64,000 nt of DNA from Balneolaceae bacterium (lineage in GTDB: Bacteria; Bacteroidota; Rhodothermia; Balneolales; Balneolaceae). Both the position numbers and the translations under genes were made by a program. Location of the stretch: contig JAFIES010000145.1 of the NCBI GenBank assembly GCA_020832415.1, positions 1 to 64,000 on the forward strand. The letters are read 5' to 3'. Positions 1 to 64,000 of the stretch are shown here, in pieces. How positions within the stretch are numbered: position 1 is the first letter of the stretch; every line of letters begins with the position of its first letter. The notes below the pieces were generated by a model. It saw nothing but the letters and a program-made list of their open reading frames with translations. It ran no database searches and was not told the DNA's origin.

Positions 1-29
1 ATACGTTCAGAGCAGACACCGAAAAATTT

Positions 30-73
30 GGAGGCTAGCCTCCATTCAAATGACATTGACACTGCGTGTCAAT
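30..73. promoter_or_regulatory. Two palindromes upstream of the glycosylase homologue
   Basis: GGAGGCTAGCCTCC (30-43) is a perfect 14-bp palindrome. ATTGACACtgcGTGTCAAT (55-73) is a perfect dyad with 8-bp arms and a 3-bp centre, the size and shape of a TetR-type operator. They lie about 150-190 bp before the first gene; the regulator and the controlled gene are unknown, and the target could lie left of the window. Confidence 0.3.
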
Positions 74-218
74 ATCCATATTGTATCATTAATCTAAACT
101 AATAAACCTAAATATCGGTCAAGCCAATTCAGGGATTGACAGACATTCAGTGTTCATTATTCGATATTCATCATTCTTTCCAGATCTTTATTAATCCTAA
201 CCCACAATCCAACCACAA

Positions 219-1154
219 ATGTCTTCCTGGACGCTGAAATCCATCCCGCCACACGACTGGTTTATCTGCCTCGACGCCAATCCCTATTTTGATCACGAAC
301 ACAATCCCGAAACCATTTTTGAGGAGGGGTTTACACGCCCCATTCCGCTGGATGAGCGCGATATTGTGGCCACGGTTTTTTTCAATGGCGATCCCGAAAA
401 CCCGGAGTTCCATGTGGAAACACCGGAGGATTTGAGTGAAGATGAGATTGAACAGGCCACCCGGGTTCTGGCGCGGATTTTTGGTACAAACATCGATCTG
501 AGACCATTCTACGATATGGCTGCGGGCGACCCAGTTCTTGGGCCAAAAATGACAGAGTTTTATGGCCTCAAGCGGATGTCTCGCGCGAATCTTCTGGAGG
601 ATATGGTGAATCGCATCATCCAGATGCAGCTTTCGCATAAGCCTACTGCTAAGAAGATGGCATTTCGGGTGCGTGAAGCGTATGGCACGCATTTGCAGCA
701 TCAGGGAAAATTGTTGCCAGCATGGCCGCGTCCGTTTCAGCTGGCAAAAGCCGATCCGGCACAGATTCGAAAAATGGGTCCAACACTGCGTAAAGGCGAG
801 TACCTCGTGGGAATTGCCCAGGATATGCTGGCCGGCGAAGTGGATCTGGATTATCTAGACCGGGAAGCATCTCCGCAGGAGTTTTATGATCGCATCTCAA
901 AAATCCGGGGTGTGGGTCCTACTTCCGCACAGGATCTGATGCTTTTCCGGGAACGAACGGATGCCATTTTTCCGAGTAACATCAAAAAAGGAGAAGAGAA
1001 AGGGCTGCGCCGGTGGATCATCATGAGCTATGGCGGGGATCCCTCAGCCACCAGCGAAGAGGATTTTAAACGTATGATTTCGAATTGGAAGGGTTTTGAA
1101 GCGGCCGCGATTGAGTTTCTATTTATTGACTGGATTGTGAGCAGGAAGAAATAG
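219..1154 (+). CDS. AlkA-like / HhH-GPD DNA glycosylase homologue
   Basis: Protein of 311 aa resembling 3-methyladenine DNA glycosylase II (base excision repair, removal of alkylated bases). The C-terminal half carries the helix-hairpin-helix segment KIRGVGPTSAQDLMLF (about 230-245) followed by the place where the family has its catalytic aspartate. Here that stretch reads IFPSNIKKG, so by eye the Asp of the usual P-D-D or P-x-x-D pattern is absent (Ser-Asn instead). The N-terminal ~110 residues are acidic and match the beta-rich N-domain position of AlkA. It is monocistronic and followed by a repeat nest. The fold assignment is fairly secure. Activity as a glycosylase is uncertain because of the missing Asp; it could be a DNA-binding or differently acting member. 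Confidence 0.7.
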   Translation: MSSWTLKSIPPHDWFICLDANPYFDHEHNPETIFEEGFTRPIPLDERDIVATVFFNGDPENPEFHVETPEDLSEDEIEQATRVLARIFGTNIDLRPFYDMAAGDPVLGPKMTEFYGLKRMSRANLLEDMVNRIIQMQLSHKPTAKKMAFRVREAYGTHLQHQGKLLPAWPRPFQLAKADPAQIRKMGPTLRKGEYLVGIAQDMLAGEVDLDYLDREASPQEFYDRISKIRGVGPTSAQDLMLFRERTDAIFPSNIKKGEEKGLRRWIIMSYGGDPSATSEEDFKRMISNWKGFEAAAIEFLFIDWIVSRKK

Positions 1155-1344
1155 GGAGAGGCGTGAGACGGAAAACGGAAAACGTGATTCGGGACCAGAG
1201 ACGGTGCTTAGTAAGGGTTCACCTGTTTATTCACATTACATGGATATAGTTTGATTGGTAATCTTGAAGAGTTGAGAGTTGCATCAGGCTCTACTGGTTT
1301 GATGAGAAAACGATGAAAATATGACCGGAGAACTTTCACCAAGA

Positions 1345-1595
1345 AACAGAACCTTGCAGATTTATTCAAAATCTTTCCCTTCAACACCTCGATTGATTTC
1401 CCGGTTTTGCCGGGTTCCGCGCCTCGGTGTTTTTGTTTTTGCCCTATTGCATCCCCGGGTTTCGCTCCATCATCCATGCGTTGCATGTGTGATCATCGCT
1501 TCACCCGGGCTACCAATGTGTCACTCCTCCGGAGTGATTGGGTTCGATGATTATTCAGAAAAAGAGGTCGCAACGGAAATCATTGAAAAGGCTTG
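1345..1595 (+). repeat. Dispersed repeat family B, copy 1
   Basis: About 250 bp also found in the same orientation at 1890-2142 and 9134-9385. Shared landmarks in order: CCTCGATTGA, CCGGTTTTGCCGG, CGCCTCGG, a long stem-loop CCCCGGGT...ACCCGGG (1453-1509) enclosing ATGCGTTGCATGTGTGATCA, the small hairpin CACTCCtCCGGAGTG (1522-1536), then AGAGGTCG. It is non-coding and looks like a REP/BIME- or MITE-type element. I know no name for it. Confidence 0.6.
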
Positions 1596-1704
1596 GATCT
1601 AAAAAGGTAAAAACGGGAAGTCTTCGAAGCGCTCGGCACAAGCTGTTTTCGCTATTTCGAAAAAGAGGTCGTTGTGAAATTTATTGAAATGGCTTGGCAA
1701 AAAC

Positions 1705-1788
1705 GGCTCCGGCAGGAGCCAAATCGTTGTAGCCCGGGGCAAGATTGGGTTGAAAACGCACAGCGTTTGTTCCCAATCGCAGCCCCGG
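1705..1788. repeat. Hairpin pair between two family-B repeats
   Basis: GGCTCCggcaGGAGCC (1705-1720) is followed by a long stem pairing CCGGGGC (1734-1740) with GCCCCGG (1782-1788), with inner pairs GATTGGG/CCCAATC and AACGC/GCGTT. The flanks (GAAATTTATTGAAATGGCT near 1675) resemble the tail of family B, so this may be a diverged or composite copy. No gene is seen between 1155 and 2239; the whole stretch is repeat material. Confidence 0.45.
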
Positions 1789-1889
1789 AATAAACGAAAC
1801 GTCCAAAAAATCCAGAGGCGAGACAGGCAAAAAAATCAGCCGGCAAATTCGAAGGGATGCGGCATTCATTCAGAACCTTGCACAACGAA

Positions 1890-2142
1890 ATCGAACCCTG
1901 CTAATTTTCTTCTAAATCTTTCCCATTAACCCCTCGATTGAATATTCGGATTTTGCCGGGTTCCACGCCTCGGTGTTTTTGTTTTTGCTCTGATGGTACC
2001 CCGGGTTTCGCTCCATCATCCATGCGTTGCATGTGTGATCATCGCTTCACCCGGGGCTACCAATGTGTCACTCCTCCGGAGTGTTAAAAATAGATGATTA
2101 TTCAGAATAAGAGGTCGTGATGGAAATCAATCATATGGCCTG
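1890..2142 (+). repeat. Dispersed repeat family B, copy 2
   Basis: Same order of landmarks as copy 1: the stem CCCCGGGT (1999-2006) with ACCCGGGG (2049-2056) and the hairpin CACTCCtCCGGAGTG (2069-2083). The tail GATTATTCAGAATAAGAGG matches copy 1 closely. It is in direct orientation to copy 1, about 550 bp away. Confidence 0.6.
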
Positions 2143-2239
2143 AAAACATGAAGGTATCTTAAAAATCTGTTTCACAGCTGCCGTTTGTCCCATTTCACCC
2201 ACTACATTCTCTGTAAACTACTGGGTGAACCCTTTTTAA

Positions 2240-2977
2240 TTATCTGCTGCCACTCTTTAGATGATGCCCGTTTAAATGAATGCCGCATTCCGTTTTTTCG
2301 AGATTTTCCCATCGGCCAGCTCGTGGTGAACCATTTCCATTAGCCGGTGCCGTACAGGGTCTGCATCCGATACTGGGATAACCCTCATCATACAGGCGGT
2401 GGTATGGAATGTCATTTTGATGAATTGTATCCCAAATCATTGAATCGGTCCAGTTTAGCAGCGGGTTTATCTTTATTACGTTATTCAGTGCATCCCGCTC
2501 AATTTTTTGTGCGTTTCTGCGGTGTTCCGTCTGGCTTTTTCTGATACCACTGATCCATGCTTTTTTATCGGATAAATAGCGCTGCAAGGGTAAAACTTTA
2601 CGGATGTGACAACATCTGTCGGGATCCGTTTTCCAGAGATTGTTGCCATAAGCAGCTGCCTGTTCACTCAGTGAGAGTGCTGTGGCTGCGGACTCAATTT
2701 TTTTTCCATATCGCAACTCAAGCTGTTTCCATAGTGCATATGTTTCATCGAATAGAAGATTTGTATCCAGGCAGAAGATCTTCATCGGCAGTTGCAGCTT
2801 GTAAACCATGTGAATGAGAATCACTCCGGAAGCACCAAATCCCGTGCCCAGTGCTATCTCATCGCCAAAATTTTCTACACTCCATATAAGTATCTCTTCA
2901 GCACCGGTATTTTCAAACCGGCTGTTCAGCTGCTCAATCTCATTGTCCGTAAAAAGTGCTGACTCTTTCTTTTCCAT
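2240..2977 (-). CDS. cysH: Phosphoadenylyl-/adenylyl-sulfate reductase (CysH family)
   Basis: 245 aa, the normal size for assimilatory APS/PAPS reductase, which reduces activated sulfate to sulfite with thioredoxin in the cytosol. The PP-loop-type N-terminus GTGFGASGV (44-52) binds the adenylyl group. A Cys-Cys pair (122-123) and CxxC (205-208) are the four cluster ligands of the [4Fe-4S] type, which points to APS rather than PAPS as substrate. ECGIH near the C-terminus (Cys231) is the catalytic cysteine. No other sulfate-assimilation gene is in the window. The start is chosen at the only sensible ATG; a terminator-like hairpin lies just upstream, so expression may be controlled by attenuation. 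Confidence 0.9.
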   Translation of the reverse strand: MEKKESALFTDNEIEQLNSRFENTGAEEILIWSVENFGDEIALGTGFGASGVILIHMVYKLQLPMKIFCLDTNLLFDETYALWKQLELRYGKKIESAATALSLSEQAAAYGNNLWKTDPDRCCHIRKVLPLQRYLSDKKAWISGIRKSQTEHRRNAQKIERDALNNVIKINPLLNWTDSMIWDTIHQNDIPYHRLYDEGYPSIGCRPCTAPANGNGSPRAGRWENLEKTECGIHLNGHHLKSGSR

Positions 2978-2997
2978 AGATGCCGTTTGTTCGTTCC

Positions 2998-3038
2998 AAA
3001 AAAAAACCCGCTAACTTAGATAAAGCAGCGGGTTTTTT
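2998..3038 (-). terminator. Terminator-like hairpin in the cysH leader
   Basis: Read on the minus strand, AAAAAACCCGCT (complement of 3027-3038) pairs with AGCGGGTTTTTT (complement of 3001-3012), loop 14 nt, followed by a run of T. It ends about 20 nt before the cysH ATG. It could simply end transcripts coming from the gamma-glutamyltranspeptidase side, but its closeness to the start codon suits transcription attenuation of cysH. The symmetrical A/T runs make it functional on either strand. Confidence 0.65.
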
Positions 3039-3079
3039 AACATTCATTTCCTGAGAACCGGTTATTCTTCCCGCCAACA

Positions 3080-3095
3080 TTGTATCCGCATACAA
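3080..3095. promoter_or_regulatory. Palindrome in the 660-bp gap upstream of cysH
   Basis: TTGTATccgcATACAA has 6-bp arms. It lies about 105 bp before the cysH start and is a possible operator. The rest of 3039-3498 is AT-rich with no gene that I can support; I looked for a SAM riboswitch core and did not find one. Confidence 0.25.
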
Positions 3096-3498
3096 CACAT
3101 CATCATCTGCTTACAGAAAATGATTGCCGAGTTGATTTGTAAACCTGTGTTCATCAAACTCAAATTGTTTCAGTTCTTGTGGTAAAATAGAAAAAGGGTC
3201 TGCATTCAAAAAAGTTTAGCATGTAATGTCGCATTTTTTTCGTGCTAACTTATAAAAGCTCAGAAAAGCGCTTTTATACCCTTGATTTTTCAGAATCATA
3301 GAAGAATTTCACTGTCTTTCTCAATTTTTCATACGATTCTGATCAGCTTTTTGAGAGCGAATCAACTTCAAAATGAATATAGGCGCACAGTTCAAACCAA
3401 TTTAAAGTAATGATAACAGCCCAAGTGGATTTCGATCTGAGTCATGCGAAACAGAAGCAGCCTGCAAAATCGAAGGGATGGGGTATGAGCTCAAAAAC

Positions 3499-3628
3499 GT
3501 GAGACGTGATTCAGAACGAGAGCTGTGCTTCGTCAGGATTCACCATTTTATTCTCATTACATTGAGATTGTTTAGGTAGCCTTGATGTATCCAAAGATCT
3601 GTTTCACGTTTGCCGTTTGCCGTCTCAC
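3499..3628. repeat. Short inverted-repeat element (family C), intact copy
   Basis: 130 bp bounded by GTGAGACG (3499-3506) and CGTCTCAC (3621-3628), a perfect 8-bp terminal inverted repeat. The interior matches the two halves of the split copy at 1163-2198. Immediately left of it, 3455-3487 (TCGAAGGGATG context) resembles 1840-1868, so more than the element itself is shared between the two regions. Confidence 0.5.
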
Positions 3629-3640
3629 GAACTTAGATCA

Positions 3641-5341
3641 TTAAAAACCCACCGCCTGACCATCTTTTCGTGAATCGGTACCGCCGTGGTAAAAGGTGCC
3701 ATCAAACAGAATCCCCTGGAAACCACCAAACCGTTCGAAACCATATTTCACATCATGACCCATAATCATGAGCTGCCGAACCGTTTCGTAACTAAATCCC
3801 GATTCCAGTTCAGTTGATCCCGTTCCGCCGCCGGAGTGACGAATACGCGGGGCATCGCTCGCCTCCTGGATGTTCATGCCAAAGTCGATCATATTCATAA
3901 TAATCTGAACATGGCCCTGCGGTTGCATATCACCACCGGTGAGCCCGAAACTGATGTACGGCTCGCCATCTTTAGTAACAAAAGCCGGGATAATGGTGTG
4001 AAAAGGGCGCTTCCCGGGAGCATAGGTATTTACGTGGCCATCCTGAAGAGTAAATCCGGTGCCGCGATTTTGCAGCGGAAAACCAAGTCCGGGCGGCACA
4101 ATCAGTGAGCCAAAAAGCCAGGAGTTACTCTGAATCAGCGATATCATATTTCCATCACCATCTGCCACTGTGAGGTAGATGGTGTGATTGTCCATCTCAA
4201 GACCTGGGCCATATGCTTGTACCCGGTCAGACCGAATCAGCCCTCGCCTCTCAGCAGCGTACTCTTTGGAAAGCATCTCATCCACCGGCAGCTCGTTGAA
4301 ATCGGGATCACCTACGTAGGCGGCCAGATCGGCATAGGCCAGTTTTTTTGCTTCGGTGAAGTAGTGAATATGCTCCGGGCTTCCAAACCCGTACTCACCC
4401 AGATCAAACCCTTCCAGGATGTTGAGCATCTGCAATACCGAAATCCCCTGGGTTGATGGCGGTATCTGCCACACATCCACCCCGCGATAGTTTACTGAAA
4501 TGGGATCCACCCACTGCGAACTATGGGCTGCAAGATCATCCATCGAAAGAAAACCGCCCAGATTTTGTATATGCTGCACAATGGCCTCTCCTATCTCTCC
4601 TCTGTAAAACGCATCCCTCCCACCCGATGCAATCTTTTCATAGGTATCTGCCAGATCAGGATTTTTAAACAGTTCCCCGGTTTTTGGAAAGCGCCCCTCC
4701 GCCCGGTAGAGGCGGCTGAATTCACCCAGATCTTCCCAGGCAAAATCATCGGGCAGGCTGTAGGCGTGAATCAGATCGCGTTCAAGGAAATCCATCAGAT
4801 CGGCAATCTCGGGATGCACTGCAATACCTTCGCGAGCGTATCGAATGGTGGGTTCAAGAATTGCATCAAACCCGATGTTTCCGAACTTTTCATGAAGCTC
4901 AAACCAACCATCCACAACACCCGGCACAGTTACCGCATGCGGGCTTGCCGCTGTGATACGCGAAATTCCCTGCTCGCGAAAATAGTCCATTGTTAATCCC
5001 ATCGCAGACTTCCCGCTGGCATTCAGTCCAAAAAGTTTTTCATCATCGGCACTCCAGACTATTGCAAAGAGATCTCCCCCGGGGCCGTTCATCGCGGGAT
5101 CAGCAAACCCTAGAAAAGCATTGGCCGCAATGGCTGCATCCACCACCGAACCGCCCTGCTTCAGAATATCGAGAGCGATCTGTCCGGCAAGCGGATGGTT
5201 GGTCGCCGCCATCCCATTTTTGGCAATCACCTGTGAACGGGTTGAGAAAATCTCTCCTGAAAGGCGATCCTGAGCAAAGGTTTCTTTGGCAAAAAGCAGG
5301 CTGATTAAAAGAAAAACCAAAATCGATATAAAACGTCTCAT
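3641..5341 (-). CDS. ggt: Gamma-glutamyltranspeptidase family protein (exported)
   Basis: 566 aa, the usual length for GGT, an N-terminal-nucleophile hydrolase that transfers or hydrolyses gamma-glutamyl groups of glutathione and related amides in the periplasm. A Sec signal peptide is clear (hydrophobic 5-18, cleavage after ETFAQ, about residue 24). The autoprocessing/nucleophile Thr is T387 in HTIYLTVADGDGN, where the family normally shows T-[TS]-H-x-[ST]-V-x-D; the second and third positions are Ile and Tyr. NGPGGD (85-90) and the glycine-rich LTGGDMQPQGH stretch are typical. It stands alone on the minus strand between two repeat-rich gaps. Substrate cannot be told from sequence; some relatives act on cephalosporins or other amides. 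Confidence 0.85.
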   Translation of the reverse strand: MRRFISILVFLLISLLFAKETFAQDRLSGEIFSTRSQVIAKNGMAATNHPLAGQIALDILKQGGSVVDAAIAANAFLGFADPAMNGPGGDLFAIVWSADDEKLFGLNASGKSAMGLTMDYFREQGISRITAASPHAVTVPGVVDGWFELHEKFGNIGFDAILEPTIRYAREGIAVHPEIADLMDFLERDLIHAYSLPDDFAWEDLGEFSRLYRAEGRFPKTGELFKNPDLADTYEKIASGGRDAFYRGEIGEAIVQHIQNLGGFLSMDDLAAHSSQWVDPISVNYRGVDVWQIPPSTQGISVLQMLNILEGFDLGEYGFGSPEHIHYFTEAKKLAYADLAAYVGDPDFNELPVDEMLSKEYAAERRGLIRSDRVQAYGPGLEMDNHTIYLTVADGDGNMISLIQSNSWLFGSLIVPPGLGFPLQNRGTGFTLQDGHVNTYAPGKRPFHTIIPAFVTKDGEPYISFGLTGGDMQPQGHVQIIMNMIDFGMNIQEASDAPRIRHSGGGTGSTELESGFSYETVRQLMIMGHDVKYGFERFGGFQGILFDGTFYHGGTDSRKDGQAVGF

Positions 5342-5400
5342 AAAAAGTATGTTTGTTTATGGTGAACTAATCGTATTTAGTGTAGCCTATTGTATTGTCA

Positions 5401-5504
5401 ACTTTGAGAATACGGTTATTCTCAAAGTCATCGGATGAGTTTCTTCGAGAACATATGGCACACTGTTAGCTTGGATAGTTTACGTGGTGACTCATCCGAT
5501 GACT
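5401..5504. repeat. Compound inverted repeats
   Basis: ACTTTGAGAATAcggtTATTCTCAAAGT (arms 5401-5412 and 5417-5428) is a perfect 12-bp-arm hairpin. It overlaps the left arm of a second inverted repeat, AGTCATCGGATGAGT (5426-5440) with ACTCATCCGATGACT (5490-5504), perfect over 15 bp and spaced 49 bp. Each 15-mer contains its own dyad (TCATC-G-GATGA). There is no T-run, so it is not an obvious terminator. It lies between ggt and the epimerase gene. Confidence 0.55.
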
Positions 5505-5562
5505 ATACCGACACAGTAAGCGGACCATAAAACGTGGGTTTGATAAGGGTTTTGATTATCCG

Positions 5563-6504
5563 TTACATCCGGAATATTTCGTCCATTTTATCAGCTACAT
5601 TCTGTTTGAGAAACTCTTCCGGTGAAATACCCTCGGGCCGATAAGCCGGTTCTGCAATGCCGTATCCGCTGTAGCCTGCGTTTCGCAGAGCAGCCATAAT
5701 TGCGGGCCAGTTGTTATCTCCTTCAAGATAGTTTACCCGGAAACCCCGCCAAAGGCCTTCATCATCTCGTTTTTGGCGGCTAAACTCTTTGATGTGAATC
5801 ATGGCAATTCTCGGGCCTAAAATGTCAATCCACTGTTCGGGCCATCCCATGTTGACGATGTTTCCAATATCGAAATACCAGCCTACATTGGGCGATTCAA
5901 ACTCATCCACATATCGGGCTGCTTCGAGCGGACTCAGCAAAAAGTGGTTCCACACATTTTCGATAGCGATCGTAACCCCCAGCTCTTCGGCCAGCGGCAC
6001 CATTTTCCGGATCTCTTCCTGCGATCGCCGGTAGGCGTCATCATATGATACATCTGCATTTACAACACCCGGAACCAGTAAAATGACTGAAGCACCATAG
6101 GCATCTGCATCGTAAAGGGCCGTTTCAAGTCCGTCGAGTCCGGCCCGACGAACTTCTGCATCGGGACTGGAAAGCGGCGACGCCCAGTGCGTTGACACAC
6201 AAACACTGGGAATTTCGAGACCGGTTTCGGCTTTGGCAGCCAGTACCTCATCTCTGGACAATCCACTTGCCGGCTCCACGCCATCAAATCCGGCTGTTTT
6301 AAGCATCCTGAACTTTTCACTGATCGAAAAATCATTGCGGTTTGGAAAGGTATCCAGCATGTACCCTTTCTTCAGAGTACCGTTAAAAACCGGCTTTTGT
6401 TTATGCATCATCTTTGGTTTCAATTTCAATGAACCTGCGCCGGCCGCCAGCGCAGCCATTCCGCTGCTTCCTAATTTCAGGAAATCTTTTCTTCTCATGC
6501 TCAT
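5563..6504 (-). CDS. Tat-exported sugar phosphate isomerase/epimerase-family protein
   Basis: TIM-barrel protein of the xylose-isomerase-like/AP-endonuclease-2 superfamily. I start it at the ATG giving MSMRRKDFLK (313 aa), because this places the twin-arginine motif at the N-terminus; a longer frame adds 15 residues without function. Putative metal ligands: Glu in AIENVWNHF, Asp in WYFDIGN, His in MIHIKEF and Glu near the end in IAEPAY. Members of this family isomerise or epimerise free sugars or cleave 3-keto-glycosides when paired with Gfo/Idh/MocA dehydrogenases. Here it follows exactly such a gene (6780-8087), with a MITE-like element in between. A role in 3-keto-sugar processing in the periplasm is an inference. 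Confidence 0.75.
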   Translation of the reverse strand: MSMRRKDFLKLGSSGMAALAAGAGSLKLKPKMMHKQKPVFNGTLKKGYMLDTFPNRNDFSISEKFRMLKTAGFDGVEPASGLSRDEVLAAKAETGLEIPSVCVSTHWASPLSSPDAEVRRAGLDGLETALYDADAYGASVILLVPGVVNADVSYDDAYRRSQEEIRKMVPLAEELGVTIAIENVWNHFLLSPLEAARYVDEFESPNVGWYFDIGNIVNMGWPEQWIDILGPRIAMIHIKEFSRQKRDDEGLWRGFRVNYLEGDNNWPAIMAALRNAGYSGYGIAEPAYRPEGISPEEFLKQNVADKMDEIFRM

Positions 6505-6600
6505 CCGTATTTTTGGGGTTAGGTTGCAGACATTCCTGCCTGTCAACACAGTGCCTTAAAGGTTCTGATGATACCACAAGGTTACTGCATATTTATTTTA

Positions 6601-6773
6601 TTAACGTGAGTTCGCTATAAAACTGAACCCGTCATATTGAGCGCAATTCCGAAGGTGCTTTTTCCGAGGAATGAAGTCGAAATATGAGTTTTCGACTTCG
6701 TCCCTCCTGAAATACGTCGGGACTGCGCTCAAACGGACGATTCTTTTTAAATGTTACATCGAACTCATGTTAA
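6601..6773. mobile_element. MITE-like element (family A), copy 1
   Basis: 173 bp with imperfect terminal inverted repeats AACGTGAGTTCGCTATAA (from 6603) and TTACATCGAACTCATGTT (to 6771). The interior is itself a long imperfect palindrome: GAGCGCAATTCC pairs with GGGACTGCGCTC, and GAAGTCGAAA pairs with TTTCGACTTC. The same interior appears in reverse orientation in copy 2 (20499-20682). It contains no gene and no transposase is nearby, so mobilisation would need help in trans. It sits between two genes of one presumed operon. Confidence 0.7.
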
Positions 6774-6779
6774 ATAGGA

Positions 6780-8087
6780 CTACACAAACGGTGTAATTCC
6801 CGGCATTGCTACTTCGTGCTCAAGCGGGATGGTATCCCAGTCGATACTGTTTGGGCCGAGAATTTGCTGTGAATTCAGTGCTTGCTCCCAGGTAATTCGT
6901 TGCCCTGTGTACGCAGCCATGCGTCCCATAATTCCAGCCATTGTACTGTTTGCCATATAATACCCATCATTCAGATGCACACCTTTACGGATAGCAGCAA
7001 AGAGTTCATCATGCTGGGTTTGGTACATGTTATTTGCTTCGCCGTCGAACTCCCAGTTTCTGCGTCCTTCAATCCTGTGGATGTTTCTGGAAACATCGGC
7101 ACGGCCAATACCATCGGTTCCGTAAATTTCGGCTTTATAGCTGTTCTGGCAATTTGCCTGCTGGCGGCTCATATGAAATCCTTTTGTTCCGTTTTCATAC
7201 TCATAAGTAATGGCAAAGTGGTCGTAAATGTGCCCATATTTTTCATCTGTGCGAACCTGCCGACCACCTGTTCCAACCGCATTTACCGGAACCTGATCAC
7301 CCATTGCCCACGCCATAAAATCGATACTGTGCACTGCCTGTTCTACAATATGATCGCCGGCAATCCAGGTGTAGTACATCCAGTTTCTCAGCTGAAATTC
7401 AGTTTCACTCCAACCTGGTTGTCTGTCACGGAATATAGCGCTGCCTGTGTTGTAGGTGTTGTAGATCGCCCGGATATCACCCACGGCACCATCCAGAATT
7501 CGGTTGTAGAATTCGCGTTTTGGTTCATGGTATCGCCAGCAAAATCCTGAAACGATAGAGAGTTTCTTCTGCTCGGCAATATCTACAGCATCAATAATTC
7601 TGTGATATCCGGGTGCATCAACCGCAACAGGTTTTTCGCAGAATATGTGGAGATCTGCATTTACGGCAGCTTCCAGATGGGCCGGCCGAAATACAGGTGG
7701 TGCAGCAAGAAGAACCACATCAACCCCGGAATCAATAAGTTTTTGATAGGAATCGAACCCAATAAAGCGCCGCTCTTCCGGCACATTGATCTTCTCCGGG
7801 TGCACCATTTTGAGCGTTTCGAGAGAACTTTCAAGCTGATCCGCAAAAATATCAGACATTGCAAAAAGCTCTACATTTTCATCGGCATAAAGAGCCTGAT
7901 TTGCAGCTCCGGTACCACGGCCTCCGCAGCCAATCAACCCCACTTTTAATTTATAGGATGGGTCGATAGCAACCCCTGTAGCAAGTGCAGCCTCCCTTGA
8001 TGTAGAGCATCCGCCAAGGGGTAACATACTGCCGGCAACTGCAAGTGAGGTTAACTTTATGAAGTCTCGTCTGTTTGGTGTTTCCAT
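6780..8087 (-). CDS. Gfo/Idh/MocA oxidoreductase, Tat lipoprotein, EKP type
   Basis: 435 aa. Twin-arginine motif NRRDFIK (5-11) followed by a lipobox ending at Cys27 (PLGGC), so it is exported folded and probably lipid-anchored. Rossmann motif GLIGCGGRGTG (50-60), cofactor-side EKP at 151-153, and the canonical catalytic segment GDHIVEQAVH (244-253). These are the marks of a true NAD(P)-dependent sugar dehydrogenase. Exported members such as Zymomonas glucose-fructose oxidoreductase keep NADP(H) tightly bound. Upstream of the isomerase/epimerase gene in the same direction; divergent from the HAD phosphatase. The substrate is unknown; oxidation of a glycoside or sugar at C3 or C1 is the likely type of reaction. 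Confidence 0.85.
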   Translation of the reverse strand: METPNRRDFIKLTSLAVAGSMLPLGGCSTSREAALATGVAIDPSYKLKVGLIGCGGRGTGAANQALYADENVELFAMSDIFADQLESSLETLKMVHPEKINVPEERRFIGFDSYQKLIDSGVDVVLLAAPPVFRPAHLEAAVNADLHIFCEKPVAVDAPGYHRIIDAVDIAEQKKLSIVSGFCWRYHEPKREFYNRILDGAVGDIRAIYNTYNTGSAIFRDRQPGWSETEFQLRNWMYYTWIAGDHIVEQAVHSIDFMAWAMGDQVPVNAVGTGGRQVRTDEKYGHIYDHFAITYEYENGTKGFHMSRQQANCQNSYKAEIYGTDGIGRADVSRNIHRIEGRRNWEFDGEANNMYQTQHDELFAAIRKGVHLNDGYYMANSTMAGIMGRMAAYTGQRITWEQALNSQQILGPNSIDWDTIPLEHEVAMPGITPFV

Positions 8088-8301
8088 AATTTTCTGATAT
8101 TTATCTGATGATGTGGTCTGTGATTTGGCAGAAGAAAGTTTGTTTTATGGCAAAAAGCAGTATCAATAGAACCTGATTCCCATTACCTTTTGAAAAGTTT
8201 TCATCGGAATGATGAGCTCTTGTGTTTACTTTATTTTTTTTGCTCCATTCTCAATTTTAACAAAACAAAACTTAAAAATCTGTCAAAACGACAAATTTAT
8301 A

Positions 8302-9009
8302 ATGAATAAGAAAAATCCCCGATTTGATGCTATCCTTTTCGACATGGATGGAGTGATTATCGACACCAAGGAGCAGGTAGAGGCATTTTGGCTTGAGAAA
8401 ATGGAACTTTATGGTGTATCGGTTGATGAAGAGTATCTGGAAAGAAGCCTTCATGGCAGGCCTGCAAGGTTTATCATCGAAGAACTTTTTCCGGATTTGA
8501 GTGAGAAAGAACGCACAGAGATGGACCGAGAATGCACCGAGTACGATGCCCGGCAGGATTCTCACAAAATTATACCCGGTGCAGAATCTCTGCTAAGGCA
8601 ACTGACCAAAAGCCGGGTTCCCATTGGTTTGGTAACAAGCGCACTTCCACCAAAAGTAGATGTGATGCTGCAAAGTCTTTCGATAGAGAATCCGTTTCTT
8701 ACAACCATAACCGCAAATCTTGTGAAGAAAGGAAAACCAGACCCCGAGTGTTATCTTCTCGGTGCATTTAAGCTGAATGTGGATATTAAAAAGGTTTTGG
8801 TATTTGAAGATTCCGCAAGCGGCGTAAGAGCTGCCCACACAGCCGGTGCCACAGTAATCGGTGTGAACGAGCCGGCCCACACCGAAATGCTTATGGAAAA
8901 AGGTGCTATCGGTGTAATCAATAACTTCACCGGTGCAGAATTCAACATGAAAAGGCGGGAGCTCAATCTTTCTGAGATTGAATTGAATTTCCCATTTCAT
9001 TCAGCATGA
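8302..9009 (+). CDS. HAD-superfamily phosphatase / beta-phosphoglucomutase-like
   Basis: 235 aa from the ATG giving MNKKNPRFDAILFDMDG; an in-frame extension of 31 residues upstream is hydrophobic and lies before the natural HAD start. All four HAD motifs are visible: DMDGVIID (motif I, Asp nucleophile and acid/base Asp), VTSA (II), Lys in KKGKPDPE (III) and FEDSASG (IV). The alpha-helical cap between motifs I and II is the C1 type found in phosphoglycolate phosphatases and beta-phosphoglucomutases. Cytosolic and monocistronic, divergent from the Tat Gfo/Idh/MocA gene. A sugar-phosphate substrate fits the neighbourhood but is not shown. Confidence 0.8.
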   Translation: MNKKNPRFDAILFDMDGVIIDTKEQVEAFWLEKMELYGVSVDEEYLERSLHGRPARFIIEELFPDLSEKERTEMDRECTEYDARQDSHKIIPGAESLLRQLTKSRVPIGLVTSALPPKVDVMLQSLSIENPFLTTITANLVKKGKPDPECYLLGAFKLNVDIKKVLVFEDSASGVRAAHTAGATVIGVNEPAHTEMLMEKGAIGVINNFTGAEFNMKRRELNLSEIELNFPFHSA

Positions 9010-9133
9010 TTGTCTTAGCATACCCTAAGTTTGAAATTTCTCTAAATTGAATCGGTAAGTTAAGCCTGATTCGTCGTCAGGCCGGCTTTCATGCTCTCCC
9101 TGTTAATGCATACCGGGTGACCAAATTGACAAT

Positions 9134-9385
9134 GAACCTATACCCCTGCAGAATTATTCGAATTCTTTCCCATCAACCCCTCGATTGATTTTCCGGTTTT
9201 GCCGGATTCCGCGCCTCGGGTTTTGCATTTTTTCTCTATTACATCCCCGGGTTTCGCTCCATCCCCATGCGTTGCATGTGTGATCATCGCTGCACCCGGG
9301 GTTACAAACATGTCACTCCTCCGGAGTGTTTGGAATTGTTGAATTTTCAGAAAAAGAGGTCGTTGTGGAAATCTTCGAAGGGCAT
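9134..9385 (+). repeat. Dispersed repeat family B, copy 3
   Basis: Carries the same landmarks as the two copies near 1.3-2.1 kb: CCTCGATTGATTTTCCGG, the stem CCCCGGG (9245-9251) with CCCGGGG (9295-9301), hairpin CACTCCtCCGGAGTG (9314-9328) and AAAAAGAGGTCG. Similarity continues to about 9411 (GCTGTTT.CGCxATTTC), matching the sequence after copy 1. The gap 9010-9784 holds this repeat and a terminator; no gene is seen. Confidence 0.6.
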
Positions 9386-9518
9386 AGTACAGGCTGTTTG
9401 CGCCATTTCATTGATTTTATGTCGTTTATAGGGGGCACAAGCGAGACGCTTGCGCCAGCCATGTGGAAACAGCAAAATGATGTTGGGCACTTTTATGACT
9501 AACACAGATGAATACGCA

Positions 9519-9549
9519 TAAAAAAACCCGGATGATTTCACCATCCGGG
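9519..9549 (-). terminator. Rho-independent terminator
   Basis: On the minus strand CCCGGATG pairs with CATCCGGG (9527-9534 and 9542-9549, loop 7) and is followed by seven T. It is placed 235 bp after the stop of the 9785-11143 gene and would end that transcript. Confidence 0.75.
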
Positions 9550-9784
9550 CCTTCTTGATCTTTGAGTAGATCACATCATCTGTATTCCAGCTACGGAATC
9601 ATTCTACCAGTTAACCTAAGTCCAATCACTTAAACCAGCGACTAATACTCTTCAAATGCAAAAGTTACCAACACATTTGGAAAGACAATTAATCACAAGA
9701 GGAAAGTATATAAAAGCTACAAAAGATGAAAATTTATTTTTTACTTTTTCTTTCTTTTTTTCTAAAAACCTTTCAAATGTTATT

Positions 9785-11143
9785 CTATACAGTCCGGTTT
9801 ACCGGTTGCACATACTCTCCTGGTACCGGTGGCTCTTCACTCATTCCGGGTACCGGCCCAAATCCGTTTACCTGCGGACCCAGCTGCATATCGGAATTCA
9901 GCACCTCTTCCCAGGTCACATCTCTGCCGGTATATGCAGCCATTCGTCCCATAATGGCCATTCTGGTAGAGTTTATCTGATCTTCTGAATCATTAAGATA
10001 CTCTCCCGTCCGTATAGCTCTTACAAATTCTATGTGCTCCTGCTTAAAGCGGTTATTCACTCTCCATCGCTGATCTTCATCAGTTTCCGCCGGATAGGGA
10101 TACTCCCACACAATCTCACCCTTACTGTTGTAGATCGTGCCAACCGCATCGGCGTACCCTTCGGTTCCCACAATAATCTGATCGCTCACATTATCGCAAC
10201 CATTTATCTGGCGGGTTGAGCAGTTTGCGCGTCGTCCGTCTTCAAAAATATATTCAATGCTGAAAAAGTCGTATTGATTTCCTGAACGTCGCCGTTGGCG
10301 GCCTCCATAACCGATTGCCTTAACCGGTGTTTTTTGAAAATGCCAGTGCATCACATCGATCTCATGAACAAACATCTCCACAATATGATCGCCAGATAAC
10401 TGACTGAAATTTGCCCAGTTCCAAAGCATATATTCCGCGTCCGACCAGCCCGGCTGTCTTTCTGTCCACCATGAAGCACCGCCGTTCCGAACCATATTTG
10501 CGCTTACAATGTCACCAATTTCTCCACGCGCAACACGCCTCTGAACTTCCTGATAATCTTTCTGATATCTGCGTGCCGTTCCGCTCACCATACACAGATT
10601 TTTCTCCTTCGCTTTTTGTGTGGCATCCCAAACGATTCGCGCTCCCACAGGGTCAACCGCAATCGGTTTTTCCTGAAAAATATGCTTTCCGGCTTCAACG
10701 GACGCTTTTACCTGTTCCGGCCTGTAATTTGGCGGAGTTGCCAGCAGAATTACATCAATATCACATTCGAGAACTTTTTCGTAGCTGTCAAAACCTGCAA
10801 AACAGTTTTCATCGGGTATATCAACGCCCCTGGCAGCTTTTAATGTTTGCCTGCAACGATCTACCTGACTTTGAAAAACATCTCCCAGTGCTACCACTTC
10901 GAGATTTGGGCCGGCATCAATAAAATCAACAGCTGCGCCGGTTCCGCGTCCGCCACAGCCAACTAAACCGGCTTTCAGTGTTTGTCCATCCGGTGCGATA
11001 TCGGCAAGATCCGGTGGATCATCAGAGTATAGCGATGCTTTTCGTTCATTGGTATTTGCAAGAAGTACCGGCACGCTTACCGAACCGATAGCGCCTTTGG
11101 CAAGATCAGATATAAATTTTCTGCGACTGTTTCCTTTTTTCAT
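9785..11143 (-). CDS. Gfo/Idh/MocA oxidoreductase, Tat-exported, EKP type
   Basis: 452 aa. Tat motif SRRKFISDLAKG (6-17). GCGGRG (62-67) binds the dinucleotide, EKP is at 158-160, and GDHIVEMFVH (251-260) has the acid/base His of classical members. It resembles the 6780-8087 protein throughout (PGWSDAEYMLWNW versus PGWSETEFQLRNW), so the two are paralogues of the dehydrogenase type rather than the glycosidase type found elsewhere in the island. It is a single-gene unit with its own terminator, divergent from an amidohydrolase gene across a 234-bp promoter region holding an AgaR-like site. Substrate unknown. Confidence 0.85.
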   Translation of the reverse strand: MKKGNSRRKFISDLAKGAIGSVSVPVLLANTNERKASLYSDDPPDLADIAPDGQTLKAGLVGCGGRGTGAAVDFIDAGPNLEVVALGDVFQSQVDRCRQTLKAARGVDIPDENCFAGFDSYEKVLECDIDVILLATPPNYRPEQVKASVEAGKHIFQEKPIAVDPVGARIVWDATQKAKEKNLCMVSGTARRYQKDYQEVQRRVARGEIGDIVSANMVRNGGASWWTERQPGWSDAEYMLWNWANFSQLSGDHIVEMFVHEIDVMHWHFQKTPVKAIGYGGRQRRRSGNQYDFFSIEYIFEDGRRANCSTRQINGCDNVSDQIIVGTEGYADAVGTIYNSKGEIVWEYPYPAETDEDQRWRVNNRFKQEHIEFVRAIRTGEYLNDSEDQINSTRMAIMGRMAAYTGRDVTWEEVLNSDMQLGPQVNGFGPVPGMSEEPPVPGEYVQPVNRTV

Positions 11144-11217
11144 TGTTTACTGTTGTTCTTCCTCTGTTTGTTGGACCACCTGCAGGCACGTGCTCCCCTA
11201 TACTTACAATAAAAATA

Positions 11218-11239
11218 AAACGAAACTAAATAGAAACTA
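11218..11239. promoter_or_regulatory. Candidate AgaR/DeoR-type operator
   Basis: AAACGAAAC at 11218-11226. Read on the minus strand, TTTCGTTTTATTTTTATTGT fits the TTTCRTTTYRTTTYNYTT core that I recall for the E. coli AgaR consensus, with one mismatch. A direct repeat GAAACTA (11222-11228 and 11233-11239, 11 bp apart) overlaps it. It lies between the divergent genes at 9785-11143 and 11378-12478. Confidence 0.45.
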
Positions 11240-11377
11240 TTTTCCTGTTAAAAAGAATGAAATAAAAACCATTTTTCTTTCAAAAATAACCCAATTGCAC
11301 TACATTCTATTACAGACATTTATTTTCGGGACAATCTTTTGGTGAGATTTTTTCCAAACAACTAATTTATTTTCGTT

Positions 11378-12478
11378 ATGAATATTCAAAAAAACATACT
11401 TACAACTGCTGTTCTTATGGCCATACTTATCGTTGGTACTGGCTGTACTTCAAATGAGAACAATTACTATTCGGTAGAGGACTTCTATTCCGTTGAAAAG
11501 ATCGATGCCCATGTTCACTTGAACGTTCCCGAATATCCGGTGGTCATCGAACAGGCGATCAATGATAATGTGAAACTGATCTCTCTCAACACCAATTCAG
11601 GCAGGGTTCCCATTACACTGCAGCAGGACATTGCCACTCAGTTAATGGCTCAGTATCCGGATCATCTTGCATACACCACAGCATTCTCTCTTGATGGCTG
11701 GGACGATACCGAAGCGTGGCAGCAGCAGGCTCTCGATTATTTGGAAGAATCTTTTGAAAGAGGTGCAATTGGTGTGAAAGTATGGAAAAATATTGGCATG
11801 GAACTGAGAGATGAAGATGGTGAATTTGTGATGATTGACGACCCTCAGTTCGATCCCATTTTCAGATATCTCTCTGATGGCGGATATATTCTTTTCGGAC
11901 ATATCGGGGAGCCACACAACTGCTGGTTGCCTCTTGAAGAGATGACCGTTAATAACGACAGAGATTACTTCGCCAACCACCCTCAATATCATATGTATCT
12001 CAATCCCGATTATCCATCATATGATGAGATCATTGAATCGAGAAATAATATGCTCGACAAAAACCCCGATCTCACATTTTTTGCCGCACATCTTGGAAGT
12101 ATGGAGTGGAGTATCGAAATGATGAGCGAGCATCTTGACCGATATCCAAACATGATTTTAGGGATGGCGCACCGTATTCCACATCTTCAGTACTTAGCTC
12201 AGCAAGATTATGATAAACTTCGCGACTTTTTTATCACTTATCAGGATCGGTTTGTTTACTCTACCGATCTGATGCACTATGAGGGAACAGACCCGGAAGA
12301 AGTTCGGCAGCTTGCCGAAAGAACCTGGCGCGAAGACTGGGAGTTTTTCGTAACAGATCATGAGCTTGAAGTTTGGCAAGTTGATGGTACGTTCAAGGGC
12401 TTGAAACTGCCAAAAGAGGTAGTAAATAAAATCTACCATGAAAATGCCCGTAACCGTATGCCGGGGCTTGGGTTTTAA
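11378..12478 (+). CDS. Amidohydrolase-2 family lipoprotein
   Basis: 366 aa. Lipoprotein signal peptide with lipobox ending at Cys23 (IVGTGC). Metal-binding set of a mononuclear amidohydrolase: HVH (45-47), GHIGEP (third His), AHLGSMEW (fourth His) and YSTD (Asp). The segment YYSVEDFYSVEKID just before HVH recurs in three other lipoprotein paralogues here. The family contains lactonases, decarboxylases and hydrolases of non-peptide C-N or C-O bonds. First gene of a two-gene unit, 18 bp before the PHP hydrolase gene. In a sugar-oxidation setting a lactonase or deacylase role is possible; nothing in the sequence decides it. Confidence 0.8.
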   Translation: MNIQKNILTTAVLMAILIVGTGCTSNENNYYSVEDFYSVEKIDAHVHLNVPEYPVVIEQAINDNVKLISLNTNSGRVPITLQQDIATQLMAQYPDHLAYTTAFSLDGWDDTEAWQQQALDYLEESFERGAIGVKVWKNIGMELRDEDGEFVMIDDPQFDPIFRYLSDGGYILFGHIGEPHNCWLPLEEMTVNNDRDYFANHPQYHMYLNPDYPSYDEIIESRNNMLDKNPDLTFFAAHLGSMEWSIEMMSEHLDRYPNMILGMAHRIPHLQYLAQQDYDKLRDFFITYQDRFVYSTDLMHYEGTDPEEVRQLAERTWREDWEFFVTDHELEVWQVDGTFKGLKLPKEVVNKIYHENARNRMPGLGF

Positions 12479-12496
12479 CCAAACGGAGATTACAAA

Positions 12497-14563
12497 ATGC
12501 CGGCAAAAAGAATCATCTTTCCAATATGCATTTTTCTTGCCGGTTTTTTTCTGCCGGTACAACTTTTCGCCCAGACACAGATTTTAGTCAATGAAATGTA
12601 TCACATCCGCTCAACCAGTGAGCGGGAGTGGTCGTTCTACCCGGAAATTGCAAATCGCGACCGACTCATCATCGATTTCAACAGTGAAACCAACCGATCG
12701 CCGGTTACCCTGAAACTTCGGCAGAATGATGTAAAACAGCGCTGGGCCATCACGCTTAATGACCAGCAGATCGGTAATCTTCATGCAGACGAGAGCGATA
12801 TCACCGCTTATTTTTCCATTCCTGAACAAACATTGCGCAGTGGAGTAAACAGGCTGATCATTCAGCAGGCAAACACCACCCCCGATGATATACAGCTTGG
12901 GAATGTATCGCTGATCAATCGCCCGGTTGAAGAGGTTCTGAATGAAGGCCGCGTATCACTAAATGTATCTGAGAAGGATTCCGGTAACCCCATCCCCGCC
13001 CGGTTAACCATTGTGAATCATCAAAAATCATTGCAAACAGTTGGTGCTTCATCCGGCAACCATATAGCCGTTCGCCCGGGTGTGGTTTATACAGGAAATG
13101 GAATAGCAGAATTTGGCCTCCCTGAAGGAGTGTACACAATTTATGCCAACCGCGGAATGGAATTCAGTGTGGATTCCGCAACAGTAACCATCGAAAGAGG
13201 TTCTGAAATTGTTGCTGCACTTGAAATAGAACGTCAGGTTTTTCCCACAGGATTTATCAACAGTGATACACATACCCACACATTTACACACTCAGGCCAT
13301 GGGGATGCCTCCATTGAAGAGCGAATGATAACGATTGCCGGTGAGGGAATTGATTTCCCGATCGCAACCGACCACAACGTTCATATTGATTATGAACCGG
13401 TGGCTATTGAGATGGGACTCCGGCACTATTTTACTCCGGCCGTTGGCAATGAAGTTACCACTGGGATTGGCCACTTCAACATTTTCCCAACATCTGCAGA
13501 TGTGCCCGTGCCAGATTATCAGCCTGAAGATTGGGATGAACTTTTTGACAATATCTACAACACAGAGGGAATTCGCGTTGTTATTTTGAATCACGGACGG
13601 GATCTTCACCGCGGGTTCAGGCCTCTTGACCGTGAAAATTTCAATCCATATACCGGCAGGTTTCGGGATGGTTTCAATCCTCGGTTTAATGCCATGGAAG
13701 TGATTAATTCAGGGGCACATCAAACCGATATGATGCAGCTGTTCCGCGACTGGTTCGCTATGCTGAATCACGGATTGCAAGTTTCTCCGGTTGCAGGCAG
13801 CGATGCACACGATGTAACACGATATATCCTGGGCCAGTCGCGTACGTACATTCAATCTGAAACTACCGACCCATCCTCAATAGATATTCAAAAAGCTGCT
13901 GAAGCCGTGGCAGCAGGCAGAGTTTCTGTTGGCATGGGACTTTACACGGAAATATTGGTGAACGGTAATTATGGTCCCGGCGATATTGTGCCCGCATCCG
14001 ATTCCATCCATGTGGAGGTTACCGTTCAAGGCCCCGGCTGGACTACACTCGAAACTGTGGAACTCTACAGAAACGGCATCAAAATTGATGAAATCCAGAT
14101 AGCGGACGATGGCATTGCCGGTGTAAAATGGAGAGGCAGCCGGACTCTTGATCCACTTGGCCACAACTCATGGATTACAGCTATCGCAAGAGGGCCCGGA
14201 GTTGAAGAGCTTTACTGGCCGATTGGGCGCCCCTGGCAACCCGATACACCGGATTGGACACCATATGTTTTCGGGGCAACAGGTGCTGTTTGGCTGGATG
14301 AGGATGGCACCGGAGAAAAACGATCTGCACACTATTACGCGGCTGAGCTGGTAAACCAATCGGAACATACCATTGCTACACTTCTCGAGCTTCTTGGGCC
14401 GTATGATGAGGCCGTTGCCATTCAGACAGCCGGCATTCTGTTTCCTCAGGTTATAGATATACCTGTTTCAGATGAAATAAATCACTTAATCCATGAATCC
14501 GCCCCACATGTGAAAAGCGGATTCAAAAAAGTGATTCACTTTCTAACAGAGAATGCCGATTGA
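12497..14563 (+). CDS. CehA/McbA-like PHP-domain metallohydrolase, exported
   Basis: 688 aa with a Sec signal peptide (cleavage near LFAQ, residue 26). The N-terminal ~240 residues look beta-sandwich-like. The PHP phosphoesterase-type domain begins at DTHTHTFTHSGHGD (about 255), continues with ATDHNVH and NHGRD, and ends with GSDAHD (about 434), giving the His/Asp-rich metal site. The C-terminal part is again beta-rich. Relatives CehA and McbA hydrolyse carbamate esters; most members have unknown substrates. Overlaps in function with the preceding lipoprotein amidohydrolase, with which it is co-transcribed (18-bp gap; GGAG before its ATG). It converges with the PIG-L gene. Confidence 0.75.
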   Translation: MPAKRIIFPICIFLAGFFLPVQLFAQTQILVNEMYHIRSTSEREWSFYPEIANRDRLIIDFNSETNRSPVTLKLRQNDVKQRWAITLNDQQIGNLHADESDITAYFSIPEQTLRSGVNRLIIQQANTTPDDIQLGNVSLINRPVEEVLNEGRVSLNVSEKDSGNPIPARLTIVNHQKSLQTVGASSGNHIAVRPGVVYTGNGIAEFGLPEGVYTIYANRGMEFSVDSATVTIERGSEIVAALEIERQVFPTGFINSDTHTHTFTHSGHGDASIEERMITIAGEGIDFPIATDHNVHIDYEPVAIEMGLRHYFTPAVGNEVTTGIGHFNIFPTSADVPVPDYQPEDWDELFDNIYNTEGIRVVILNHGRDLHRGFRPLDRENFNPYTGRFRDGFNPRFNAMEVINSGAHQTDMMQLFRDWFAMLNHGLQVSPVAGSDAHDVTRYILGQSRTYIQSETTDPSSIDIQKAAEAVAAGRVSVGMGLYTEILVNGNYGPGDIVPASDSIHVEVTVQGPGWTTLETVELYRNGIKIDEIQIADDGIAGVKWRGSRTLDPLGHNSWITAIARGPGVEELYWPIGRPWQPDTPDWTPYVFGATGAVWLDEDGTGEKRSAHYYAAELVNQSEHTIATLLELLGPYDEAVAIQTAGILFPQVIDIPVSDEINHLIHESAPHVKSGFKKVIHFLTENAD

Positions 14564-14576
14564 GCCGGGAACTTAA

Positions 14577-15488
14577 TCAATCAAAACCGGGAAAAAGCTG
14601 CATCAGCTCATCCACCGTAACCTGCCGGCCAAACTCAGAGAGTTGAAAAGCTTCGGCATACTGAATGCTATTCCCCGCTTCTTCACCATACAGCTCAACC
14701 AGATTTGTCCTGAACCTGTCGGCAATGCTAACATTACGGTTCATCAACGCATCAATCCTCAGGCGCAGACGGGTCTCCTCATCTTCGGGGACATTTTCTG
14801 CACGTCCGTATGTCCATGAATCTTTATCTGAAAACTGGGATGGCATCTGTTCAAGTGCGGCACGTTTTTGATCCACAACATCGTCGATGCTTACAACTAT
14901 ATCAGGCACAAAAGGCAACGGGCGCTGAAAACGGTCATCATAATAGAGCACAACCGGGCTTCGTGGTAACGGCGGGGTATCAGGTGTGAAGAATTTTGCT
15001 TCAACAAGTATGATGGCATCATCAACCAGAACACCGCTGTACCTGTGGTCGGCATGATAATCGTACCGGCGGTGGACCATTACAATATCGGCCTGCCAAT
15101 TTCGAATTTCGCGGGCTACCTCTTTGCGGTTTTCAAGGGTTGGCATCAGTTCACCGTCGTGAATATCAAACACGCGGGTTGAAATACCGAGTATTTCAGC
15201 AGCAGCTTCCACCTCCTGCATACGGCGCAGTGCAAGTTCACCGCCCGACATCCCAAAATGCCCTATATCTCCGTTTGTCAGCGATACACATCGAAAAGCG
15301 TGGCCTTGTGCTGCCCACATGGCTGCCACTCCGCCTGCATTAATTTCGCAATCATCGGGATGAGCTCCGAATGCAATAATCCTGAGTAGTTCATTTTCAC
15401 CTGACTGCGCAACAGAAACTCCGGCAAATAACAGTAACAGTAACAGTACAGGTATAAATAAGAATGGTAGTTTGGTTAGTTTATTCAT
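14577..15488 (-). CDS. PIG-L/LmbE-family deacetylase, exported
   Basis: 303 aa with a strong Sec signal (leucine-rich 8-22, cleavage after VSVAQ). GAHPDDCE (His43, Asp45, Asp46) and YHADH (His145, Asp147, His148) form the zinc site and general base of the GlcNAc-PI/bacillithiol-type de-N-acetylases. Such enzymes remove acetyl groups from N-acetylhexosamine derivatives. In this island a periplasmic de-N-acetylase for an amino sugar or its oligosaccharide would fit, but relatives also act on other amides. It stands alone, convergent with the PHP gene, and has a TTTCGTTT site in its upstream region. Confidence 0.8.
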   Translation of the reverse strand: MNKLTKLPFLFIPVLLLLLLFAGVSVAQSGENELLRIIAFGAHPDDCEINAGGVAAMWAAQGHAFRCVSLTNGDIGHFGMSGGELALRRMQEVEAAAEILGISTRVFDIHDGELMPTLENRKEVAREIRNWQADIVMVHRRYDYHADHRYSGVLVDDAIILVEAKFFTPDTPPLPRSPVVLYYDDRFQRPLPFVPDIVVSIDDVVDQKRAALEQMPSQFSDKDSWTYGRAENVPEDEETRLRLRIDALMNRNVSIADRFRTNLVELYGEEAGNSIQYAEAFQLSEFGRQVTVDELMQLFPGFD

Positions 15489-15545
15489 AGAAAGGCATTT
15501 GGTTAGAGTTCATATCTGTATGATAATGAAATGGATCAGTTTTTT

Positions 15546-15554
15546 AAACGAAAC
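15546..15554. promoter_or_regulatory. Weak AgaR-like half site
   Basis: AAACGAAAC, 58 bp upstream of the deacetylase ATG. Only the TTTCGTTT core matches; the second half of the proposed operator (T-rich) is absent, so this is the weakest of the five sites. Confidence 0.25.
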
Positions 15555-15596
15555 TTATGATCCTGTTTCCATTTGCAACGCAATTATTTACTAAAG

Positions 15597-15848
15597 AACG
15601 TGAGTTCGATATAAGAATTTGGAAAAAGCGTCTCCCCTCCTTTGTAAGGAGGGGCCGGGGGTGGTTAGTACACTTAGAGAAGGACTACAAGTTGTGAAAT
15701 TAGCTCATGTACTTGATTTAACCACCCCTAAATCGCTTCGCGGGAAAAAAATGAGCCCTCCCCCGAAGCCTCGGGATCAAAAGAGACTTGAAAAGGAGGG
15801 GACTTTCTGGTTGTCAAATTCAAAGAATTTATACCCAACTCACATTAT
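15597..15848. mobile_element. MITE-like element (family A), copy 3, different interior
   Basis: Ends AACGTGAGTTCGATATAA (15597-15614) and TTATACCCAACTCACATT (15829-15846), the family-A terminal inverted repeat. The interior is unrelated to copies 1 and 2: CCCCTCCTTTGTAAGGAGGGG hairpin-type sequence, GGTGGTTAG and later TTAACCACCCC, so it folds on itself. This GGAGGGG/GGTGGTTA motif is familiar from many Bacteroidota genomes. The right end lies 7 bp from the GMC gene stop. Confidence 0.6.
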
Positions 15849-15854
15849 TTAAAC

Positions 15855-17570
15855 TCAGAGATCTCCTCTCTCCATCTCCTTCACGGCATAGTCTGCTGCA
15901 CGTGCTGTCATGGCCATAAATGTAAGAGATGGATTTTGTGTGGATACGGTTGTCATGCAGGCACCATCCGTCACAAAAACATTTTTGCAGCTGTGCACCT
16001 GGTTCCATTTGTTCAGAATGGATGTTTTAGGATCTTTGCCCATCCGTACACCGCCCATCTCGTGAATGTCGAGGCCGGGAGCCTGATTATTATCATTCAC
16101 CCTGATGTTTTTTGCACCCACAGCTTCCAGTATCTCCGCCCCTTTCTCCTGAAAATCGTACATCATTTTCACATCGTTTTCGGAGTAATCGATTGAGATA
16201 ACCAGCTGCGGGAAACCCCATTTATCGGTTTCGGTTTCGCTGAGGCGTACGTGGTTATCATACCTCGGCACTACTTCGCCTGACATCCTTCCGCCAATTC
16301 TCCAGCTGCCGGGGGTTTGAAGTTCTTCAATCAGCTCTTTCCCGATATTTGGTGACCGCACTCCGCGGTTCCAGCCGGGCCTGCTTGCATTGATGGAGAT
16401 ATGATATCTGCCCTGAAAATCGGCATCACTCTCTTGCCCGAATACATTTCTGAATGGAGGGATGATGGGGCCGGTGGGGCGCCTGCCATAAAAATAGTTG
16501 TCATCAAAGCCGTCAATAGTGGCACTCATTCGGCCGCGGTAGTTGTGGAAGCCAATGTAATGCCCCAGTACACCACTGTCGTTACCAAGCCCGTTCGGGA
16601 ATCGGTCTGATGTGCTGTTCAGCAATATCATATTCGAATTGATGCAGGCTGCATTTACAAATACAATACGTGCATAAAATTCCGTCATCTCGAGAGTGTT
16701 GGCATCCACAACACGCACACCTGTTGCTTTGCCTTTGTCCTCATCATAGATAATTGAATGAACCACCGAGTGGGTTCGGATCGTAAGATTACCCGTACGC
16801 TCTGCCCATGGCAGCGTAGATGAATTGGAGCTGAAGTATGCGCCATACGGACATCCACGCTGGCAAAGTGTTCGCGACAGACAAAGACCCCTTCCCTGCT
16901 GGCGGTGAATATCTTTTACTTCGGTAAGATGAGCACAGCGCCCCTGTATAAAAAAGCGATCGTTAAACGTGCTTTCCACCTTCTCTTTCATATGCTTTTC
17001 AACACAGTTGAACTCATAGGGAGGTAAAAACTCCCCATCCGGAAAGTGTTCAAGTCCATCTTTATTGCCACTCCATCCCACAAATTTTTCCACTTCTGAG
17101 TACCAGGGTGCCAAATCATCATATGTAATGGGCCATTCAATTCCGTAACCGTCGCGGCCGGGTGCTTCAAAGTCGTATTTACTCCAGCGCTGGCAGCCAC
17201 GAGCCCACACCAGAGATTTACCGCCTTCCTGATAGCTGCGAATCCAGTCGAACGGTTTTTCCTGGATATAGGGCTGCTCTTCATCTTTTACAAATAGGTG
17301 CTCCGTGGTTTTATCGTACGCATAACAGCGCGCTATTATGGGGTTTCTTTGCAGCATTTCCCGGGGCAGTCGGCCGGCATTATCTATCTCCCAGGGGTCA
17401 AGTGTAGCGGTGGGATAATCGCCATGTTTCAATGGACGCCCCCTTTCGAGAACCAGGGTTTTAACCCCTTTATCACAAAGCTCTTTGGCAGCATAACCAC
17501 CACTCATTCCGGAGCCAATTACAATTGCATCAAATGTTCGATCTTCCCTGGTTTTACCGATAAACTCCAT
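15855..17570 (-). CDS. GMC-family FAD-dependent oxidoreductase
   Basis: 571 aa. FAD-binding GSGMSGG (19-25) and ERGRP (about 43-47) at the N-terminus. The active-site pair is His503 (HEMGG) and Asn546 (STQNPS), as in glucose oxidase, choline oxidase and bacterial gluconate/sorbitol dehydrogenases. There is no signal peptide. In related bacterial complexes the large subunit is carried out by a Tat-signal small subunit (gluconate dehydrogenase subunit 3) and passes electrons to a cytochrome; neither partner is adjacent. Last gene of the unit 20396-15855, after a GH109-like gene and an amidohydrolase. Oxidation of a sugar or aldonic acid is likely. Confidence 0.85.
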   Translation of the reverse strand: MEFIGKTREDRTFDAIVIGSGMSGGYAAKELCDKGVKTLVLERGRPLKHGDYPTATLDPWEIDNAGRLPREMLQRNPIIARCYAYDKTTEHLFVKDEEQPYIQEKPFDWIRSYQEGGKSLVWARGCQRWSKYDFEAPGRDGYGIEWPITYDDLAPWYSEVEKFVGWSGNKDGLEHFPDGEFLPPYEFNCVEKHMKEKVESTFNDRFFIQGRCAHLTEVKDIHRQQGRGLCLSRTLCQRGCPYGAYFSSNSSTLPWAERTGNLTIRTHSVVHSIIYDEDKGKATGVRVVDANTLEMTEFYARIVFVNAACINSNMILLNSTSDRFPNGLGNDSGVLGHYIGFHNYRGRMSATIDGFDDNYFYGRRPTGPIIPPFRNVFGQESDADFQGRYHISINASRPGWNRGVRSPNIGKELIEELQTPGSWRIGGRMSGEVVPRYDNHVRLSETETDKWGFPQLVISIDYSENDVKMMYDFQEKGAEILEAVGAKNIRVNDNNQAPGLDIHEMGGVRMGKDPKTSILNKWNQVHSCKNVFVTDGACMTTVSTQNPSLTFMAMTARAADYAVKEMERGDL

Positions 17571-17753
17571 CTATACTTTGCTTTAAATAATGTTTCCGTA
17601 CAAAATGTTGGCACGCATTCCTTTCCTTACTCCTATTACACTTCTGCTTACAATACGTTTACCGACTGAAAATAGAGTAAATAGAAGTAGCACCAAAATG
17701 CACCGTTTATTCCCTGAGATTCACTTTAGCATCCGGATTTGCGACACATTTTC

Positions 17754-18932
17754 CTATAAAATACCCGGAAACCATGTTTTGGCATTTTCCAGATAGATCT
17801 TGTCAACCACCTCTTTCGGCAGGTTCAATCCCCGAAACTCCATGCCCGGTAGCTTTGGGGCCGTCATCACTCCATCGTAGGTGAAGAACTTCCAGTGGCG
17901 CTGATAGTTTTCGGTTGTGGCATCGCGAATTTGCTGATCCGTTCTCAGGGTTTGATCAGTAAGTTCTGCACCAAAATAGGGTTTCGGACCGTAATTCGAA
18001 TCGTCGGTGGCATAAATCAGCCTGTCCTGGTATGTGATGAAAAAATCACGAACTTTTTGCCAGTCGGTTACTGCCTGATACTGAAAATGGGAAATGCGCT
18101 CGGCCATATCAACGGCCATGTTTGGGAACCTGTCGAGGCGTTTTGCAAGCTCATCCACATCATACTCAAGGCTGGCCAGATGTGCTCCAACGTAGCGCAC
18201 GTTCGGGTGTTTCTCCAGCATATTTTCCACCGCCCTGATATGATCTCCATGCGACAGATATTCCGGATGAAGGTACATGTGGTATTGCGGATTTTCACTG
18301 TAATATTGTCTGTCTCCTCCTACTGTCATCTCCTCAAGTGGCAGCCAGCAATTTAAAGGCTCACCGATGTGGCCAATCAGGGTAATATCATTATCCGCAA
18401 TAAACTGGATGATGGGATCAAACTTCGGATCATCAATCTGCACAAAATCACCGTTCGGTTTCCGTACTTCCATCCCGATACTTTTTCTGATTTTTATCGC
18501 TACCGCTCCATTTTTGAAGGATTGATCCATATGAGCAATCGCTTCTTCCACCCAGCCATCTTCATTAAATCCATAGGGATTAAGCAGCGTGGTTGTTAAA
18601 AAGAGATCTTCAGGATACGATTCCATAAATTTCAGGGTATGCTGCTCCTGATCTTGTATAGAAATTTGCCTGGTTCTGTTTGGAGATGAGGATATAAATG
18701 ACAGAAGCTTAAAATTATCTTCAACTGACTGGTCGATGTATGTGGTATTATCCCCGTGAAAATGCACATGCGAATTGAACTTTGGAACCGATTGGTAATC
18801 ATCCAAAGAGTAAAACTCACTGCTGCTTTTATTTGTATCAGAGCATCCGCTAAGTGCAAAAAAAGTGGTGACAACTACACATAAAATGGCTAATGGCTTA
18901 ATTCCGTAGTAACTGTTTGATGGTATTTTCAT
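17754..18932 (-). CDS. Amidohydrolase-2 family lipoprotein
   Basis: 392 aa. Lipobox ending at Cys30 (ALSGC). HVH at 55-57, but the residue two before it is Asn (FNSHVH) where the paralogues have Asp-x-His. GHIGEP, GAHLASLEY and YATD complete the metal set. It is slightly longer than its siblings and carries an insert before the C-terminus (GPKPYFGAELTDQ). It follows the 18963-20396 gene by 30 bp and precedes the GMC gene by 183 bp. The reaction is unknown; see the sibling at 11378-12478. Confidence 0.8.
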   Translation of the reverse strand: MKIPSNSYYGIKPLAILCVVVTTFFALSGCSDTNKSSSEFYSLDDYQSVPKFNSHVHFHGDNTTYIDQSVEDNFKLLSFISSSPNRTRQISIQDQEQHTLKFMESYPEDLFLTTTLLNPYGFNEDGWVEEAIAHMDQSFKNGAVAIKIRKSIGMEVRKPNGDFVQIDDPKFDPIIQFIADNDITLIGHIGEPLNCWLPLEEMTVGGDRQYYSENPQYHMYLHPEYLSHGDHIRAVENMLEKHPNVRYVGAHLASLEYDVDELAKRLDRFPNMAVDMAERISHFQYQAVTDWQKVRDFFITYQDRLIYATDDSNYGPKPYFGAELTDQTLRTDQQIRDATTENYQRHWKFFTYDGVMTAPKLPGMEFRGLNLPKEVVDKIYLENAKTWFPGIL

Positions 18933-18962
18933 GAGTTGTTTCTTTTTATGAATGATCGTTTA

Positions 18963-20396
18963 TCAAACCGGCTTAATGCCTGTATTGCCACCATGTTCAA
19001 GCTCTATATCCATCAGCCGCCCGTTTGTCTGCCAGTTCCCGCCGGTAAAATCGGGTACATTGATTGGGCGTCCGTTGTTTGCAACCGACCATTCACTTAA
19101 TGGCGCTATAACGCTCCACAATACTCCGTCATAGACCGACATATCCAGCGGGATTCCATTACGAAGGCAATCAACAAGACGCCAGCTCATTAACGTATCA
19201 ATACCACCATGGCCTCCAATCTGCCGGGCAATATCTCCCACTCTTTTGCTTATTTCAGGTGTATACTTTTCCCTGAGATCAGCGAACTCCGAATCACTTA
19301 CCCAGCCACCATAGCTTCTGGAAAATCTTGGCGGTCTGTTTTGCACAATTCCTTCGGTTCCGCTGAGCAGATCGAAACGCACACCGGGACGAGGTGAGGT
19401 TACATCATGTTGCAACATAATGGTGCGACCTTTCTTCGTTTTAATGATGCTTGTATTTAAGTTGCCGCGGAATTTCGCACCTACAAACTGTTCGAATGCA
19501 GGATCTTCAGCTGCTAACTCTACGGCTGTTTTGCCCATCATAAAATCATTGGATGACACCGAAACCAGATAGTCCATCTGGTCGCCATTGTTGATGTCCA
19601 TCGCCTGGCAGAGAGAACCGAGGCCGTGCGTTGGATAGAGGTTTCCATCGCGGGTGGCATTTTCTTTAAGCCGCCACATATTATGGTAACGATGTGTAAA
19701 ATTGTGCGATCGCATAAGGTCGTGAATGTAGGCTCCTTCACCATGTATAATATCACCAAGGTATCCGTCACGCGCCATTCCAAGTGTCATCATGTTGAAA
19801 TCACCATAATTGGGATTCGACATCATCATGCAGTGCTTTCGTGTTCTTTCTGATGTTTCAACCAGCTGCCAGCACTCTTCAACAGTAACTGCTATGGGAA
19901 CTTCAACAGCTACATGCTTTCCCTGCTCCATTGCATAGATAGCTTGCGGAGCATGTAAATGCCATGGGGTGCCAATAATAATCAGGTCGAGATCATCCTG
20001 CTCGCACAATTTTTTCCACTCATCTTCGTGGCCGGAGTATAGTTCGGGTTCAAAATCAAAATGACGTACAGATTCTGCAGCTGCCTCTGTGTTGTCAGGT
20101 TCGAGATCACATAACGCACGAATTTCAACCCCATCAATCTGAGCCAGCCTTCGCATATTTCCTGAACCTCTACCTCCGAGGCCAATCGCTCCAATGCGAA
20201 CAACATCAATAGCCGGTGCTGAATATCCGTGCATATTGAACTGGGGTGTGTACTGCTTTGCTGCCTGTTCCTCAATATGGTTTAAGTTACTTTGAGCATC
20301 TTTTTGATCTGAACAGCTGCTAAGTAAACTTGCTCCTGCCAAACCTAAAGAACCAATACCCGTCAATTTGAGAAAATCTCTGCGATTGCTTTCCAT
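18963..20396 (-). CDS. Gfo/Idh/MocA protein, GH109-like (NAD-dependent glycosidase candidate), Tat lipoprotein
   Basis: 477 aa. NRRDFLK (4-10) Tat motif and lipobox ending at Cys28 (LLSSC). GLGGRG (72-77) binds NAD. The EKP motif of dehydrogenases is replaced by EVP (165-167, lysine lost), followed by TVEECWQLVE as in GH109. GAYIHDL and LYPTHG (253-258) correspond to the GH109 active-site segments. The protein is longer and more diverged than the GH109 reference type, lacking YQHD. Function proposed: cleavage of a glycoside by transient oxidation with bound NAD, in the periplasm or at a membrane. It may instead be a GH188-like or still unclassified member. Confidence 0.75.
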   Translation of the reverse strand: MESNRRDFLKLTGIGSLGLAGASLLSSCSDQKDAQSNLNHIEEQAAKQYTPQFNMHGYSAPAIDVVRIGAIGLGGRGSGNMRRLAQIDGVEIRALCDLEPDNTEAAAESVRHFDFEPELYSGHEDEWKKLCEQDDLDLIIIGTPWHLHAPQAIYAMEQGKHVAVEVPIAVTVEECWQLVETSERTRKHCMMMSNPNYGDFNMMTLGMARDGYLGDIIHGEGAYIHDLMRSHNFTHRYHNMWRLKENATRDGNLYPTHGLGSLCQAMDINNGDQMDYLVSVSSNDFMMGKTAVELAAEDPAFEQFVGAKFRGNLNTSIIKTKKGRTIMLQHDVTSPRPGVRFDLLSGTEGIVQNRPPRFSRSYGGWVSDSEFADLREKYTPEISKRVGDIARQIGGHGGIDTLMSWRLVDCLRNGIPLDMSVYDGVLWSVIAPLSEWSVANNGRPINVPDFTGGNWQTNGRLMDIELEHGGNTGIKPV

Positions 20397-20498
20397 CTGT
20401 TATTCCCGTGTTATAGAGGGATTTTTTCTGATTGATTGATCCCTCATTATCTGATAAGAAACAGCCGAAACTCTGCCTGTTTATGTTTTTGAAAGTAT

Positions 20499-20682
20499 TT
20501 AACGTGAGTTCTATATAACATTCATAAGAATCGTCAGTTAGAGCGCAGTCCCGACGCTTTTCAGGAGGGACGAAGTCGAAAACTCATATTTCGACTTCAT
20601 TCCTAGGAAAAAGCACCCTCGGAATTGCGCTCAATATGACGGGTTCAGTCATATTGTTCATTTTTATATCGAACTCACGTTA
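20499..20682. mobile_element. MITE-like element (family A), copy 2
   Basis: 184 bp. Left end TTAACGTGAGTTCTATATAA (20499-20518), right end TTATATCGAACTCACGTTA (20664-20682): 18 of 19 positions match as an inverted repeat. The interior is the reverse complement of copy 1 (GAATCGTC, GCGCAGTCCCGAC, GACGAAGTCGAAA, AATTGCGCTCAA). Located in the 370-bp gap between two GH109-like genes, upstream of the promoter region of the 18963-20396 unit. Confidence 0.7.
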
Positions 20683-20689
20683 TTTAAGC

Positions 20690-20743
20690 AAAAAAATGGC
20701 AATACAAGCAGTGTTTCCATCCCGATATTCTGCCTGTATTGCC
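20690..20743 (-). terminator. Rho-independent terminator
   Basis: Minus-strand GGCAATACAGGCAG pairs with CTGCTTGTATTGCC (20730-20743 and 20698-20711), followed by ATTTTTT. It ends the three-gene unit 24921-20767 and separates it from the MITE copy and the next GH109-like gene. Confidence 0.75.
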
Positions 20744-20766
20744 TAAAAGTATATTCGTAAAGAGAA

Positions 20767-22203
20767 TTATCTGATGCGTGTATTTCCGCCACCTGTCTCC
20801 AGGTTCACGTTCATTCCGCGCTCGTTTGTTCTCCATGAACCACCAGTAAAATCTGGCACTTTAACCGGCATAGAGCCATTCGCAACTGACCACTCACTGA
20901 GAGGAGTAATCGCTGTGGTTGCTGCAGAGTCGTACACGTCCACCTCTACAGGCAGACCGTTTCTCAGGCAGTCAATCAGCCTCCAGTCCATTGCATTTAC
21001 GCGAGCGTAAGAGTGTTCGGGTCTGCCTGTTTCATCAGCCAAACGAATCATCTCACTGAATACCTTGGTAATTCTTGGTGTGTACTCTTCTACAAGGGCA
21101 TCGTAATCAGCCTGTGGAATCCATCCATCCCTATAACTGAAACCGATTCGTCCCGGGCGGGCCAAATACGTTCCTTTGGTTCCGTTAATCATATGAAACC
21201 TGATTCCCGGGCGCGGAGTGGTTACATCATGTTGCATTACTATCGTTTTTCCATTGGCTGTTCTTACGAGTGTAGTGTTCATGTTTCCGCTAAAATTACG
21301 GCCAACATAGGGCTCCCAAAAACTGTCTTCAGCAGCCAACTCTTGAACTCTTTGTGCCATCATAAAATCATTGGTCTGCATCGATACCAGGTGATCGAAC
21401 TGATCTCCGTAGTTGATATCAAACATCTGAGCGATTGGCATCAGTGCATGCTGTGGATACAGGTTTCCATCTCTGTCGATGTTTTCATTCAATCTCCATA
21501 ATTCATGATACATGGTTTTATGGAAGATATGTGAGTTCATTAAATCGTGAATGTAACCGCCTTCTGCATGCAAAACTTCACCAAAAACACCCTGCCGTAC
21601 CATATTCAGTACGAATGATGCGTCTCCATAGTGGCAAGAGCTTGACATCTGCACAAAGTGTTTCTGCGTTCTTTCGGATGCCTCCACAATTTCCCAGCAC
21701 TCTTCAAGAGTATTTGCAGCCGGCAATTCCACATAAACATGTTTTCCATGTTCCATGGCATAGATTGCTTGTGGCGCATGGAGCTCCCATGGAGTGGCAA
21801 TACAGATGAGGTCGATATCATCGCGTTCGCACATTCGCTTCCAGTCTTCAGGCCCATCGGAGTAACCAACCGGATCGTGTGTGGCAGAAATAGCATTCAT
21901 TGAACGCTCCACCATTTCGGGGCGCACATCGTTCAGAGCCACAACTTCCACATTGGCAATACTGGCAAATCGGCGGGCAGTTCCTGAACCGCGATTACCA
22001 AGACCGGTTACCCCCACGCGAACTACATCCATTGGTGGTGCAGCAAAACCGTGCATATTGAAATGCTGTGTTCGAGTGCGTTCGGCCTGTTCTTTAATTT
22101 CTGCTAATTTCGATTCTACTTCGCGGCGGGTAGTACAACCGGCTAAAATTCCCAGTGTGCCTATTCCCGATAGTTTCAGAAAATCTCTGCGATTACTTTC
22201 CAT
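20767..22203 (-). CDS. Gfo/Idh/MocA protein, GH109-like, Tat lipoprotein
   Basis: 478 aa. NRRDFLK (4-10), lipobox ending at Cys23 (ILAGC). GLGNRG (67-72); ELP (159-161) in place of EKP; TLEECWEIVE follows. GYIHDLM (217-223) and LYPQH (248-252, here followed by Ala instead of Gly) mark the active site. MQHDVTTPRPG and PDFTGGSW near the end are shared with the other long paralogues. Third and last gene of the unit 24921-20767. Proposed role: NAD-cofactor glycosidase in the periplasm; linkage and sugar unknown. Confidence 0.75.
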   Translation of the reverse strand: MESNRRDFLKLSGIGTLGILAGCTTRREVESKLAEIKEQAERTRTQHFNMHGFAAPPMDVVRVGVTGLGNRGSGTARRFASIANVEVVALNDVRPEMVERSMNAISATHDPVGYSDGPEDWKRMCERDDIDLICIATPWELHAPQAIYAMEHGKHVYVELPAANTLEECWEIVEASERTQKHFVQMSSSCHYGDASFVLNMVRQGVFGEVLHAEGGYIHDLMNSHIFHKTMYHELWRLNENIDRDGNLYPQHALMPIAQMFDINYGDQFDHLVSMQTNDFMMAQRVQELAAEDSFWEPYVGRNFSGNMNTTLVRTANGKTIVMQHDVTTPRPGIRFHMINGTKGTYLARPGRIGFSYRDGWIPQADYDALVEEYTPRITKVFSEMIRLADETGRPEHSYARVNAMDWRLIDCLRNGLPVEVDVYDSAATTAITPLSEWSVANGSMPVKVPDFTGGSWRTNERGMNVNLETGGGNTRIR

Positions 22204-22274
22204 GATAACGTGTGTTTAATTGAGCGTTTGTTGAGTTTTGAGTTAGGAGATCAGTACACGTGACAACTTTGTTG

Positions 22275-23420
22275 TTACCCTTTGAACTGACTAAAGATTT
22301 TAAGTGCATTCTTGTTGTAAACTTTTTCAAGAACTTCATCCGGTAAAAAGATACCGTATATATGCCATCTGCCCTGCCGGTGATGGCTCGCATCTGCATT
22401 TATGTATTCATCATCGGTTTCCAAAAAACGGTAATAAATTCTGAAGGCCTCTACATTGGGGCGGGTATCTGTTCCAAACAGAATCCTGTCCTGGTATTTG
22501 ATCATAAATTTTCTGCAGGTATATGGCTGCCGGCCCAGCTCGCTGATACGTGCATTTATATCCACATACATATTTGGATATTTTTCGAGCCACATGGATA
22601 CACGCCCGAGTTCTTCCGGCAGATTGGCCATATGCGTGGCAATAAATGTTGTGTCCGGGTGGCGTTCAATCACACGATTTCGCTGATCAAGTATATCTTC
22701 TTTATCAGGGAATTCATCGCCGTAAAATGCCCAGTGCGGACGTTCGCCCAATTCATCATATCGCTCGTTATAGCGATCAACAGGGGTAAAAAATGCTTTT
22801 GGATCAGAAACATGCATCAAACATGGAATACCGAGTTCACCACATTTTGCCCAGAAAGGATCCAAACGAGGGTCATCTACCGGTACAATATTCCCATCTC
22901 TGTCTTTGGCTGTAAGCCCAAGTGATTTAAAAATCTTAACTCCGCGGGCGCCAAGTTCTACAGCATGTTCCAGTTTTTCGGCTTCCCGCTGTCCATAATT
23001 TGGCTCATCAATTTTGCTTAGATCAGGTGTAAAGAATACAACAAATCGATTTTTACTAATCCTCTGACAAGCCTTTATGTGTTCGATATAAAAATCATCG
23101 GCTGAGCGGCCATCAAGACTCACAACTTTCCAAACACCCGCTTCATCCATCTGTTTGAGGTATTCGGGGAGGCTGTCCAGATCACGAAGATGGTTGTGAA
23201 TATCAATAGCGGGATATTTTGGCTTTAGCACTTCGGTTTGCTTTACCACCATCTGCGAAACCGGCTCCCAGTCAATAAGCCGCAGATTCCCATTTTCAAC
23301 ATCAATATTTGAAGAGAGTTCTTTCGCTTTTGCAGGTGTTGAACCCATGAATCCCAGTCCTGCAAGTCCCAGACTTGCAAGCCCGCTTTTTTTCAGAAAT
23401 GTACGTCGGTTATTTCCCAT
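22275..23420 (-). CDS. Amidohydrolase-2 family protein, Tat-exported
   Basis: 381 aa. Unlike its lipoprotein relatives it has a twin-arginine signal (NRRTFLKKSG, 4-13; TPAKAK cleavage region near 32). HNH at 75-77 (DIHNHL), GVKIFKSLGL, LMHVSDP, THMANLPEE and FGTD give the family's metal residues; the GHIGEP of the siblings is MHVSDP here. Export through Tat implies folding and metal loading in the cytosol. It lies between two GH109-like genes (88 and 71 bp gaps) in one transcription unit. It is the most diverged of the six paralogues, so it may act on a different intermediate. Confidence 0.8.
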   Translation of the reverse strand: MGNNRRTFLKKSGLASLGLAGLGFMGSTPAKAKELSSNIDVENGNLRLIDWEPVSQMVVKQTEVLKPKYPAIDIHNHLRDLDSLPEYLKQMDEAGVWKVVSLDGRSADDFYIEHIKACQRISKNRFVVFFTPDLSKIDEPNYGQREAEKLEHAVELGARGVKIFKSLGLTAKDRDGNIVPVDDPRLDPFWAKCGELGIPCLMHVSDPKAFFTPVDRYNERYDELGERPHWAFYGDEFPDKEDILDQRNRVIERHPDTTFIATHMANLPEELGRVSMWLEKYPNMYVDINARISELGRQPYTCRKFMIKYQDRILFGTDTRPNVEAFRIYYRFLETDDEYINADASHHRQGRWHIYGIFLPDEVLEKVYNKNALKIFSQFKG

Positions 23421-23455
23421 GGCTCTGTAAAATGTTTTGGTTGATTGAAAATGTT

Positions 23456-23482
23456 TCCCGGGTTGAACTGCTTAACCCGGGA
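23456..23482. other. Intercistronic hairpin
   Basis: TCCCGGGTT (23456-23464) pairs perfectly with AACCCGGGA (23474-23482), 9-nt loop. No T-run follows, so it is more likely a processing or mRNA-stability element between the GH109-like gene and the Tat amidohydrolase than a terminator. Confidence 0.45.
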
Positions 23483-23508
23483 GACATTTGCATGCTAATT
23501 AAAGTTGA

Positions 23509-24921
23509 TTAAAGAATGCCTGTAGTACCGCCACCATTTTCAAGGTTTACATCCATACCGCGCTGGTTTGTTTTCCATGCGCCGGATGTAAAATCAGGTA
23601 CCCGTACCGAATTGAACCTGTTTGCCACCGACCATTCGCTTAAAGGCGTGATAGCACTTGAGAGGGCAGCGTCATACACATCAATTTCAACAGGGAGGCC
23701 ATTTCGCAGGCTGTCGATCAATCTCCAGTCTGTAGCCGTTACATTAAAGTAAGAGTGGCCGGCACGTTCCGTATTTCTTGCCTGTTGTACCGCTTCATTA
23801 AATACTTTTGTGATTTCAGGTGTGTACTGATCAACCAGTTCCTGAAATTCCTCATCCGTATAATACCTTCTGTGATCGGTTGCAAAACGGCCGTTTGCAT
23901 AAAACCCTTCTGTACCGCTAAGCAGGGGCTGCTGCGGACGGGGACGTGGTGATGTTACATCGTGCTGAATCACAATGGTTTTACCCTTAGCCGTTTTCAT
24001 TGTGGTTACGTTCATGTTTCCGCGATAATCCTTACCTACATATTGTTCCCAGTATGAATCTTCAGCTGCCAGTTTTTTGGCTGTTTCACCCATCATAAAA
24101 TCATTGCTCGAAACTGAAACAAGATGCTCAACCGTATCACCGTAGTTCAGGTCCATCATCTGTGAAATAGGTATAAAACCATGCTGCGGATACAAACTGC
24201 CGTGCCTGCCAATATTTTCGTTCAGGCGCCACATGTTGTGGTACATATGCTTTGTGAAGTTATAGTCATTCAGCAAATCGTGAACATATGCACCTTCGGC
24301 ATGGATCAGCTCACCAAACACGCCATTTCGCACCATGTTTAGCAGAGCAGCCTGCCTGCCGCCATGGCAGGAACTGGACATCTGAACGCAATGCATCTTT
24401 GTGCGTTCAGATGTTTCCACCAATTCCCAGCATTCATCTATCGTGTTTGCTGCAGGTAGTTCTGTGTATGCATGTTTGCCGTTTTCCATTGCATAAACAC
24501 ACTGTACAGTATGCAGATGCCAGGGAGTTACGATCGCAACAAGATCAATATCGTCGCGTTCACAAACTTTTTTCCACTCATCCTCTCCTCCGGAATAACC
24601 GTCGGGGCGATGATGTGTGGTTTCTAAAATTTCTTTTCCTCGCTCTACACGATCGGGTTCCAGATCGCAAAGAGCTTTTATTTCAACTCCTTCAATACTT
24701 GCCAATCTCCTGGTGGTACCTGTACCCCGATTACCAAGCCCAATAATTGCCACTCCCACCGTATCTATTTTGGGAGCTTTATAACCGTGCATATTAAAAC
24801 TGTTTCTGTTATTCAGTTTAAAGGGAGTATTCTCTTTATTTGAACCGGAAAGGCCGGCACCCATTAAACCAAGGCCTGCGAGGCCGCTTTTTTTCAGGAA
24901 ATCACGACGGTTATTTTTCAT
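23509..24921 (-). CDS. Gfo/Idh/MocA protein, GH109-like, Tat-exported
   Basis: 470 aa. NRRDFLKKSG Tat motif (4-13), no lipobox cysteine. GLGNRG (61-66), ELP (154-156), TIDECWELVET, GAYVHDLL and LYPQHG (243-248). It is very similar to the 37167-38585 and 20767-22203 proteins, including the shared NFNMHGY-type segment after the signal and the PDFTSGAW ending, so these are recent paralogues. First gene of a three-gene unit directly downstream of the SusCD terminator. Proposed NAD-dependent glycosidase; the specificity is not predictable from sequence. Confidence 0.75.
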   Translation of the reverse strand: MKNNRRDFLKKSGLAGLGLMGAGLSGSNKENTPFKLNNRNSFNMHGYKAPKIDTVGVAIIGLGNRGTGTTRRLASIEGVEIKALCDLEPDRVERGKEILETTHHRPDGYSGGEDEWKKVCERDDIDLVAIVTPWHLHTVQCVYAMENGKHAYTELPAANTIDECWELVETSERTKMHCVQMSSSCHGGRQAALLNMVRNGVFGELIHAEGAYVHDLLNDYNFTKHMYHNMWRLNENIGRHGSLYPQHGFIPISQMMDLNYGDTVEHLVSVSSNDFMMGETAKKLAAEDSYWEQYVGKDYRGNMNVTTMKTAKGKTIVIQHDVTSPRPRPQQPLLSGTEGFYANGRFATDHRRYYTDEEFQELVDQYTPEITKVFNEAVQQARNTERAGHSYFNVTATDWRLIDSLRNGLPVEIDVYDAALSSAITPLSEWSVANRFNSVRVPDFTSGAWKTNQRGMDVNLENGGGTTGIL

Positions 24922-24952
24922 TAAAAGGGAGGTTGATTATGTATTAGTGAAA

Positions 24953-24994
24953 CTCATTTGGTCAGTATTAGATGTTTAATGCTGGCCAAATGAG
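24953..24994. other. Long inverted repeat before the 24921 start
   Basis: CTCATTTGGTCAGTATTA and TAATGCTGGCCAAATGAG pair over 18 bp with two differences, loop 6. In plus-strand RNA the two differences would be G-U pairs; in minus-strand RNA they are mismatches. It lies 32 bp upstream of the GH109-like ATG and 12 bp from the susD terminator, and could be an operator or an extra transcription stop. Confidence 0.4.
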
Positions 24995-25005
24995 TCTGAT
25001 AAAGT

Positions 25006-25041
25006 AAAAAAAAAGGCACTCTTCAAGAATAAAGAGTGCCT
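25006..25041 (-). terminator. Rho-independent terminator after susD
   Basis: Minus strand: GGCACTCTT (25032-25040) pairs with AAGAGTGCC (25015-25023), loop about 8, followed by nine T. It closes the susC-susD unit 18 bp after the susD stop. Confidence 0.85.
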
Positions 25042-25058
25042 TTGGGGGTAATGCTACC

Positions 25059-26621
25059 TTAGTTAGGATTTTGTACTAAGTTCGGGTTAACGTCAATCTC
25101 ACTTTCAGGGATGTACCATATTATTCGCGGATGATCCGGACCGATGGTTTGAGTACCAAGTGCAGGGAGATCGTTGGCAAGAGCCGGAAGATCATCTCTG
25201 AACTCCACACCGGGGTTACCGGGTGCAAGGTGTGTACCACGATAGTTTCTGAACATCGTTTTGTTGTTTCTGAATAGATCATGTGCTCTGTGCCCTTCAA
25301 AGAAGAGTTCGAGTCTTCTCTCTTCAAGAACCACATCCAGTACCGAGCTGTGATTTCCAAGATTTGAGAGGGAGTATAGTCCTTCAGAAGGAATATTAGC
25401 ACGAGTTCTCAGCTGATTTACGATATCCAGTGCTTCCTGCTCACGTCCGAGTTTGGCAAGTGCTTCCGCTTTGTTGAGATAGATCTCAGTATAGCGAATA
25501 AGCTCAGGATGTGAGAGTGAAAGTGCTCCTTCAGGTCCTACGAACTTTGTTACGTAGTATCTTGGGAAACCATTACGCTCACGCATTACGGGTCTGCCAT
25601 CAGGATGGTATTGAATTTCACCATTATCATCGAGAATATACTGAGGCTCGATGAATTGACGGCGCACATCCGTTGGCCACTGGTCTAACAGCTCGCGAAG
25701 AGCACCTGAGGCGTAATTTTCACCCCAACCGGAACCGTCACGTTCGAAGTACATCGAACCGATACCATGTCCACGACCATGGTCATCAGCCGCTGTATGG
25801 TGGATCGCAAAGATCGACTCACTACGTGTTTCGTTACTCATTGTAAAGTAGGATGGGTAATCATTCGTACCAATGAGCTGGTATCGACCTGAATTGATTA
25901 CTCTGTCAGCATATTCAAGGGCTGCCTGATTGTTCTCCATATAGAGATATACTCTTGAGAGAAGTGCCATAGCCGCTTCAGCTGAACCAAATGAACTCGA
26001 TTTAGACTCATTCATCAGCTGGTATGCCTGGGTAAGATCCTGTACAATGTAGTTGTACGTATCACCAACAGACTCACGTGCAGGACGCGCATTTACATCC
26101 GGCTCCCTCATGTATGGGATTCCAAGATTGCTTGTACCATGAGAATATGGCCGTGCGAATCCTTTTGCAATGTAAAGGTGCATCATTCCACGCAGGAAGT
26201 AATTTTCACCCAACAACTGATCCAGTTGAGCTGACTCGCCCGGAGATACAGCATCTATTACCGTATTGGTATTGTAAATCAGCTGATATCCTTGTCTCCA
26301 CAAATTCAGGGTATTTGGCATATCCGGATTGTGAAGATAGTTGTAGGTAAGCATCATCCTGTTGGATGTGGTACCACTAATCATCAGATCATCACTTCGG
26401 TAATCACCTGACTGATACATCATCATCACCAGGTTGTTTGTTCCTCCGGTCAGATCTTTCAAAAAGGCGTAATTACCTCTCGTTACATTTTGTACTCCTT
26501 CCACACCTGCAAGTGCTTCTTCCGGCGGAACTCCATCAAATGGGGCTCTTGTGATATCACACGCCGATAAAAGCATGATGAGGAAGAATACAACAGCAGC
26601 TTTTAAATTTATTAGTTTCAT
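25059..26621 (-). CDS. susD: SusD/RagB-family surface glycan-binding lipoprotein
   Basis: 520 aa. Lipobox ending at Cys21 (LLSAC). SusD-type N-terminal region with GNYAFLKDL and NLWRQGYQLIYNTN, a TPR-like middle (RGMMHLYIAKGFARPY, AMALLSRVYLYMENN), and the typical C-terminal LIRYTEIYLNKAEALAKLG, VLEERRLELFFEGHRAHDLFR. SusD caps the SusC channel and delivers oligosaccharides to it on the outer membrane. 31 bp after susC and followed by a terminator, so the pair forms one unit. The name is by family; the ligand is not maltose-specific on this evidence. Confidence 0.92.
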   Translation of the reverse strand: MKLINLKAAVVFFLIMLLSACDITRAPFDGVPPEEALAGVEGVQNVTRGNYAFLKDLTGGTNNLVMMMYQSGDYRSDDLMISGTTSNRMMLTYNYLHNPDMPNTLNLWRQGYQLIYNTNTVIDAVSPGESAQLDQLLGENYFLRGMMHLYIAKGFARPYSHGTSNLGIPYMREPDVNARPARESVGDTYNYIVQDLTQAYQLMNESKSSSFGSAEAAMALLSRVYLYMENNQAALEYADRVINSGRYQLIGTNDYPSYFTMSNETRSESIFAIHHTAADDHGRGHGIGSMYFERDGSGWGENYASGALRELLDQWPTDVRRQFIEPQYILDDNGEIQYHPDGRPVMRERNGFPRYYVTKFVGPEGALSLSHPELIRYTEIYLNKAEALAKLGREQEALDIVNQLRTRANIPSEGLYSLSNLGNHSSVLDVVLEERRLELFFEGHRAHDLFRNNKTMFRNYRGTHLAPGNPGVEFRDDLPALANDLPALGTQTIGPDHPRIIWYIPESEIDVNPNLVQNPN

Positions 26622-26652
26622 ATTTATCCGTTTTTATCTTTCTAAATTCTGT

Positions 26653-29619
26653 TTAAAAGCCCAATTCAATACCGAAGAGGTATGTTTTGGCAATTGGGTA
26701 TCCGCCACCGCCTACACCAGATGCCGGATCTTTACCCGGATAGCTGGTGAACGTAAGCAGGTTATCACCACTTGCGTACACTCGCAGGCTTCTCATACCG
26801 AGAGATTGCATAATGCCGCTGTCTGATGGTAAGTCATAAGAAATTCTTGCATTTCTTAAGCGCAGGTACGAGCTGTCGTACAGGTAGAGAGAAGATTCTA
26901 ACACAGCACTGTTGTTACCATTTACGATTTGCGCAGGGTGAGTTGCATTATCGCCCGGCTGTCTCCAGAAGCTTTCGCCCGGCTGCAGTTTTCGTTTGTT
27001 CATGGTCATGTATGCGCCATGATCAAGTCCCTGTGAACCGAGATATCGCTGGCTTCCCTGCTCGAACGTAAAGAATGCATTGAAGGAGAAGTTGCCATAC
27101 TGGAACGAATTGTTCAGACCACCCTGAAATTTAGGAGTTGTAGCACCTACAAGTTGTGGATTTGCAACACCATAATCTTCGGTAATGTCTGTGGCTATGA
27201 TATCGCCGTCATCATTTCGGGTTACAACTTCCCACTGAGGAGCACCTGTTTGTGAATTCACACCGTGCCATTTTCTCATATAGATGGAGTTGATATCGTG
27301 ACCTTCCTGCATTCTGTAGATTCCACCATAGTTGATGGGTTCACCATCACTAAGACCGGTAACTCTGTTTCTGTTACTGCTTACAGTCAGCGTTGTATTC
27401 CAGTTAAATCGTGTTGACTGAATATTACGTGTGGTGATCTGAAACTCGATACCATGGTTTCGTACACTACCAACGTTTTGCAGCTGGCTGCTGATTCCAC
27501 TTGTACCGGGTAAGGTTACATTCTGGAGAAGATCTTCATTATCTCTTCGGTATACATCCACTGAGAAATTCACGCGGTCCATGATATCAACATCAAGGCC
27601 AACGTTAATTGTTTTTGCAACTTCCCATGTAAGATCAGGGTTTGGAGTACGTGAAGGCCAGCTGGCCGGAACTCCGAAATAGGACCTTGTAAACTCATAC
27701 AGTCCAAATGCACCGTAGTTACTGATCTCAGCATTACCGGTTGTACCGTAACTTGCGCGAAGTGCTAACTGATCGAGGAAATCAACATCTTGCATAAAGG
27801 CTTCATTACTCAGAATCCATGAACCGGAAACCGACCAGAAGTTACCCCAGCGATTGTTGGCACCAAATCGGGATGAGCCATCACGACGGAAAGATACTGT
27901 TGCAATGTAGGTTTCGTCCCACTCATACTCAGCCTGAGCAAGGAATGAGGCAAATGCACTTTCGTTGATGTTACCCGCAGTTGAGAAAGCTGTTGCTGCA
28001 GAGCTTAAGATTTGCATACCGGGAGCCAGACCAATACCGGTTACCCAGGCATTTTCACTTCTGTTATCCTGATATTCAAAACCTGCGAGACCACTCAGTG
28101 ACTGACGTTCCCAGCCTTTATTGAAATTGAACAGGTTCGATGTAATCACAGAGTGTGACTGATCGTTTCTGTTTTCAATCTGTCCATTTCGTGGAGCACC
28201 GGCAGCAGAACGTGAATCCTGGAAGATTTCACGAACGCCATTTCTCAATGAGAAGCGATTGTTCGTTCTGAATGATACCCAGTCTGCAATGTTATAACGC
28301 AGGTTCAAATCACCTGAAAAGTAACTTACATCGTTTGCATCGTAGTTCCACTGCATTCCGTGAATCGGATTTTCAGAATCACGTGAGTACCAGTCCGCTT
28401 CTCGGCCTGTTCGCACAGTTCCATCAGCATTATGAGGAGCATCCCAAGGTAAATTACTCACAGCAAAACGGAGCATGTTGTATGGGTTACCGGCCACCAC
28501 ATCAAATCTGCTTGAATAGGTTCCGGATACCTGTGCACCAATTTCAATGCGATCGGTCAGGTTATGCTGAACATTTACTCGTCCGGAAAGGCGATCGAAG
28601 TTGGTTCCAACACCTGTACCCTGCTCATTGTAATAACCACCTGAGAGGTAAAATCTGGTATTGTCATCACCACCTGAAACAGAAGCTTCAAAGTTTTGTG
28701 TTCCGCCACCATCAAAACCAACATCAAACCAGTTAGTGTCGTTTGCAAGTACATCTGGTCTGTTATAAAATGGACCTGAAGAAGCATTCACCAAATTCTG
28801 GTGCCAGTCATACAGTTCTTCTGCATTCATAAATCTTTCGTTGCCCTGAAGTGCCTGACTGAAACCAACTGAAGAACGTACGTTCACCTGAGTTGATCCC
28901 GACCGGCCTCTTTTTGTAGTAATAACCACAACACCGTTTGATGCACGAGAACCATAAAGAGCTGTAGCAGCAGCATCTTTCAGAACAGTAATCGAAGCAA
29001 TATCAGACGGGCTAACCGCATCACGGGCGCCTGTTCCTGCAATAATACCATCAATCACATAGAGTGGTGAAGATGATGCAGAAATTGAGCCTCGTCCACG
29101 AACTTCAATAGAAGAATTTGCTCCCGGCTGTCCTGATGATCTGTTAACAACCACACCGGCCATCTGGCCCTGTAGCATGTCAACCGGATCGTGCGTTGCA
29201 ATAACATTTAAATTTTCACCGGAAACCTGAGAGACAGAGCTTGTAACCTGCCGCTTAGAGATCGTTGCATAACCAAGTACGATAACCTCATCGAGGGTAG
29301 CAGTACTTTCGTTTAGCTGAATATTAATTACTGAATTGCCATCGACGGCCACGTCTCTGGATTGAAAGCCAATGTAAGAGAATCTCAACGTAGCATTTGA
29401 GGCTACAGATATTGAGTATTCCCCGTCAAGGTTTGTCACCGTACCACCTGATTCACCAACTATAGAAACATTCACACCCGGCAATGTTTCACCTGTGTCG
29501 GCTGAGGTAACAGTTCCGGTAACTGTTATCTGTTGTGCATTAATAGTAGTAACTGCTATTAATAGTATTAATACACTGAATCCCAACTTTAATAGTGAGG
29601 AATGTATTTGTTTTCCCAT
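26653..29619 (-). CDS. susC: SusC/RagA-family TonB-dependent outer-membrane transporter
   Basis: 988 aa. Signal peptide (to about 28, INAQQ), carboxypeptidase-regulatory-like domain 30-105 (VTGTVTSADTGETLPGVNV), TonB-box region DEVIVLGYATISK (about 111-123), plug domain with the usual SIEVRGRGS and VIDGI motifs, and a beta-barrel ending in YLFGIELGF with terminal Phe. It imports oligosaccharides with SusD using TonB energy. No sensor sigma/anti-sigma pair or hybrid two-component gene is adjacent. The upstream 396-bp gap contains an AgaR-like site, which suggests repression rather than the usual PUL regulators. Confidence 0.92.
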   Translation of the reverse strand: MGKQIHSSLLKLGFSVLILLIAVTTINAQQITVTGTVTSADTGETLPGVNVSIVGESGGTVTNLDGEYSISVASNATLRFSYIGFQSRDVAVDGNSVINIQLNESTATLDEVIVLGYATISKRQVTSSVSQVSGENLNVIATHDPVDMLQGQMAGVVVNRSSGQPGANSSIEVRGRGSISASSSPLYVIDGIIAGTGARDAVSPSDIASITVLKDAAATALYGSRASNGVVVITTKRGRSGSTQVNVRSSVGFSQALQGNERFMNAEELYDWHQNLVNASSGPFYNRPDVLANDTNWFDVGFDGGGTQNFEASVSGGDDNTRFYLSGGYYNEQGTGVGTNFDRLSGRVNVQHNLTDRIEIGAQVSGTYSSRFDVVAGNPYNMLRFAVSNLPWDAPHNADGTVRTGREADWYSRDSENPIHGMQWNYDANDVSYFSGDLNLRYNIADWVSFRTNNRFSLRNGVREIFQDSRSAAGAPRNGQIENRNDQSHSVITSNLFNFNKGWERQSLSGLAGFEYQDNRSENAWVTGIGLAPGMQILSSAATAFSTAGNINESAFASFLAQAEYEWDETYIATVSFRRDGSSRFGANNRWGNFWSVSGSWILSNEAFMQDVDFLDQLALRASYGTTGNAEISNYGAFGLYEFTRSYFGVPASWPSRTPNPDLTWEVAKTINVGLDVDIMDRVNFSVDVYRRDNEDLLQNVTLPGTSGISSQLQNVGSVRNHGIEFQITTRNIQSTRFNWNTTLTVSSNRNRVTGLSDGEPINYGGIYRMQEGHDINSIYMRKWHGVNSQTGAPQWEVVTRNDDGDIIATDITEDYGVANPQLVGATTPKFQGGLNNSFQYGNFSFNAFFTFEQGSQRYLGSQGLDHGAYMTMNKRKLQPGESFWRQPGDNATHPAQIVNGNNSAVLESSLYLYDSSYLRLRNARISYDLPSDSGIMQSLGMRSLRVYASGDNLLTFTSYPGKDPASGVGGGGYPIAKTYLFGIELGF

Positions 29620-29735
29620 ATTTCACACCTTTTAAGAGTTTTAATAAGTTTAAGCAAAAGAAAACCGCTTTCCTTTCGGCATAGTGGAATTAAACCACAA
29701 AAATTGATAAATGCAAAATTAAAAAGTTTTTTTTT

Positions 29736-29756
29736 GTTTCGTTTTTGTGTTTTTGG
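29736..29756. promoter_or_regulatory. Candidate AgaR/DeoR-type operator upstream of susC
   Basis: GTTTCGTTTTTGTGTTTTTGG. TTTCGTTT core followed by a T-rich half, about 120 bp before the susC ATG. The rest of the 29620-30015 gap is AT-rich with no gene; it also receives the end of the FGGY-kinase operon, for which I see no clear terminator. Confidence 0.4.
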
Positions 29757-30015
29757 TTATTTAACCTTGAACTATTAAAGTATAAACCAACGAATAGCAG
29801 AAGGCCTCATGTAACTATTTGCAAAATTACCTATCTAAAGCTTTGATTTTAGACATCCCGATCCTTTTATATAGGTATAAATGCTTATAAATATTCAATA
29901 GGCAAGTAAAAGAAACTATATTTCGCTTTATTTTGGACACTATTTCTAACCTGTTGACTACACAAGTATCCAAAAAGAATTGAAAACAGTCACTAGCAAG
30001 TGCTGAATTTTTACA

Positions 30016-31530
30016 TCAATTTTTTCGATAGGAAACGAAAGGTATTTTTTTCAACGATTTATAAAGAGTTTTATACTCTTCGAACTTTTGGGCATACCAG
30101 CTGCTAAATTGTTCTTCAGGTTTTACAAGAGTTACCGGTTTCACCCAGCTTTTTGCAATTTCAGAAACAGAGCGGCCGGTTTGGGCAGAACAGGCAAGCA
30201 TGGCAACGCCATAACATCCGGTTTCTGTGATATTCAGCGTAGTAATTTTCTTGTTGAGAACATTAGCTTTCAGCTGTGTCCACTTTAATGACTTTGCACC
30301 TCCGCCCACAGCGCGTAATTCATGTATGTTATATCCTGAGTTGTGTAGTATCTCCAGGTTCAGCCTCATTTCAAAAGCCACTCCTTCCAGCAGAGCTCTC
30401 AAAATCTCACCCCGGCTGCTGGTGAGCCGCAATCCATACATAGCCCCCATAGTTTCTGTATCAAAATAAGGCGTTCCTGAGGATGTAAAATATGGCAACA
30501 CCAAAATCCCGGTGGGATCACCGCTCATTTTACTCAAAACAAGTTCATACGGATCTGACCCGGTTAGTCGCGCTTCCTCAATCTCCTTTTCGCCAAACTC
30601 ATTTACAAACCATTTCAGGATGTTACCACCGGTAAGATTGTATGCAATGCTTGAATAGGTATCCTTGATGGTGTAATCGTATGTGCAAAGATTGTTCTTT
30701 CTGAGATTTTCCGTAAAGACAGGAGTTTTAAATGCAGCAGTAATACATTCCACTGTTCCGGTTGCCAGCATCGCCACCCCCTCATCGGTTACTCCTGCCC
30801 CCAGGGAACTGCAAGTTTGATCGTGACCGCCGGCTACAATTAAGGTATCATCCGGCAGCCCCAGCTGATAAGCCAGCGATTTATTAACTGAACCAACAAC
30901 TGAACCCGATGGCATGGGAGTAGCCAGCTTCGATTTCTCTAAACCTATGGCATCCAGAATTTCTTCACTCCATTGATGCTTCCGAACATCAAACAACATT
31001 GTCCGGCCTGCCAGTGACCAGCTGATTGCCGGTTCAGCGCCAAGTCTCAGAATCAGCAGATCTTCAAAACAGAGAAAGTGCCGGGCTTTCTTCCACACCT
31101 GCGGCCTGTTCTCCTTCAGCCAGAGCAGTTTGAAAACCGTAAAAATGGGATAAGCTGTGTGTCCAGTAATATTGTAGAGCTTCTCATCTCCAATTGCATC
31201 AACAAGACCGCTGATGTAGGGGGCTGACCGGCTATCGGAAGAGACCATGGCATTGCTCAGTGTTTCATTGTCCGGCCCAACCGCCGTGAAAGCTTCACCC
31301 TGGCTGGATATACTTAGTGCCTTGACAGATCCCGGAGCTACCTGCTCCGTACACTCTTTAATTGCCTCAAAACACTTTTTAATAACTTCATCCGAATTCA
31401 GTTCGGCCCCGCCCCCTTCCGAAAAGATTACATCATAGCTGCGTTTTGCAAGAGCAATTTGATTCCCATCCGCATCAAAAATGCCCGCTTTACATCCGCT
31501 GGTTCCAATATCTATTCCCAAAAAGTTCAT
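30016..31530 (-). CDS. FGGY-family carbohydrate kinase
   Basis: 504 aa, the normal size for FGGY kinases, which phosphorylate ketoses or polyols (xylulose, fuculose, rhamnulose, gluconate) with ATP in the cytosol. Phosphate-binding GIDIGTSGCKAGIFD (5-19), catalytic Asp237 in GGHDQTCSS, nucleotide-binding GTVE (about 257-260) and AVGGGAKSLKW (about 410). Last gene of a six-gene unit starting at 36991, with a 26-bp gap to the class II aldolase. With a FucI-like protein in the same unit an L-fuculose- or similar ketose kinase is plausible, but the family does not reveal its sugar reliably. Confidence 0.85.
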   Translation of the reverse strand: MNFLGIDIGTSGCKAGIFDADGNQIALAKRSYDVIFSEGGGAELNSDEVIKKCFEAIKECTEQVAPGSVKALSISSQGEAFTAVGPDNETLSNAMVSSDSRSAPYISGLVDAIGDEKLYNITGHTAYPIFTVFKLLWLKENRPQVWKKARHFLCFEDLLILRLGAEPAISWSLAGRTMLFDVRKHQWSEEILDAIGLEKSKLATPMPSGSVVGSVNKSLAYQLGLPDDTLIVAGGHDQTCSSLGAGVTDEGVAMLATGTVECITAAFKTPVFTENLRKNNLCTYDYTIKDTYSSIAYNLTGGNILKWFVNEFGEKEIEEARLTGSDPYELVLSKMSGDPTGILVLPYFTSSGTPYFDTETMGAMYGLRLTSSRGEILRALLEGVAFEMRLNLEILHNSGYNIHELRAVGGGAKSLKWTQLKANVLNKKITTLNITETGCYGVAMLACSAQTGRSVSEIAKSWVKPVTLVKPEEQFSSWYAQKFEEYKTLYKSLKKIPFVSYRKN

Positions 31531-31556
31531 AGCAGCTTACTCCCGGATTTAATCCA

Positions 31557-32564
31557 TTATCTGTACCAAATAGAAAGGTATTCGTTAATAATCTCCTTCA
31601 TTCTGTGAAAAATAATATCCTGCCGGTATGTAGTGGTATAATAATCGAGTGAAGGAGCGCTCTCACCATCAGCAATTATTCCAAGCAGCCCTTTGCCAAC
31701 CATCTCCTTTGTTTTCTCCGGTCCAATCAGTTTTGATGCATTTTTCGCCATTTTAAAAAAGAGGGCATATGTACTGTCGCGTTCGAGGGCAGTCCACAGG
31801 TTAACTTTGCAAATACCATCATCAAACAGGTTCTTCAGCTCGCTTTGAGATACCGATGAGGTCCCATGCAGGCAGAGATTGGGACCTGTTTTTGCAGATA
31901 TCTGCCGCGCCAGATCGCCATGATATTTAAGTGTTGATGCCTTTGCGCGATGCTCTGTACCCAGGTTTGGAACAATAATATCCACGCCGGTACCCGATAA
32001 ATAGGTTTCGGCCATTTCGGGTGTGGTCAGGTCATCTTCATTTCCTGATGTTTCAGCTTTGGAAATTTCATCGCAGGCACCTTCAATCAACACCGCATTT
32101 CTGTTTTTCTTCACAAATTGTGCAGTTTTTTTGATGTTCTCCTCAAAAGGCAGTGTGGATGCATCGTACATAATGGATGAAAATTGCTGCATATCCCAAT
32201 CGAGCAGTTCAAGATCTTCATTCCAGATGATGTGATCGAGATGTATCATTACATTGAGCTTGCCAAAAGGAGATTCGGGGGATGTAAGTACATCGAGATC
32301 TTTGAGAAATAACTTGAGTCCGATCTCCCAGTTTCTGGTGTGAGAGTAGTAAACCGATTGCGGACGATCTTTATACGTATTGGTGATACCCACAATAATG
32401 GGCAGATTATCCACCCCAATCTCCTTTCCATAATCACAAACAGCACTCAGAATGGCCTCTGTTGTTGTGAGATTCTCTGTATTGAATGTTGGCAGTACCC
32501 ATCTTTTTTCACGGGCTAAAGCATACATTTCCAAGACTGCGTTTTTGTCTAATATAAGTGGCAT
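31557..32564 (-). CDS. Class II (ketose-bisphosphate-type) aldolase, divergent
   Basis: 335 aa TIM barrel of the FbaA/GatY superfamily, which splits ketose phosphates to DHAP with zinc. HLDH (108-111) gives the catalytic Asp and a zinc His; YDASTLPFEEN corresponds to the D-[AS]-S-x-x-P-x-x-E-N segment; NLGTEHR and LHGTSS correspond to GxxH and LHGxS. Where the family has VEAELG this protein reads IEGACDE, so the middle Glu is missing at its usual position. This and the low overall similarity to the window's second member (52719-53540) argue for a different substrate. Cytosolic; between mutarotase-like and kinase genes. Confidence 0.78.
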   Translation of the reverse strand: MPLILDKNAVLEMYALAREKRWVLPTFNTENLTTTEAILSAVCDYGKEIGVDNLPIIVGITNTYKDRPQSVYYSHTRNWEIGLKLFLKDLDVLTSPESPFGKLNVMIHLDHIIWNEDLELLDWDMQQFSSIMYDASTLPFEENIKKTAQFVKKNRNAVLIEGACDEISKAETSGNEDDLTTPEMAETYLSGTGVDIIVPNLGTEHRAKASTLKYHGDLARQISAKTGPNLCLHGTSSVSQSELKNLFDDGICKVNLWTALERDSTYALFFKMAKNASKLIGPEKTKEMVGKGLLGIIADGESAPSLDYYTTTYRQDIIFHRMKEIINEYLSIWYR

Positions 32565-32580
32565 AAATTGCTTATCCCTT

Positions 32581-33444
32581 CTAAATGATTTTTAAATCCC
32601 AGGTGATTTCCCAGGAAAATGGTTCTCCCGGTTTCGCAATCAAAGCGAGTCCGTCGTGATGTGCATCTATAAGAGTGCTTGATCTTCCCGGAATTGGTTC
32701 AAATGCACATTCATTGCGGCGGCACCCATCTTCATCAGGATAACCCGAATTATTCCACCAGATACCAATTGCCGGAAATAGTTCGAGCGGGTAGTTCATC
32801 CGGACCTTCAAACGATCACTGTATGTCCATCCGATCTCCCCTCGTTTAGCTCCCTGAACAAACAGCATGTAAAAATCACCCTGAAGAACATTCAGTAAAA
32901 AATCCTGGACTGCGCCGGGGTTTTTCAGATGAAATTCCTCTCCCCTGTCATTATGTACAGAATCAAACTCAGGAAGTTCTATATCCGTTACATCATTTAA
33001 TGGAATCAGCGGATGAATAACATGCTGAAATGGCAATGGCGTATCACCGGTATTGATCACTTCAAATTTCCAGACCAGTGTTGATTCATCAAATTCCAGA
33101 ACCCTTTTGAACTGAATGGGCAGCTCTCTGCTTTCAACAGAGAAAATCAATTGATTCGACTTAACCTCAAGATTCCATGAGAGCCAGCACAACTCCCCGT
33201 GATCCGGAATTTCCCAACCCCTGCCCGGGTAGTTACTCTGTTCCACAGATGGAAGGCAGTCGTCGTAGCCATAGACCGGCCGTGTTTCATAGAGGCCATA
33301 ATCGGTTTCGGGAGCTTTAAATGTTTCAGGCTCTGTTGTTACAAGGTCTGTGCCGGCATATGAAAGCTTGCCGATCCTGGCCCCATCCTGCAGATCGTAC
33401 TCTAAAGCCCATTTTCCATATTCGAAGTTTTGTGCCATAACCAA
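32581..33444 (-). CDS. Aldose 1-epimerase (galactose mutarotase)-like protein
   Basis: 287 aa (or 285 from the second Met). IPDHGELCW (about 74-82) matches the substrate-binding His of GalM-type mutarotases; HPLIPL (about 144) resembles the second conserved His; NECAFEPIPG near the C-terminus supplies the probable catalytic Glu. Such proteins interconvert anomers so that an isomerase or kinase receives the right one. No signal peptide, so cytosolic. 16 bp before the class II aldolase gene and 85 bp after the FucI-like gene, consistent with preparing the sugar for that branch. Confidence 0.75.
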   Translation of the reverse strand: MVMAQNFEYGKWALEYDLQDGARIGKLSYAGTDLVTTEPETFKAPETDYGLYETRPVYGYDDCLPSVEQSNYPGRGWEIPDHGELCWLSWNLEVKSNQLIFSVESRELPIQFKRVLEFDESTLVWKFEVINTGDTPLPFQHVIHPLIPLNDVTDIELPEFDSVHNDRGEEFHLKNPGAVQDFLLNVLQGDFYMLFVQGAKRGEIGWTYSDRLKVRMNYPLELFPAIGIWWNNSGYPDEDGCRRNECAFEPIPGRSSTLIDAHHDGLALIAKPGEPFSWEITWDLKII

Positions 33445-33529
33445 TATTTTTGAATGAACGCTTTCTGTATGGTAACGTGATGGTGACCGATGGTTAATCC
33501 GCCACCATCATGTTACATCGCATCAATTG

Positions 33530-34912
33530 TTACAGAGCAATCGCTTTGATACCTGTAAGCTCGCAGAATGCCACCAGTTCTTCGTACAAATGGCTGCCGT
33601 AACCAAGAACGCCATACTCATTATTCCATTCCTGAAGCAATTTCTCAATATCACAGTGAGCTGTTACGAAGGCGTGTGGCCAGAATGGAATTCCGGATTC
33701 CAGTTTGCGTTCTTCCAAAACTTCTTTGGCCGGCTCAAAAATTGAAACCCGCGTAATCACCATTTCGAAATTGCCGTTGTTCCTGCCAAGTCGGGCAATG
33801 ACTCCTTCGCCCGGTTTGCAAACCAGTTTTACGGAAAGTCCGCCTGCTTCACCTTCGGTTGGGATTCCATGTTCGGCAAACCCTGCCGGACCCGCATCAC
33901 CTGCAAGTGAGGGAGGGCATGCGCCATCCCCGATTATTTTAATTTCATTGTTCGATTTATCAACATGCTGAAGATCGCCGTAGTACACCGGCTCGCTGCT
34001 CAGCTCATTCAGCAATCGCACCGTAAGCAGAGTGTTAAAATCGCTCAGTGTTGATGTGGAAACACGATCATTCAGCATCATACTCTGGGCAAAACAGGTT
34101 GCACTGTACGAATCGCCCAGCCCGGGGAAAGACTGGATGGTGTACATATCCCAATTCTCTTTTTTCAGAATTTTTTTGATAGCAATATAGAGCCTGATGG
34201 ATCTTGACGAGGTTTCATCCTCGGGAATCGGTTCAGCAAAATACTTTTGAATGGTATCACGGGCCTCTTTCACTTCTGCATCGGTTACGCTTTTTGCAGT
34301 TTCAAGAAGCTCGGTTGTATCGCGTGAGTCAATATCCAGTCCGAAGGTTTTCATCCATTGTGCGGGATCGGCCACGCCGCATGTTTGCCCCATTCCTCGT
34401 CCGCCAAACACTCCAACTGTTCCCAGGTTCAGCTTGTTTTTTTCGCGGCTGGCGCGGCAGTAGGAGGTTATTCTTTCGATATCTTTTGCATCGTCATAAC
34501 TGCCGTAAACAAACCTGTGAGGGATTCCCACCTCTTTCAAAGCTGCCTGCATCACAAATCCGCCAACCGGACGCCAGCCTTGTGAGCCGGGGTGTGTCCA
34601 GATTACAATACCTTTACCTGTGGTTGCGTAATCCCGAACGGGACCTATCAAATGTGCAGCCCAAACCCAGGTGCCGGAGAAGAGTACAAGCGCTTCCACA
34701 TCATCCTGTTTTTTAAACTTTGCGAAACACTCTTTAGCCTCTTTTTTTGATGCAATGATCGGATCATATTCAACAAGTTCAAGCCCGGCGTCTTTCAGGC
34801 TCTGTTTTGCATGTTCCACCAAAGCATCATCAATAAATGGCTGCCCCATCGGGTCATTTAACCCATCTTTGTGAACTCCGTAAACGATAAATCCTACCTT
34901 TGTTTTTGCCAT
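33530..34912 (-). CDS. L-fucose/L-arabinose isomerase-fold protein
   Basis: 460 aa from the ATG giving MAKTKVGF (a TTG four codons upstream is less likely). The N-terminal Rossmann-like half (GFIVYG, LFSGTWVW, GVFGGRGMG) and the C-terminal half match the FucI/AraA fold. Compared from memory with E. coli FucI, the metal-ligand Asp of FADV aligns with the Asp of YYGDL, but the Glu of ATEND aligns with Leu in STLSD, with identical spacing. One of the three Mn ligands therefore seems missing. It may be a non-classical isomerase or another enzyme. Third gene of the six-gene unit. Confidence 0.7.
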   Translation of the reverse strand: MAKTKVGFIVYGVHKDGLNDPMGQPFIDDALVEHAKQSLKDAGLELVEYDPIIASKKEAKECFAKFKKQDDVEALVLFSGTWVWAAHLIGPVRDYATTGKGIVIWTHPGSQGWRPVGGFVMQAALKEVGIPHRFVYGSYDDAKDIERITSYCRASREKNKLNLGTVGVFGGRGMGQTCGVADPAQWMKTFGLDIDSRDTTELLETAKSVTDAEVKEARDTIQKYFAEPIPEDETSSRSIRLYIAIKKILKKENWDMYTIQSFPGLGDSYSATCFAQSMMLNDRVSTSTLSDFNTLLTVRLLNELSSEPVYYGDLQHVDKSNNEIKIIGDGACPPSLAGDAGPAGFAEHGIPTEGEAGGLSVKLVCKPGEGVIARLGRNNGNFEMVITRVSIFEPAKEVLEERKLESGIPFWPHAFVTAHCDIEKLLQEWNNEYGVLGYGSHLYEELVAFCELTGIKAIAL

Positions 34913-34951
34913 AATGCGTACCAATTTTTTAAATCGTGTTTGTTAATAAAT

Positions 34952-36115
34952 TTATTTAGCTAATTCAGGGTATACGGTTTTGCCGGTTTTACCGGATTCC
35001 AGAGCAGCCGTCAAAATGTTGTGATGCATTGCGGTTTCATCCGGCCTTATACATCCAAAAGGCATCTCCTTGCCCGGGTTTGCAAGTTCATCGAAATAGG
35101 CTGCCCACATCTGCAGCATGGCATCGGTAAATCCAAACTCAAAAATGCCACCGGTTATGGTTTTATAAAGCGAAGAATAACCAAGATCTTCACTTCGCCA
35201 CTCCTGTTTGCCGCCATTTTCGTACTTCATGGTCTGCAGGGTTTTGGGATATTTTGTACTGTATCGCGCACTGAATTTGGTTCCCAGTATTTCGATATAC
35301 CATGTGTCTGTTTCGCCGGGGGCAATACGATAGGTTTTCACCGTCATCGGGAAGCTGTACTCATCTGATGGATGATCTACTTCACAATTTAGAGTGGCGT
35401 TATCCCAGGTTTCGCATGGAACCAGTTCACCGGTACTGTTGTACCGTTCGGTTACAATGTTCGACAGGCTCGCTGATATTTTTTTGGGCAGCCAACCGGA
35501 TCGAATGGGAATGTGCAGAGCGTGCATGCCAAGGTCGCCCATACAGCCATACTCACCGTTTACATTGATCATTCGTTTCCAGTTGATTGTCTTTTCAAAA
35601 TTCAAATCAGATGAATGTAGAAAACCGGTATTCACCTCGATGATTTTACCCCATGGATTTTTATTGATCATCTTGTGGATTTCATGCGCACCGGGGAAGA
35701 ATGGAAATTCAGATGAACAGCGAACAAACACATCAGGATTCTCATTGATTGCTTTGGAAATTCGCTCATTCGCCTGCTGATCTATCCCAAAGGGTTTTTC
35801 ACCTAAAAAATGCTTACCCGCTTTCACGATATCGATATACATTTTTTCGTGAAGGTTGTGCGGAACTGAGCAGTAGATTACATCGATCTCTTTATCATTC
35901 AGCAGATCGTTGTAATCTTTGGTTACTGTTGTGATCGATTCGAAATTTGAGGTGTACCAATCAAAAAGATCTTCATTCAAATCGCAGATCGCCGTAATCT
36001 CAGGCTTTACATCTTTTTCCAGAAGTGCAGGCCAGCGAGCTGCGGCAACAGCAAATTCTCTTCCCATCAAACCGCATCCAATGATGCCACATTTAATTGT
36101 TTTAGGCTTGTTCAA
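34952..36115 (-). CDS. Cytosolic Gfo/Idh/MocA dehydrogenase
   Basis: 387 aa without any signal peptide. GCGLMG (13-18) dinucleotide motif, GEKPFG with EKP at 106-108, and CMGDLGMHALHI as the catalytic D-x-G-x-H segment. It is the only Gfo/Idh/MocA protein of the window that stays in the cytosol, where free NAD(P) is available, so it is probably an ordinary sugar or cyclitol dehydrogenase of the FucI-like/FGGY branch. Gaps of 42 and 39 bp to its neighbours place it in the six-gene unit. Confidence 0.83.
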   Translation of the reverse strand: MNKPKTIKCGIIGCGLMGREFAVAAARWPALLEKDVKPEITAICDLNEDLFDWYTSNFESITTVTKDYNDLLNDKEIDVIYCSVPHNLHEKMYIDIVKAGKHFLGEKPFGIDQQANERISKAINENPDVFVRCSSEFPFFPGAHEIHKMINKNPWGKIIEVNTGFLHSSDLNFEKTINWKRMINVNGEYGCMGDLGMHALHIPIRSGWLPKKISASLSNIVTERYNSTGELVPCETWDNATLNCEVDHPSDEYSFPMTVKTYRIAPGETDTWYIEILGTKFSARYSTKYPKTLQTMKYENGGKQEWRSEDLGYSSLYKTITGGIFEFGFTDAMLQMWAAYFDELANPGKEMPFGCIRPDETAMHHNILTAALESGKTGKTVYPELAK

Positions 36116-36157
36116 AACAGACTCCTTTTTTAGTGAACCATGGGGGGTATTTCCCGG

Positions 36158-36991
36158 TTAGATTTCACCTTTTAAAATTTTCATGGCACGTTCCGGGGTG
36201 GCTTTATCGTGTACAATAGCCATCAATGCTTTTGTCATTGCGGGGGGATTATCATGCTGGATGATGTTTCGTCCATATACGATGCCTCTTGAGCCCTGAT
36301 TCATCAGCTCGTAGGTTCGCTTCAAGATTTCATCATCGGGAGCGCGGCCACCGCCTCTTGGCAGAACAGGCCGTCCTGCCACTTCAATAATTCTGTGATA
36401 CTCTTTTACATCATCACAGGGATCTGCCTTAATGATATCAGCTCCAAGCTCTTTTGCCTGGCGAACAAGCGGAAGAATTTTGTTGATGTCCCCATCTACC
36501 ATGTAACCGCCGCGAATATTATTTGCCTGCATTACAAGCGGCTCTACCATCAGCGGCATTCCGTACTTATCGCACTGTGGTTTTAGTTTTGCTACGTTTG
36601 CCACACACTGTTTGTGTAGTTCCGGCTGATTTGGAAGCATCAGCAGGTTTACCACAATGCAAGCAGCATCGAGTGCAACGGCTTGCTCAACGGCATCATC
36701 AACCACATAGCTGTAGAGATAATCAGGAAGCTCTGGTCCGTAACAATTGGCAATATCGGTTCGAAGAACGAGTGCCGGTTTCTCCTTACCGGGAATTCGC
36801 TGCAAAATTTCTGCCTGGCCAATGCTTAACTGAATGGCATCAGGACGTGCATCCACCACTGCCTGCACCGCTTTTTCCATATCCTCAATACTTGTAAGGA
36901 ATGAAACTTCGTTGAAAAATCCGTGGTCAATGGCCACATCAAGGCAATTACCGGATGTACTAAAGAGCCTGTTTAATCTGTATTTGATCAT
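36158..36991 (-). CDS. Class I (DeoC/LacD/FbaB-type) aldolase
   Basis: 277 aa TIM barrel. AIDHG (20-24) at the start, RTDIANCYG in the middle, Schiff-base lysine K188 in DIIKADPCDD, and phosphate-binding GGGRAPDDEIL and GIVYGRNIIQ near the end. Family members cleave ketose phosphates (fructose-1,6-bisphosphate, tagatose-1,6-bisphosphate, sulfofructose-1-phosphate, AI-2 phosphate). First gene of the six-gene unit, so this operon carries both a class I and a class II aldolase. Cytosolic; the substrate is uncertain. Confidence 0.82.
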   Translation of the reverse strand: MIKYRLNRLFSTSGNCLDVAIDHGFFNEVSFLTSIEDMEKAVQAVVDARPDAIQLSIGQAEILQRIPGKEKPALVLRTDIANCYGPELPDYLYSYVVDDAVEQAVALDAACIVVNLLMLPNQPELHKQCVANVAKLKPQCDKYGMPLMVEPLVMQANNIRGGYMVDGDINKILPLVRQAKELGADIIKADPCDDVKEYHRIIEVAGRPVLPRGGGRAPDDEILKRTYELMNQGSRGIVYGRNIIQHDNPPAMTKALMAIVHDKATPERAMKILKGEI

Positions 36992-37097
36992 TATTCTATC
37001 CGTTTATTTAAACGATTATTAAAAATCTGAAACCGCAGGACTGGAGAATGGATAATGTGTATCACTAAATGGCAGCTCTCAATATATTTCTGCCTAT

Positions 37098-37153
37098 AAA
37101 AAAATCAGGGGAAACGAATACAGTGTGGGTCTGTCACTGTATTCGCTGCCCTG
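37098..37153 (-). terminator. Rho-independent terminator
   Basis: Minus strand: CAGGG.. CGAATACAGTG pairs with CACTGTATTCG.. CCCTG (37106-37153) and is followed by ATTTTTTTA. It closes the unit 44284-37167, 14 bp after the last stop, and separates it from the six-gene sugar operon. Confidence 0.85.
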
Positions 37154-37166
37154 AACCTGAACCAAA

Positions 37167-38585
37167 TTATAGAATGCGGGTGTTACCGCCGTGTGTAAGA
37201 TCTACATCCATGATTCTCGGATTGGTTTTCCATGAACCGGATGTAAAATCAGGTATCAGAACCGGATTTGACCGATTTGATACGGACCACTCTGTAAGCG
37301 GAACAATAGATGTTGAAAGAGCTGCATCATAAACATCCATTTCCATTGGGAGTCCATTTCTTAAGCAATCAATCATTCTCCAGTCAATAGGAGCTACCTG
37401 TGCATAACCACGAGATTGCCGTTCTCTTTGAGAAGCTTCTTGCAGCTCCCGAAAACGGGCAGTTAATTTGGGTGTGTACTTTTCGATCAGAGCACTCAGC
37501 TCTTCCTGATCCACCCAACCATCATGGCTATAAGCAAAACGGCTTGGACTCATTGCATAGATACCCTCCGTGCCACTTATTAGACTAAATCGAGCACCCG
37601 GGCGTGGTGATGTCACATCGTGCTGCAGCATGATGGTACGGCCCAAATGTGTTTTTATAATCGTGGTATTCATATTACCGCGGTACTCTTTCCCGACAAA
37701 TTCTTTATAGAAATCATCTTCCTCTGCGAGTTCCTGGATCTTGTCAGCAGCCATAAAATCGTTGCTGGAAACAGAAACAAGATACTCCATTTTGTCACCG
37801 CTGTTGATATCGAGCATTTGAACGATCGGCATCAGGCCATGTGGGGGATAGAGATTACCTTGTCGGTTGAGATTATCCCGAAGTCTCCACTGATCATAGA
37901 ACATGGATTTATTCAGGATGTGGCTCATCAGCAGATCGTGAATGTAATGCCCTTCTGCGTGGATAATATCACCAAATACACCTTCCCGTGCCATTTTCAG
38001 AACAAATGCAGTATCGTTTCTATGGCTTGAGCGCGATACCTGCAGACAGTGTTTTCTTGTGCGTTCAGAAGCTTCAACCAGCTCCCAGCACTGCTCTATG
38101 GTTTGTGCAGCCGGAAGCTCAATCTGTACATGCTTATCATGTTCCATTGCGAATACAGCCTGCTCGGTGTGCCGTTCCCAGGGAGTTACAATCGCAATCA
38201 GATCGATATCATCGCGTTCACACATTTTTTTCCAGGCATCAGGGCCATCTGTGTAAAGATCAGGGCTGTGATGATCTGAGATAGCATCTGCTGATTCTTG
38301 TGCTTTTTCAGGTCTTACATCACAAAGGGCTTTAATTTCTACACCTTCAATACTGGCAAGCCGAAGCACGGTACCGGAACCACGATTACCTAAACCCATA
38401 ACACCAACACGAACTACATCCAGTGCAGGTGCTGCATAGCCGCGCATGTTAAAGCGCTGACGATAATCGCTTTTAAATGCATCTCTGTTATCGGAATCTT
38501 TTTTGGAACCCATTAGTCCCATACCTGCCATGCCTAAACCGGCAAGGCCACTTTTCTTAAGAAAATCACGTCTGTTATTTTTCAT
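37167..38585 (-). CDS. Gfo/Idh/MocA protein, GH109-like, Tat-exported
   Basis: 472 aa. NRRDFLKKSG (4-13), no lipobox. GLGNRG (64-69), ELP (156-158) instead of EKP, TIEQCWELVEASERT, HYIHDLL, and LYPPHG (245-250). It is the closest relative of the 23509-24921 protein (the first 20 residues are nearly identical). Last gene of a five-gene unit that begins with a second, more typical GH109-like gene. Proposed periplasmic NAD-cofactor glycosidase. Confidence 0.75.
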   Translation of the reverse strand: MKNNRRDFLKKSGLAGLGMAGMGLMGSKKDSDNRDAFKSDYRQRFNMRGYAAPALDVVRVGVMGLGNRGSGTVLRLASIEGVEIKALCDVRPEKAQESADAISDHHSPDLYTDGPDAWKKMCERDDIDLIAIVTPWERHTEQAVFAMEHDKHVQIELPAAQTIEQCWELVEASERTRKHCLQVSRSSHRNDTAFVLKMAREGVFGDIIHAEGHYIHDLLMSHILNKSMFYDQWRLRDNLNRQGNLYPPHGLMPIVQMLDINSGDKMEYLVSVSSNDFMAADKIQELAEEDDFYKEFVGKEYRGNMNTTIIKTHLGRTIMLQHDVTSPRPGARFSLISGTEGIYAMSPSRFAYSHDGWVDQEELSALIEKYTPKLTARFRELQEASQRERQSRGYAQVAPIDWRMIDCLRNGLPMEMDVYDAALSTSIVPLTEWSVSNRSNPVLIPDFTSGSWKTNPRIMDVDLTHGGNTRIL

Positions 38586-38630
38586 AATTGTAGGTTTTTT
38601 TAGTTATAAAATTTCTTGGTTTGATGTTAA

Positions 38631-40046
38631 TCAGGCAATGATTCTTGTTGATCCGCCTTTTTCAAGCTGCACATCCATCTGAGGCTGATTTGTTTGCCAT
38701 GATCCGGCAGTGAAATCAGGGAAGTCGACGGGAATACCCATATTTGCAACTGAATATTCACTTAGCGGCACAACAGCACTCCAGCTTGCGGCATCATACA
38801 CATTCATATCAAGGGCAATTCCGTGCCGCAAACAGTCAATTAACCGCCACATCAGAAGTGTATCCATACCACCATGGCCTCCAACCTGGCGAGCCATTTC
38901 GCCCACTCGTTTTGTGATTTCAGGTGTATATTCTGCCTCTATCTCGGCAAACTCTTCATCTGAAAACCAGCCCTGATACCTGTCAGAAATTTGTGGCCGC
39001 GGATAAGTACGGGCAATACCCTTCGTGCCGCTTATCTGATGGATTCTTGAATATGGGCGCGGGGATGTTACATCGTGCTGAAGCATCATTGTGCGCCCTT
39101 TATGGGTTTTAATAATGCTTGTATTCATATTGCCGCGATAATCTCTGTCTACGTACTCTTCATAGAATGAATCCTCTGCAGCCAGTTCTTTAGCTTTCTT
39201 ATTCATCATAAAATCATGACCGGAAACCGATACCATGTAGTCCATCTTGTCGCCATGGTTAATGTCCATGATCTGAGCCATTGTACCCAAACCGTGGTGC
39301 GGGTAGAGATTTCCGTTTCTTGTAGAGTTCTCTCGAAGTCTCCACATATTGTGATACTGCCTTTTTGAGAAATTGTGGGTAATAAGCTGATGTATATAAG
39401 CACCATCACCATGAACAATATCACCGAAGAAACCCCCTCTGGCCATGTTTAGTGTTACCATTTCAAAAAAGCTGTAACACACATTGGTCATCTGTAAACA
39501 GTGTTTGCGGGTACGTTCTGAAGTTTCAACCAGCTGCCAGCACTCTTCAATAGTTTGAGCCGCGGGAATTTCGGTTGCCACATGCTTTCCGCTCTCCATT
39601 GCGTACACACATTGCGGAGTATGCAAATGCCATGGAGTTGTTACAATTACAAGATCTATGTCATCACGATCGCACAACTTTTTCCATGAATCTTCCTCGC
39701 CATAGTAAGTATCCACATCATGATCGAAATTTGGCAGGCGTTCAATTCTGCTCAGGGCATTTGCAATAGCATCCTCTTCAACATCACAAATGGCTTTAAT
39801 TTCTGTTCCTTCAATAGCATTGAGCCTGTTAACCGCCCCATTACCACGGCCACCCATCCCGATAATACCAACCCGAACCACATCGAGTGCAGGTGCGGCA
39901 TAACCGTGCATATTGAATTCTTGTTTACGTTCTTTTGTGAACTTTGAGCGCATCGATTCTGCATTATTACCGAATGCGCTTAATCCGGCTAATCCCAGAG
40001 TTGCGAGTCCACTTGTTTTGAAAAAATCACGACGATTGTAATTCAT
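38631..40046 (-). CDS. Gfo/Idh/MocA protein, GH109-like, Tat-exported
   Basis: 471 aa. NRRDFFKTSG (4-13). GMGGRG (63-68), EIP (159-161), TIEECWQLVET, GAYIHQL and LYPHHG (247-252). It shares GMDTLLMWRLIDCLRHG and PDFTAGSW with the 18963-20396 protein, so these two form a subgroup distinct from the 20767/23509/37167 trio. 45 bp before the next GH109-like gene and 33 bp after an amidohydrolase gene. The role is proposed as for its paralogues. Confidence 0.75.
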   Translation of the reverse strand: MNYNRRDFFKTSGLATLGLAGLSAFGNNAESMRSKFTKERKQEFNMHGYAAPALDVVRVGIIGMGGRGNGAVNRLNAIEGTEIKAICDVEEDAIANALSRIERLPNFDHDVDTYYGEEDSWKKLCDRDDIDLVIVTTPWHLHTPQCVYAMESGKHVATEIPAAQTIEECWQLVETSERTRKHCLQMTNVCYSFFEMVTLNMARGGFFGDIVHGDGAYIHQLITHNFSKRQYHNMWRLRENSTRNGNLYPHHGLGTMAQIMDINHGDKMDYMVSVSGHDFMMNKKAKELAAEDSFYEEYVDRDYRGNMNTSIIKTHKGRTMMLQHDVTSPRPYSRIHQISGTKGIARTYPRPQISDRYQGWFSDEEFAEIEAEYTPEITKRVGEMARQVGGHGGMDTLLMWRLIDCLRHGIALDMNVYDAASWSAVVPLSEYSVANMGIPVDFPDFTAGSWQTNQPQMDVQLEKGGSTRIIA

Positions 40047-40079
40047 AATATTAAGATGATGTTATAGCTGTTGGTTTGA

Positions 40080-41165
40080 TTAAAGATCTTTTAATGGCGG
40101 AAACCACTTCTCAGCATTTTCTGAGAAGAGTTTATCCACCACATTTTTTGGGAGTTTAAGCCCCCTGAATTCTCCTTCTAAGCCAGAAACTTCCATGGTA
40201 TTATCAGTCACAAAAAATTCCCAGTCTTGCAGCCACATTGAGTGCGCCCTTGCAGCGGCCTGTTCGGGATCTGCTCCGGGGTTTTCTGTTAAATCTGTTG
40301 AGTAGATCAGTTGATCCTGATAGGTAATGAAAAAGTCGCGGGTTTTTTCCCTATCCTGCTCCGCCTCAAAATAGATATGGCGCATTCTGGCAGCCATCTC
40401 GAGTGCAACATTTGGGTACTGCTCCATGTGCTCACTCATTACATCAAGGCTCCACTCCATACTGCCAAGATGTGCTCCTACAAAAACCAAATCGGGATGT
40501 TTATCAAGTCGATTATCCCGCGATTCCATGATTGATTCATACGATGGATAATCAGGGTGCAGGTACATATGGTACTGCGGATTGTTTGAGAAATATCCCC
40601 TGTGCATCTGCATCTCTTCCAGTGGCAGCCAGGCTTCGCGAGGCTCACCCAGGTGACCGAGAACAGGCTTGTTATTTTCTATGAGATATTCGAAAATGGG
40701 ATCGAACCCGGGATGATCGATCATAATGAACTCACCGTTTTCATCCTGAAATTCCATCCCGATATTCTTCCAGATTTTCAGGCCAATGGCACCTTTTTCG
40801 AACGACTCTTCAAGATATGCAAGTGTATTCTCGAGCCACGTATCGTAATCGTCCCAGCCAGCCATCGAAAAAGCAGTGAGCCATACTGTATTATCCGGAA
40901 AATTCTGTTTTACAGAAATAGCCGCTTCCCGCTGAACTTCAATGGAGTAGTCCGGGAAATAAATATCCACATTCACATTCACCAGTTTGAAATTATCCTC
41001 AAGTGCCTGTCTGGCAATAGCACTGTTTGGCTGGTTGATATGAACGTGGATATCGGTTTTTTGAACAGAACTGTAATCATCCAAAGAGTAATACTCTTCT
41101 GCACATCCCCAAAATAGAGCAAGTGGCAAAAGCCAGATAATTTGTAATCGAGAGTATCTACTCAT
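40080..41165 (-). CDS. Amidohydrolase-2 family lipoprotein
   Basis: 361 aa. Lipobox ending at Cys21 (ALFWGC). HVH at 40-42 preceded by YYSLDDYSSVQKTD. GHLGEP, GAHLGSMEWS and YSTD follow as in the 11378 and 44647 paralogues, with which it shares most of its length (IGLKIWKNIGMEF, NPQYHMYLHPDYPSY). Located between the unknown lipoprotein (69-bp gap, with a hairpin) and the GH109-like gene at 38631-40046 (33-bp gap), so it is produced together with them. Function unknown. Confidence 0.8.
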   Translation of the reverse strand: MSRYSRLQIIWLLPLALFWGCAEEYYSLDDYSSVQKTDIHVHINQPNSAIARQALEDNFKLVNVNVDIYFPDYSIEVQREAAISVKQNFPDNTVWLTAFSMAGWDDYDTWLENTLAYLEESFEKGAIGLKIWKNIGMEFQDENGEFIMIDHPGFDPIFEYLIENNKPVLGHLGEPREAWLPLEEMQMHRGYFSNNPQYHMYLHPDYPSYESIMESRDNRLDKHPDLVFVGAHLGSMEWSLDVMSEHMEQYPNVALEMAARMRHIYFEAEQDREKTRDFFITYQDQLIYSTDLTENPGADPEQAAARAHSMWLQDWEFFVTDNTMEVSGLEGEFRGLKLPKNVVDKLFSENAEKWFPPLKDL

Positions 41166-41190
41166 TTAGTTTGTTAATATATCAGTGGAA

Positions 41191-41225
41191 TAAGCCGCCT
41201 TCCATTTTTCATGAAAAACGGCTTA
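41191..41225. other. Intercistronic hairpin
   Basis: TAAGCCG (41191-41197) pairs with CGGCTTA (41219-41225); the loop contains its own palindrome TTTTTCATGAAAAA. A T-run follows only on the plus strand, where there is no gene to terminate, so it is listed as a structural element. Confidence 0.35.
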
Positions 41226-41234
41226 GAAATTTTT

Positions 41235-42806
41235 TTAGTAATTCAGTGTAATTGTTCCTGTTTCACCCTGAATGTCACGCCCGTGAATTTCAATGTGAAG
41301 CACACCTGCGGCTGCATCGTATTCGTGGGATAAAACACTCAGAAACTCATTGTTCGACTCAATGCTTCTCGGCTCATTCGTTACCACTTTAACCGTTTGT
41401 GTTCCATACATCTGGATTTCGAATGTAAACCGGCTGCTGCTGTTGGTAACATCGTACACATTGTATGTGCCTGTATTGTTCACAAATCTCGGCATTTTTT
41501 GAGAGCCCACTTCATAGGTAAATTCATACACTTCCCTTTCCAGTCTTGGCAGATAGATATATCCAAAGCCGGCCTCTTCGAAATATGCAGAAATCGGGTT
41601 GCCGTTTATGGATGCACTGGAAACATGCTGTCCATCTTCCAAAGCCACAGCCAGAACCATTCCGCCAAGCATATCATATTGATAAGCTTGTTCGGCCATG
41701 TTTCTGTTGTCGATCTGCACGGTGCCGGGGCTGTTTTCAGTTACTGTAGCATATCGCTGATATAACCACTGGCTGTAAAGCTGTTCATTATTTTTTGCCA
41801 GGTAGTGATTTGGATGAGCCTGAATTTCACGAAAATAAGCGATCCATCTTTGATTCAGTGCAGGCTGCAGAAAATCATCGGGAGCCAGCCAGTTTGCCCA
41901 ATGGCTTTCAGTTAAATCTGTCAGATAATCATCCACGGGCTCATCGGGCACGTCGGAATAACGGTGCCATACGGGTCCGTAATCATGCCGGTCAAAAAGC
42001 AGAACTCCATGATCGAAACCACCGGTGCCCCATTCCGGAAAACCGATATCAGGGCTGAGCTGGAATTTTGTATTTCCATATTTTACGCCATAATCCGACC
42101 AAATTTTACCGGTACTCACATCACCATCGGGATTCCAGTGGTAGCCGTATGCACTCATACTTTCAGGGAATGAATGGCCATTCTCTTCTGAAATTCCGTA
42201 CTGTGCCAAAATTTTTCCAATAAGATCCATCCGCCCGCGCATCTCCTCTTCGGGCCATGCGTACTGCTCATAAACATTGTACCACTCCGAGCGATGTTTA
42301 ATGCCATCAATCCAGTATTCGTGCCCAACACCGGTAACACCCAGCTCGATGTGGTTTGCATTGCTCTTCACATAATCCATGATTTCGAGCTGCGTTGGAC
42401 CTATGTTTCGGGAGTTATCAAATTCAGATCCCCACATAGTAACCGTGGGGTAGTTTGCCACTACATTCAGTCTGTCCATTTCAGCAAGCGCAAATAGCGT
42501 AAGAAAACGAACACCCACTGCTTCGCCAACTTCTACGAAAGGTTTGTAATCCCGAACGTCAAACATTCTGCGTATACCTGCACGCCAGGGACCTTCACGG
42601 GTTTCTTCAACATCGCCCATGTTGCTTCCATCCATATAGCCAACCTGGTTTACGGCGATTCCGAACCCTCTCGGGAAAATAATACCATCATTACTCGTGT
42701 CAGTATCACTATTTGATGCTATTGCCTGTTGCATACTGCAGCCCAAAAGCCCAATACTCACAATTAAAATAGATAGTGTAAAAGAAATTCTGTTGATGTT
42801 AATCAT
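41235..42806 (-). CDS. Uncharacterised lipoprotein, possibly polysaccharide-deacetylase-like
   Basis: 523 aa that I do not recognise with confidence. Lipobox ending at Cys23 (GLLGC). Residues about 45-330 look alpha/beta: EVGEAVGVRFLTLFALAEMD, then HIELGVTGVGHEYW, ISEENGHSFPESMSAYGYHW and GGFDHGVLLFDRHDYG. The expression HIELGVTGVGHEYW is reminiscent of NodB-type deacetylases (xxxLGxHGxxH), and a distal domain from about 390 to the end is beta-strand-rich and may bind carbohydrate. It is second gene of the unit 44284-37167, between a typical GH109-like gene and an amidohydrolase. A carbohydrate esterase or hydrolase is a guess only. Confidence 0.45.
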   Translation of the reverse strand: MININRISFTLSILIVSIGLLGCSMQQAIASNSDTDTSNDGIIFPRGFGIAVNQVGYMDGSNMGDVEETREGPWRAGIRRMFDVRDYKPFVEVGEAVGVRFLTLFALAEMDRLNVVANYPTVTMWGSEFDNSRNIGPTQLEIMDYVKSNANHIELGVTGVGHEYWIDGIKHRSEWYNVYEQYAWPEEEMRGRMDLIGKILAQYGISEENGHSFPESMSAYGYHWNPDGDVSTGKIWSDYGVKYGNTKFQLSPDIGFPEWGTGGFDHGVLLFDRHDYGPVWHRYSDVPDEPVDDYLTDLTESHWANWLAPDDFLQPALNQRWIAYFREIQAHPNHYLAKNNEQLYSQWLYQRYATVTENSPGTVQIDNRNMAEQAYQYDMLGGMVLAVALEDGQHVSSASINGNPISAYFEEAGFGYIYLPRLEREVYEFTYEVGSQKMPRFVNNTGTYNVYDVTNSSSRFTFEIQMYGTQTVKVVTNEPRSIESNNEFLSVLSHEYDAAAGVLHIEIHGRDIQGETGTITLNY

Positions 42807-42865
42807 AAATACAATTTTAACGTTACTGGTTACTTTATTGACGCTTCATCATCTTCATTTGATAA

Positions 42866-42902
42866 CTTAGCCAACCATACCCATCAGATATGATTGGCTT
42901 AG
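42866..42902. other. Intercistronic hairpin
   Basis: CTTAGCCAACCATA (42866-42879) pairs with TATGATTGGCTTAG (42889-42902) with two differences, 9-nt loop. No T-run in the direction of transcription. It separates the GH109-like gene from the lipoprotein gene and may tune their relative expression. Confidence 0.4.
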
Positions 42903-42919
42903 CTATAAATTATTTACTT

Positions 42920-44284
42920 TTAAAAATCACCATCGAGACCAAATGATGGTTTTTTGTTCACCCATTTCCCGTCAGTAAAGTCCGGAAAATCAACCGGTGC
43001 ACTGCCTCTCGCAATTGACTGCTCAGACAGCGGGGTTACCGCAAGCATCATTACAGAATCGTACACATCAATCGGTGTTGGTAACTGCCGCTTAACGGCT
43101 TGTGCAAAAGCTCTTGTTTTGAGGTAATCTGCACCACCATGGCCGCCTCTTACTCCCGCTTCGAGGAAATTTTTCCAGAGCGGATGCTCATACTTTTCAC
43201 GATACGGATCGAAAGAGTGCCACTGCTTTGGAGTCATTCCATCCAGATAGATGGAGTTGTTGTCTTCCATCCAAAGGCCTTTTGTACCCTGAACACGACC
43301 CATATTTGAATAGGGTCTGGGCAGGTTTACATCATGGTTTATTACGATCGTTTCACCTCGTACAGTTTTCAGAACTGTGGTTACAATATCACCCAGTCCC
43401 CATTGTATGTCGGCATTGGGATGATCTTTGCCCCCATGTTCTCTTACATAAGCCTGCAATCCGCGCGATTTTGTGGCTGTTGATGTGAGTGAAACAAATC
43501 GGTTGCCATGGTTGATATCAAAAATAGTTGCGATGGGGCCAAGACCGTGTGTTGGGTAGAGATCGCCATTACGATGCATGGAGTGGTTGGTTCGCCACCT
43601 GGCTGCCCGCTCACCTTTTTCACCAAATTCTGCACCCGGCCGGAATTTCACGTATCGAATATCATGCTGATAGCCGCACTGCCCGTGAATAAGTTCACCA
43701 AATATTCCCTGGCGAACCATGTTCAAAACGGCAAGTTCCGAACGGTAGTAGTTGTGATTTTCAAGAAGCATAACCGGCATTCCGGTCTCTTCGGATGTTC
43801 TTACAATATCCCAGCATTCTTGCAATGAAAATGCACCACGTACTTCAGGTGCACAATATTTTCCATGTTTCAAAGCGGCAAGGGTCATCTCTGTATGCAA
43901 TTCCCAGGGTGTTGCAATCGCCACCCCGTCAATATCGCCGCGTTCCAGCAGATTTATATAGTCTTTCGGTCCGTTTGAGTATGCGGTTGGCTCATCGCCG
44001 CCGGCATCCACAACCATTTTCTGAACTTGGGCAAGACGCTCCGGGTTAATATCACAAATGGCCGGTATTTCCACATCATCCTGAAAGGTTAAACCCTGTA
44101 CAATATTGCCTCCCTGAGACCCTACTCCAATTACGGCAATTCTCGCTTTTCTGTCGTCTTTACCCTGAATAAAAGCAGGCGCTTTTTTCCCAAGGGCTAT
44201 ATTAGAAGGTATCATAGAGGCCCCGAGGCCGGCTAAAGTACCTTTCTTTAAAAATTCTTTTCTGTTGATTTTATTTCCCATCAC
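42920..44284 (-). CDS. GH109-family protein (NAD-dependent alpha-N-acetylgalactosaminidase type)
   Basis: 454 aa. It matches the known Elizabethkingia GH109 enzyme along most of its length: TPWELH, EVRGAFSLQECWD (147-159), NMVRQGIFGELIHGQCGYQHD (GYQHD at 204-208), WRTNHSMHRNGDLYPTHGLGP (LYPTHG 242-247), SRGLQAY, GDIVTT, HDVNLPRPY, GGHGGADY and PDFTDGKW. GVGSQGG (53-59) binds NAD; the EKP lysine is absent. The signal NRKEFLKKG (7-15) has Arg-Lys in place of the twin arginine. Known members hydrolyse alpha-GalNAc ends by reversible oxidation with bound NAD. First gene of a five-gene unit, divergent from an amidohydrolase gene. Confidence 0.85.
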   Translation of the reverse strand: MMGNKINRKEFLKKGTLAGLGASMIPSNIALGKKAPAFIQGKDDRKARIAVIGVGSQGGNIVQGLTFQDDVEIPAICDINPERLAQVQKMVVDAGGDEPTAYSNGPKDYINLLERGDIDGVAIATPWELHTEMTLAALKHGKYCAPEVRGAFSLQECWDIVRTSEETGMPVMLLENHNYYRSELAVLNMVRQGIFGELIHGQCGYQHDIRYVKFRPGAEFGEKGERAARWRTNHSMHRNGDLYPTHGLGPIATIFDINHGNRFVSLTSTATKSRGLQAYVREHGGKDHPNADIQWGLGDIVTTVLKTVRGETIVINHDVNLPRPYSNMGRVQGTKGLWMEDNNSIYLDGMTPKQWHSFDPYREKYEHPLWKNFLEAGVRGGHGGADYLKTRAFAQAVKRQLPTPIDVYDSVMMLAVTPLSEQSIARGSAPVDFPDFTDGKWVNKKPSFGLDGDF

Positions 44285-44513
44285 GTATTAAATATCAGGA
44301 TTATCTGTTCAGTTTGATTTATGCTTCACTCTGAAACAGTTTGATCCTGCATGATAAAATGCAATTAGCAAAATTCTTTCCCATCACCGGTAATCATATT
44401 CAGAATTAAAAAACAACGTAAATGGGCTTTTATGCATAATGAGTGCTAATTGCCACGTGTTTCATGCTGATATTCTAATTAATAAAAACTGCAAAAGCAA
44501 GATAAAAACAATT

Positions 44514-44540
44514 AAACGAAATTTTAATTTGATAAAACGA
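44514..44540. promoter_or_regulatory. Candidate AgaR/DeoR-type operator, with repeated AAACGA
   Basis: AAACGAAAT (44514-44522) and a second AAACGA at 44535-44540, exactly 21 bp (two helical turns) further. On the minus strand TTTCGTTTAATTGTTTTTAT resembles the AgaR consensus. It lies in the 362-bp region between the divergent GH109-like gene (start 44284) and the lipoprotein amidohydrolase (start 44647); the rest of the gap is AT-rich without a gene. Confidence 0.42.
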
Positions 44541-44646
44541 TACTAATAAATAGATTTAATAAACATTTCGAAAGGTTTTATTACTTTTTTACAGTTGAAT
44601 GTTCAATTACAACAGCTATACACTCTTATTAATCAGCACTAAGCCA

Positions 44647-45738
44647 ATGAAATATTTCTCTAACCATCTTCTCGGATCTTTACTTTGCCTTATCATAACC
44701 CTTACAGGATGTCAATCGGCTGAGGAGTACTACAATCTTGAGGATTACAGATCAGTAGAAAAAATTGATACCCATGTTCACATCAATACATCTGACCACA
44801 CACTTATTGAACAGGCACAAAAGGATAATTTTCGCCTGATAACTGTAAATGTTGATTCCCCAAGCTATCCAGACATAACTGTTCAGAGAGAGGTTGGAAA
44901 CCGGCTCAGAAATGAAACAGAAGGTCTCACTCAGTTTTTAACTACAATTTCACTGGAAAACTGGGACGATGCGGATCTATGGGTTGAAACAACAATTGCA
45001 TATCTGGAAGAGTCGATTGAAAAAGGAGCCATTGGGGTAAAATTCTGGAAAAATATTGGCATGGAGTTCAAAAATGCAGCCGGGGATTTCGTTATGATTG
45101 ACGATCCGCAGTTTGATCCTGTTTTTGAGTTTTTAACTGAACGTGGTATTCCGGTTCTTGGCCATATTGGTGAACCATACAGCTGCTGGCAGCCACTTGA
45201 AGAGATGGGTGTTAACTTTGTAAGGGAGTACTATGAAAACCACCCGCAATATCATATGTATCTGCATCCTGAAAACCCATCGTATGATGAGATCATCACT
45301 TCAAGGAACAATATGCTGGATAAACATCCGGACCTGATTTTTATCGGTGCCCATCTTGGCAGTATGGAATGGAGTGTGGAGATGATGCGTGAGCATCTGG
45401 ACCGATACCCAAATATGGTTTACGATATGGCGCACAGAGTAACTTTGCTTCAATATTTAACCCAGCAAGACAGAGATGGGGTACGCCGGATGTTTATCGA
45501 TTATCCGGATCGGTTTGTCTATTCAACCGATATTCAGCATCATCTGCACTCTGACCCTGAAAATATTCAGGCACTGGCTGAACGAACCTGGAAACAAGAC
45601 TGGGAATATTTTACCACAGACCATGAAATGATTGATGAAGAGGTTAATGATCAGACATTCAGAGGGTTAAAGCTGCCAAAAGATGTGGTGGATAAGCTCT
45701 ACAGGTTAAATGCGGAAAGAGTATTTAAAGGCATCTAA
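44647..45738 (+). CDS. Amidohydrolase-2 family lipoprotein
   Basis: 363 aa from the ATG giving MKYFSNHLLGSLL; the frame is open 16 codons further upstream, but only this start puts the signal peptide at the N-terminus. Lipobox ending at Cys22 (TLTGC). HVH 43-45 after YYNLEDYRSVEKID, GHIGEP, GAHLGSMEWS and YSTD. It is nearly collinear with the 11378-12478 and 40080-41165 proteins. Monocistronic, divergent from the five-gene GH109 unit and convergent with the small gene at 45750. Probably co-regulated with that unit through the shared AAACGA sites. The substrate is unknown. Confidence 0.82.
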   Translation: MKYFSNHLLGSLLCLIITLTGCQSAEEYYNLEDYRSVEKIDTHVHINTSDHTLIEQAQKDNFRLITVNVDSPSYPDITVQREVGNRLRNETEGLTQFLTTISLENWDDADLWVETTIAYLEESIEKGAIGVKFWKNIGMEFKNAAGDFVMIDDPQFDPVFEFLTERGIPVLGHIGEPYSCWQPLEEMGVNFVREYYENHPQYHMYLHPENPSYDEIITSRNNMLDKHPDLIFIGAHLGSMEWSVEMMREHLDRYPNMVYDMAHRVTLLQYLTQQDRDGVRRMFIDYPDRFVYSTDIQHHLHSDPENIQALAERTWKQDWEYFTTDHEMIDEEVNDQTFRGLKLPKDVVDKLYRLNAERVFKGI

Positions 45739-45749
45739 CTAAGAGGCAG

Positions 45750-46058
45750 TTATTCGAAATTTTTATAGAACTCTATTTTTACCTTTTCAAAAAAGGGTGC
45801 TTGTTCTTCGTATAAAATTTTATGCTCTTTATCATTGCTGAGAAACTCCAGCATATCGTAAGCAGATTGGATATCTGGAAATTCGTGCTCCCAAATTAAC
45901 GTATTACAGGGTTCGCTTGCAGCAATAGGCAGCATACGTTTCCCTTTGGGAAAGTCGGTACGAGTCTCCTCCAAATCAGCAAACATTCTCTCTATTCGAA
46001 GAAACTCCTCCTCTTTCGTTGTTCCGTAACGTTGAATTATTCGCATGGTGATACTCAT
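45750..46058 (-). CDS. Small conserved-looking protein, possible dimeric alpha/beta barrel
   Basis: 102 aa, not confidently recognised. N-terminal strand (MRIIQRYG), a helix rich in Glu (KEEEFLRIERMFADLEE), then NTLIWEHEFPDIQSAYDML, which resembles the second repeat unit of NIPSNAP/ABM-type ferredoxin-like proteins. No signal peptide. Last of three genes on the minus strand (GH109-like, DMT transporter, this), 142 bp after the transporter. A small sugar-binding or mutarotase-like (RhaM-type) role would be in keeping with size and context, but that is inference. Confidence 0.55.
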   Translation of the reverse strand: MSITMRIIQRYGTTKEEEFLRIERMFADLEETRTDFPKGKRMLPIAASEPCNTLIWEHEFPDIQSAYDMLEFLSNDKEHKILYEEQAPFFEKVKIEFYKNFE

Positions 46059-46200
46059 TTATGATCCTCCGTAGATGGGTTAACTGAATGAACGCATATT
46101 AAAATCTGCCTGCACCATCAAAAATATCTGCGTATTCACAAAGAGTAAAATGGATCAAATTATTTACTGCAGGATCCTTTCAGAATTTAATTGAAAAATA

Positions 46201-47124
46201 CTACTCTTCATGTGTACCCTCCATAGCAGCCTCTTCCCTGGTCATCAGGTAGATAGCAATAAATGCAACAAGCATGCCTGCAAGAATCACAGGGTGCGGG
46301 AATACAGCATATATTATAAGAGAAAGTATAACCGTAACCACCGGAGCTGATGCATTCATAAGCGGCACAACAATGATGGCTTTTCCATACCGGATAGCAA
46401 GAGCAAAAAACAGGAAACCAATTGCATTTAAACTCTGTATGGCTGCTGCCGAGTACATTCCATTTAACCCCCAATTAATATCGGCGCTAAAATCGGTCAT
46501 CATCAGTGCGAAGGGAATCAAAATAACGGAACTCACCATCGTGTAGAAAACAATACTCTCTGCCTGCATACTGCCCGTTTTACTGACACTGCTGCCATGT
46601 TTAATCACAAAAGCCTGAGTTCCCCACATGGTTGAAATCAGGATGGCGATCAGCAACCAGATACTGCTCTCACTTCCGCTATTTCCGGGTTCCTGATAGG
46701 ATAGCATCAAAATAGCACAGAGAGCCAGAAAAATACCCACCCACGCAAGGCGGCTCGCTTTTTCTTTAATAATCAGTACAGAAAGTATGATGGTGATTGC
46801 AGGATTCAATGAAATAATGGGAAAGAAGAGATATGCCGGAGTAAAGTTTAAGGCCTGAAAGAGAATCAACTGACCACCGCAACCGAGAAAACCTGCCGTC
46901 ATCCCATAAAAAACCGCACTTTTATTAAAATCGAGTTTCCAGTTATTTCTGCTGAGAGCATAAATCGTTACCGGTATCAGCGTCATCGACCAAACCACGT
47001 ACGAAAGTGTTGCCGGAAAACCGGACTGCTCGGGGAATTCAATTAATGCCCCCCATACCCCCCACAAAACGGTTACACTGAGGGCATAAAACAACCACGG
47101 TTTCACAATTGGTTTACTCATCAA
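46201..47124 (-). CDS. EamA/DMT-superfamily transporter (sugar or metabolite)
   Basis: 307 aa with about ten hydrophobic segments arranged as two similar halves, the DMT (EamA/GRP) pattern. FLGCGGQLILFQAL and PIISLNPAITIILSVLIIKEK in the first half correspond to MTDFSADINWG and MNASAPVVTVILSL in the second. It is clearly paralogous to 53661-54584 (WGVWGA, GFPATL-YVVWS, INWG in both). Inner membrane. 43 bp after the GH109-like gene at 47168, so it probably takes up the released sugar. Direction and substrate cannot be read from sequence. Confidence 0.8.
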   Translation of the reverse strand: MMSKPIVKPWLFYALSVTVLWGVWGALIEFPEQSGFPATLSYVVWSMTLIPVTIYALSRNNWKLDFNKSAVFYGMTAGFLGCGGQLILFQALNFTPAYLFFPIISLNPAITIILSVLIIKEKASRLAWVGIFLALCAILMLSYQEPGNSGSESSIWLLIAILISTMWGTQAFVIKHGSSVSKTGSMQAESIVFYTMVSSVILIPFALMMTDFSADINWGLNGMYSAAAIQSLNAIGFLFFALAIRYGKAIIVVPLMNASAPVVTVILSLIIYAVFPHPVILAGMLVAFIAIYLMTREEAAMEGTHEE

Positions 47125-47167
47125 TCTTCAATATGGATTTGTATTTAGAAAAAAATGCTTGTCTGGT

Positions 47168-48511
47168 TTAGTAACCGAGCTCTTCCGGCAGGAAGATGGG
47201 CTTATTGGTTACCCATTTGCCGCGTGTAAAGTCCGGAAATGATACTGCAGAACCTCCATTTGCAATCGATTGCTCAGACAACGCAACTATAGCAGCACTG
47301 CTTGCGGCATCGTACACATCAATAGGTGGTGTGGTTTTTTGCTTAACCGATTCGATAAATGCATTTCGGATGAAGAAATCCTTGCCGCCATGGCCCGCAC
47401 CACGTGCATCTTCTTCATGCTTTTTCCAAACCGACGAATCAAATTCATCCTGATATGGCTGGAATTCATCCCACCGGTGGTCGCGCGATCTGCCTTCTAT
47501 ATATATGCGATCTGCTTCGAGCTGCCACAGGCCATTGGTTCCCTGTACTCTGAATGCTTTATTGTTATCAGCACGGGGCAGAGTTGTATCATGTATAATA
47601 ATGACAGTTTCACCATTCGCTGTGGTGAGCGTTGCAGTTACAATATCTCCTTTTTTGAAATCGGCATCTCTGTATGGATGATTCTCACCTCCATGTTTTT
47701 TCACATAATTGCTCAATCCCTTAGCCTTGCTTGCTGCCGCTGATAGAGTGAGGTATTGATTCCCACGATGAATATCCAGCCAGTGACCAACCGCACCTGT
47801 GCCATGATCGGGGTAGAGTAAAGCATTTCGCTTTAAATTGTGTATAGTTCGCCAGTTTGAAGCACGTGCCCGGCCTTCGTGTGGACCAAATTGGGCATCA
47901 TCTCTGAAAAGAACACCATACAAATTGTGCTGATAACCACACTGTGCATGAACCAGCTCACCAAATAGCCCTTCACGAACCATATTCAAAACTGCCATTA
48001 CATCCCGCTGATAACATGTATTTTTTAATGGCATCAGCGGTACACCGGTCTCCTCGCAGGTATTCACAAGATCCCAGCAACCCTCTATGGAAATAGCCGC
48101 CGGAATTTCAAGCGCTACATATTTACCCGCGCGCATCGCAGCAACACTCTGCTCAACATGATATTCCCAAGGTGTGCTGATAAATACTGCATCGAGATCG
48201 TCACGCTCTACAAGTTTTTTATACGCATCCGGCCCGTCTGTGTAGAGTTCCGGGTTCCCTCTTCCGGCATCAAGAACCATTTGCTTGGCCCTTGCAGCAT
48301 TTTCAGAATCAAGGTCACAAATAGCCGGCACTTCAATATCGTTTCGGTTTAAAATTCCCCTTAAGTGTCCCGTTCCGCGTGAACCGGTTCCGATAAACCC
48401 TACCTTCACCAGGCGATCGTCTTTTTTTGTGGGCACATGAAATGATTTTAGCGGAAATGCCAAGCCGGCGGCTGAGGCAGAAGTGGTTTTTAAGAAATCT
48501 TTTCTATTCAT
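47168..48511 (-). CDS. GH109-family protein (NAD-dependent alpha-N-acetylgalactosaminidase type)
   Basis: 447 aa from the ATG giving MNRKDFLKTT; the frame is open 49 codons upstream but that part lacks sense as protein. Signal NRKDFLK (2-8) with Arg-Lys instead of Arg-Arg. GTGSRG (41-46), EIP (135-137), SIEGCWDLVNTCEETGVPL, GYQHN (192-196), LYPDHG (232-237), KAKGLSNYVKKHGG, FRVQGTNGLW, GAGHGGKDFF and PDFTRGKW follow the GH109 reference in order. First gene of a unit with a DMT transporter and a small protein, divergent from the agaS operon. This neighbourhood supports N-acetylgalactosaminide as substrate. Confidence 0.85.
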   Translation of the reverse strand: MNRKDFLKTTSASAAGLAFPLKSFHVPTKKDDRLVKVGFIGTGSRGTGHLRGILNRNDIEVPAICDLDSENAARAKQMVLDAGRGNPELYTDGPDAYKKLVERDDLDAVFISTPWEYHVEQSVAAMRAGKYVALEIPAAISIEGCWDLVNTCEETGVPLMPLKNTCYQRDVMAVLNMVREGLFGELVHAQCGYQHNLYGVLFRDDAQFGPHEGRARASNWRTIHNLKRNALLYPDHGTGAVGHWLDIHRGNQYLTLSAAASKAKGLSNYVKKHGGENHPYRDADFKKGDIVTATLTTANGETVIIIHDTTLPRADNNKAFRVQGTNGLWQLEADRIYIEGRSRDHRWDEFQPYQDEFDSSVWKKHEEDARGAGHGGKDFFIRNAFIESVKQKTTPPIDVYDAASSAAIVALSEQSIANGGSAVSFPDFTRGKWVTNKPIFLPEELGY

Positions 48512-48934
48512 CTGATTGCTTAGCTGATTTATTACTGTTGAATTCGCCGGAAAACTATTTATGATTAACCGGCTGAAACATGGACAACTTTTGTGAATAT
48601 CCCGGCCCACATACTTTTCAATTACGAAAGGGTCTAAAAGACTTCTATGTGAGCACAATATACTGAACTGAGACCTAAACAGAGCATATCACAACGTATC
48701 TGAATCAGTTTAGTAAAAAAAAGAAACTTTAAAAATTATTTTTTGTTACTTATTGTAATGAGAATACTCTTTTTGATTTGTTTGTGTAACCCATCTCTTC
48801 ATTGCCTCTGTTCTATGAAATAGCCTCTTCTGTTACTATCTATTGACAAATCCCCAAATTGAACCCAATTGTATAACCTTTCCTTTTATTCATAAATCAG
48901 ATTGTCTTACAACTTGATCTGCAGATTATTCACC

Positions 48935-48951
48935 AAAGAAATCATTTCTTT
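48935..48951. promoter_or_regulatory. Palindrome in the 800-bp divergent region
   Basis: AAAGAAATcATTTCTTT is a perfect 17-bp dyad, between the divergent starts at 48511 and 49319. The remainder of 48512-49318 is AT-rich (for example TTTATTGACAAATCCC-like stretches) and I see no gene or RNA in it that I can support. Confidence 0.3.
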
Positions 48952-49195
48952 ATTTCTGAAATGAGAGTTTAAATCCTGCGAATGACTGTTACCAGCAGTG
49001 CAGACAGGGATCACCTATGCTGAAAAAAATCCTTTCCTTATTAAATCTGCTTATCAGTCGATAGTAAATCCGGCAACTATAGCATCAATAATTCATTTCG
49101 CAAAGTTTTAAATAAACCGATCTTTTTATATCATCAGCATTTGAAGGCAACTGAAGCTCTCAGATTTTTTATTCTTATTATTTATTGTGTTTTTT

Positions 49196-49215
49196 ATTTC
49201 GTTTGGTTTTTTTTA
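49196..49215. promoter_or_regulatory. Candidate AgaR/DeoR-type operator upstream of agaS
   Basis: ATTTCGTTTGGTTTTTTTTA: TTTCGTTT core, two-base spacer, T-tract, close to the recalled AgaR consensus TTTCRTTTYRTTTYNYTT. It is 104 bp before the agaS ATG and therefore in promoter position for the seven-gene plus-strand operon whose 3' neighbour is the DeoR-family gene. Confidence 0.48.
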
Positions 49216-49318
49216 GATTGAAAATTATTACTTGCGACTATAAATCATTTAGACTTTACCATGAGATTCTTAACAGACCGTAGTTTGTGAAGGATTCTCT
49301 CAGCTAACTACTATATAC

Positions 49319-50461
49319 ATGGACATAGAAAAAAATCTCAATTCGATTCACACAAAAAAGGAAATTGAAGGCCAGCCCGATCTTTGGATAAAAACCATTC
49401 AGCAGCTAAAAGAAAATGAGTCTATCCAATCATTTTTGTGTCCGCTAATTGAAAAATCACATTTGAATATTATTTTAACCGGCGCCGGAAGCTCTGCATT
49501 TATCGGAGAAAGTGTGCAGCATCTGTTTCACCTGAAGACCGGTATGAACGTAAATGCTATATCTACCACAACACTGGTAACTCATTTTAAAGAGTTTGTT
49601 GACCCTGAAGTGCCACTTCTTTTGATCTCTTTTGCCCGTTCGGGTAATAGCCCGGAGAGTAACGCAGCCGTAGACATTGCTGAAAATCTCTGTAAAGAGG
49701 TTCACCATATTGCAATAACCTGCAATGAAAGTGGTCGGTTGGCTCACAGAATTAATGAATTGAAGAATGGGTTGACCATCACCCTGCCGCCCGAGTCGGA
49801 AGATTTGGGATTAGCTATGACCGGCAGTTTTACATCGATGATCGTAACTGCTTCTTATTTGACGGAATACAACAAAAAGAATGGGCAGACAGCGCTTATC
49901 AAAAATATTGCTGAGTCTGCAAAAAATGTTATCAGAGAATGCAGTGCCGATTTAAAAGAAATTTCATTCGAACATTTTGACAGAATCGTATTTCTTGGTT
50001 CAGGTCCGCTCGAAGGGATTGCCAAAGAGTCTCACCTCAAGGTACAGGAACTTACCGATGGTCAAGTTGTGGGTAAATTCGACTCGTTCCTTGGGTTCAG
50101 ACATGGCCCGAAAGCCGTTGTCAATGAAAATACCGTTTTGGTATTTCTATTTTCTACTGACGAGGATGTATTCAGGTATGAAAAAGATCTTGCAGAACAA
50201 ATTGTTGAAGATGGAATTGCCAAATCCTGTATCGGGATATTTTGCAATTCTGAACAGGCAAAATGTCTCAATTTAGATCAGAAAATTATTTTCGACCTTG
50301 ATGATGAAGCCCAGAAATCTGCTTACAACACTATTTTATATGTAATTCCGGCTCAAATCATGGGCTACTATAAGTCTCTGAGTCTTGGTTTAAATCCCGA
50401 TTCACCTTCTGAAAATAATGCCATATCAAGAGTGGTACAAGGCGTTACGATTTACAATTAA
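49319..50461 (+). CDS. agaS: AgaS-type SIS-domain ketose/aldose isomerase/deaminase
   Basis: 380 aa with two SIS (sugar isomerase) domains: ILTGAGSSAFIGE and SFARSGNSPES in the first (about 51-115), FLGSGPLEGIAKESHLKVQEL and RHGPKA in the second (about 220-270). AgaS converts galactosamine-6-phosphate to tagatose-6-phosphate with loss of ammonia. It leads an operon with KbaZ-, PfkB- and KbaY-type genes, which carry out exactly the following steps, so the assignment is stronger than by similarity alone. Cytosolic. An AgaR-like site lies just upstream. Confidence 0.85.
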   Translation: MDIEKNLNSIHTKKEIEGQPDLWIKTIQQLKENESIQSFLCPLIEKSHLNIILTGAGSSAFIGESVQHLFHLKTGMNVNAISTTTLVTHFKEFVDPEVPLLLISFARSGNSPESNAAVDIAENLCKEVHHIAITCNESGRLAHRINELKNGLTITLPPESEDLGLAMTGSFTSMIVTASYLTEYNKKNGQTALIKNIAESAKNVIRECSADLKEISFEHFDRIVFLGSGPLEGIAKESHLKVQELTDGQVVGKFDSFLGFRHGPKAVVNENTVLVFLFSTDEDVFRYEKDLAEQIVEDGIAKSCIGIFCNSEQAKCLNLDQKIIFDLDDEAQKSAYNTILYVIPAQIMGYYKSLSLGLNPDSPSENNAISRVVQGVTIYN

Positions 50462-50513
50462 GCATCACATTACTGCTTAATAAATTTTTTAATAACTATT
50501 TAAATATTCACTG

Positions 50514-51731
50514 ATGAGAACTCCTGCATTAAAAAAAATTATCACCGCGTTAATAGAAAACGATACACTAAAAAAAACACTTTTTGCGGTCTGTCCGAAT
50601 TCAGAAGCAGTAACCAGAGCTGCACTGCTTGCAGCCAAAGAGGCAAACGCACCAATGCTGTTTGCGGCCACACTGAATCAGGTTGACAGAGATGGCGGCT
50701 ATACCGGCTGGACACCAAAAGACCTGACCGGTTTTATTTCTGAGTATTCAAAAAAAATTGACCTCCAATCGCCGGTTTATACCTGCCTCGATCATGGCGG
50801 ACCGTGGTTAAAAGATAAACACTCCACAGAGAAGTACAGCTTTGAAAAGTCTATGGCTGAAGTTAAAACGACATTGGAAGCTTGTATCGATGCCGGGTAT
50901 GCACTACTCCATATTGATCCAACGGTAGATATTCGTCTCGGAAACGACGAGCCCATTCCGATAGATCTTGTGGTTGAGCGGACTCTCGATATGATTGAAC
51001 ACGCTGAAAACTACCGGCGAGCTAATAATTATCCACCTATTAGTTACGAAGTGGGCACAGAAGAAGTGCATGGCGGACTGGCAAATATGGATAGTTTTGA
51101 TCAATTTCTTGAAGGACTCGACAAAGGCCTGAAAGAAAAAGGAATTGAAGAGAGCTGGCCATGTTTTGTGGTTGGAAAAGTGGGTACAGATCTCCACACT
51201 ACAGAGTTCGACCCTGAAGTAGCCGCAAACCTTACCAGCCATGTTAAAGAGTACGGTGCATTAATTAAAGGCCACTACTCAGATTACGTAGACAATCCCG
51301 AGGATTACCCCCTCAGTGGAATGGGAGGTGCAAATGTAGGCCCTGAATTTACTGAAGAGGAGTTTATTGCCCTGATGGAGCTTGTTAAGCTCGAGAATAA
51401 AATTGGTAAATCATCCGGTTTAAAAGATGCTCTTAAAAATGCTGTTATAAACAGTAACAGATGGCAAAAGTGGCTCACCAAAGATGAAAAAGGGAAAGAA
51501 TTTGACGATTTAACAGATGCCCGCCAGCTTTGGATAATGAGAACGTGCAGCCGCTATATCTGGACCGACCCAAATGTGGTTGAAGCCAGGAATACACTGT
51601 ACAGTAATCTCGATGGTATTCGTGATGGAGATGCTTTTGTAATCTGGCACTTGAAAAAATCAATCATGCACTATTTCCACAGTTTTAATCTGATAAATTT
51701 CAACACTGAACATCCAGAGTTAATCTCCTGA
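50514..51731 (+). CDS. kbaZ: Tagatose-bisphosphate aldolase non-catalytic subunit (GatZ/KbaZ family)
   Basis: 405 aa, usual length about 420-430. Family landmarks: VCPNSEAVTRAALLAAKE (25-42), FAATLNQVDRDGGYTGW, CLDHGGPW, HIDPTVD and EVGTEEVHGGL. GatZ/KbaZ is needed for stability and full activity of the catalytic class II aldolase subunit, and its partner (52719-53540) is two genes downstream. Other family members act alone as sugar-phosphate lyase-like proteins, which cannot be excluded. 52 bp after agaS, 16 bp before the PfkB-type kinase. Confidence 0.85.
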   Translation: MRTPALKKIITALIENDTLKKTLFAVCPNSEAVTRAALLAAKEANAPMLFAATLNQVDRDGGYTGWTPKDLTGFISEYSKKIDLQSPVYTCLDHGGPWLKDKHSTEKYSFEKSMAEVKTTLEACIDAGYALLHIDPTVDIRLGNDEPIPIDLVVERTLDMIEHAENYRRANNYPPISYEVGTEEVHGGLANMDSFDQFLEGLDKGLKEKGIEESWPCFVVGKVGTDLHTTEFDPEVAANLTSHVKEYGALIKGHYSDYVDNPEDYPLSGMGGANVGPEFTEEEFIALMELVKLENKIGKSSGLKDALKNAVINSNRWQKWLTKDEKGKEFDDLTDARQLWIMRTCSRYIWTDPNVVEARNTLYSNLDGIRDGDAFVIWHLKKSIMHYFHSFNLINFNTEHPELIS

Positions 51732-51747
51732 TGATCCGAAACAAGAT

Positions 51748-52704
51748 ATGATGGGAAAACAAAATAATTGTGATGTATTGGTGGTCGGCGATCTGAATGT
51801 TGACCTGATAATGAATAAAATTAATAAGATGCCTCAAATCGGTGAGGAGCAGCGTGCCGATGAGATGGATCTTGTAATGGGTGGTTCAACTGCCATCTTT
51901 GCCTGTAATATTGCCAAATTGGGTTCCAAAGTGGAATTCATGTCTAAACTGGGTGATGACTCATTTGGCAAATTCCTCTTGAAAGAGATGGCCTCCCACA
52001 ATGTAGGTATCGACTCCATCATTACAGACCCTTCCCTTCGAACCGGTGCTACGATTATCTTCATTCTGAATAATGACCGTATGATGGTTACCTATCCGGG
52101 TTCGATGGAACATCTTGCCATTGAAGAGATTACGGATGAAATTTTAGAATCTGCAAAACATATTCATACCTCAGCGATCTTTTTCCAGCCACTACTTAAA
52201 AAAAATCTGGCTGATCTATTTACACGAGCTAAAGAAAAAGGTCTTACAACTTCAATGGATACCCAGTGGGATCCTGAAGAAAAGTGGAATCTTGACCTTG
52301 AAGCTATTCTGCCTCATCTCGATTTTTTCCTGCCAAACGAAGATGAATTTATACGCCTTGCAGGTAAACCCGACCTGGATAGTGCACTTGATGCTCTTGC
52401 AAACCATAACACTTGCTTTGTGATTAAGCGCGGCGCAAAAGGGGCAATTATGGTTCATCAGAAAAAACGAACTGAAATTGCACCGGCTCCCATTACAGAA
52501 ATTGTGGATACAATCGGCGCGGGCGACAGTTTTAATGCAGGGTTTATTCATGCTTATCTCAACGGAAAAGACCTTGAAAGTTGCCTTGAAGAGGGAAACC
52601 GAACAGCAGCCGTATCAACCACAGCTGCCGGCGGAGTGCAAGGAATTGTAAGCTACAATCAGGTAGCAGAGAAAGCAGAAGAGATGCGAAGGCTGAAAAA
52701 ATAA
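51748..52704 (+). CDS. PfkB/ribokinase-family sugar kinase
   Basis: 318 aa. VVGDLNVDLIM at the N-terminus (substrate loop), GGSTAIFACNIAKLG, GDDSFGKFLLKEM, and the PfkB signature DTIGAGDSFNAGF (about 253-265) with catalytic Asp and the anion hole. It should phosphorylate a sugar or sugar phosphate in the cytosol. Between the two tagatose-bisphosphate aldolase subunits the natural substrate is tagatose-6-phosphate, giving the 1,6-bisphosphate. Start ambiguous between two adjacent Met codons. Confidence 0.82.
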   Translation: MMGKQNNCDVLVVGDLNVDLIMNKINKMPQIGEEQRADEMDLVMGGSTAIFACNIAKLGSKVEFMSKLGDDSFGKFLLKEMASHNVGIDSIITDPSLRTGATIIFILNNDRMMVTYPGSMEHLAIEEITDEILESAKHIHTSAIFFQPLLKKNLADLFTRAKEKGLTTSMDTQWDPEEKWNLDLEAILPHLDFFLPNEDEFIRLAGKPDLDSALDALANHNTCFVIKRGAKGAIMVHQKKRTEIAPAPITEIVDTIGAGDSFNAGFIHAYLNGKDLESCLEEGNRTAAVSTTAAGGVQGIVSYNQVAEKAEEMRRLKK

Positions 52705-52718
52705 CCGGATCGGTCTCT

Positions 52719-53540
52719 ATGAAATTACAAGAATGGCTTAGTGAGCTTGAAAACAAAGAATCTGCCGTTCTTGCTGCCAACTTCTACAATTTTGAAACCC
52801 TGTCCGGTATCCTTCAGGCTGCTGAAGAAACCGGATCAGAAATTATACTCCAGACAAGCCCCGCTACAATTGAATATCTTGGAGTAAACATGGCTGTATC
52901 AATGGCCAAAGCAGCTTTAAAAAAGTACAACGTACAAGGCTGGCTGCATCTCGATCATGCAGAATCCATCAATCTCATAAAAACCTGCCTGGATGCCGGA
53001 TATGACTCAGTAATGATTGATGCGAGCGATAAATCCTTTCCTGAAAATGTGACCATCACTTCTCAGGTAGTTGAATTAGCAAAAACGTATGATGCATCCG
53101 TAGAAGCTGAGCTGGGATATGTAGCTAAATTGGGCCAAAGCCAGGAAAGCATTGGATTTACAGATCCCTATGAAGCCAAAGTTTTCCATGAAAAAACCGG
53201 GATTCATTCTCTTGCTGTTGCAATTGGTTCTGCACATGGATTCTATAAAGAAGAGCCCAAGCTGGATCTCGACAGGCTTGAGAGGATACACCGCATAACT
53301 GATTGTGCACTTGTGCTTCATGGCAGTTCCGGAGTTCCGGACGACCAGCTTCAGGCCGGAATAAAAAAAGGTATTCGAAAGATTAATCTCGCCACCGAGA
53401 TTAAAGATACCTTTATGAAAAGTCTTCAAAGACAGCTTCATAACAGCAATGATATTGATTTAAGAAAGGTGTTTCCGCCGGCAACAGATGCTGTTAAACA
53501 GCTGGTCGCCAGAAAAATAAATCTTATAAAAGCTGCCTGA
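52719..53540 (+). CDS. kbaY: Class II tagatose-bisphosphate-type aldolase (KbaY/GatY)
   Basis: 273 aa, close to the 284-286 of KbaY/GatY. Catalytic Asp79 and zinc His80 in HLDH, DASDKSFPENV (101-111), AELG (Glu131), SAHG (His173) and LHGSSGVP (His201) give the complete class II site, in contrast to the divergent member at 31557-32564. Splits tagatose-1,6-bisphosphate into DHAP and glyceraldehyde-3-phosphate, with KbaZ as partner. Fourth gene of the agaS operon, 14 bp after the kinase. Fructose-bisphosphate would be the alternative substrate. Confidence 0.85.
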   Translation: MKLQEWLSELENKESAVLAANFYNFETLSGILQAAEETGSEIILQTSPATIEYLGVNMAVSMAKAALKKYNVQGWLHLDHAESINLIKTCLDAGYDSVMIDASDKSFPENVTITSQVVELAKTYDASVEAELGYVAKLGQSQESIGFTDPYEAKVFHEKTGIHSLAVAIGSAHGFYKEEPKLDLDRLERIHRITDCALVLHGSSGVPDDQLQAGIKKGIRKINLATEIKDTFMKSLQRQLHNSNDIDLRKVFPPATDAVKQLVARKINLIKAA

Positions 53541-53660
53541 TACACGAATTTACAAATTAAAAAACCTTCATTACTACTATTCCAAAAATGAACCCTGTCA
53601 GTTTGAAATGGCACTTTTGGATACATCCATTTGAATCGTAACTCATAAAACTCAACAATC

Positions 53661-54584
53661 ATGAAATCAAAACTTTGGCTGATCTTTGCACTTATTACAA
53701 CAACCTTTTGGGGTGTATGGGGTGCTTTTATACACATAACCGAAGAAGCAGGCTTTCCTGCTACACTTGGCTATGTGGTCTGGTCTTTAACCATGATTCC
53801 ACCCGCTCTTATTGCTCTGAAACTGGTAAACTGGAAAATTGATTACGATTTAAAATCGATCGGGTTTGGAGCTGCTATCGGTTTTCTTGGAGCCGGCGGG
53901 CAGTTGATACTGTTTCATGGGTTGGGAATTGGTCCGGCATATATCATTTTTCCCATCATTGCATTATCGCCGGTTGTTACTGTTTCACTATCATTGCTGA
54001 TATTGAAAGAACGAACGCAACTTAAAGGATGGATCGGTATCGCTTTGGCATTAATAGCCATTCCGCTGCTTTCGTATCAACCCGCTGACAATGCCGCTGT
54101 TGATGGCTATCTGTGGTTGATTCTCGCATTGGGAGTATTTTTTGCCTGGGGTATTCAGGGATTTTTCATGAAGTTTGCGAATGAAACGATGAGTGCAGAA
54201 AGCATCTTTTTCTACATGGCTTTAACCGGCTTGCTTCTCTCCCCTTTCGCTATTGCGATGACCGATTTCTCACAGGATATTAACTGGGGTTTCCAGGGAC
54301 CATACCTTGCCGCGATGATTCAGGTTCTGAACTCAATCGGAGCATTATGCCTTGTTTATGCTTACAGATATGGTAAAGCAATTGTAGTATCACCTCTTAC
54401 AAACGCTGTTGCACCAATTATTACCATTGCAATTTCTCTCACCATTTATGCTGTATTTCCGCATACTGTTACACTTATCGGAATGGCTTTCGCTATAATC
54501 GCTGCATTTTTGCTGGCTGTTGTAGAAGAGAGCACCGAAAAAGTAAAAGAGATAGACAAAAAACTTGAAGAGATTATCGACTAA
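53661..54584 (+). CDS. EamA/DMT-superfamily transporter (sugar or metabolite)
   Basis: 307 aa, ten predicted membrane segments in two halves: FLGAGGQLILFHGLGIGPAY and PIIALSPVVTVSLSLLIL in the first, TDFSQDINWGFQGPYL and LTNAVAPIITIAISL in the second. A charged cytosolic tail (KVKEIDKKLEEI) ends the protein. It is the same length as, and strongly similar to, the carrier at 46201-47124, so the two divergent GalNAc-type operons each have their own copy. Located between kbaY (120 bp) and the cytosolic amidohydrolase (12 bp). Confidence 0.8.
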   Translation: MKSKLWLIFALITTTFWGVWGAFIHITEEAGFPATLGYVVWSLTMIPPALIALKLVNWKIDYDLKSIGFGAAIGFLGAGGQLILFHGLGIGPAYIIFPIIALSPVVTVSLSLLILKERTQLKGWIGIALALIAIPLLSYQPADNAAVDGYLWLILALGVFFAWGIQGFFMKFANETMSAESIFFYMALTGLLLSPFAIAMTDFSQDINWGFQGPYLAAMIQVLNSIGALCLVYAYRYGKAIVVSPLTNAVAPIITIAISLTIYAVFPHTVTLIGMAFAIIAAFLLAVVEESTEKVKEIDKKLEEIID

Positions 54585-54596
54585 GAAGTTTCTTAT

Positions 54597-55613
54597 ATGC
54601 TTAAACAAACAGAAGAACTATACCGGGGCATCGACAAAATCGATGCCCATATCCATCAAAACAGCAGAAGAACAGCCCTTCTTGAAGAAGCTGAAAAGGA
54701 GGGCTTTCAACTGGTTACCATCAATACTGAAGTGCCTGATTTCCCGGCAATCGACGAGCAGCGTGAAATTGCCCTTGCCTGCAATCAAAAAAAAACCGGG
54801 ATTCTCAATTTCATGGCTACATTCAGTGCGAATGGGTGGGGAGAGCCGGACTGGCAGGTTAAAGCACTGGCACAAATTCAGACCGGCATCAACCATGGAG
54901 CCGTTTCCGTTAAAATCTGGAAAAATTTCGGAATGGAGCTGCGCGATTCAAACGGTGATTTTGTAATGGCAGATCATCCTTCACTCAATACCATTTATGA
55001 AACACTCGAAAAAAATGGCATCACACTGATAGCCCATATCGGTGAGCCAAAAAATTGCTGGCTTCCCATCGAAGAGATGACAGTAAATGGAGACCGTGAT
55101 TACTTTTCCAAAAATCCGCGATACCATATGTATCTGCATAAAGAGTATCCTTCATATGAAGAACACCTGCAGGCCCGTGACCGCGTTCTGAAAAAGTTCA
55201 GAAACCTGAGGTTTGTTGGAGCACATCTGGCCAGCCATGAATGGAGTGTAGATAAAGTAGCTGAATGGCTTGATACATTTCCGGGTGCGGGTGTGGATCT
55301 TGCTGAGAGGGTTTGCCACTTGCAATACCAGGCAGTGGAAAATCAGCCAAAGGTTAAGGCATTTATGGAAAAATATCAGGATCGGATTATCTACGGCACC
55401 GATCAGATTGATGACGGAAGCCTTGATGCTGCCGAGCTCCGGGCAACCATCAGAAAAAAATGGCATGAGGAGTTTCAGTTTTTTGCAGAGGAAAGTACAC
55501 AAACCAGCAAGCAGGTAGATAAACCTTTCAAGGGGCTTGGATTAGATAAATCTGTACTCACAAAAATTTTCTGCTCCAATGCTCTTAAGTACTATCCCAA
55601 AATTGATAATTAA
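54597..55613 (+). CDS. Cytosolic amidohydrolase-2 family protein
   Basis: 338 aa and, alone among the six paralogues, without any export signal: the protein begins only 17 residues before HIH (18-20, KIDAHIH). AHIGEP, GAHLASHEWS and YGTD complete the metal set. It is co-transcribed with agaS and the tagatose branch and 12 bp after the DMT carrier. No AgaA/NagA-type deacetylase is seen in this operon, so this enzyme is a candidate to replace it (N-acetylgalactosamine-6-phosphate deacetylation) or to open a lactone. Both are inference from context. Confidence 0.8.
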   Translation: MLKQTEELYRGIDKIDAHIHQNSRRTALLEEAEKEGFQLVTINTEVPDFPAIDEQREIALACNQKKTGILNFMATFSANGWGEPDWQVKALAQIQTGINHGAVSVKIWKNFGMELRDSNGDFVMADHPSLNTIYETLEKNGITLIAHIGEPKNCWLPIEEMTVNGDRDYFSKNPRYHMYLHKEYPSYEEHLQARDRVLKKFRNLRFVGAHLASHEWSVDKVAEWLDTFPGAGVDLAERVCHLQYQAVENQPKVKAFMEKYQDRIIYGTDQIDDGSLDAAELRATIRKKWHEEFQFFAEESTQTSKQVDKPFKGLGLDKSVLTKIFCSNALKYYPKIDN

Positions 55614-55726
55614 TTAAAATTCATCTTTGAATTTAATACAGGTTTTATAATACTGTCTGCCATTATGTAACAGTTTCCCGATTCTGTTAAAAAGTGCTTA
55701 ATCAAACACAAATAAGGTAAAAAACC

Positions 55727-57535
55727 ATGCTACTTGCTTTTGTTGACTGGCTGATTGTTGGAGCGTACATGCTCTTCTCACTTGTGGTTGGCTTATGGGT
55801 TATGAAAAAAGCCGGAAAAAACTCCACTGAATTTTTTGCAGCCGGTAAAAATATGCCCTGGTGGCTTCTGGGTATATCCATGGTGGCTACAACCTTTTCT
55901 ACAGACACCCCCAATCTTGTAACGGATATTGTTCGCCAAAATGGCGTTGCCGGTAACTGGACGTGGTGGGCTTTTCTTTTAACGGGAATGCTTACTGTAT
56001 TTGTCTATGCAAACCTTTGGCGCCGGTCCGGTATTCTGACGGATGTTGAATTTTATGAACTTCGATATAGCGGGAAGTCAGCTGCTTTCTTAAGGGGATT
56101 CAGGGCTGTTTACCTCGGGCTTATTTTTAATGTAATCATTATGGCCAGTGTATCTCTGGCTGCCATCAAGATTGGCACGGTGCTTATGGGGCTGACTCCC
56201 TTTCAAACCATTTTGATTGCCGGGGTAGTAACCGTTATATATAGTGCACTTGGCGGGCTTCGTGGGGTTTTGATTACAGACTTTTTCCAGTTTTTCCTCT
56301 CCATTTTAGGTGGCCTTGTGGCTGCTTATGTTGCCGTTACCCATCCGGATATTGGCAGTTTATCCAATCTGCTTACGCATGAGGATGTGAAGCCGATGCT
56401 TAATATGCTGCCCGATTTTTCCGATCATTCACAACTGCTGGCTATCCTTATTATTCCCCTGGCTGTACAGTGGTGGAGTGTTTACTATCCTGGTGCTGAG
56501 CCGGGCGGTGGTGGATATGTAGCACAGCGAATGTTTGCTGCCAAAAACGAAAATCACTCGATCGGTGCTGTGTTTCTTTTCAACGCACTGCATTATGCAC
56601 TTCGCCCCTGGCCATGGATTATTGTTGGTCTTTGTTCACTCATTGTCTTCCCCGATCTTGATTCAATTCGCGAGGCATTCCCGCAGGCTGCAGATGTTGT
56701 AGATCATGACATGGGATATCCCGCCATGCTTACCTTCCTGCCTGCCGGCTGGATGGGTTTGGTTATTGCCGCACTTATTGCTGCCTATATGTCTACCATA
56801 TCAACCCACCTTAACTGGGGTTCATCGTACCTGGTTAATGACTTCTATAAGCGATTTTTACGGCCGCAAAGCAGTGAAAAAGAGCTGGTGAATGTTGGCC
56901 GTATTTCTACGGTAATTCTTATGGTATTTGCCGGAGCTCTCGCACTGGTTATGCAATCGGCTTTGGATAATTTCCAAATCATCCTGCAAATTGGTGCCGG
57001 AACCGGTCTTATATTTATCCTCAGATGGTTCTGGTGGCGGGTAAATGCCTGGAGCGAAATTGCTGCAATGGCTATCTCGTTCCTTGTAGCGCTCTATTTC
57101 AGATTTATGCATGTTCATACAGAGCTTCCACTATTAACCGGCTGGCAAGAGCTTCTTGTTGGTGTTACCCTTACCACTATCGGCTGGGTTGCTGTAACCT
57201 ATCTTACACGGCCAACCGATGATGATACACTGGTAAATTTCTGCAAGCTGATTCGCCCCGGCGGACCCGGATGGGAGAAAGTAAAAAGTATGGCCAGCCG
57301 AAGAGGCTTACATATGAATGAAATTGAAGACGAGGCCTGGAGAGTCCCTCAGGGAATATACTGCATGGTTTTAGGCTGTATATTTGTTTATGGAATTTTA
57401 CTTGCTACCGGTTACTGGATATATGGAAATATTGCACCGGCTACACTCCTTACCGTAGTTGTATTTATTAGCGGGTGGGCACTTATCAAAGGCTGGAAGA
57501 AACTGTTATTAATTTCTCCTTCTGATGAAGAATAA
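55727..57535 (+). CDS. Sodium:solute symporter (SSS family)
   Basis: 602 aa with about 14-15 membrane segments. SSS features: FFAAGKNMPWWLLGISMVAT near residue 37, TDVEFYELRY (about 105), SALGGLRGVLITDFFQFF (about 180-197), and LIAAYMSTISTHLNWGSSY (about 352) around the sodium site. A longer loop carries AEPGGGGYVAQRM. Family carriers import sugars, sialic acid or other solutes with Na+. It is the last gene of the agaS operon, 113 bp after the amidohydrolase, ending at a bidirectional terminator. Likely the uptake system for the sugar degraded by this operon. Confidence 0.88.
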   Translation: MLLAFVDWLIVGAYMLFSLVVGLWVMKKAGKNSTEFFAAGKNMPWWLLGISMVATTFSTDTPNLVTDIVRQNGVAGNWTWWAFLLTGMLTVFVYANLWRRSGILTDVEFYELRYSGKSAAFLRGFRAVYLGLIFNVIIMASVSLAAIKIGTVLMGLTPFQTILIAGVVTVIYSALGGLRGVLITDFFQFFLSILGGLVAAYVAVTHPDIGSLSNLLTHEDVKPMLNMLPDFSDHSQLLAILIIPLAVQWWSVYYPGAEPGGGGYVAQRMFAAKNENHSIGAVFLFNALHYALRPWPWIIVGLCSLIVFPDLDSIREAFPQAADVVDHDMGYPAMLTFLPAGWMGLVIAALIAAYMSTISTHLNWGSSYLVNDFYKRFLRPQSSEKELVNVGRISTVILMVFAGALALVMQSALDNFQIILQIGAGTGLIFILRWFWWRVNAWSEIAAMAISFLVALYFRFMHVHTELPLLTGWQELLVGVTLTTIGWVAVTYLTRPTDDDTLVNFCKLIRPGGPGWEKVKSMASRRGLHMNEIEDEAWRVPQGIYCMVLGCIFVYGILLATGYWIYGNIAPATLLTVVVFISGWALIKGWKKLLLISPSDEE

Positions 57536-57565
57536 ACAGAATATATATCCCGAATCAATCTCCAT

Positions 57566-57605
57566 AAAAAAATCCCCTTCAACACAATGAAGGGGATTTT
57601 TTTTT
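57566..57605. terminator. Bidirectional terminator
   Basis: AATCCCCTTCA (from 57571) pairs with TGAAGGGGATT (to 57598), short loop, A-run before and T-run after. It sits between the convergent SSS and DeoR-family genes and serves both. Confidence 0.85.
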
Positions 57606-57629
57606 GATTTTAAACTACCTGAAAGCTGA

Positions 57630-58394
57630 TTAGACTTTAATCACATTAATATTTCTTCTAAGCAGCTCCGATTCAAACTGGCTCGAAATGTTCGTATCTG
57701 TAATGATTGTGCTTATCACATCCACATCACAAATATAGGAGAAACTGTGGCGGCCGAACTTGCTTGAATCGGCTATGGCAATTACCTGCTGAGCGCGTGC
57801 AACCATTGTTCTGTTTAGCTGGGCTTCCATAGGATTTGGCGTGGTCAATCCATAGCGGATATCGAGACCGTCTACCCCAAGAAACAGTTTGTCAAAATAG
57901 TAATTACTAATGGTTGCTTCCGCTTCGGGGCCAACAAGCGAAAACGACTCCTTTCTGAGTACTCCCCCGGTAAGCATTACATTCAGGTTATCGAAACCGC
58001 CAAGTTTCAGCGCAATATTAATGGCATTTGTCATGATGGTTAGATTTTTCTTTTCAGAAAGCCGCTGGGCAACTTCCATTGCTGTAGTTCCTGAATCGAG
58101 CAGAATTGAATCAGAGTCTTTAATCAGCTCCATAGCTTTCTCACCGATACGCTGCTTCTCTTTCTGAAACAGCTTCTGCTTCTCTTCCAGAGTGGGATCT
58201 TCATATACATTTTTACGGATAAGTGCTCCGCCGTGTGTTCTGTGAAGAATCCCTTTTTTCTCGAGAAAATCGAGGTCATTTCTGATAGTGACGCTCGATA
58301 CATCAAAACGCTCACTTAAATTATCAACCCTTACCTTACCATTATTTTGAATAATCTGGATGATACTGTCCCTTCGCTCTACTGTAGATCTCAT
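57630..58394 (-). CDS. DeoR/GlpR-family transcriptional regulator (AgaR-like candidate)
   Basis: 254 aa, standard for DeoR-type sugar repressors. Winged helix-turn-helix at about 5-57 (RVDNLSERFDVSSVTIRNDLDFLEKKGILHRTHGGALI), then the sugar-phosphate-sensing isomerase-like domain with ILLDSGTTAMEVAQ, VMLTGGVLRKESFSLVG, DKLFLGVDGLD and VIAIADSSKFGR. Such proteins leave their operators when a sugar phosphate binds. It lies convergent with the agaS operon; E. coli AgaR, a member of this family, controls the homologous aga genes. TTTCGTTT sites upstream of agaS, susC and two amidohydrolase genes are its probable targets. Confidence 0.87.
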   Translation of the reverse strand: MRSTVERRDSIIQIIQNNGKVRVDNLSERFDVSSVTIRNDLDFLEKKGILHRTHGGALIRKNVYEDPTLEEKQKLFQKEKQRIGEKAMELIKDSDSILLDSGTTAMEVAQRLSEKKNLTIMTNAINIALKLGGFDNLNVMLTGGVLRKESFSLVGPEAEATISNYYFDKLFLGVDGLDIRYGLTTPNPMEAQLNRTMVARAQQVIAIADSSKFGRHSFSYICDVDVISTIITDTNISSQFESELLRRNINVIKV

Positions 58395-58495
58395 GTTCTT
58401 TTGATTTAAATGAATAAAACTGAAATAAAGTAATTTATTTACTAATTGTTTTCAAAATCTTTTGTTTTGATAAAAAAACCTTTCGATCAATTTAT

Positions 58496-58534
58496 AAAAA
58501 AAAGCCTCACTCCAAAAGTTTGAAGTGAGGCTTT
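58496..58534 (-). terminator. Rho-independent terminator after groEL
   Basis: Minus strand: AAGCCTCACT pairs with AGTGAGGCTT (58523-58532 and 58502-58511), loop about 11, followed by eight T. It ends the groES-groEL transcript 38 bp after the groEL stop and insulates the DeoR-family gene. Confidence 0.85.
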
Positions 58535-58571
58535 TATAAGAATTAACTCTGTATGGTTTGGTGGGAGGAAA

Positions 58572-60254
<1,683 letters not shown>

Positions 60255-60285
60255 TTAGTATTAAAATTGTTTGGTTAAACGATGA

Positions 60286-60573
60286 TTATGATACAACTCC
60301 GAGAATGTCAGATTCTCTCATAATCAGGAACTCTTCTCCATCAAGTGTGACCTCTGTACCGGAATATTTTCCGTAGAGAATTTCATCTCCTTCTTTAACA
60401 GACATGTCAATCTTGTTTCCATTTTCAACCTTTCCGGGGCCTGCAGCTACTACAGTTCCTCGTTGTGGTTTCTCTTTTGCTGTGTCCGGGATAATGATTC
60501 CTGAACTTGTTTTCTCTTCAGCTTCAACCGGACGAACCAGAACACGGTCGCTTAATGGTTTAATGGTGGCCAT
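60286..60573 (-). CDS. groES: Co-chaperonin GroES
   Basis: 95 aa. [25 protein letters not shown] at the start (roof and mobile loop), GKYSGTEV and [15 protein letters not shown] at the end. It caps the GroEL ring. A strong ribosome-binding sequence (AAAGGAGTC) lies 6-14 nt before its ATG, unusual in this AT-rich genome where most genes show little Shine-Dalgarno pairing. I looked for a CIRCE element upstream and saw none. Confidence 0.97.
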
Positions 60574-60752
60574 AAAATGACTCCTTTACTTTTTAGTTTT
60601 TGTTGATTGTTAAAAATTTTTCTGCACATCAGTTGTGCTTTGGTGATAAGTGAAGCAAAACCCGTACCAAAAAAAATGATTTGCCAAAAGAAGCCAAATT
60701 ACCTCAATTATCCCCTGTTGATGTATCATGCCCCGTTCTCTTTGACGGAATT

Positions 60753-61532
60753 TCAGCCAAACGTGCCAAGTTGTTCAAAATGTGCTGTCAACTTTTCATA
60801 AGTTTGCGGATCTAACGCCTCAGCCCTCAGGCTGAAATCGAATTCTTTTTCAGGCAGTTCGGTATTTAATCCCTTTAGTGAATTACTCAGCTTTTTTCTG
60901 CGCTGATTAAATGCCATCCTCACAACTGTCTTTAAATTTTCGTCTGAGCAGGCCAATTGCCCTTTATCGAACGTAAGTTTCAGAACGGCACTTTGTACAT
61001 TTGGTGGCGGGTAAAAAACCTGCGGGGGCACATCAAACAGAATTTCTGGAGTGCTCATCAGCTGTGTTTGCACGCTTAAAATTCCGTACGCTTTCGTGCG
61101 GGGTACCGCAACAATACGCTCAGCAACTTCTTTCTGCATCATCAGAATGGCACTGGTTAGCCGGCTGCGTTGTTCAAGAATGGCAAAAAGTATCTGGCTG
61201 GTTATGTAGTAAGGAAGATTTCCCACCACATGAACCGGTTTGTCGCTCTCAGTGATTGCAGACCAATCCGTTTTCAGAATGTCCTGTTTTATAAGGTTCA
61301 GATCGGGATACTTCTCCTCAAGAAAATCGATCATTCGCTGATCAATCTCTATGGCAGTCAGATCTTTATATTGATGCAGCAGCTGTTCAGTCAGTGCTCC
61401 GGCACCCGGCCCAATCTCTATAACTTTATCTTCGGGTCCGGCAGGAATGGCATCCGCAATTTTTCGGATCATATTTCCATCCTTCAGAAAATGCTGCCCA
61501 AGGCTCTTTTTTGTTGCCGGATGGTTTGCCAT
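60753..61532 (-). CDS. rsmA: 16S rRNA dimethyladenosine transferase (RsmA/KsgA)
   Basis: 259 aa. LGQHFLKD (11-18), SAM-binding EIGPGAGALTEQLL (39-52), and the catalytic NLPYYI (105-110) that dimethylates A1518/A1519 of 16S rRNA. YPPPNVQSAVLKL and FNQRRKKLSNSL mark the C-terminal RNA-binding part. It is 179 bp upstream of groES on the same strand and divergent from the alanine dehydrogenase gene. Confidence 0.95.
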   Translation of the reverse strand: MANHPATKKSLGQHFLKDGNMIRKIADAIPAGPEDKVIEIGPGAGALTEQLLHQYKDLTAIEIDQRMIDFLEEKYPDLNLIKQDILKTDWSAITESDKPVHVVGNLPYYITSQILFAILEQRSRLTSAILMMQKEVAERIVAVPRTKAYGILSVQTQLMSTPEILFDVPPQVFYPPPNVQSAVLKLTFDKGQLACSDENLKTVVRMAFNQRRKKLSNSLKGLNTELPEKEFDFSLRAEALDPQTYEKLTAHFEQLGTFG

Positions 61533-61626
61533 AGAAAATATCTTCTTCAGTTTTGTTACCTTATTAAATCATCATCAAAATACAACCTTAGCAAGCCACT
61601 TGTAACCCGAATTTAAACACTGCCAA

Positions 61627-62841
61627 ATGGAGCTGAGCCCTTTCGATACCGAACAGATAGGCATTAAAACGCTTGAGAAAAGCCTGATGAAAACCAAATC
61701 AAAGACCTCTTTGAAAATCGGGCTGCCAAAAGAAACCTCCAATGATGAACGGCGCATATCTCTTACGCCCGGGGGTGTTTCCATCCTCACAGCCAACGGA
61801 CACGAAGTGCTTGTTGAAAAAAACGCCGGGATTGATGCACATTTTTCCGATCACGACTACGAAGAAGCCGGGGCTGAAATTGCCTACAGTGCCGAAGAGC
61901 TGTTCCGTAAATCGGAGATGATTGTGAAGGTAGCTCCTCCCACCAAAACCGAACTTAGCTGGATGCAGCCAAATCAGATTCTCTTATCGGCTCTTCATCT
62001 TGGCCATACCAGCCAGGAATTTATGAATACTCTCATCGAAAAAGGCATCTGTGCCATCGGGTATGAATTCATCAAAAGTGAAGATGGTGAGTTTCCAATT
62101 GTGCGGATGATGCACGAAATTACAGGCTCCATGTCGGTTCAGATAGCGGCGCACTATCTGGAAAACAGCAGTGACGGGCAGGGCATTATGCTTGGAGGAA
62201 TCTCAGGCATACCGCCTGCAACAGTAGCCATTCTGGGAGCCGGAATTACCGGTGAATACGCCGCCCGAACTGCACTTGGCTATGGTGCACAAGTGTTTGT
62301 GATGGACAACAACCTCACCCAGCTTCGACGCCTCGAAAATGCACTCGATCGCAGAATTATTACGGCCACTGCAAATCATCAATACCTCTCTACTGCACTC
62401 GGCTTTGCTGATGTTGTGATTGGTGCCGCGATGACAGAAGGCGAACGAGCACCCTGCTGGGTTACCGACCCAATGGTGCAGAGCATGAAACCCGGCAGTG
62501 TAATTGTGGATACAGTGATTGATCAGGGCGGATGCATTTCCAGCAGCGTACCAACTACCCACTCGAACCCTGTGTTCACCAAGTATGATGTAGTGCACTA
62601 CTGCGTACCCAATATCCCCTCAAATGTAGCTCGTACAGCAACGTACGCTCTCAACAATGTGATTGTACCCTATCTGATAGAATTTGGCGATTCCGGCGGA
62701 ATTCAACACTGCCTCTGGAAAAATACAGCCTTGCGAAACGGAACATATACGTACAAAAAAAATCTTACAAAGAAATCCCTGGCCGATCAGTTCAACATTC
62801 CGTTTCGCGATATTGAAGTGTTGATAGCGAGCCAGATTTAA
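61627..62841 (+). CDS. ald: Alanine dehydrogenase
   Basis: 404 aa. After an N-terminal extension of about 28 residues (shared with Bacteroidota members), GLPKETSNDERRISLTPGG begins the AlaDh/PNT N-domain. Catalytic residues: His124 (SALHLGH) and Asp in VIDQGG (about 305); KVAPP (101-105). NAD motif VAILGAGITGEYAA (200-213). It interconverts alanine and pyruvate plus ammonia. Monocistronic. The start could be one of two Met codons; I keep the longer form because related proteins share the extension. Confidence 0.9.
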   Translation: MELSPFDTEQIGIKTLEKSLMKTKSKTSLKIGLPKETSNDERRISLTPGGVSILTANGHEVLVEKNAGIDAHFSDHDYEEAGAEIAYSAEELFRKSEMIVKVAPPTKTELSWMQPNQILLSALHLGHTSQEFMNTLIEKGICAIGYEFIKSEDGEFPIVRMMHEITGSMSVQIAAHYLENSSDGQGIMLGGISGIPPATVAILGAGITGEYAARTALGYGAQVFVMDNNLTQLRRLENALDRRIITATANHQYLSTALGFADVVIGAAMTEGERAPCWVTDPMVQSMKPGSVIVDTVIDQGGCISSSVPTTHSNPVFTKYDVVHYCVPNIPSNVARTATYALNNVIVPYLIEFGDSGGIQHCLWKNTALRNGTYTYKKNLTKKSLADQFNIPFRDIEVLIASQI

Positions 62842-62928
62842 TTACGTTTTAGGTTCGAGGTAACTGGTCTTTTTAAAAAATCATCTAAACTCAGCCTGTA
62901 CGATTTAAAAAATCCAAACAGAATAAAC

Positions 62929-63297
62929 ATGTCAAAATCAGAACTGAGCGAAAAGAATTACAGGAGAATTGCCTATATCAACTGGCTGCTCTCAGTTCCC
63001 ATTTTGCTGATTACTTCCTGGCCCTATTATATGCTGAGCGAACAACTTCACATCAGCAGAACTGTATCACTGCCGGGTTCCATTCTCTTTGCACTCCCCT
63101 TCATGTTAACCATCCTTCACGGGCATGTTACTATGGCGCTGGGTGCAACTCACCGGCATCATTATTATAACTGGCTGCATAATCGCCCGCTTACATTCGG
63201 GCTGTTATTTCATCCGGTTATAACCAGCACACGATTTCGGCTGTTACTTTTTTTTATGAGCCTGATTTTACTTACCGCAGGCTTTTTAATTAGATGA
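62929..63297 (+). CDS. Small membrane protein of unknown function
   Basis: 122 aa, not recognised. Three hydrophobic segments (about 14-34, 48-70, 102-120) separated by basic/histidine-rich loops: THRHHYYNWLHNRPLTFG. SLPGSILFALPFMLTILHGHVTMALG is the longest apolar stretch. It follows ald by 87 bp on the same strand and could be co-transcribed. No function is proposed. Confidence 0.65.
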   Translation: MSKSELSEKNYRRIAYINWLLSVPILLITSWPYYMLSEQLHISRTVSLPGSILFALPFMLTILHGHVTMALGATHRHHYYNWLHNRPLTFGLLFHPVITSTRFRLLLFFMSLILLTAGFLIR

Positions 63298-63331
63298 GAT
63301 TTTACTGACGCTTGAAACCTATGTAGTAGAT

Positions 63332-63384
63332 AAAAAAGTGTCAGGCTGCCCATGATTTCAAAAAAAATCAAAGGCAACCTGACA
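63332..63384 (-). terminator. Rho-independent terminator after acs
   Basis: Minus strand: TGTCAGG-TTGCC pairs with GGCAGCC-TGACA (63374-63384 and 63339-63350), a long A/T-rich loop, then CTTTTTTATC. It lies 22 bp after the acs stop and also faces the convergent membrane-protein gene. Confidence 0.7.
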
Positions 63385-63405
63385 TAGATGATAGTTTCAC
63401 TTAAT

Positions 63406-64000
63406 CTAATACGCTGTTCCGTTCTTAATATCCTCAACCACAGCAGGATCAAGCAGGGTTGATACATCACCTACATTTTCCAGATCCTTGGCAGCTACCT
63501 TACGCAGAATTCTCCGCATAATTTTTCCGGAGCGGGTTTTGGGCAGCCCGGGTACAATCTGAATTTTATCCGGCTTGGCAATGGGGCCGATGATTTTTGT
63601 CACCAGATCGTTTATCTCCTTTTTGAACGCTTTTGGATCTTTCGGGTCTTTCTCGCAAATCATATAGGCATACACCCCTTGTCCTTTAATATCGTGCGGA
63701 TACCCCACAATGGCCGACTCCACCACATTCGGATGTTCGTTAATCGCGTTCTCAATCTCTGCAGTACCCAGCCTGTGGCCCGATACATTCAGCACATCAT
63801 CCACACGGCCGGTTATTCTGTAGTATCCTTCGGGATCGCGCCGGCATCCATCACCGGTAAAGTAATATCCTTTGTATGCACTCATGTATGTTTTAAGATA
63901 GCGTTCGTGATCGCCCCAAACCGTGCGTGCAATTCCGGGCCACGGGTGTTTAATACACAGGTTACCGCTAACGCCATTCCCCTTAATCTCCTTGCCGTTT
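63406..64000 (-). CDS. acs: Acetyl-CoA synthetase, C-terminal part (runs off the window)
   Basis: 197 codons of the 3' end; the gene continues to the right of position 64000. [62 protein letters not shown] (hinge and AMP-binding part of the ANL family) and [16 protein letters not shown], with the lysine that is acetylated in known Acs proteins. It activates acetate to acetyl-CoA with ATP. An internal Met at 63885 is not the start. Confidence 0.95.

Follow-up and report, generated by a model that had tools for sequence, protein, structure and literature searches.

A gene cluster in the 64,000-nucleotide stretch of Balneolaceae DNA analyzed here (the window) probably imports and uses GalNAc-based sugars via NAD-cofactor enzymes rather than ordinary glycosidases. 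Seven proteins of the GH109 lineage surround its SusC/SusD pair. Four keep the complete catalytic set of characterized GH109 enzymes, whereas the other three belong to a previously unnoticed branch whose active site, judged from its sequences, appears to have been rebuilt.

Seven GH109-lineage proteins surround a SusC/SusD pair

The initial annotation had described a SusC/SusD pair amid seven Tat-signal Gfo/Idh/MocA proteins, and both the pair and the seven genes were found. The pair occupies positions 25059-29619 and consists of a SusD homologue (25059-26621, minus strand; PF07980/PF14322) and a SusC/TonB-dependent receptor (26653-29619, minus strand; PF13715/PF07715). The seven genes, all on the minus strand, are GH109_A (18963-20396), GH109_B (20767-22203), GH109_C (23509-24921), GH109_D (37167-38585), GH109_E (38631-40046), GH109_F (42920-44284), and GH109_G (47168-48511), the ATG of the last lying at 48511 within an open reading frame that opens at 48658. 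Tandem SusC/SusD genes with adjacent CAZymes, the arrangement that marks a polysaccharide utilization locus, are therefore present.

Membership in the GH109 lineage was supported by several lines of evidence. PF21252 and the NAD-binding domain PF01408 were matched above the Pfam cut-offs by each of the seven proteins, all of which also contain the E-[VLI]-[PR] and LYPxH segments noted earlier. Scores for PF21252, the GH109 C-terminal domain, reached 252 bits in GH109_F, 206 in GH109_G, and 123-133 in the other five (cut-off, 27). Full-length comparison with solved GH109 enzymes was made for GH109_F, which matched EmGH109 (2IXA; E 5e-123, residues 44-454), and for GH109_E, which matched AmGH109A (6T2B; E 3.5e-94, residues 45-462); the other five align with these two over their length. 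GH109_F and GH109_G form a 2IXA-like subgroup, and the remaining five group with AmGH109A. Kinship with GH109, originally proposed for two proteins, held for both and extends to all seven. Nothing in the PDB matches listed for GH109_E and GH109_F, among which SqgA (GH188) was absent, points to GH188. The Tat signals attributed to all seven were recognizable by an RR motif in five, GH109_A among them; GH109_F and GH109_G carry NRKEFL/NRKDFL instead.

The window encodes ten Gfo/Idh/MocA proteins in total, since three ordinary ones (6780-8087, 9785-11143, and 34952-36115) accompany the seven. The EKP lysine of Gfo/Idh/MocA dehydrogenases was found in these three only and is absent from all seven GH109-lineage proteins, which are not placed as EKP dehydrogenases and share E-[VLI]-[PR]. 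A reading of the seven as pure dehydrogenases was rejected because of this missing lysine. Across the 3.94-Mb, 95% complete genome, PF21252 had exactly seven matches, all inside the window and within 30 kb around SusC/SusD, and their clustering is therefore not a product of chance.

A scan of the larger open reading frames between 3641 and 62841 revealed no classical glycoside hydrolase, polysaccharide lyase, or sulfatase that Pfam recognizes. This agrees with the initial annotation but holds for the core of the locus, because genes resembling pectate lyase, AXE1, and melibiase/GH31 are found in sister clusters and because a predicted secreted protein of 523 aa (41235-42806, minus strand) had no match in Pfam, NCBIfam, or the PDB. 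Relatives of the latter occur in 3 of the 395 phylum genomes searched, its own included, and its structure prediction from three sequences reached a pLDDT of 49. One relative lies near a remote KbaZ-like gene, a PfkB gene, SusCD, and an amidohydrolase.

A widespread GH109 branch lacks the GGHGG histidine

Published roles in AmGH109A involve Tyr226 (C2 proton), His259, and His404, the last located in the GGHGG loop (PMC10755693). One sentence of that paper assigns the C3 role to His404; its own distances place His321, the equivalent of His404, at the C1-OH and His193 at the C3-OH. These distances, together with how a GH109 paper cited there is titled, make His404 the glycosidic acid/base, and we adopted this assignment against the sentence in question.

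In an alignment of 130 sequences, Tyr226, His259, and His404 were all present in GH109_A (GGHGG loop), GH109_E, GH109_F, and GH109_G (GAGHGG loop, as in 2IXA). GH109_B, GH109_C, and GH109_D retain Tyr226 and His259 but have lost His404, their loops reading ...RPEHSYARV (B, without GGHGG), ...RAGHSYFNV (C), and ...RQSRGYAQV (D, without His). These three and 33 other sequences, mostly from Bacteroidota and Balneolota, make up an altered branch. In all 36 members, His404 is missing at the aligned position, the GGHGG loop is replaced, and the loop is extended and contains an invariant Tyr; in 34, a His also replaces the Tyr of the ENxxY motif of intact enzymes. In GH109_D, the new His and the Tyr are His188 and Tyr394. 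Given the loss of the GGHGG loop and the gain of this His and invariant Tyr, B, C, and D are not callable as GH109 glycosidases from sequence. Profile-based annotation would nevertheless label this widespread branch GH109, since its members match the family profile despite the missing catalytic histidine.

In a quick tree, the altered branch came out as a single clade within the intact type (SH-aLRT 99), and a more careful tree of 74 rows recovered it with SH-aLRT 99 and UFBoot 74 (72% of bootstrap trees). A single origin is likely rather than proven, as UFBoot reached only 74 despite the SH-aLRT of 99. The paralogues are not fresh duplicates, because each has separate relatives in other genomes. 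An altered-branch gene was also seen on an Acidobacteriota (Luteitalea) MAG contig (L080), reflecting either transfer or a binning error. Furthermore, each of three related clusters (G011, G015, and G005; contigs L036, L032, and L039) contains two additional GH109 genes of divergent sequence. These share 36-39% identity with GH109_F, show RGHGG/EGHG loops, lack ENxxY, and each adjoin a Tat-clade amidohydrolase.

Intact and altered GH109 genes neighbor different amidohydrolase clades

Of the nine PF04909 (Amidohydro_2) genes in the genome, six, paralogous to one another, lie in the window, a concentration with a probability of about 1.6e-10 under random placement. Among them are lipoproteins adjoining GH109_A (17754-18932, minus strand) and GH109_E (40080-41165, minus strand), both also assigned by clade, a lipoprotein divergent from GH109_F (44599-45738, plus strand), a predicted Tat-exported protein between GH109_B and GH109_C (22275-23420, minus strand; E 3e-27), and a cytosolic protein starting at 54597 (plus strand). 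These amidohydrolases fall into two clades, one lipoprotein/cytosolic and one Tat-linked. Altered-branch GH109 genes had a Tat-clade amidohydrolase as neighbor in 14 cases and one of the other clade in a single case, against 2 and 24, respectively, for intact A/E-type genes (Fisher 4.8e-8 for immediate neighbors, counted by gene and not by independent event). Each GH109 branch is thus accompanied by its own amidohydrolase kind, a pairing that is new here; our literature search found no paper describing GH109 together with these amidohydrolases.

The metal-binding set is HxH-K-H-H-D in the lipoprotein/cytosolic clade, with Q for the first H in 1 of 37 rows, and HxH, H, H, D in the Tat-linked clade, where strand 4 carries either K or a GxGE motif. 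PDB sequence searches with two amidohydrolase profiles returned nothing, or remote matches of the 2,3-dihydroxybenzoate-decarboxylase type only. The cytosolic protein at 54597 was predicted with a pLDDT of 95 as a generic amidohydrolase barrel; its nearest solved folds are mostly decarboxylases and uncharacterized amidohydrolases, together with a hydratase and COG3618 amidohydrolases, a mixed list that does not point to a deacetylase. A CehA/McbA-family metallohydrolase (12497-14563) also adjoins an amidohydrolase and is kept in G011 and G015.

An Aga-type operon links the cluster to GalNAc

Next to the GH109 genes, a plus-strand operon (49319-53540) encodes the Aga pathway by family homology, namely, an AgaS-like SIS protein (49319), a KbaZ-like protein (50514), a PfkB protein (51748) as Tag6P kinase, and a KbaY-like protein (52719). 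The AgaS match of 360 bits lies below the NCBIfam cut-off of 529, and KbaZ is likewise below its cut-off. A second plus-strand block (53661-57535) comprises an EamA transporter (53661), the cytosolic amidohydrolase (54597), and an SSF transporter (55727), and a DeoR-family regulator is found at 57630-58394 (minus strand; PF00455/PF08220).

The presence of AgaS marks the use of GalNAc/GalN, for which AgaA/NagA is the usual deacetylase (PMC5583593, PMC3668189). No NagA/AgaA was found in this genome (best TIGR00221 score, 27 bits; cut-off, 226) or in the operon-bearing relatives G010, G011, G014, G020, and G025; a NagA-type protein is present in five relatives with parts of the cluster (G004, G005, G015, G016, and G019). 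Across 27 same-genus genomes, AgaS co-occurred with GH109 (p 1.4e-5) and with the 54597-type amidohydrolase (p 1.2e-5). Because NagA/AgaA was not found and its own type tracks AgaS, the 54597 protein, whose clade keeps the HxH-K-H-H-D metal set, is our leading candidate for the GalNAc-6-phosphate deacetylase otherwise missing from the pathway.

Synteny, co-occurrence, and a common promoter site all tie the GH109 cluster to the Aga-type operon (AgaS-KbaZ-PfkB-KbaY-DeoR), which makes GalNAc or a close relative, rather than a whole glycan, the likely product. The promoter site, AAACGAAA, is a candidate operator upstream of SusC (29737-29744, minus strand), with further sites at 11218, 15546, 44514, and 49197. 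Five promoter regions of the window contain it, those of SusC and AgaS among them (0.37 expected; 0 of 2000 shuffles). In relatives, it again precedes AgaS in G004, G025, and G015 and also SusC in G004, and in G004 and G025 it separates GH109_F from its amidohydrolase. As the motif was picked by inspection, after looking at the data, we treat it as a lead only.

GalNAc would not be the sole product, given a module for a second sugar at 30016-36991 (minus strand). This module, which looks complete, comprises an FGGY kinase (30016), a class II aldolase (31557), a protein that is mutarotase-like by eye (32581), a FucI/SftI-like isomerase (33530), the EKP-type Gfo protein at 34952, and a DhnA/LacD-type aldolase (36158). 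The idea that a whole glycan is dismantled was consequently not upheld, the linked operon pointing to one product sugar family (GalNAc/GalN) in addition to this second sugar. The window also encodes a PIG-L type de-N-acetylase-like protein (14577-15488, minus strand; PF02585 E 4e-24) and a GMC (FAD) oxidoreductase (15855-17570, minus strand; PF05199/PF00732, and synteny). In most sister clusters of the same genus, the latter shows 81-95% identity, exceeding the conservation of adjoining enzymes.

Gene order in relatives repeats the association. E-type GH109 genes lie beside AgaS-PfkB-PfkB-KbaY-Amidohydro_2-DeoR in Salegentibacter and Gillisia (Flavobacteriaceae) as well as in Balneolaceae. Order-level relatives place the E-type gene beside an SSF transporter and an APH-family kinase, a layout that resembles BT4240-50 of B. 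theta, in which a GH109 enzyme and a GalNAc kinase act together (PMC11992087). After the GalNAc/GH109 cluster of Salegentibacter agarivorans (L095, 12433-19450) come a DHDPS-family protein, SusCD, and a sialidase-like BNR protein, an arrangement that suggests a link to sialic acid.

A model for the locus and its alternatives

We consider it reasonably probable that the window contains a GalNAc-centered utilization locus combining NAD-dependent GH109 enzymes with Aga-type breakdown, B, C, and D being rebuilt paralogues. SusC/D would import GalNAc-bearing oligosaccharides or glycoconjugates, from which exported GH109_A, E, F, and G would release GalNAc by NAD-dependent C3 oxidation, aglycone elimination, hydration, and reduction. 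Breakdown in the cytosol would then proceed through PfkB, a deacetylase, AgaS, KbaZ, and KbaY under the DeoR-type regulator, with the amidohydrolase at 54597 standing in for AgaA. B, C, and D would be old GH109-derived paralogues whose substrate is most likely a HexNAc that is modified or linked in another way, and a Tat-linked amidohydrolase would assist each of them. The six amidohydrolases, the GMC oxidoreductase, the EKP-type Gfo proteins, and an AP_endonuc_2 protein, none of them weighed in the initial annotation, may share the work.

The initial annotation instead took all seven proteins for NAD-dependent glycosidases of differing specificity that jointly dismantle a whole glycan, which now seems unlikely. 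Its glycosidase reading suits A, E, F, and G, which keep all published GH109 catalytic residues, but cannot be assumed for B, C, and D, which lack the GGHGG acid/base. Seven paralogues around SusCD and a core devoid of recognizable classical glycoside hydrolases speak for such a division of labor, and the age of A to E, old paralogues with separate relatives elsewhere, suggests separate roles. Yet the GH109 activities cited in PMC11992087 and PMC10755693 are on GalNAc, the linked operon is a single sugar pathway, pectate-lyase-like and melibiase-like genes occur in sister clusters, and one secreted protein has no family match. We judge it similarly doubtful that B, C, and D merely oxidize and eliminate while the Tat-linked amidohydrolase finishes cleavage, which would make the pair a new deglycosylating unit of Bacteroidota/Balneolota. 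The neighbor pairing, the retention of Tyr226 and His259 while His404 was lost, and the presence of the hydratase LigJ among the structural matches of a sister amidohydrolase are consistent with it; against it, the pairing was counted by gene, the acid/base might come from the new His and Tyr, both conserved, and a lost acid/base does not explain the partner, because intact GH109s pair with amidohydrolases too.

Gfo/Idh/MocA and PF04909 proteins form a known dehydrogenase and lactonase pairing, and COG3618 amidohydrolases appear among the structural matches. An oxidative lactone route, in which the altered branch and other parts of the cluster act as sugar dehydrogenases and the amidohydrolases as lactonases, is nevertheless highly improbable: B, C, and D carry the GH109-type E-L-P instead of the dehydrogenase EKP lysine, and the linked genes are of AgaS/KbaY or isomerase/kinase/aldolase types, with no aldonate pathway seen.

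Should the GalNAc-centered reading be true, a SusCD locus could make do with redox glycosidases of the GH109 type and dispense with classical enzymes, and the missing GalNAc-pathway deacetylase would gain a concrete candidate outside the NagA family.

Comparison with known systems

All seven proteins share domain architecture and homology with EmGH109 (2IXA) and AmGH109A (6T2B), and A, E, F, and G share the full catalytic set; B, C, and D differ by lacking His404 and ENxxY and by their longer loop, invariant Tyr, and new His. The oxidoreductive principle is also that of GH188 sulfoquinovosidases, whereas the sequences here match GH109. SusCD, GH109, and GalNAc metabolism are held in common with the B. 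thetaiotaomicron locus BT4240-50, which combines GH109 and SusCD with GH2, an O-glycopeptidase, and a GalNAc kinase. In contrast, the present cluster has seven GH109-lineage genes and six amidohydrolases, no GH2 or peptidase was seen in it, and the tagatose (Aga) route replaces the GalNAc kinase. With the E. coli aga/gam regulon, it shares AgaS, KbaY, KbaZ, and a DeoR-family regulator; here no PTS was seen in the operon, AgaA/NagA was not found, Amidohydro_2 stands in their place, and the pathway is linked to SusCD and GH109.
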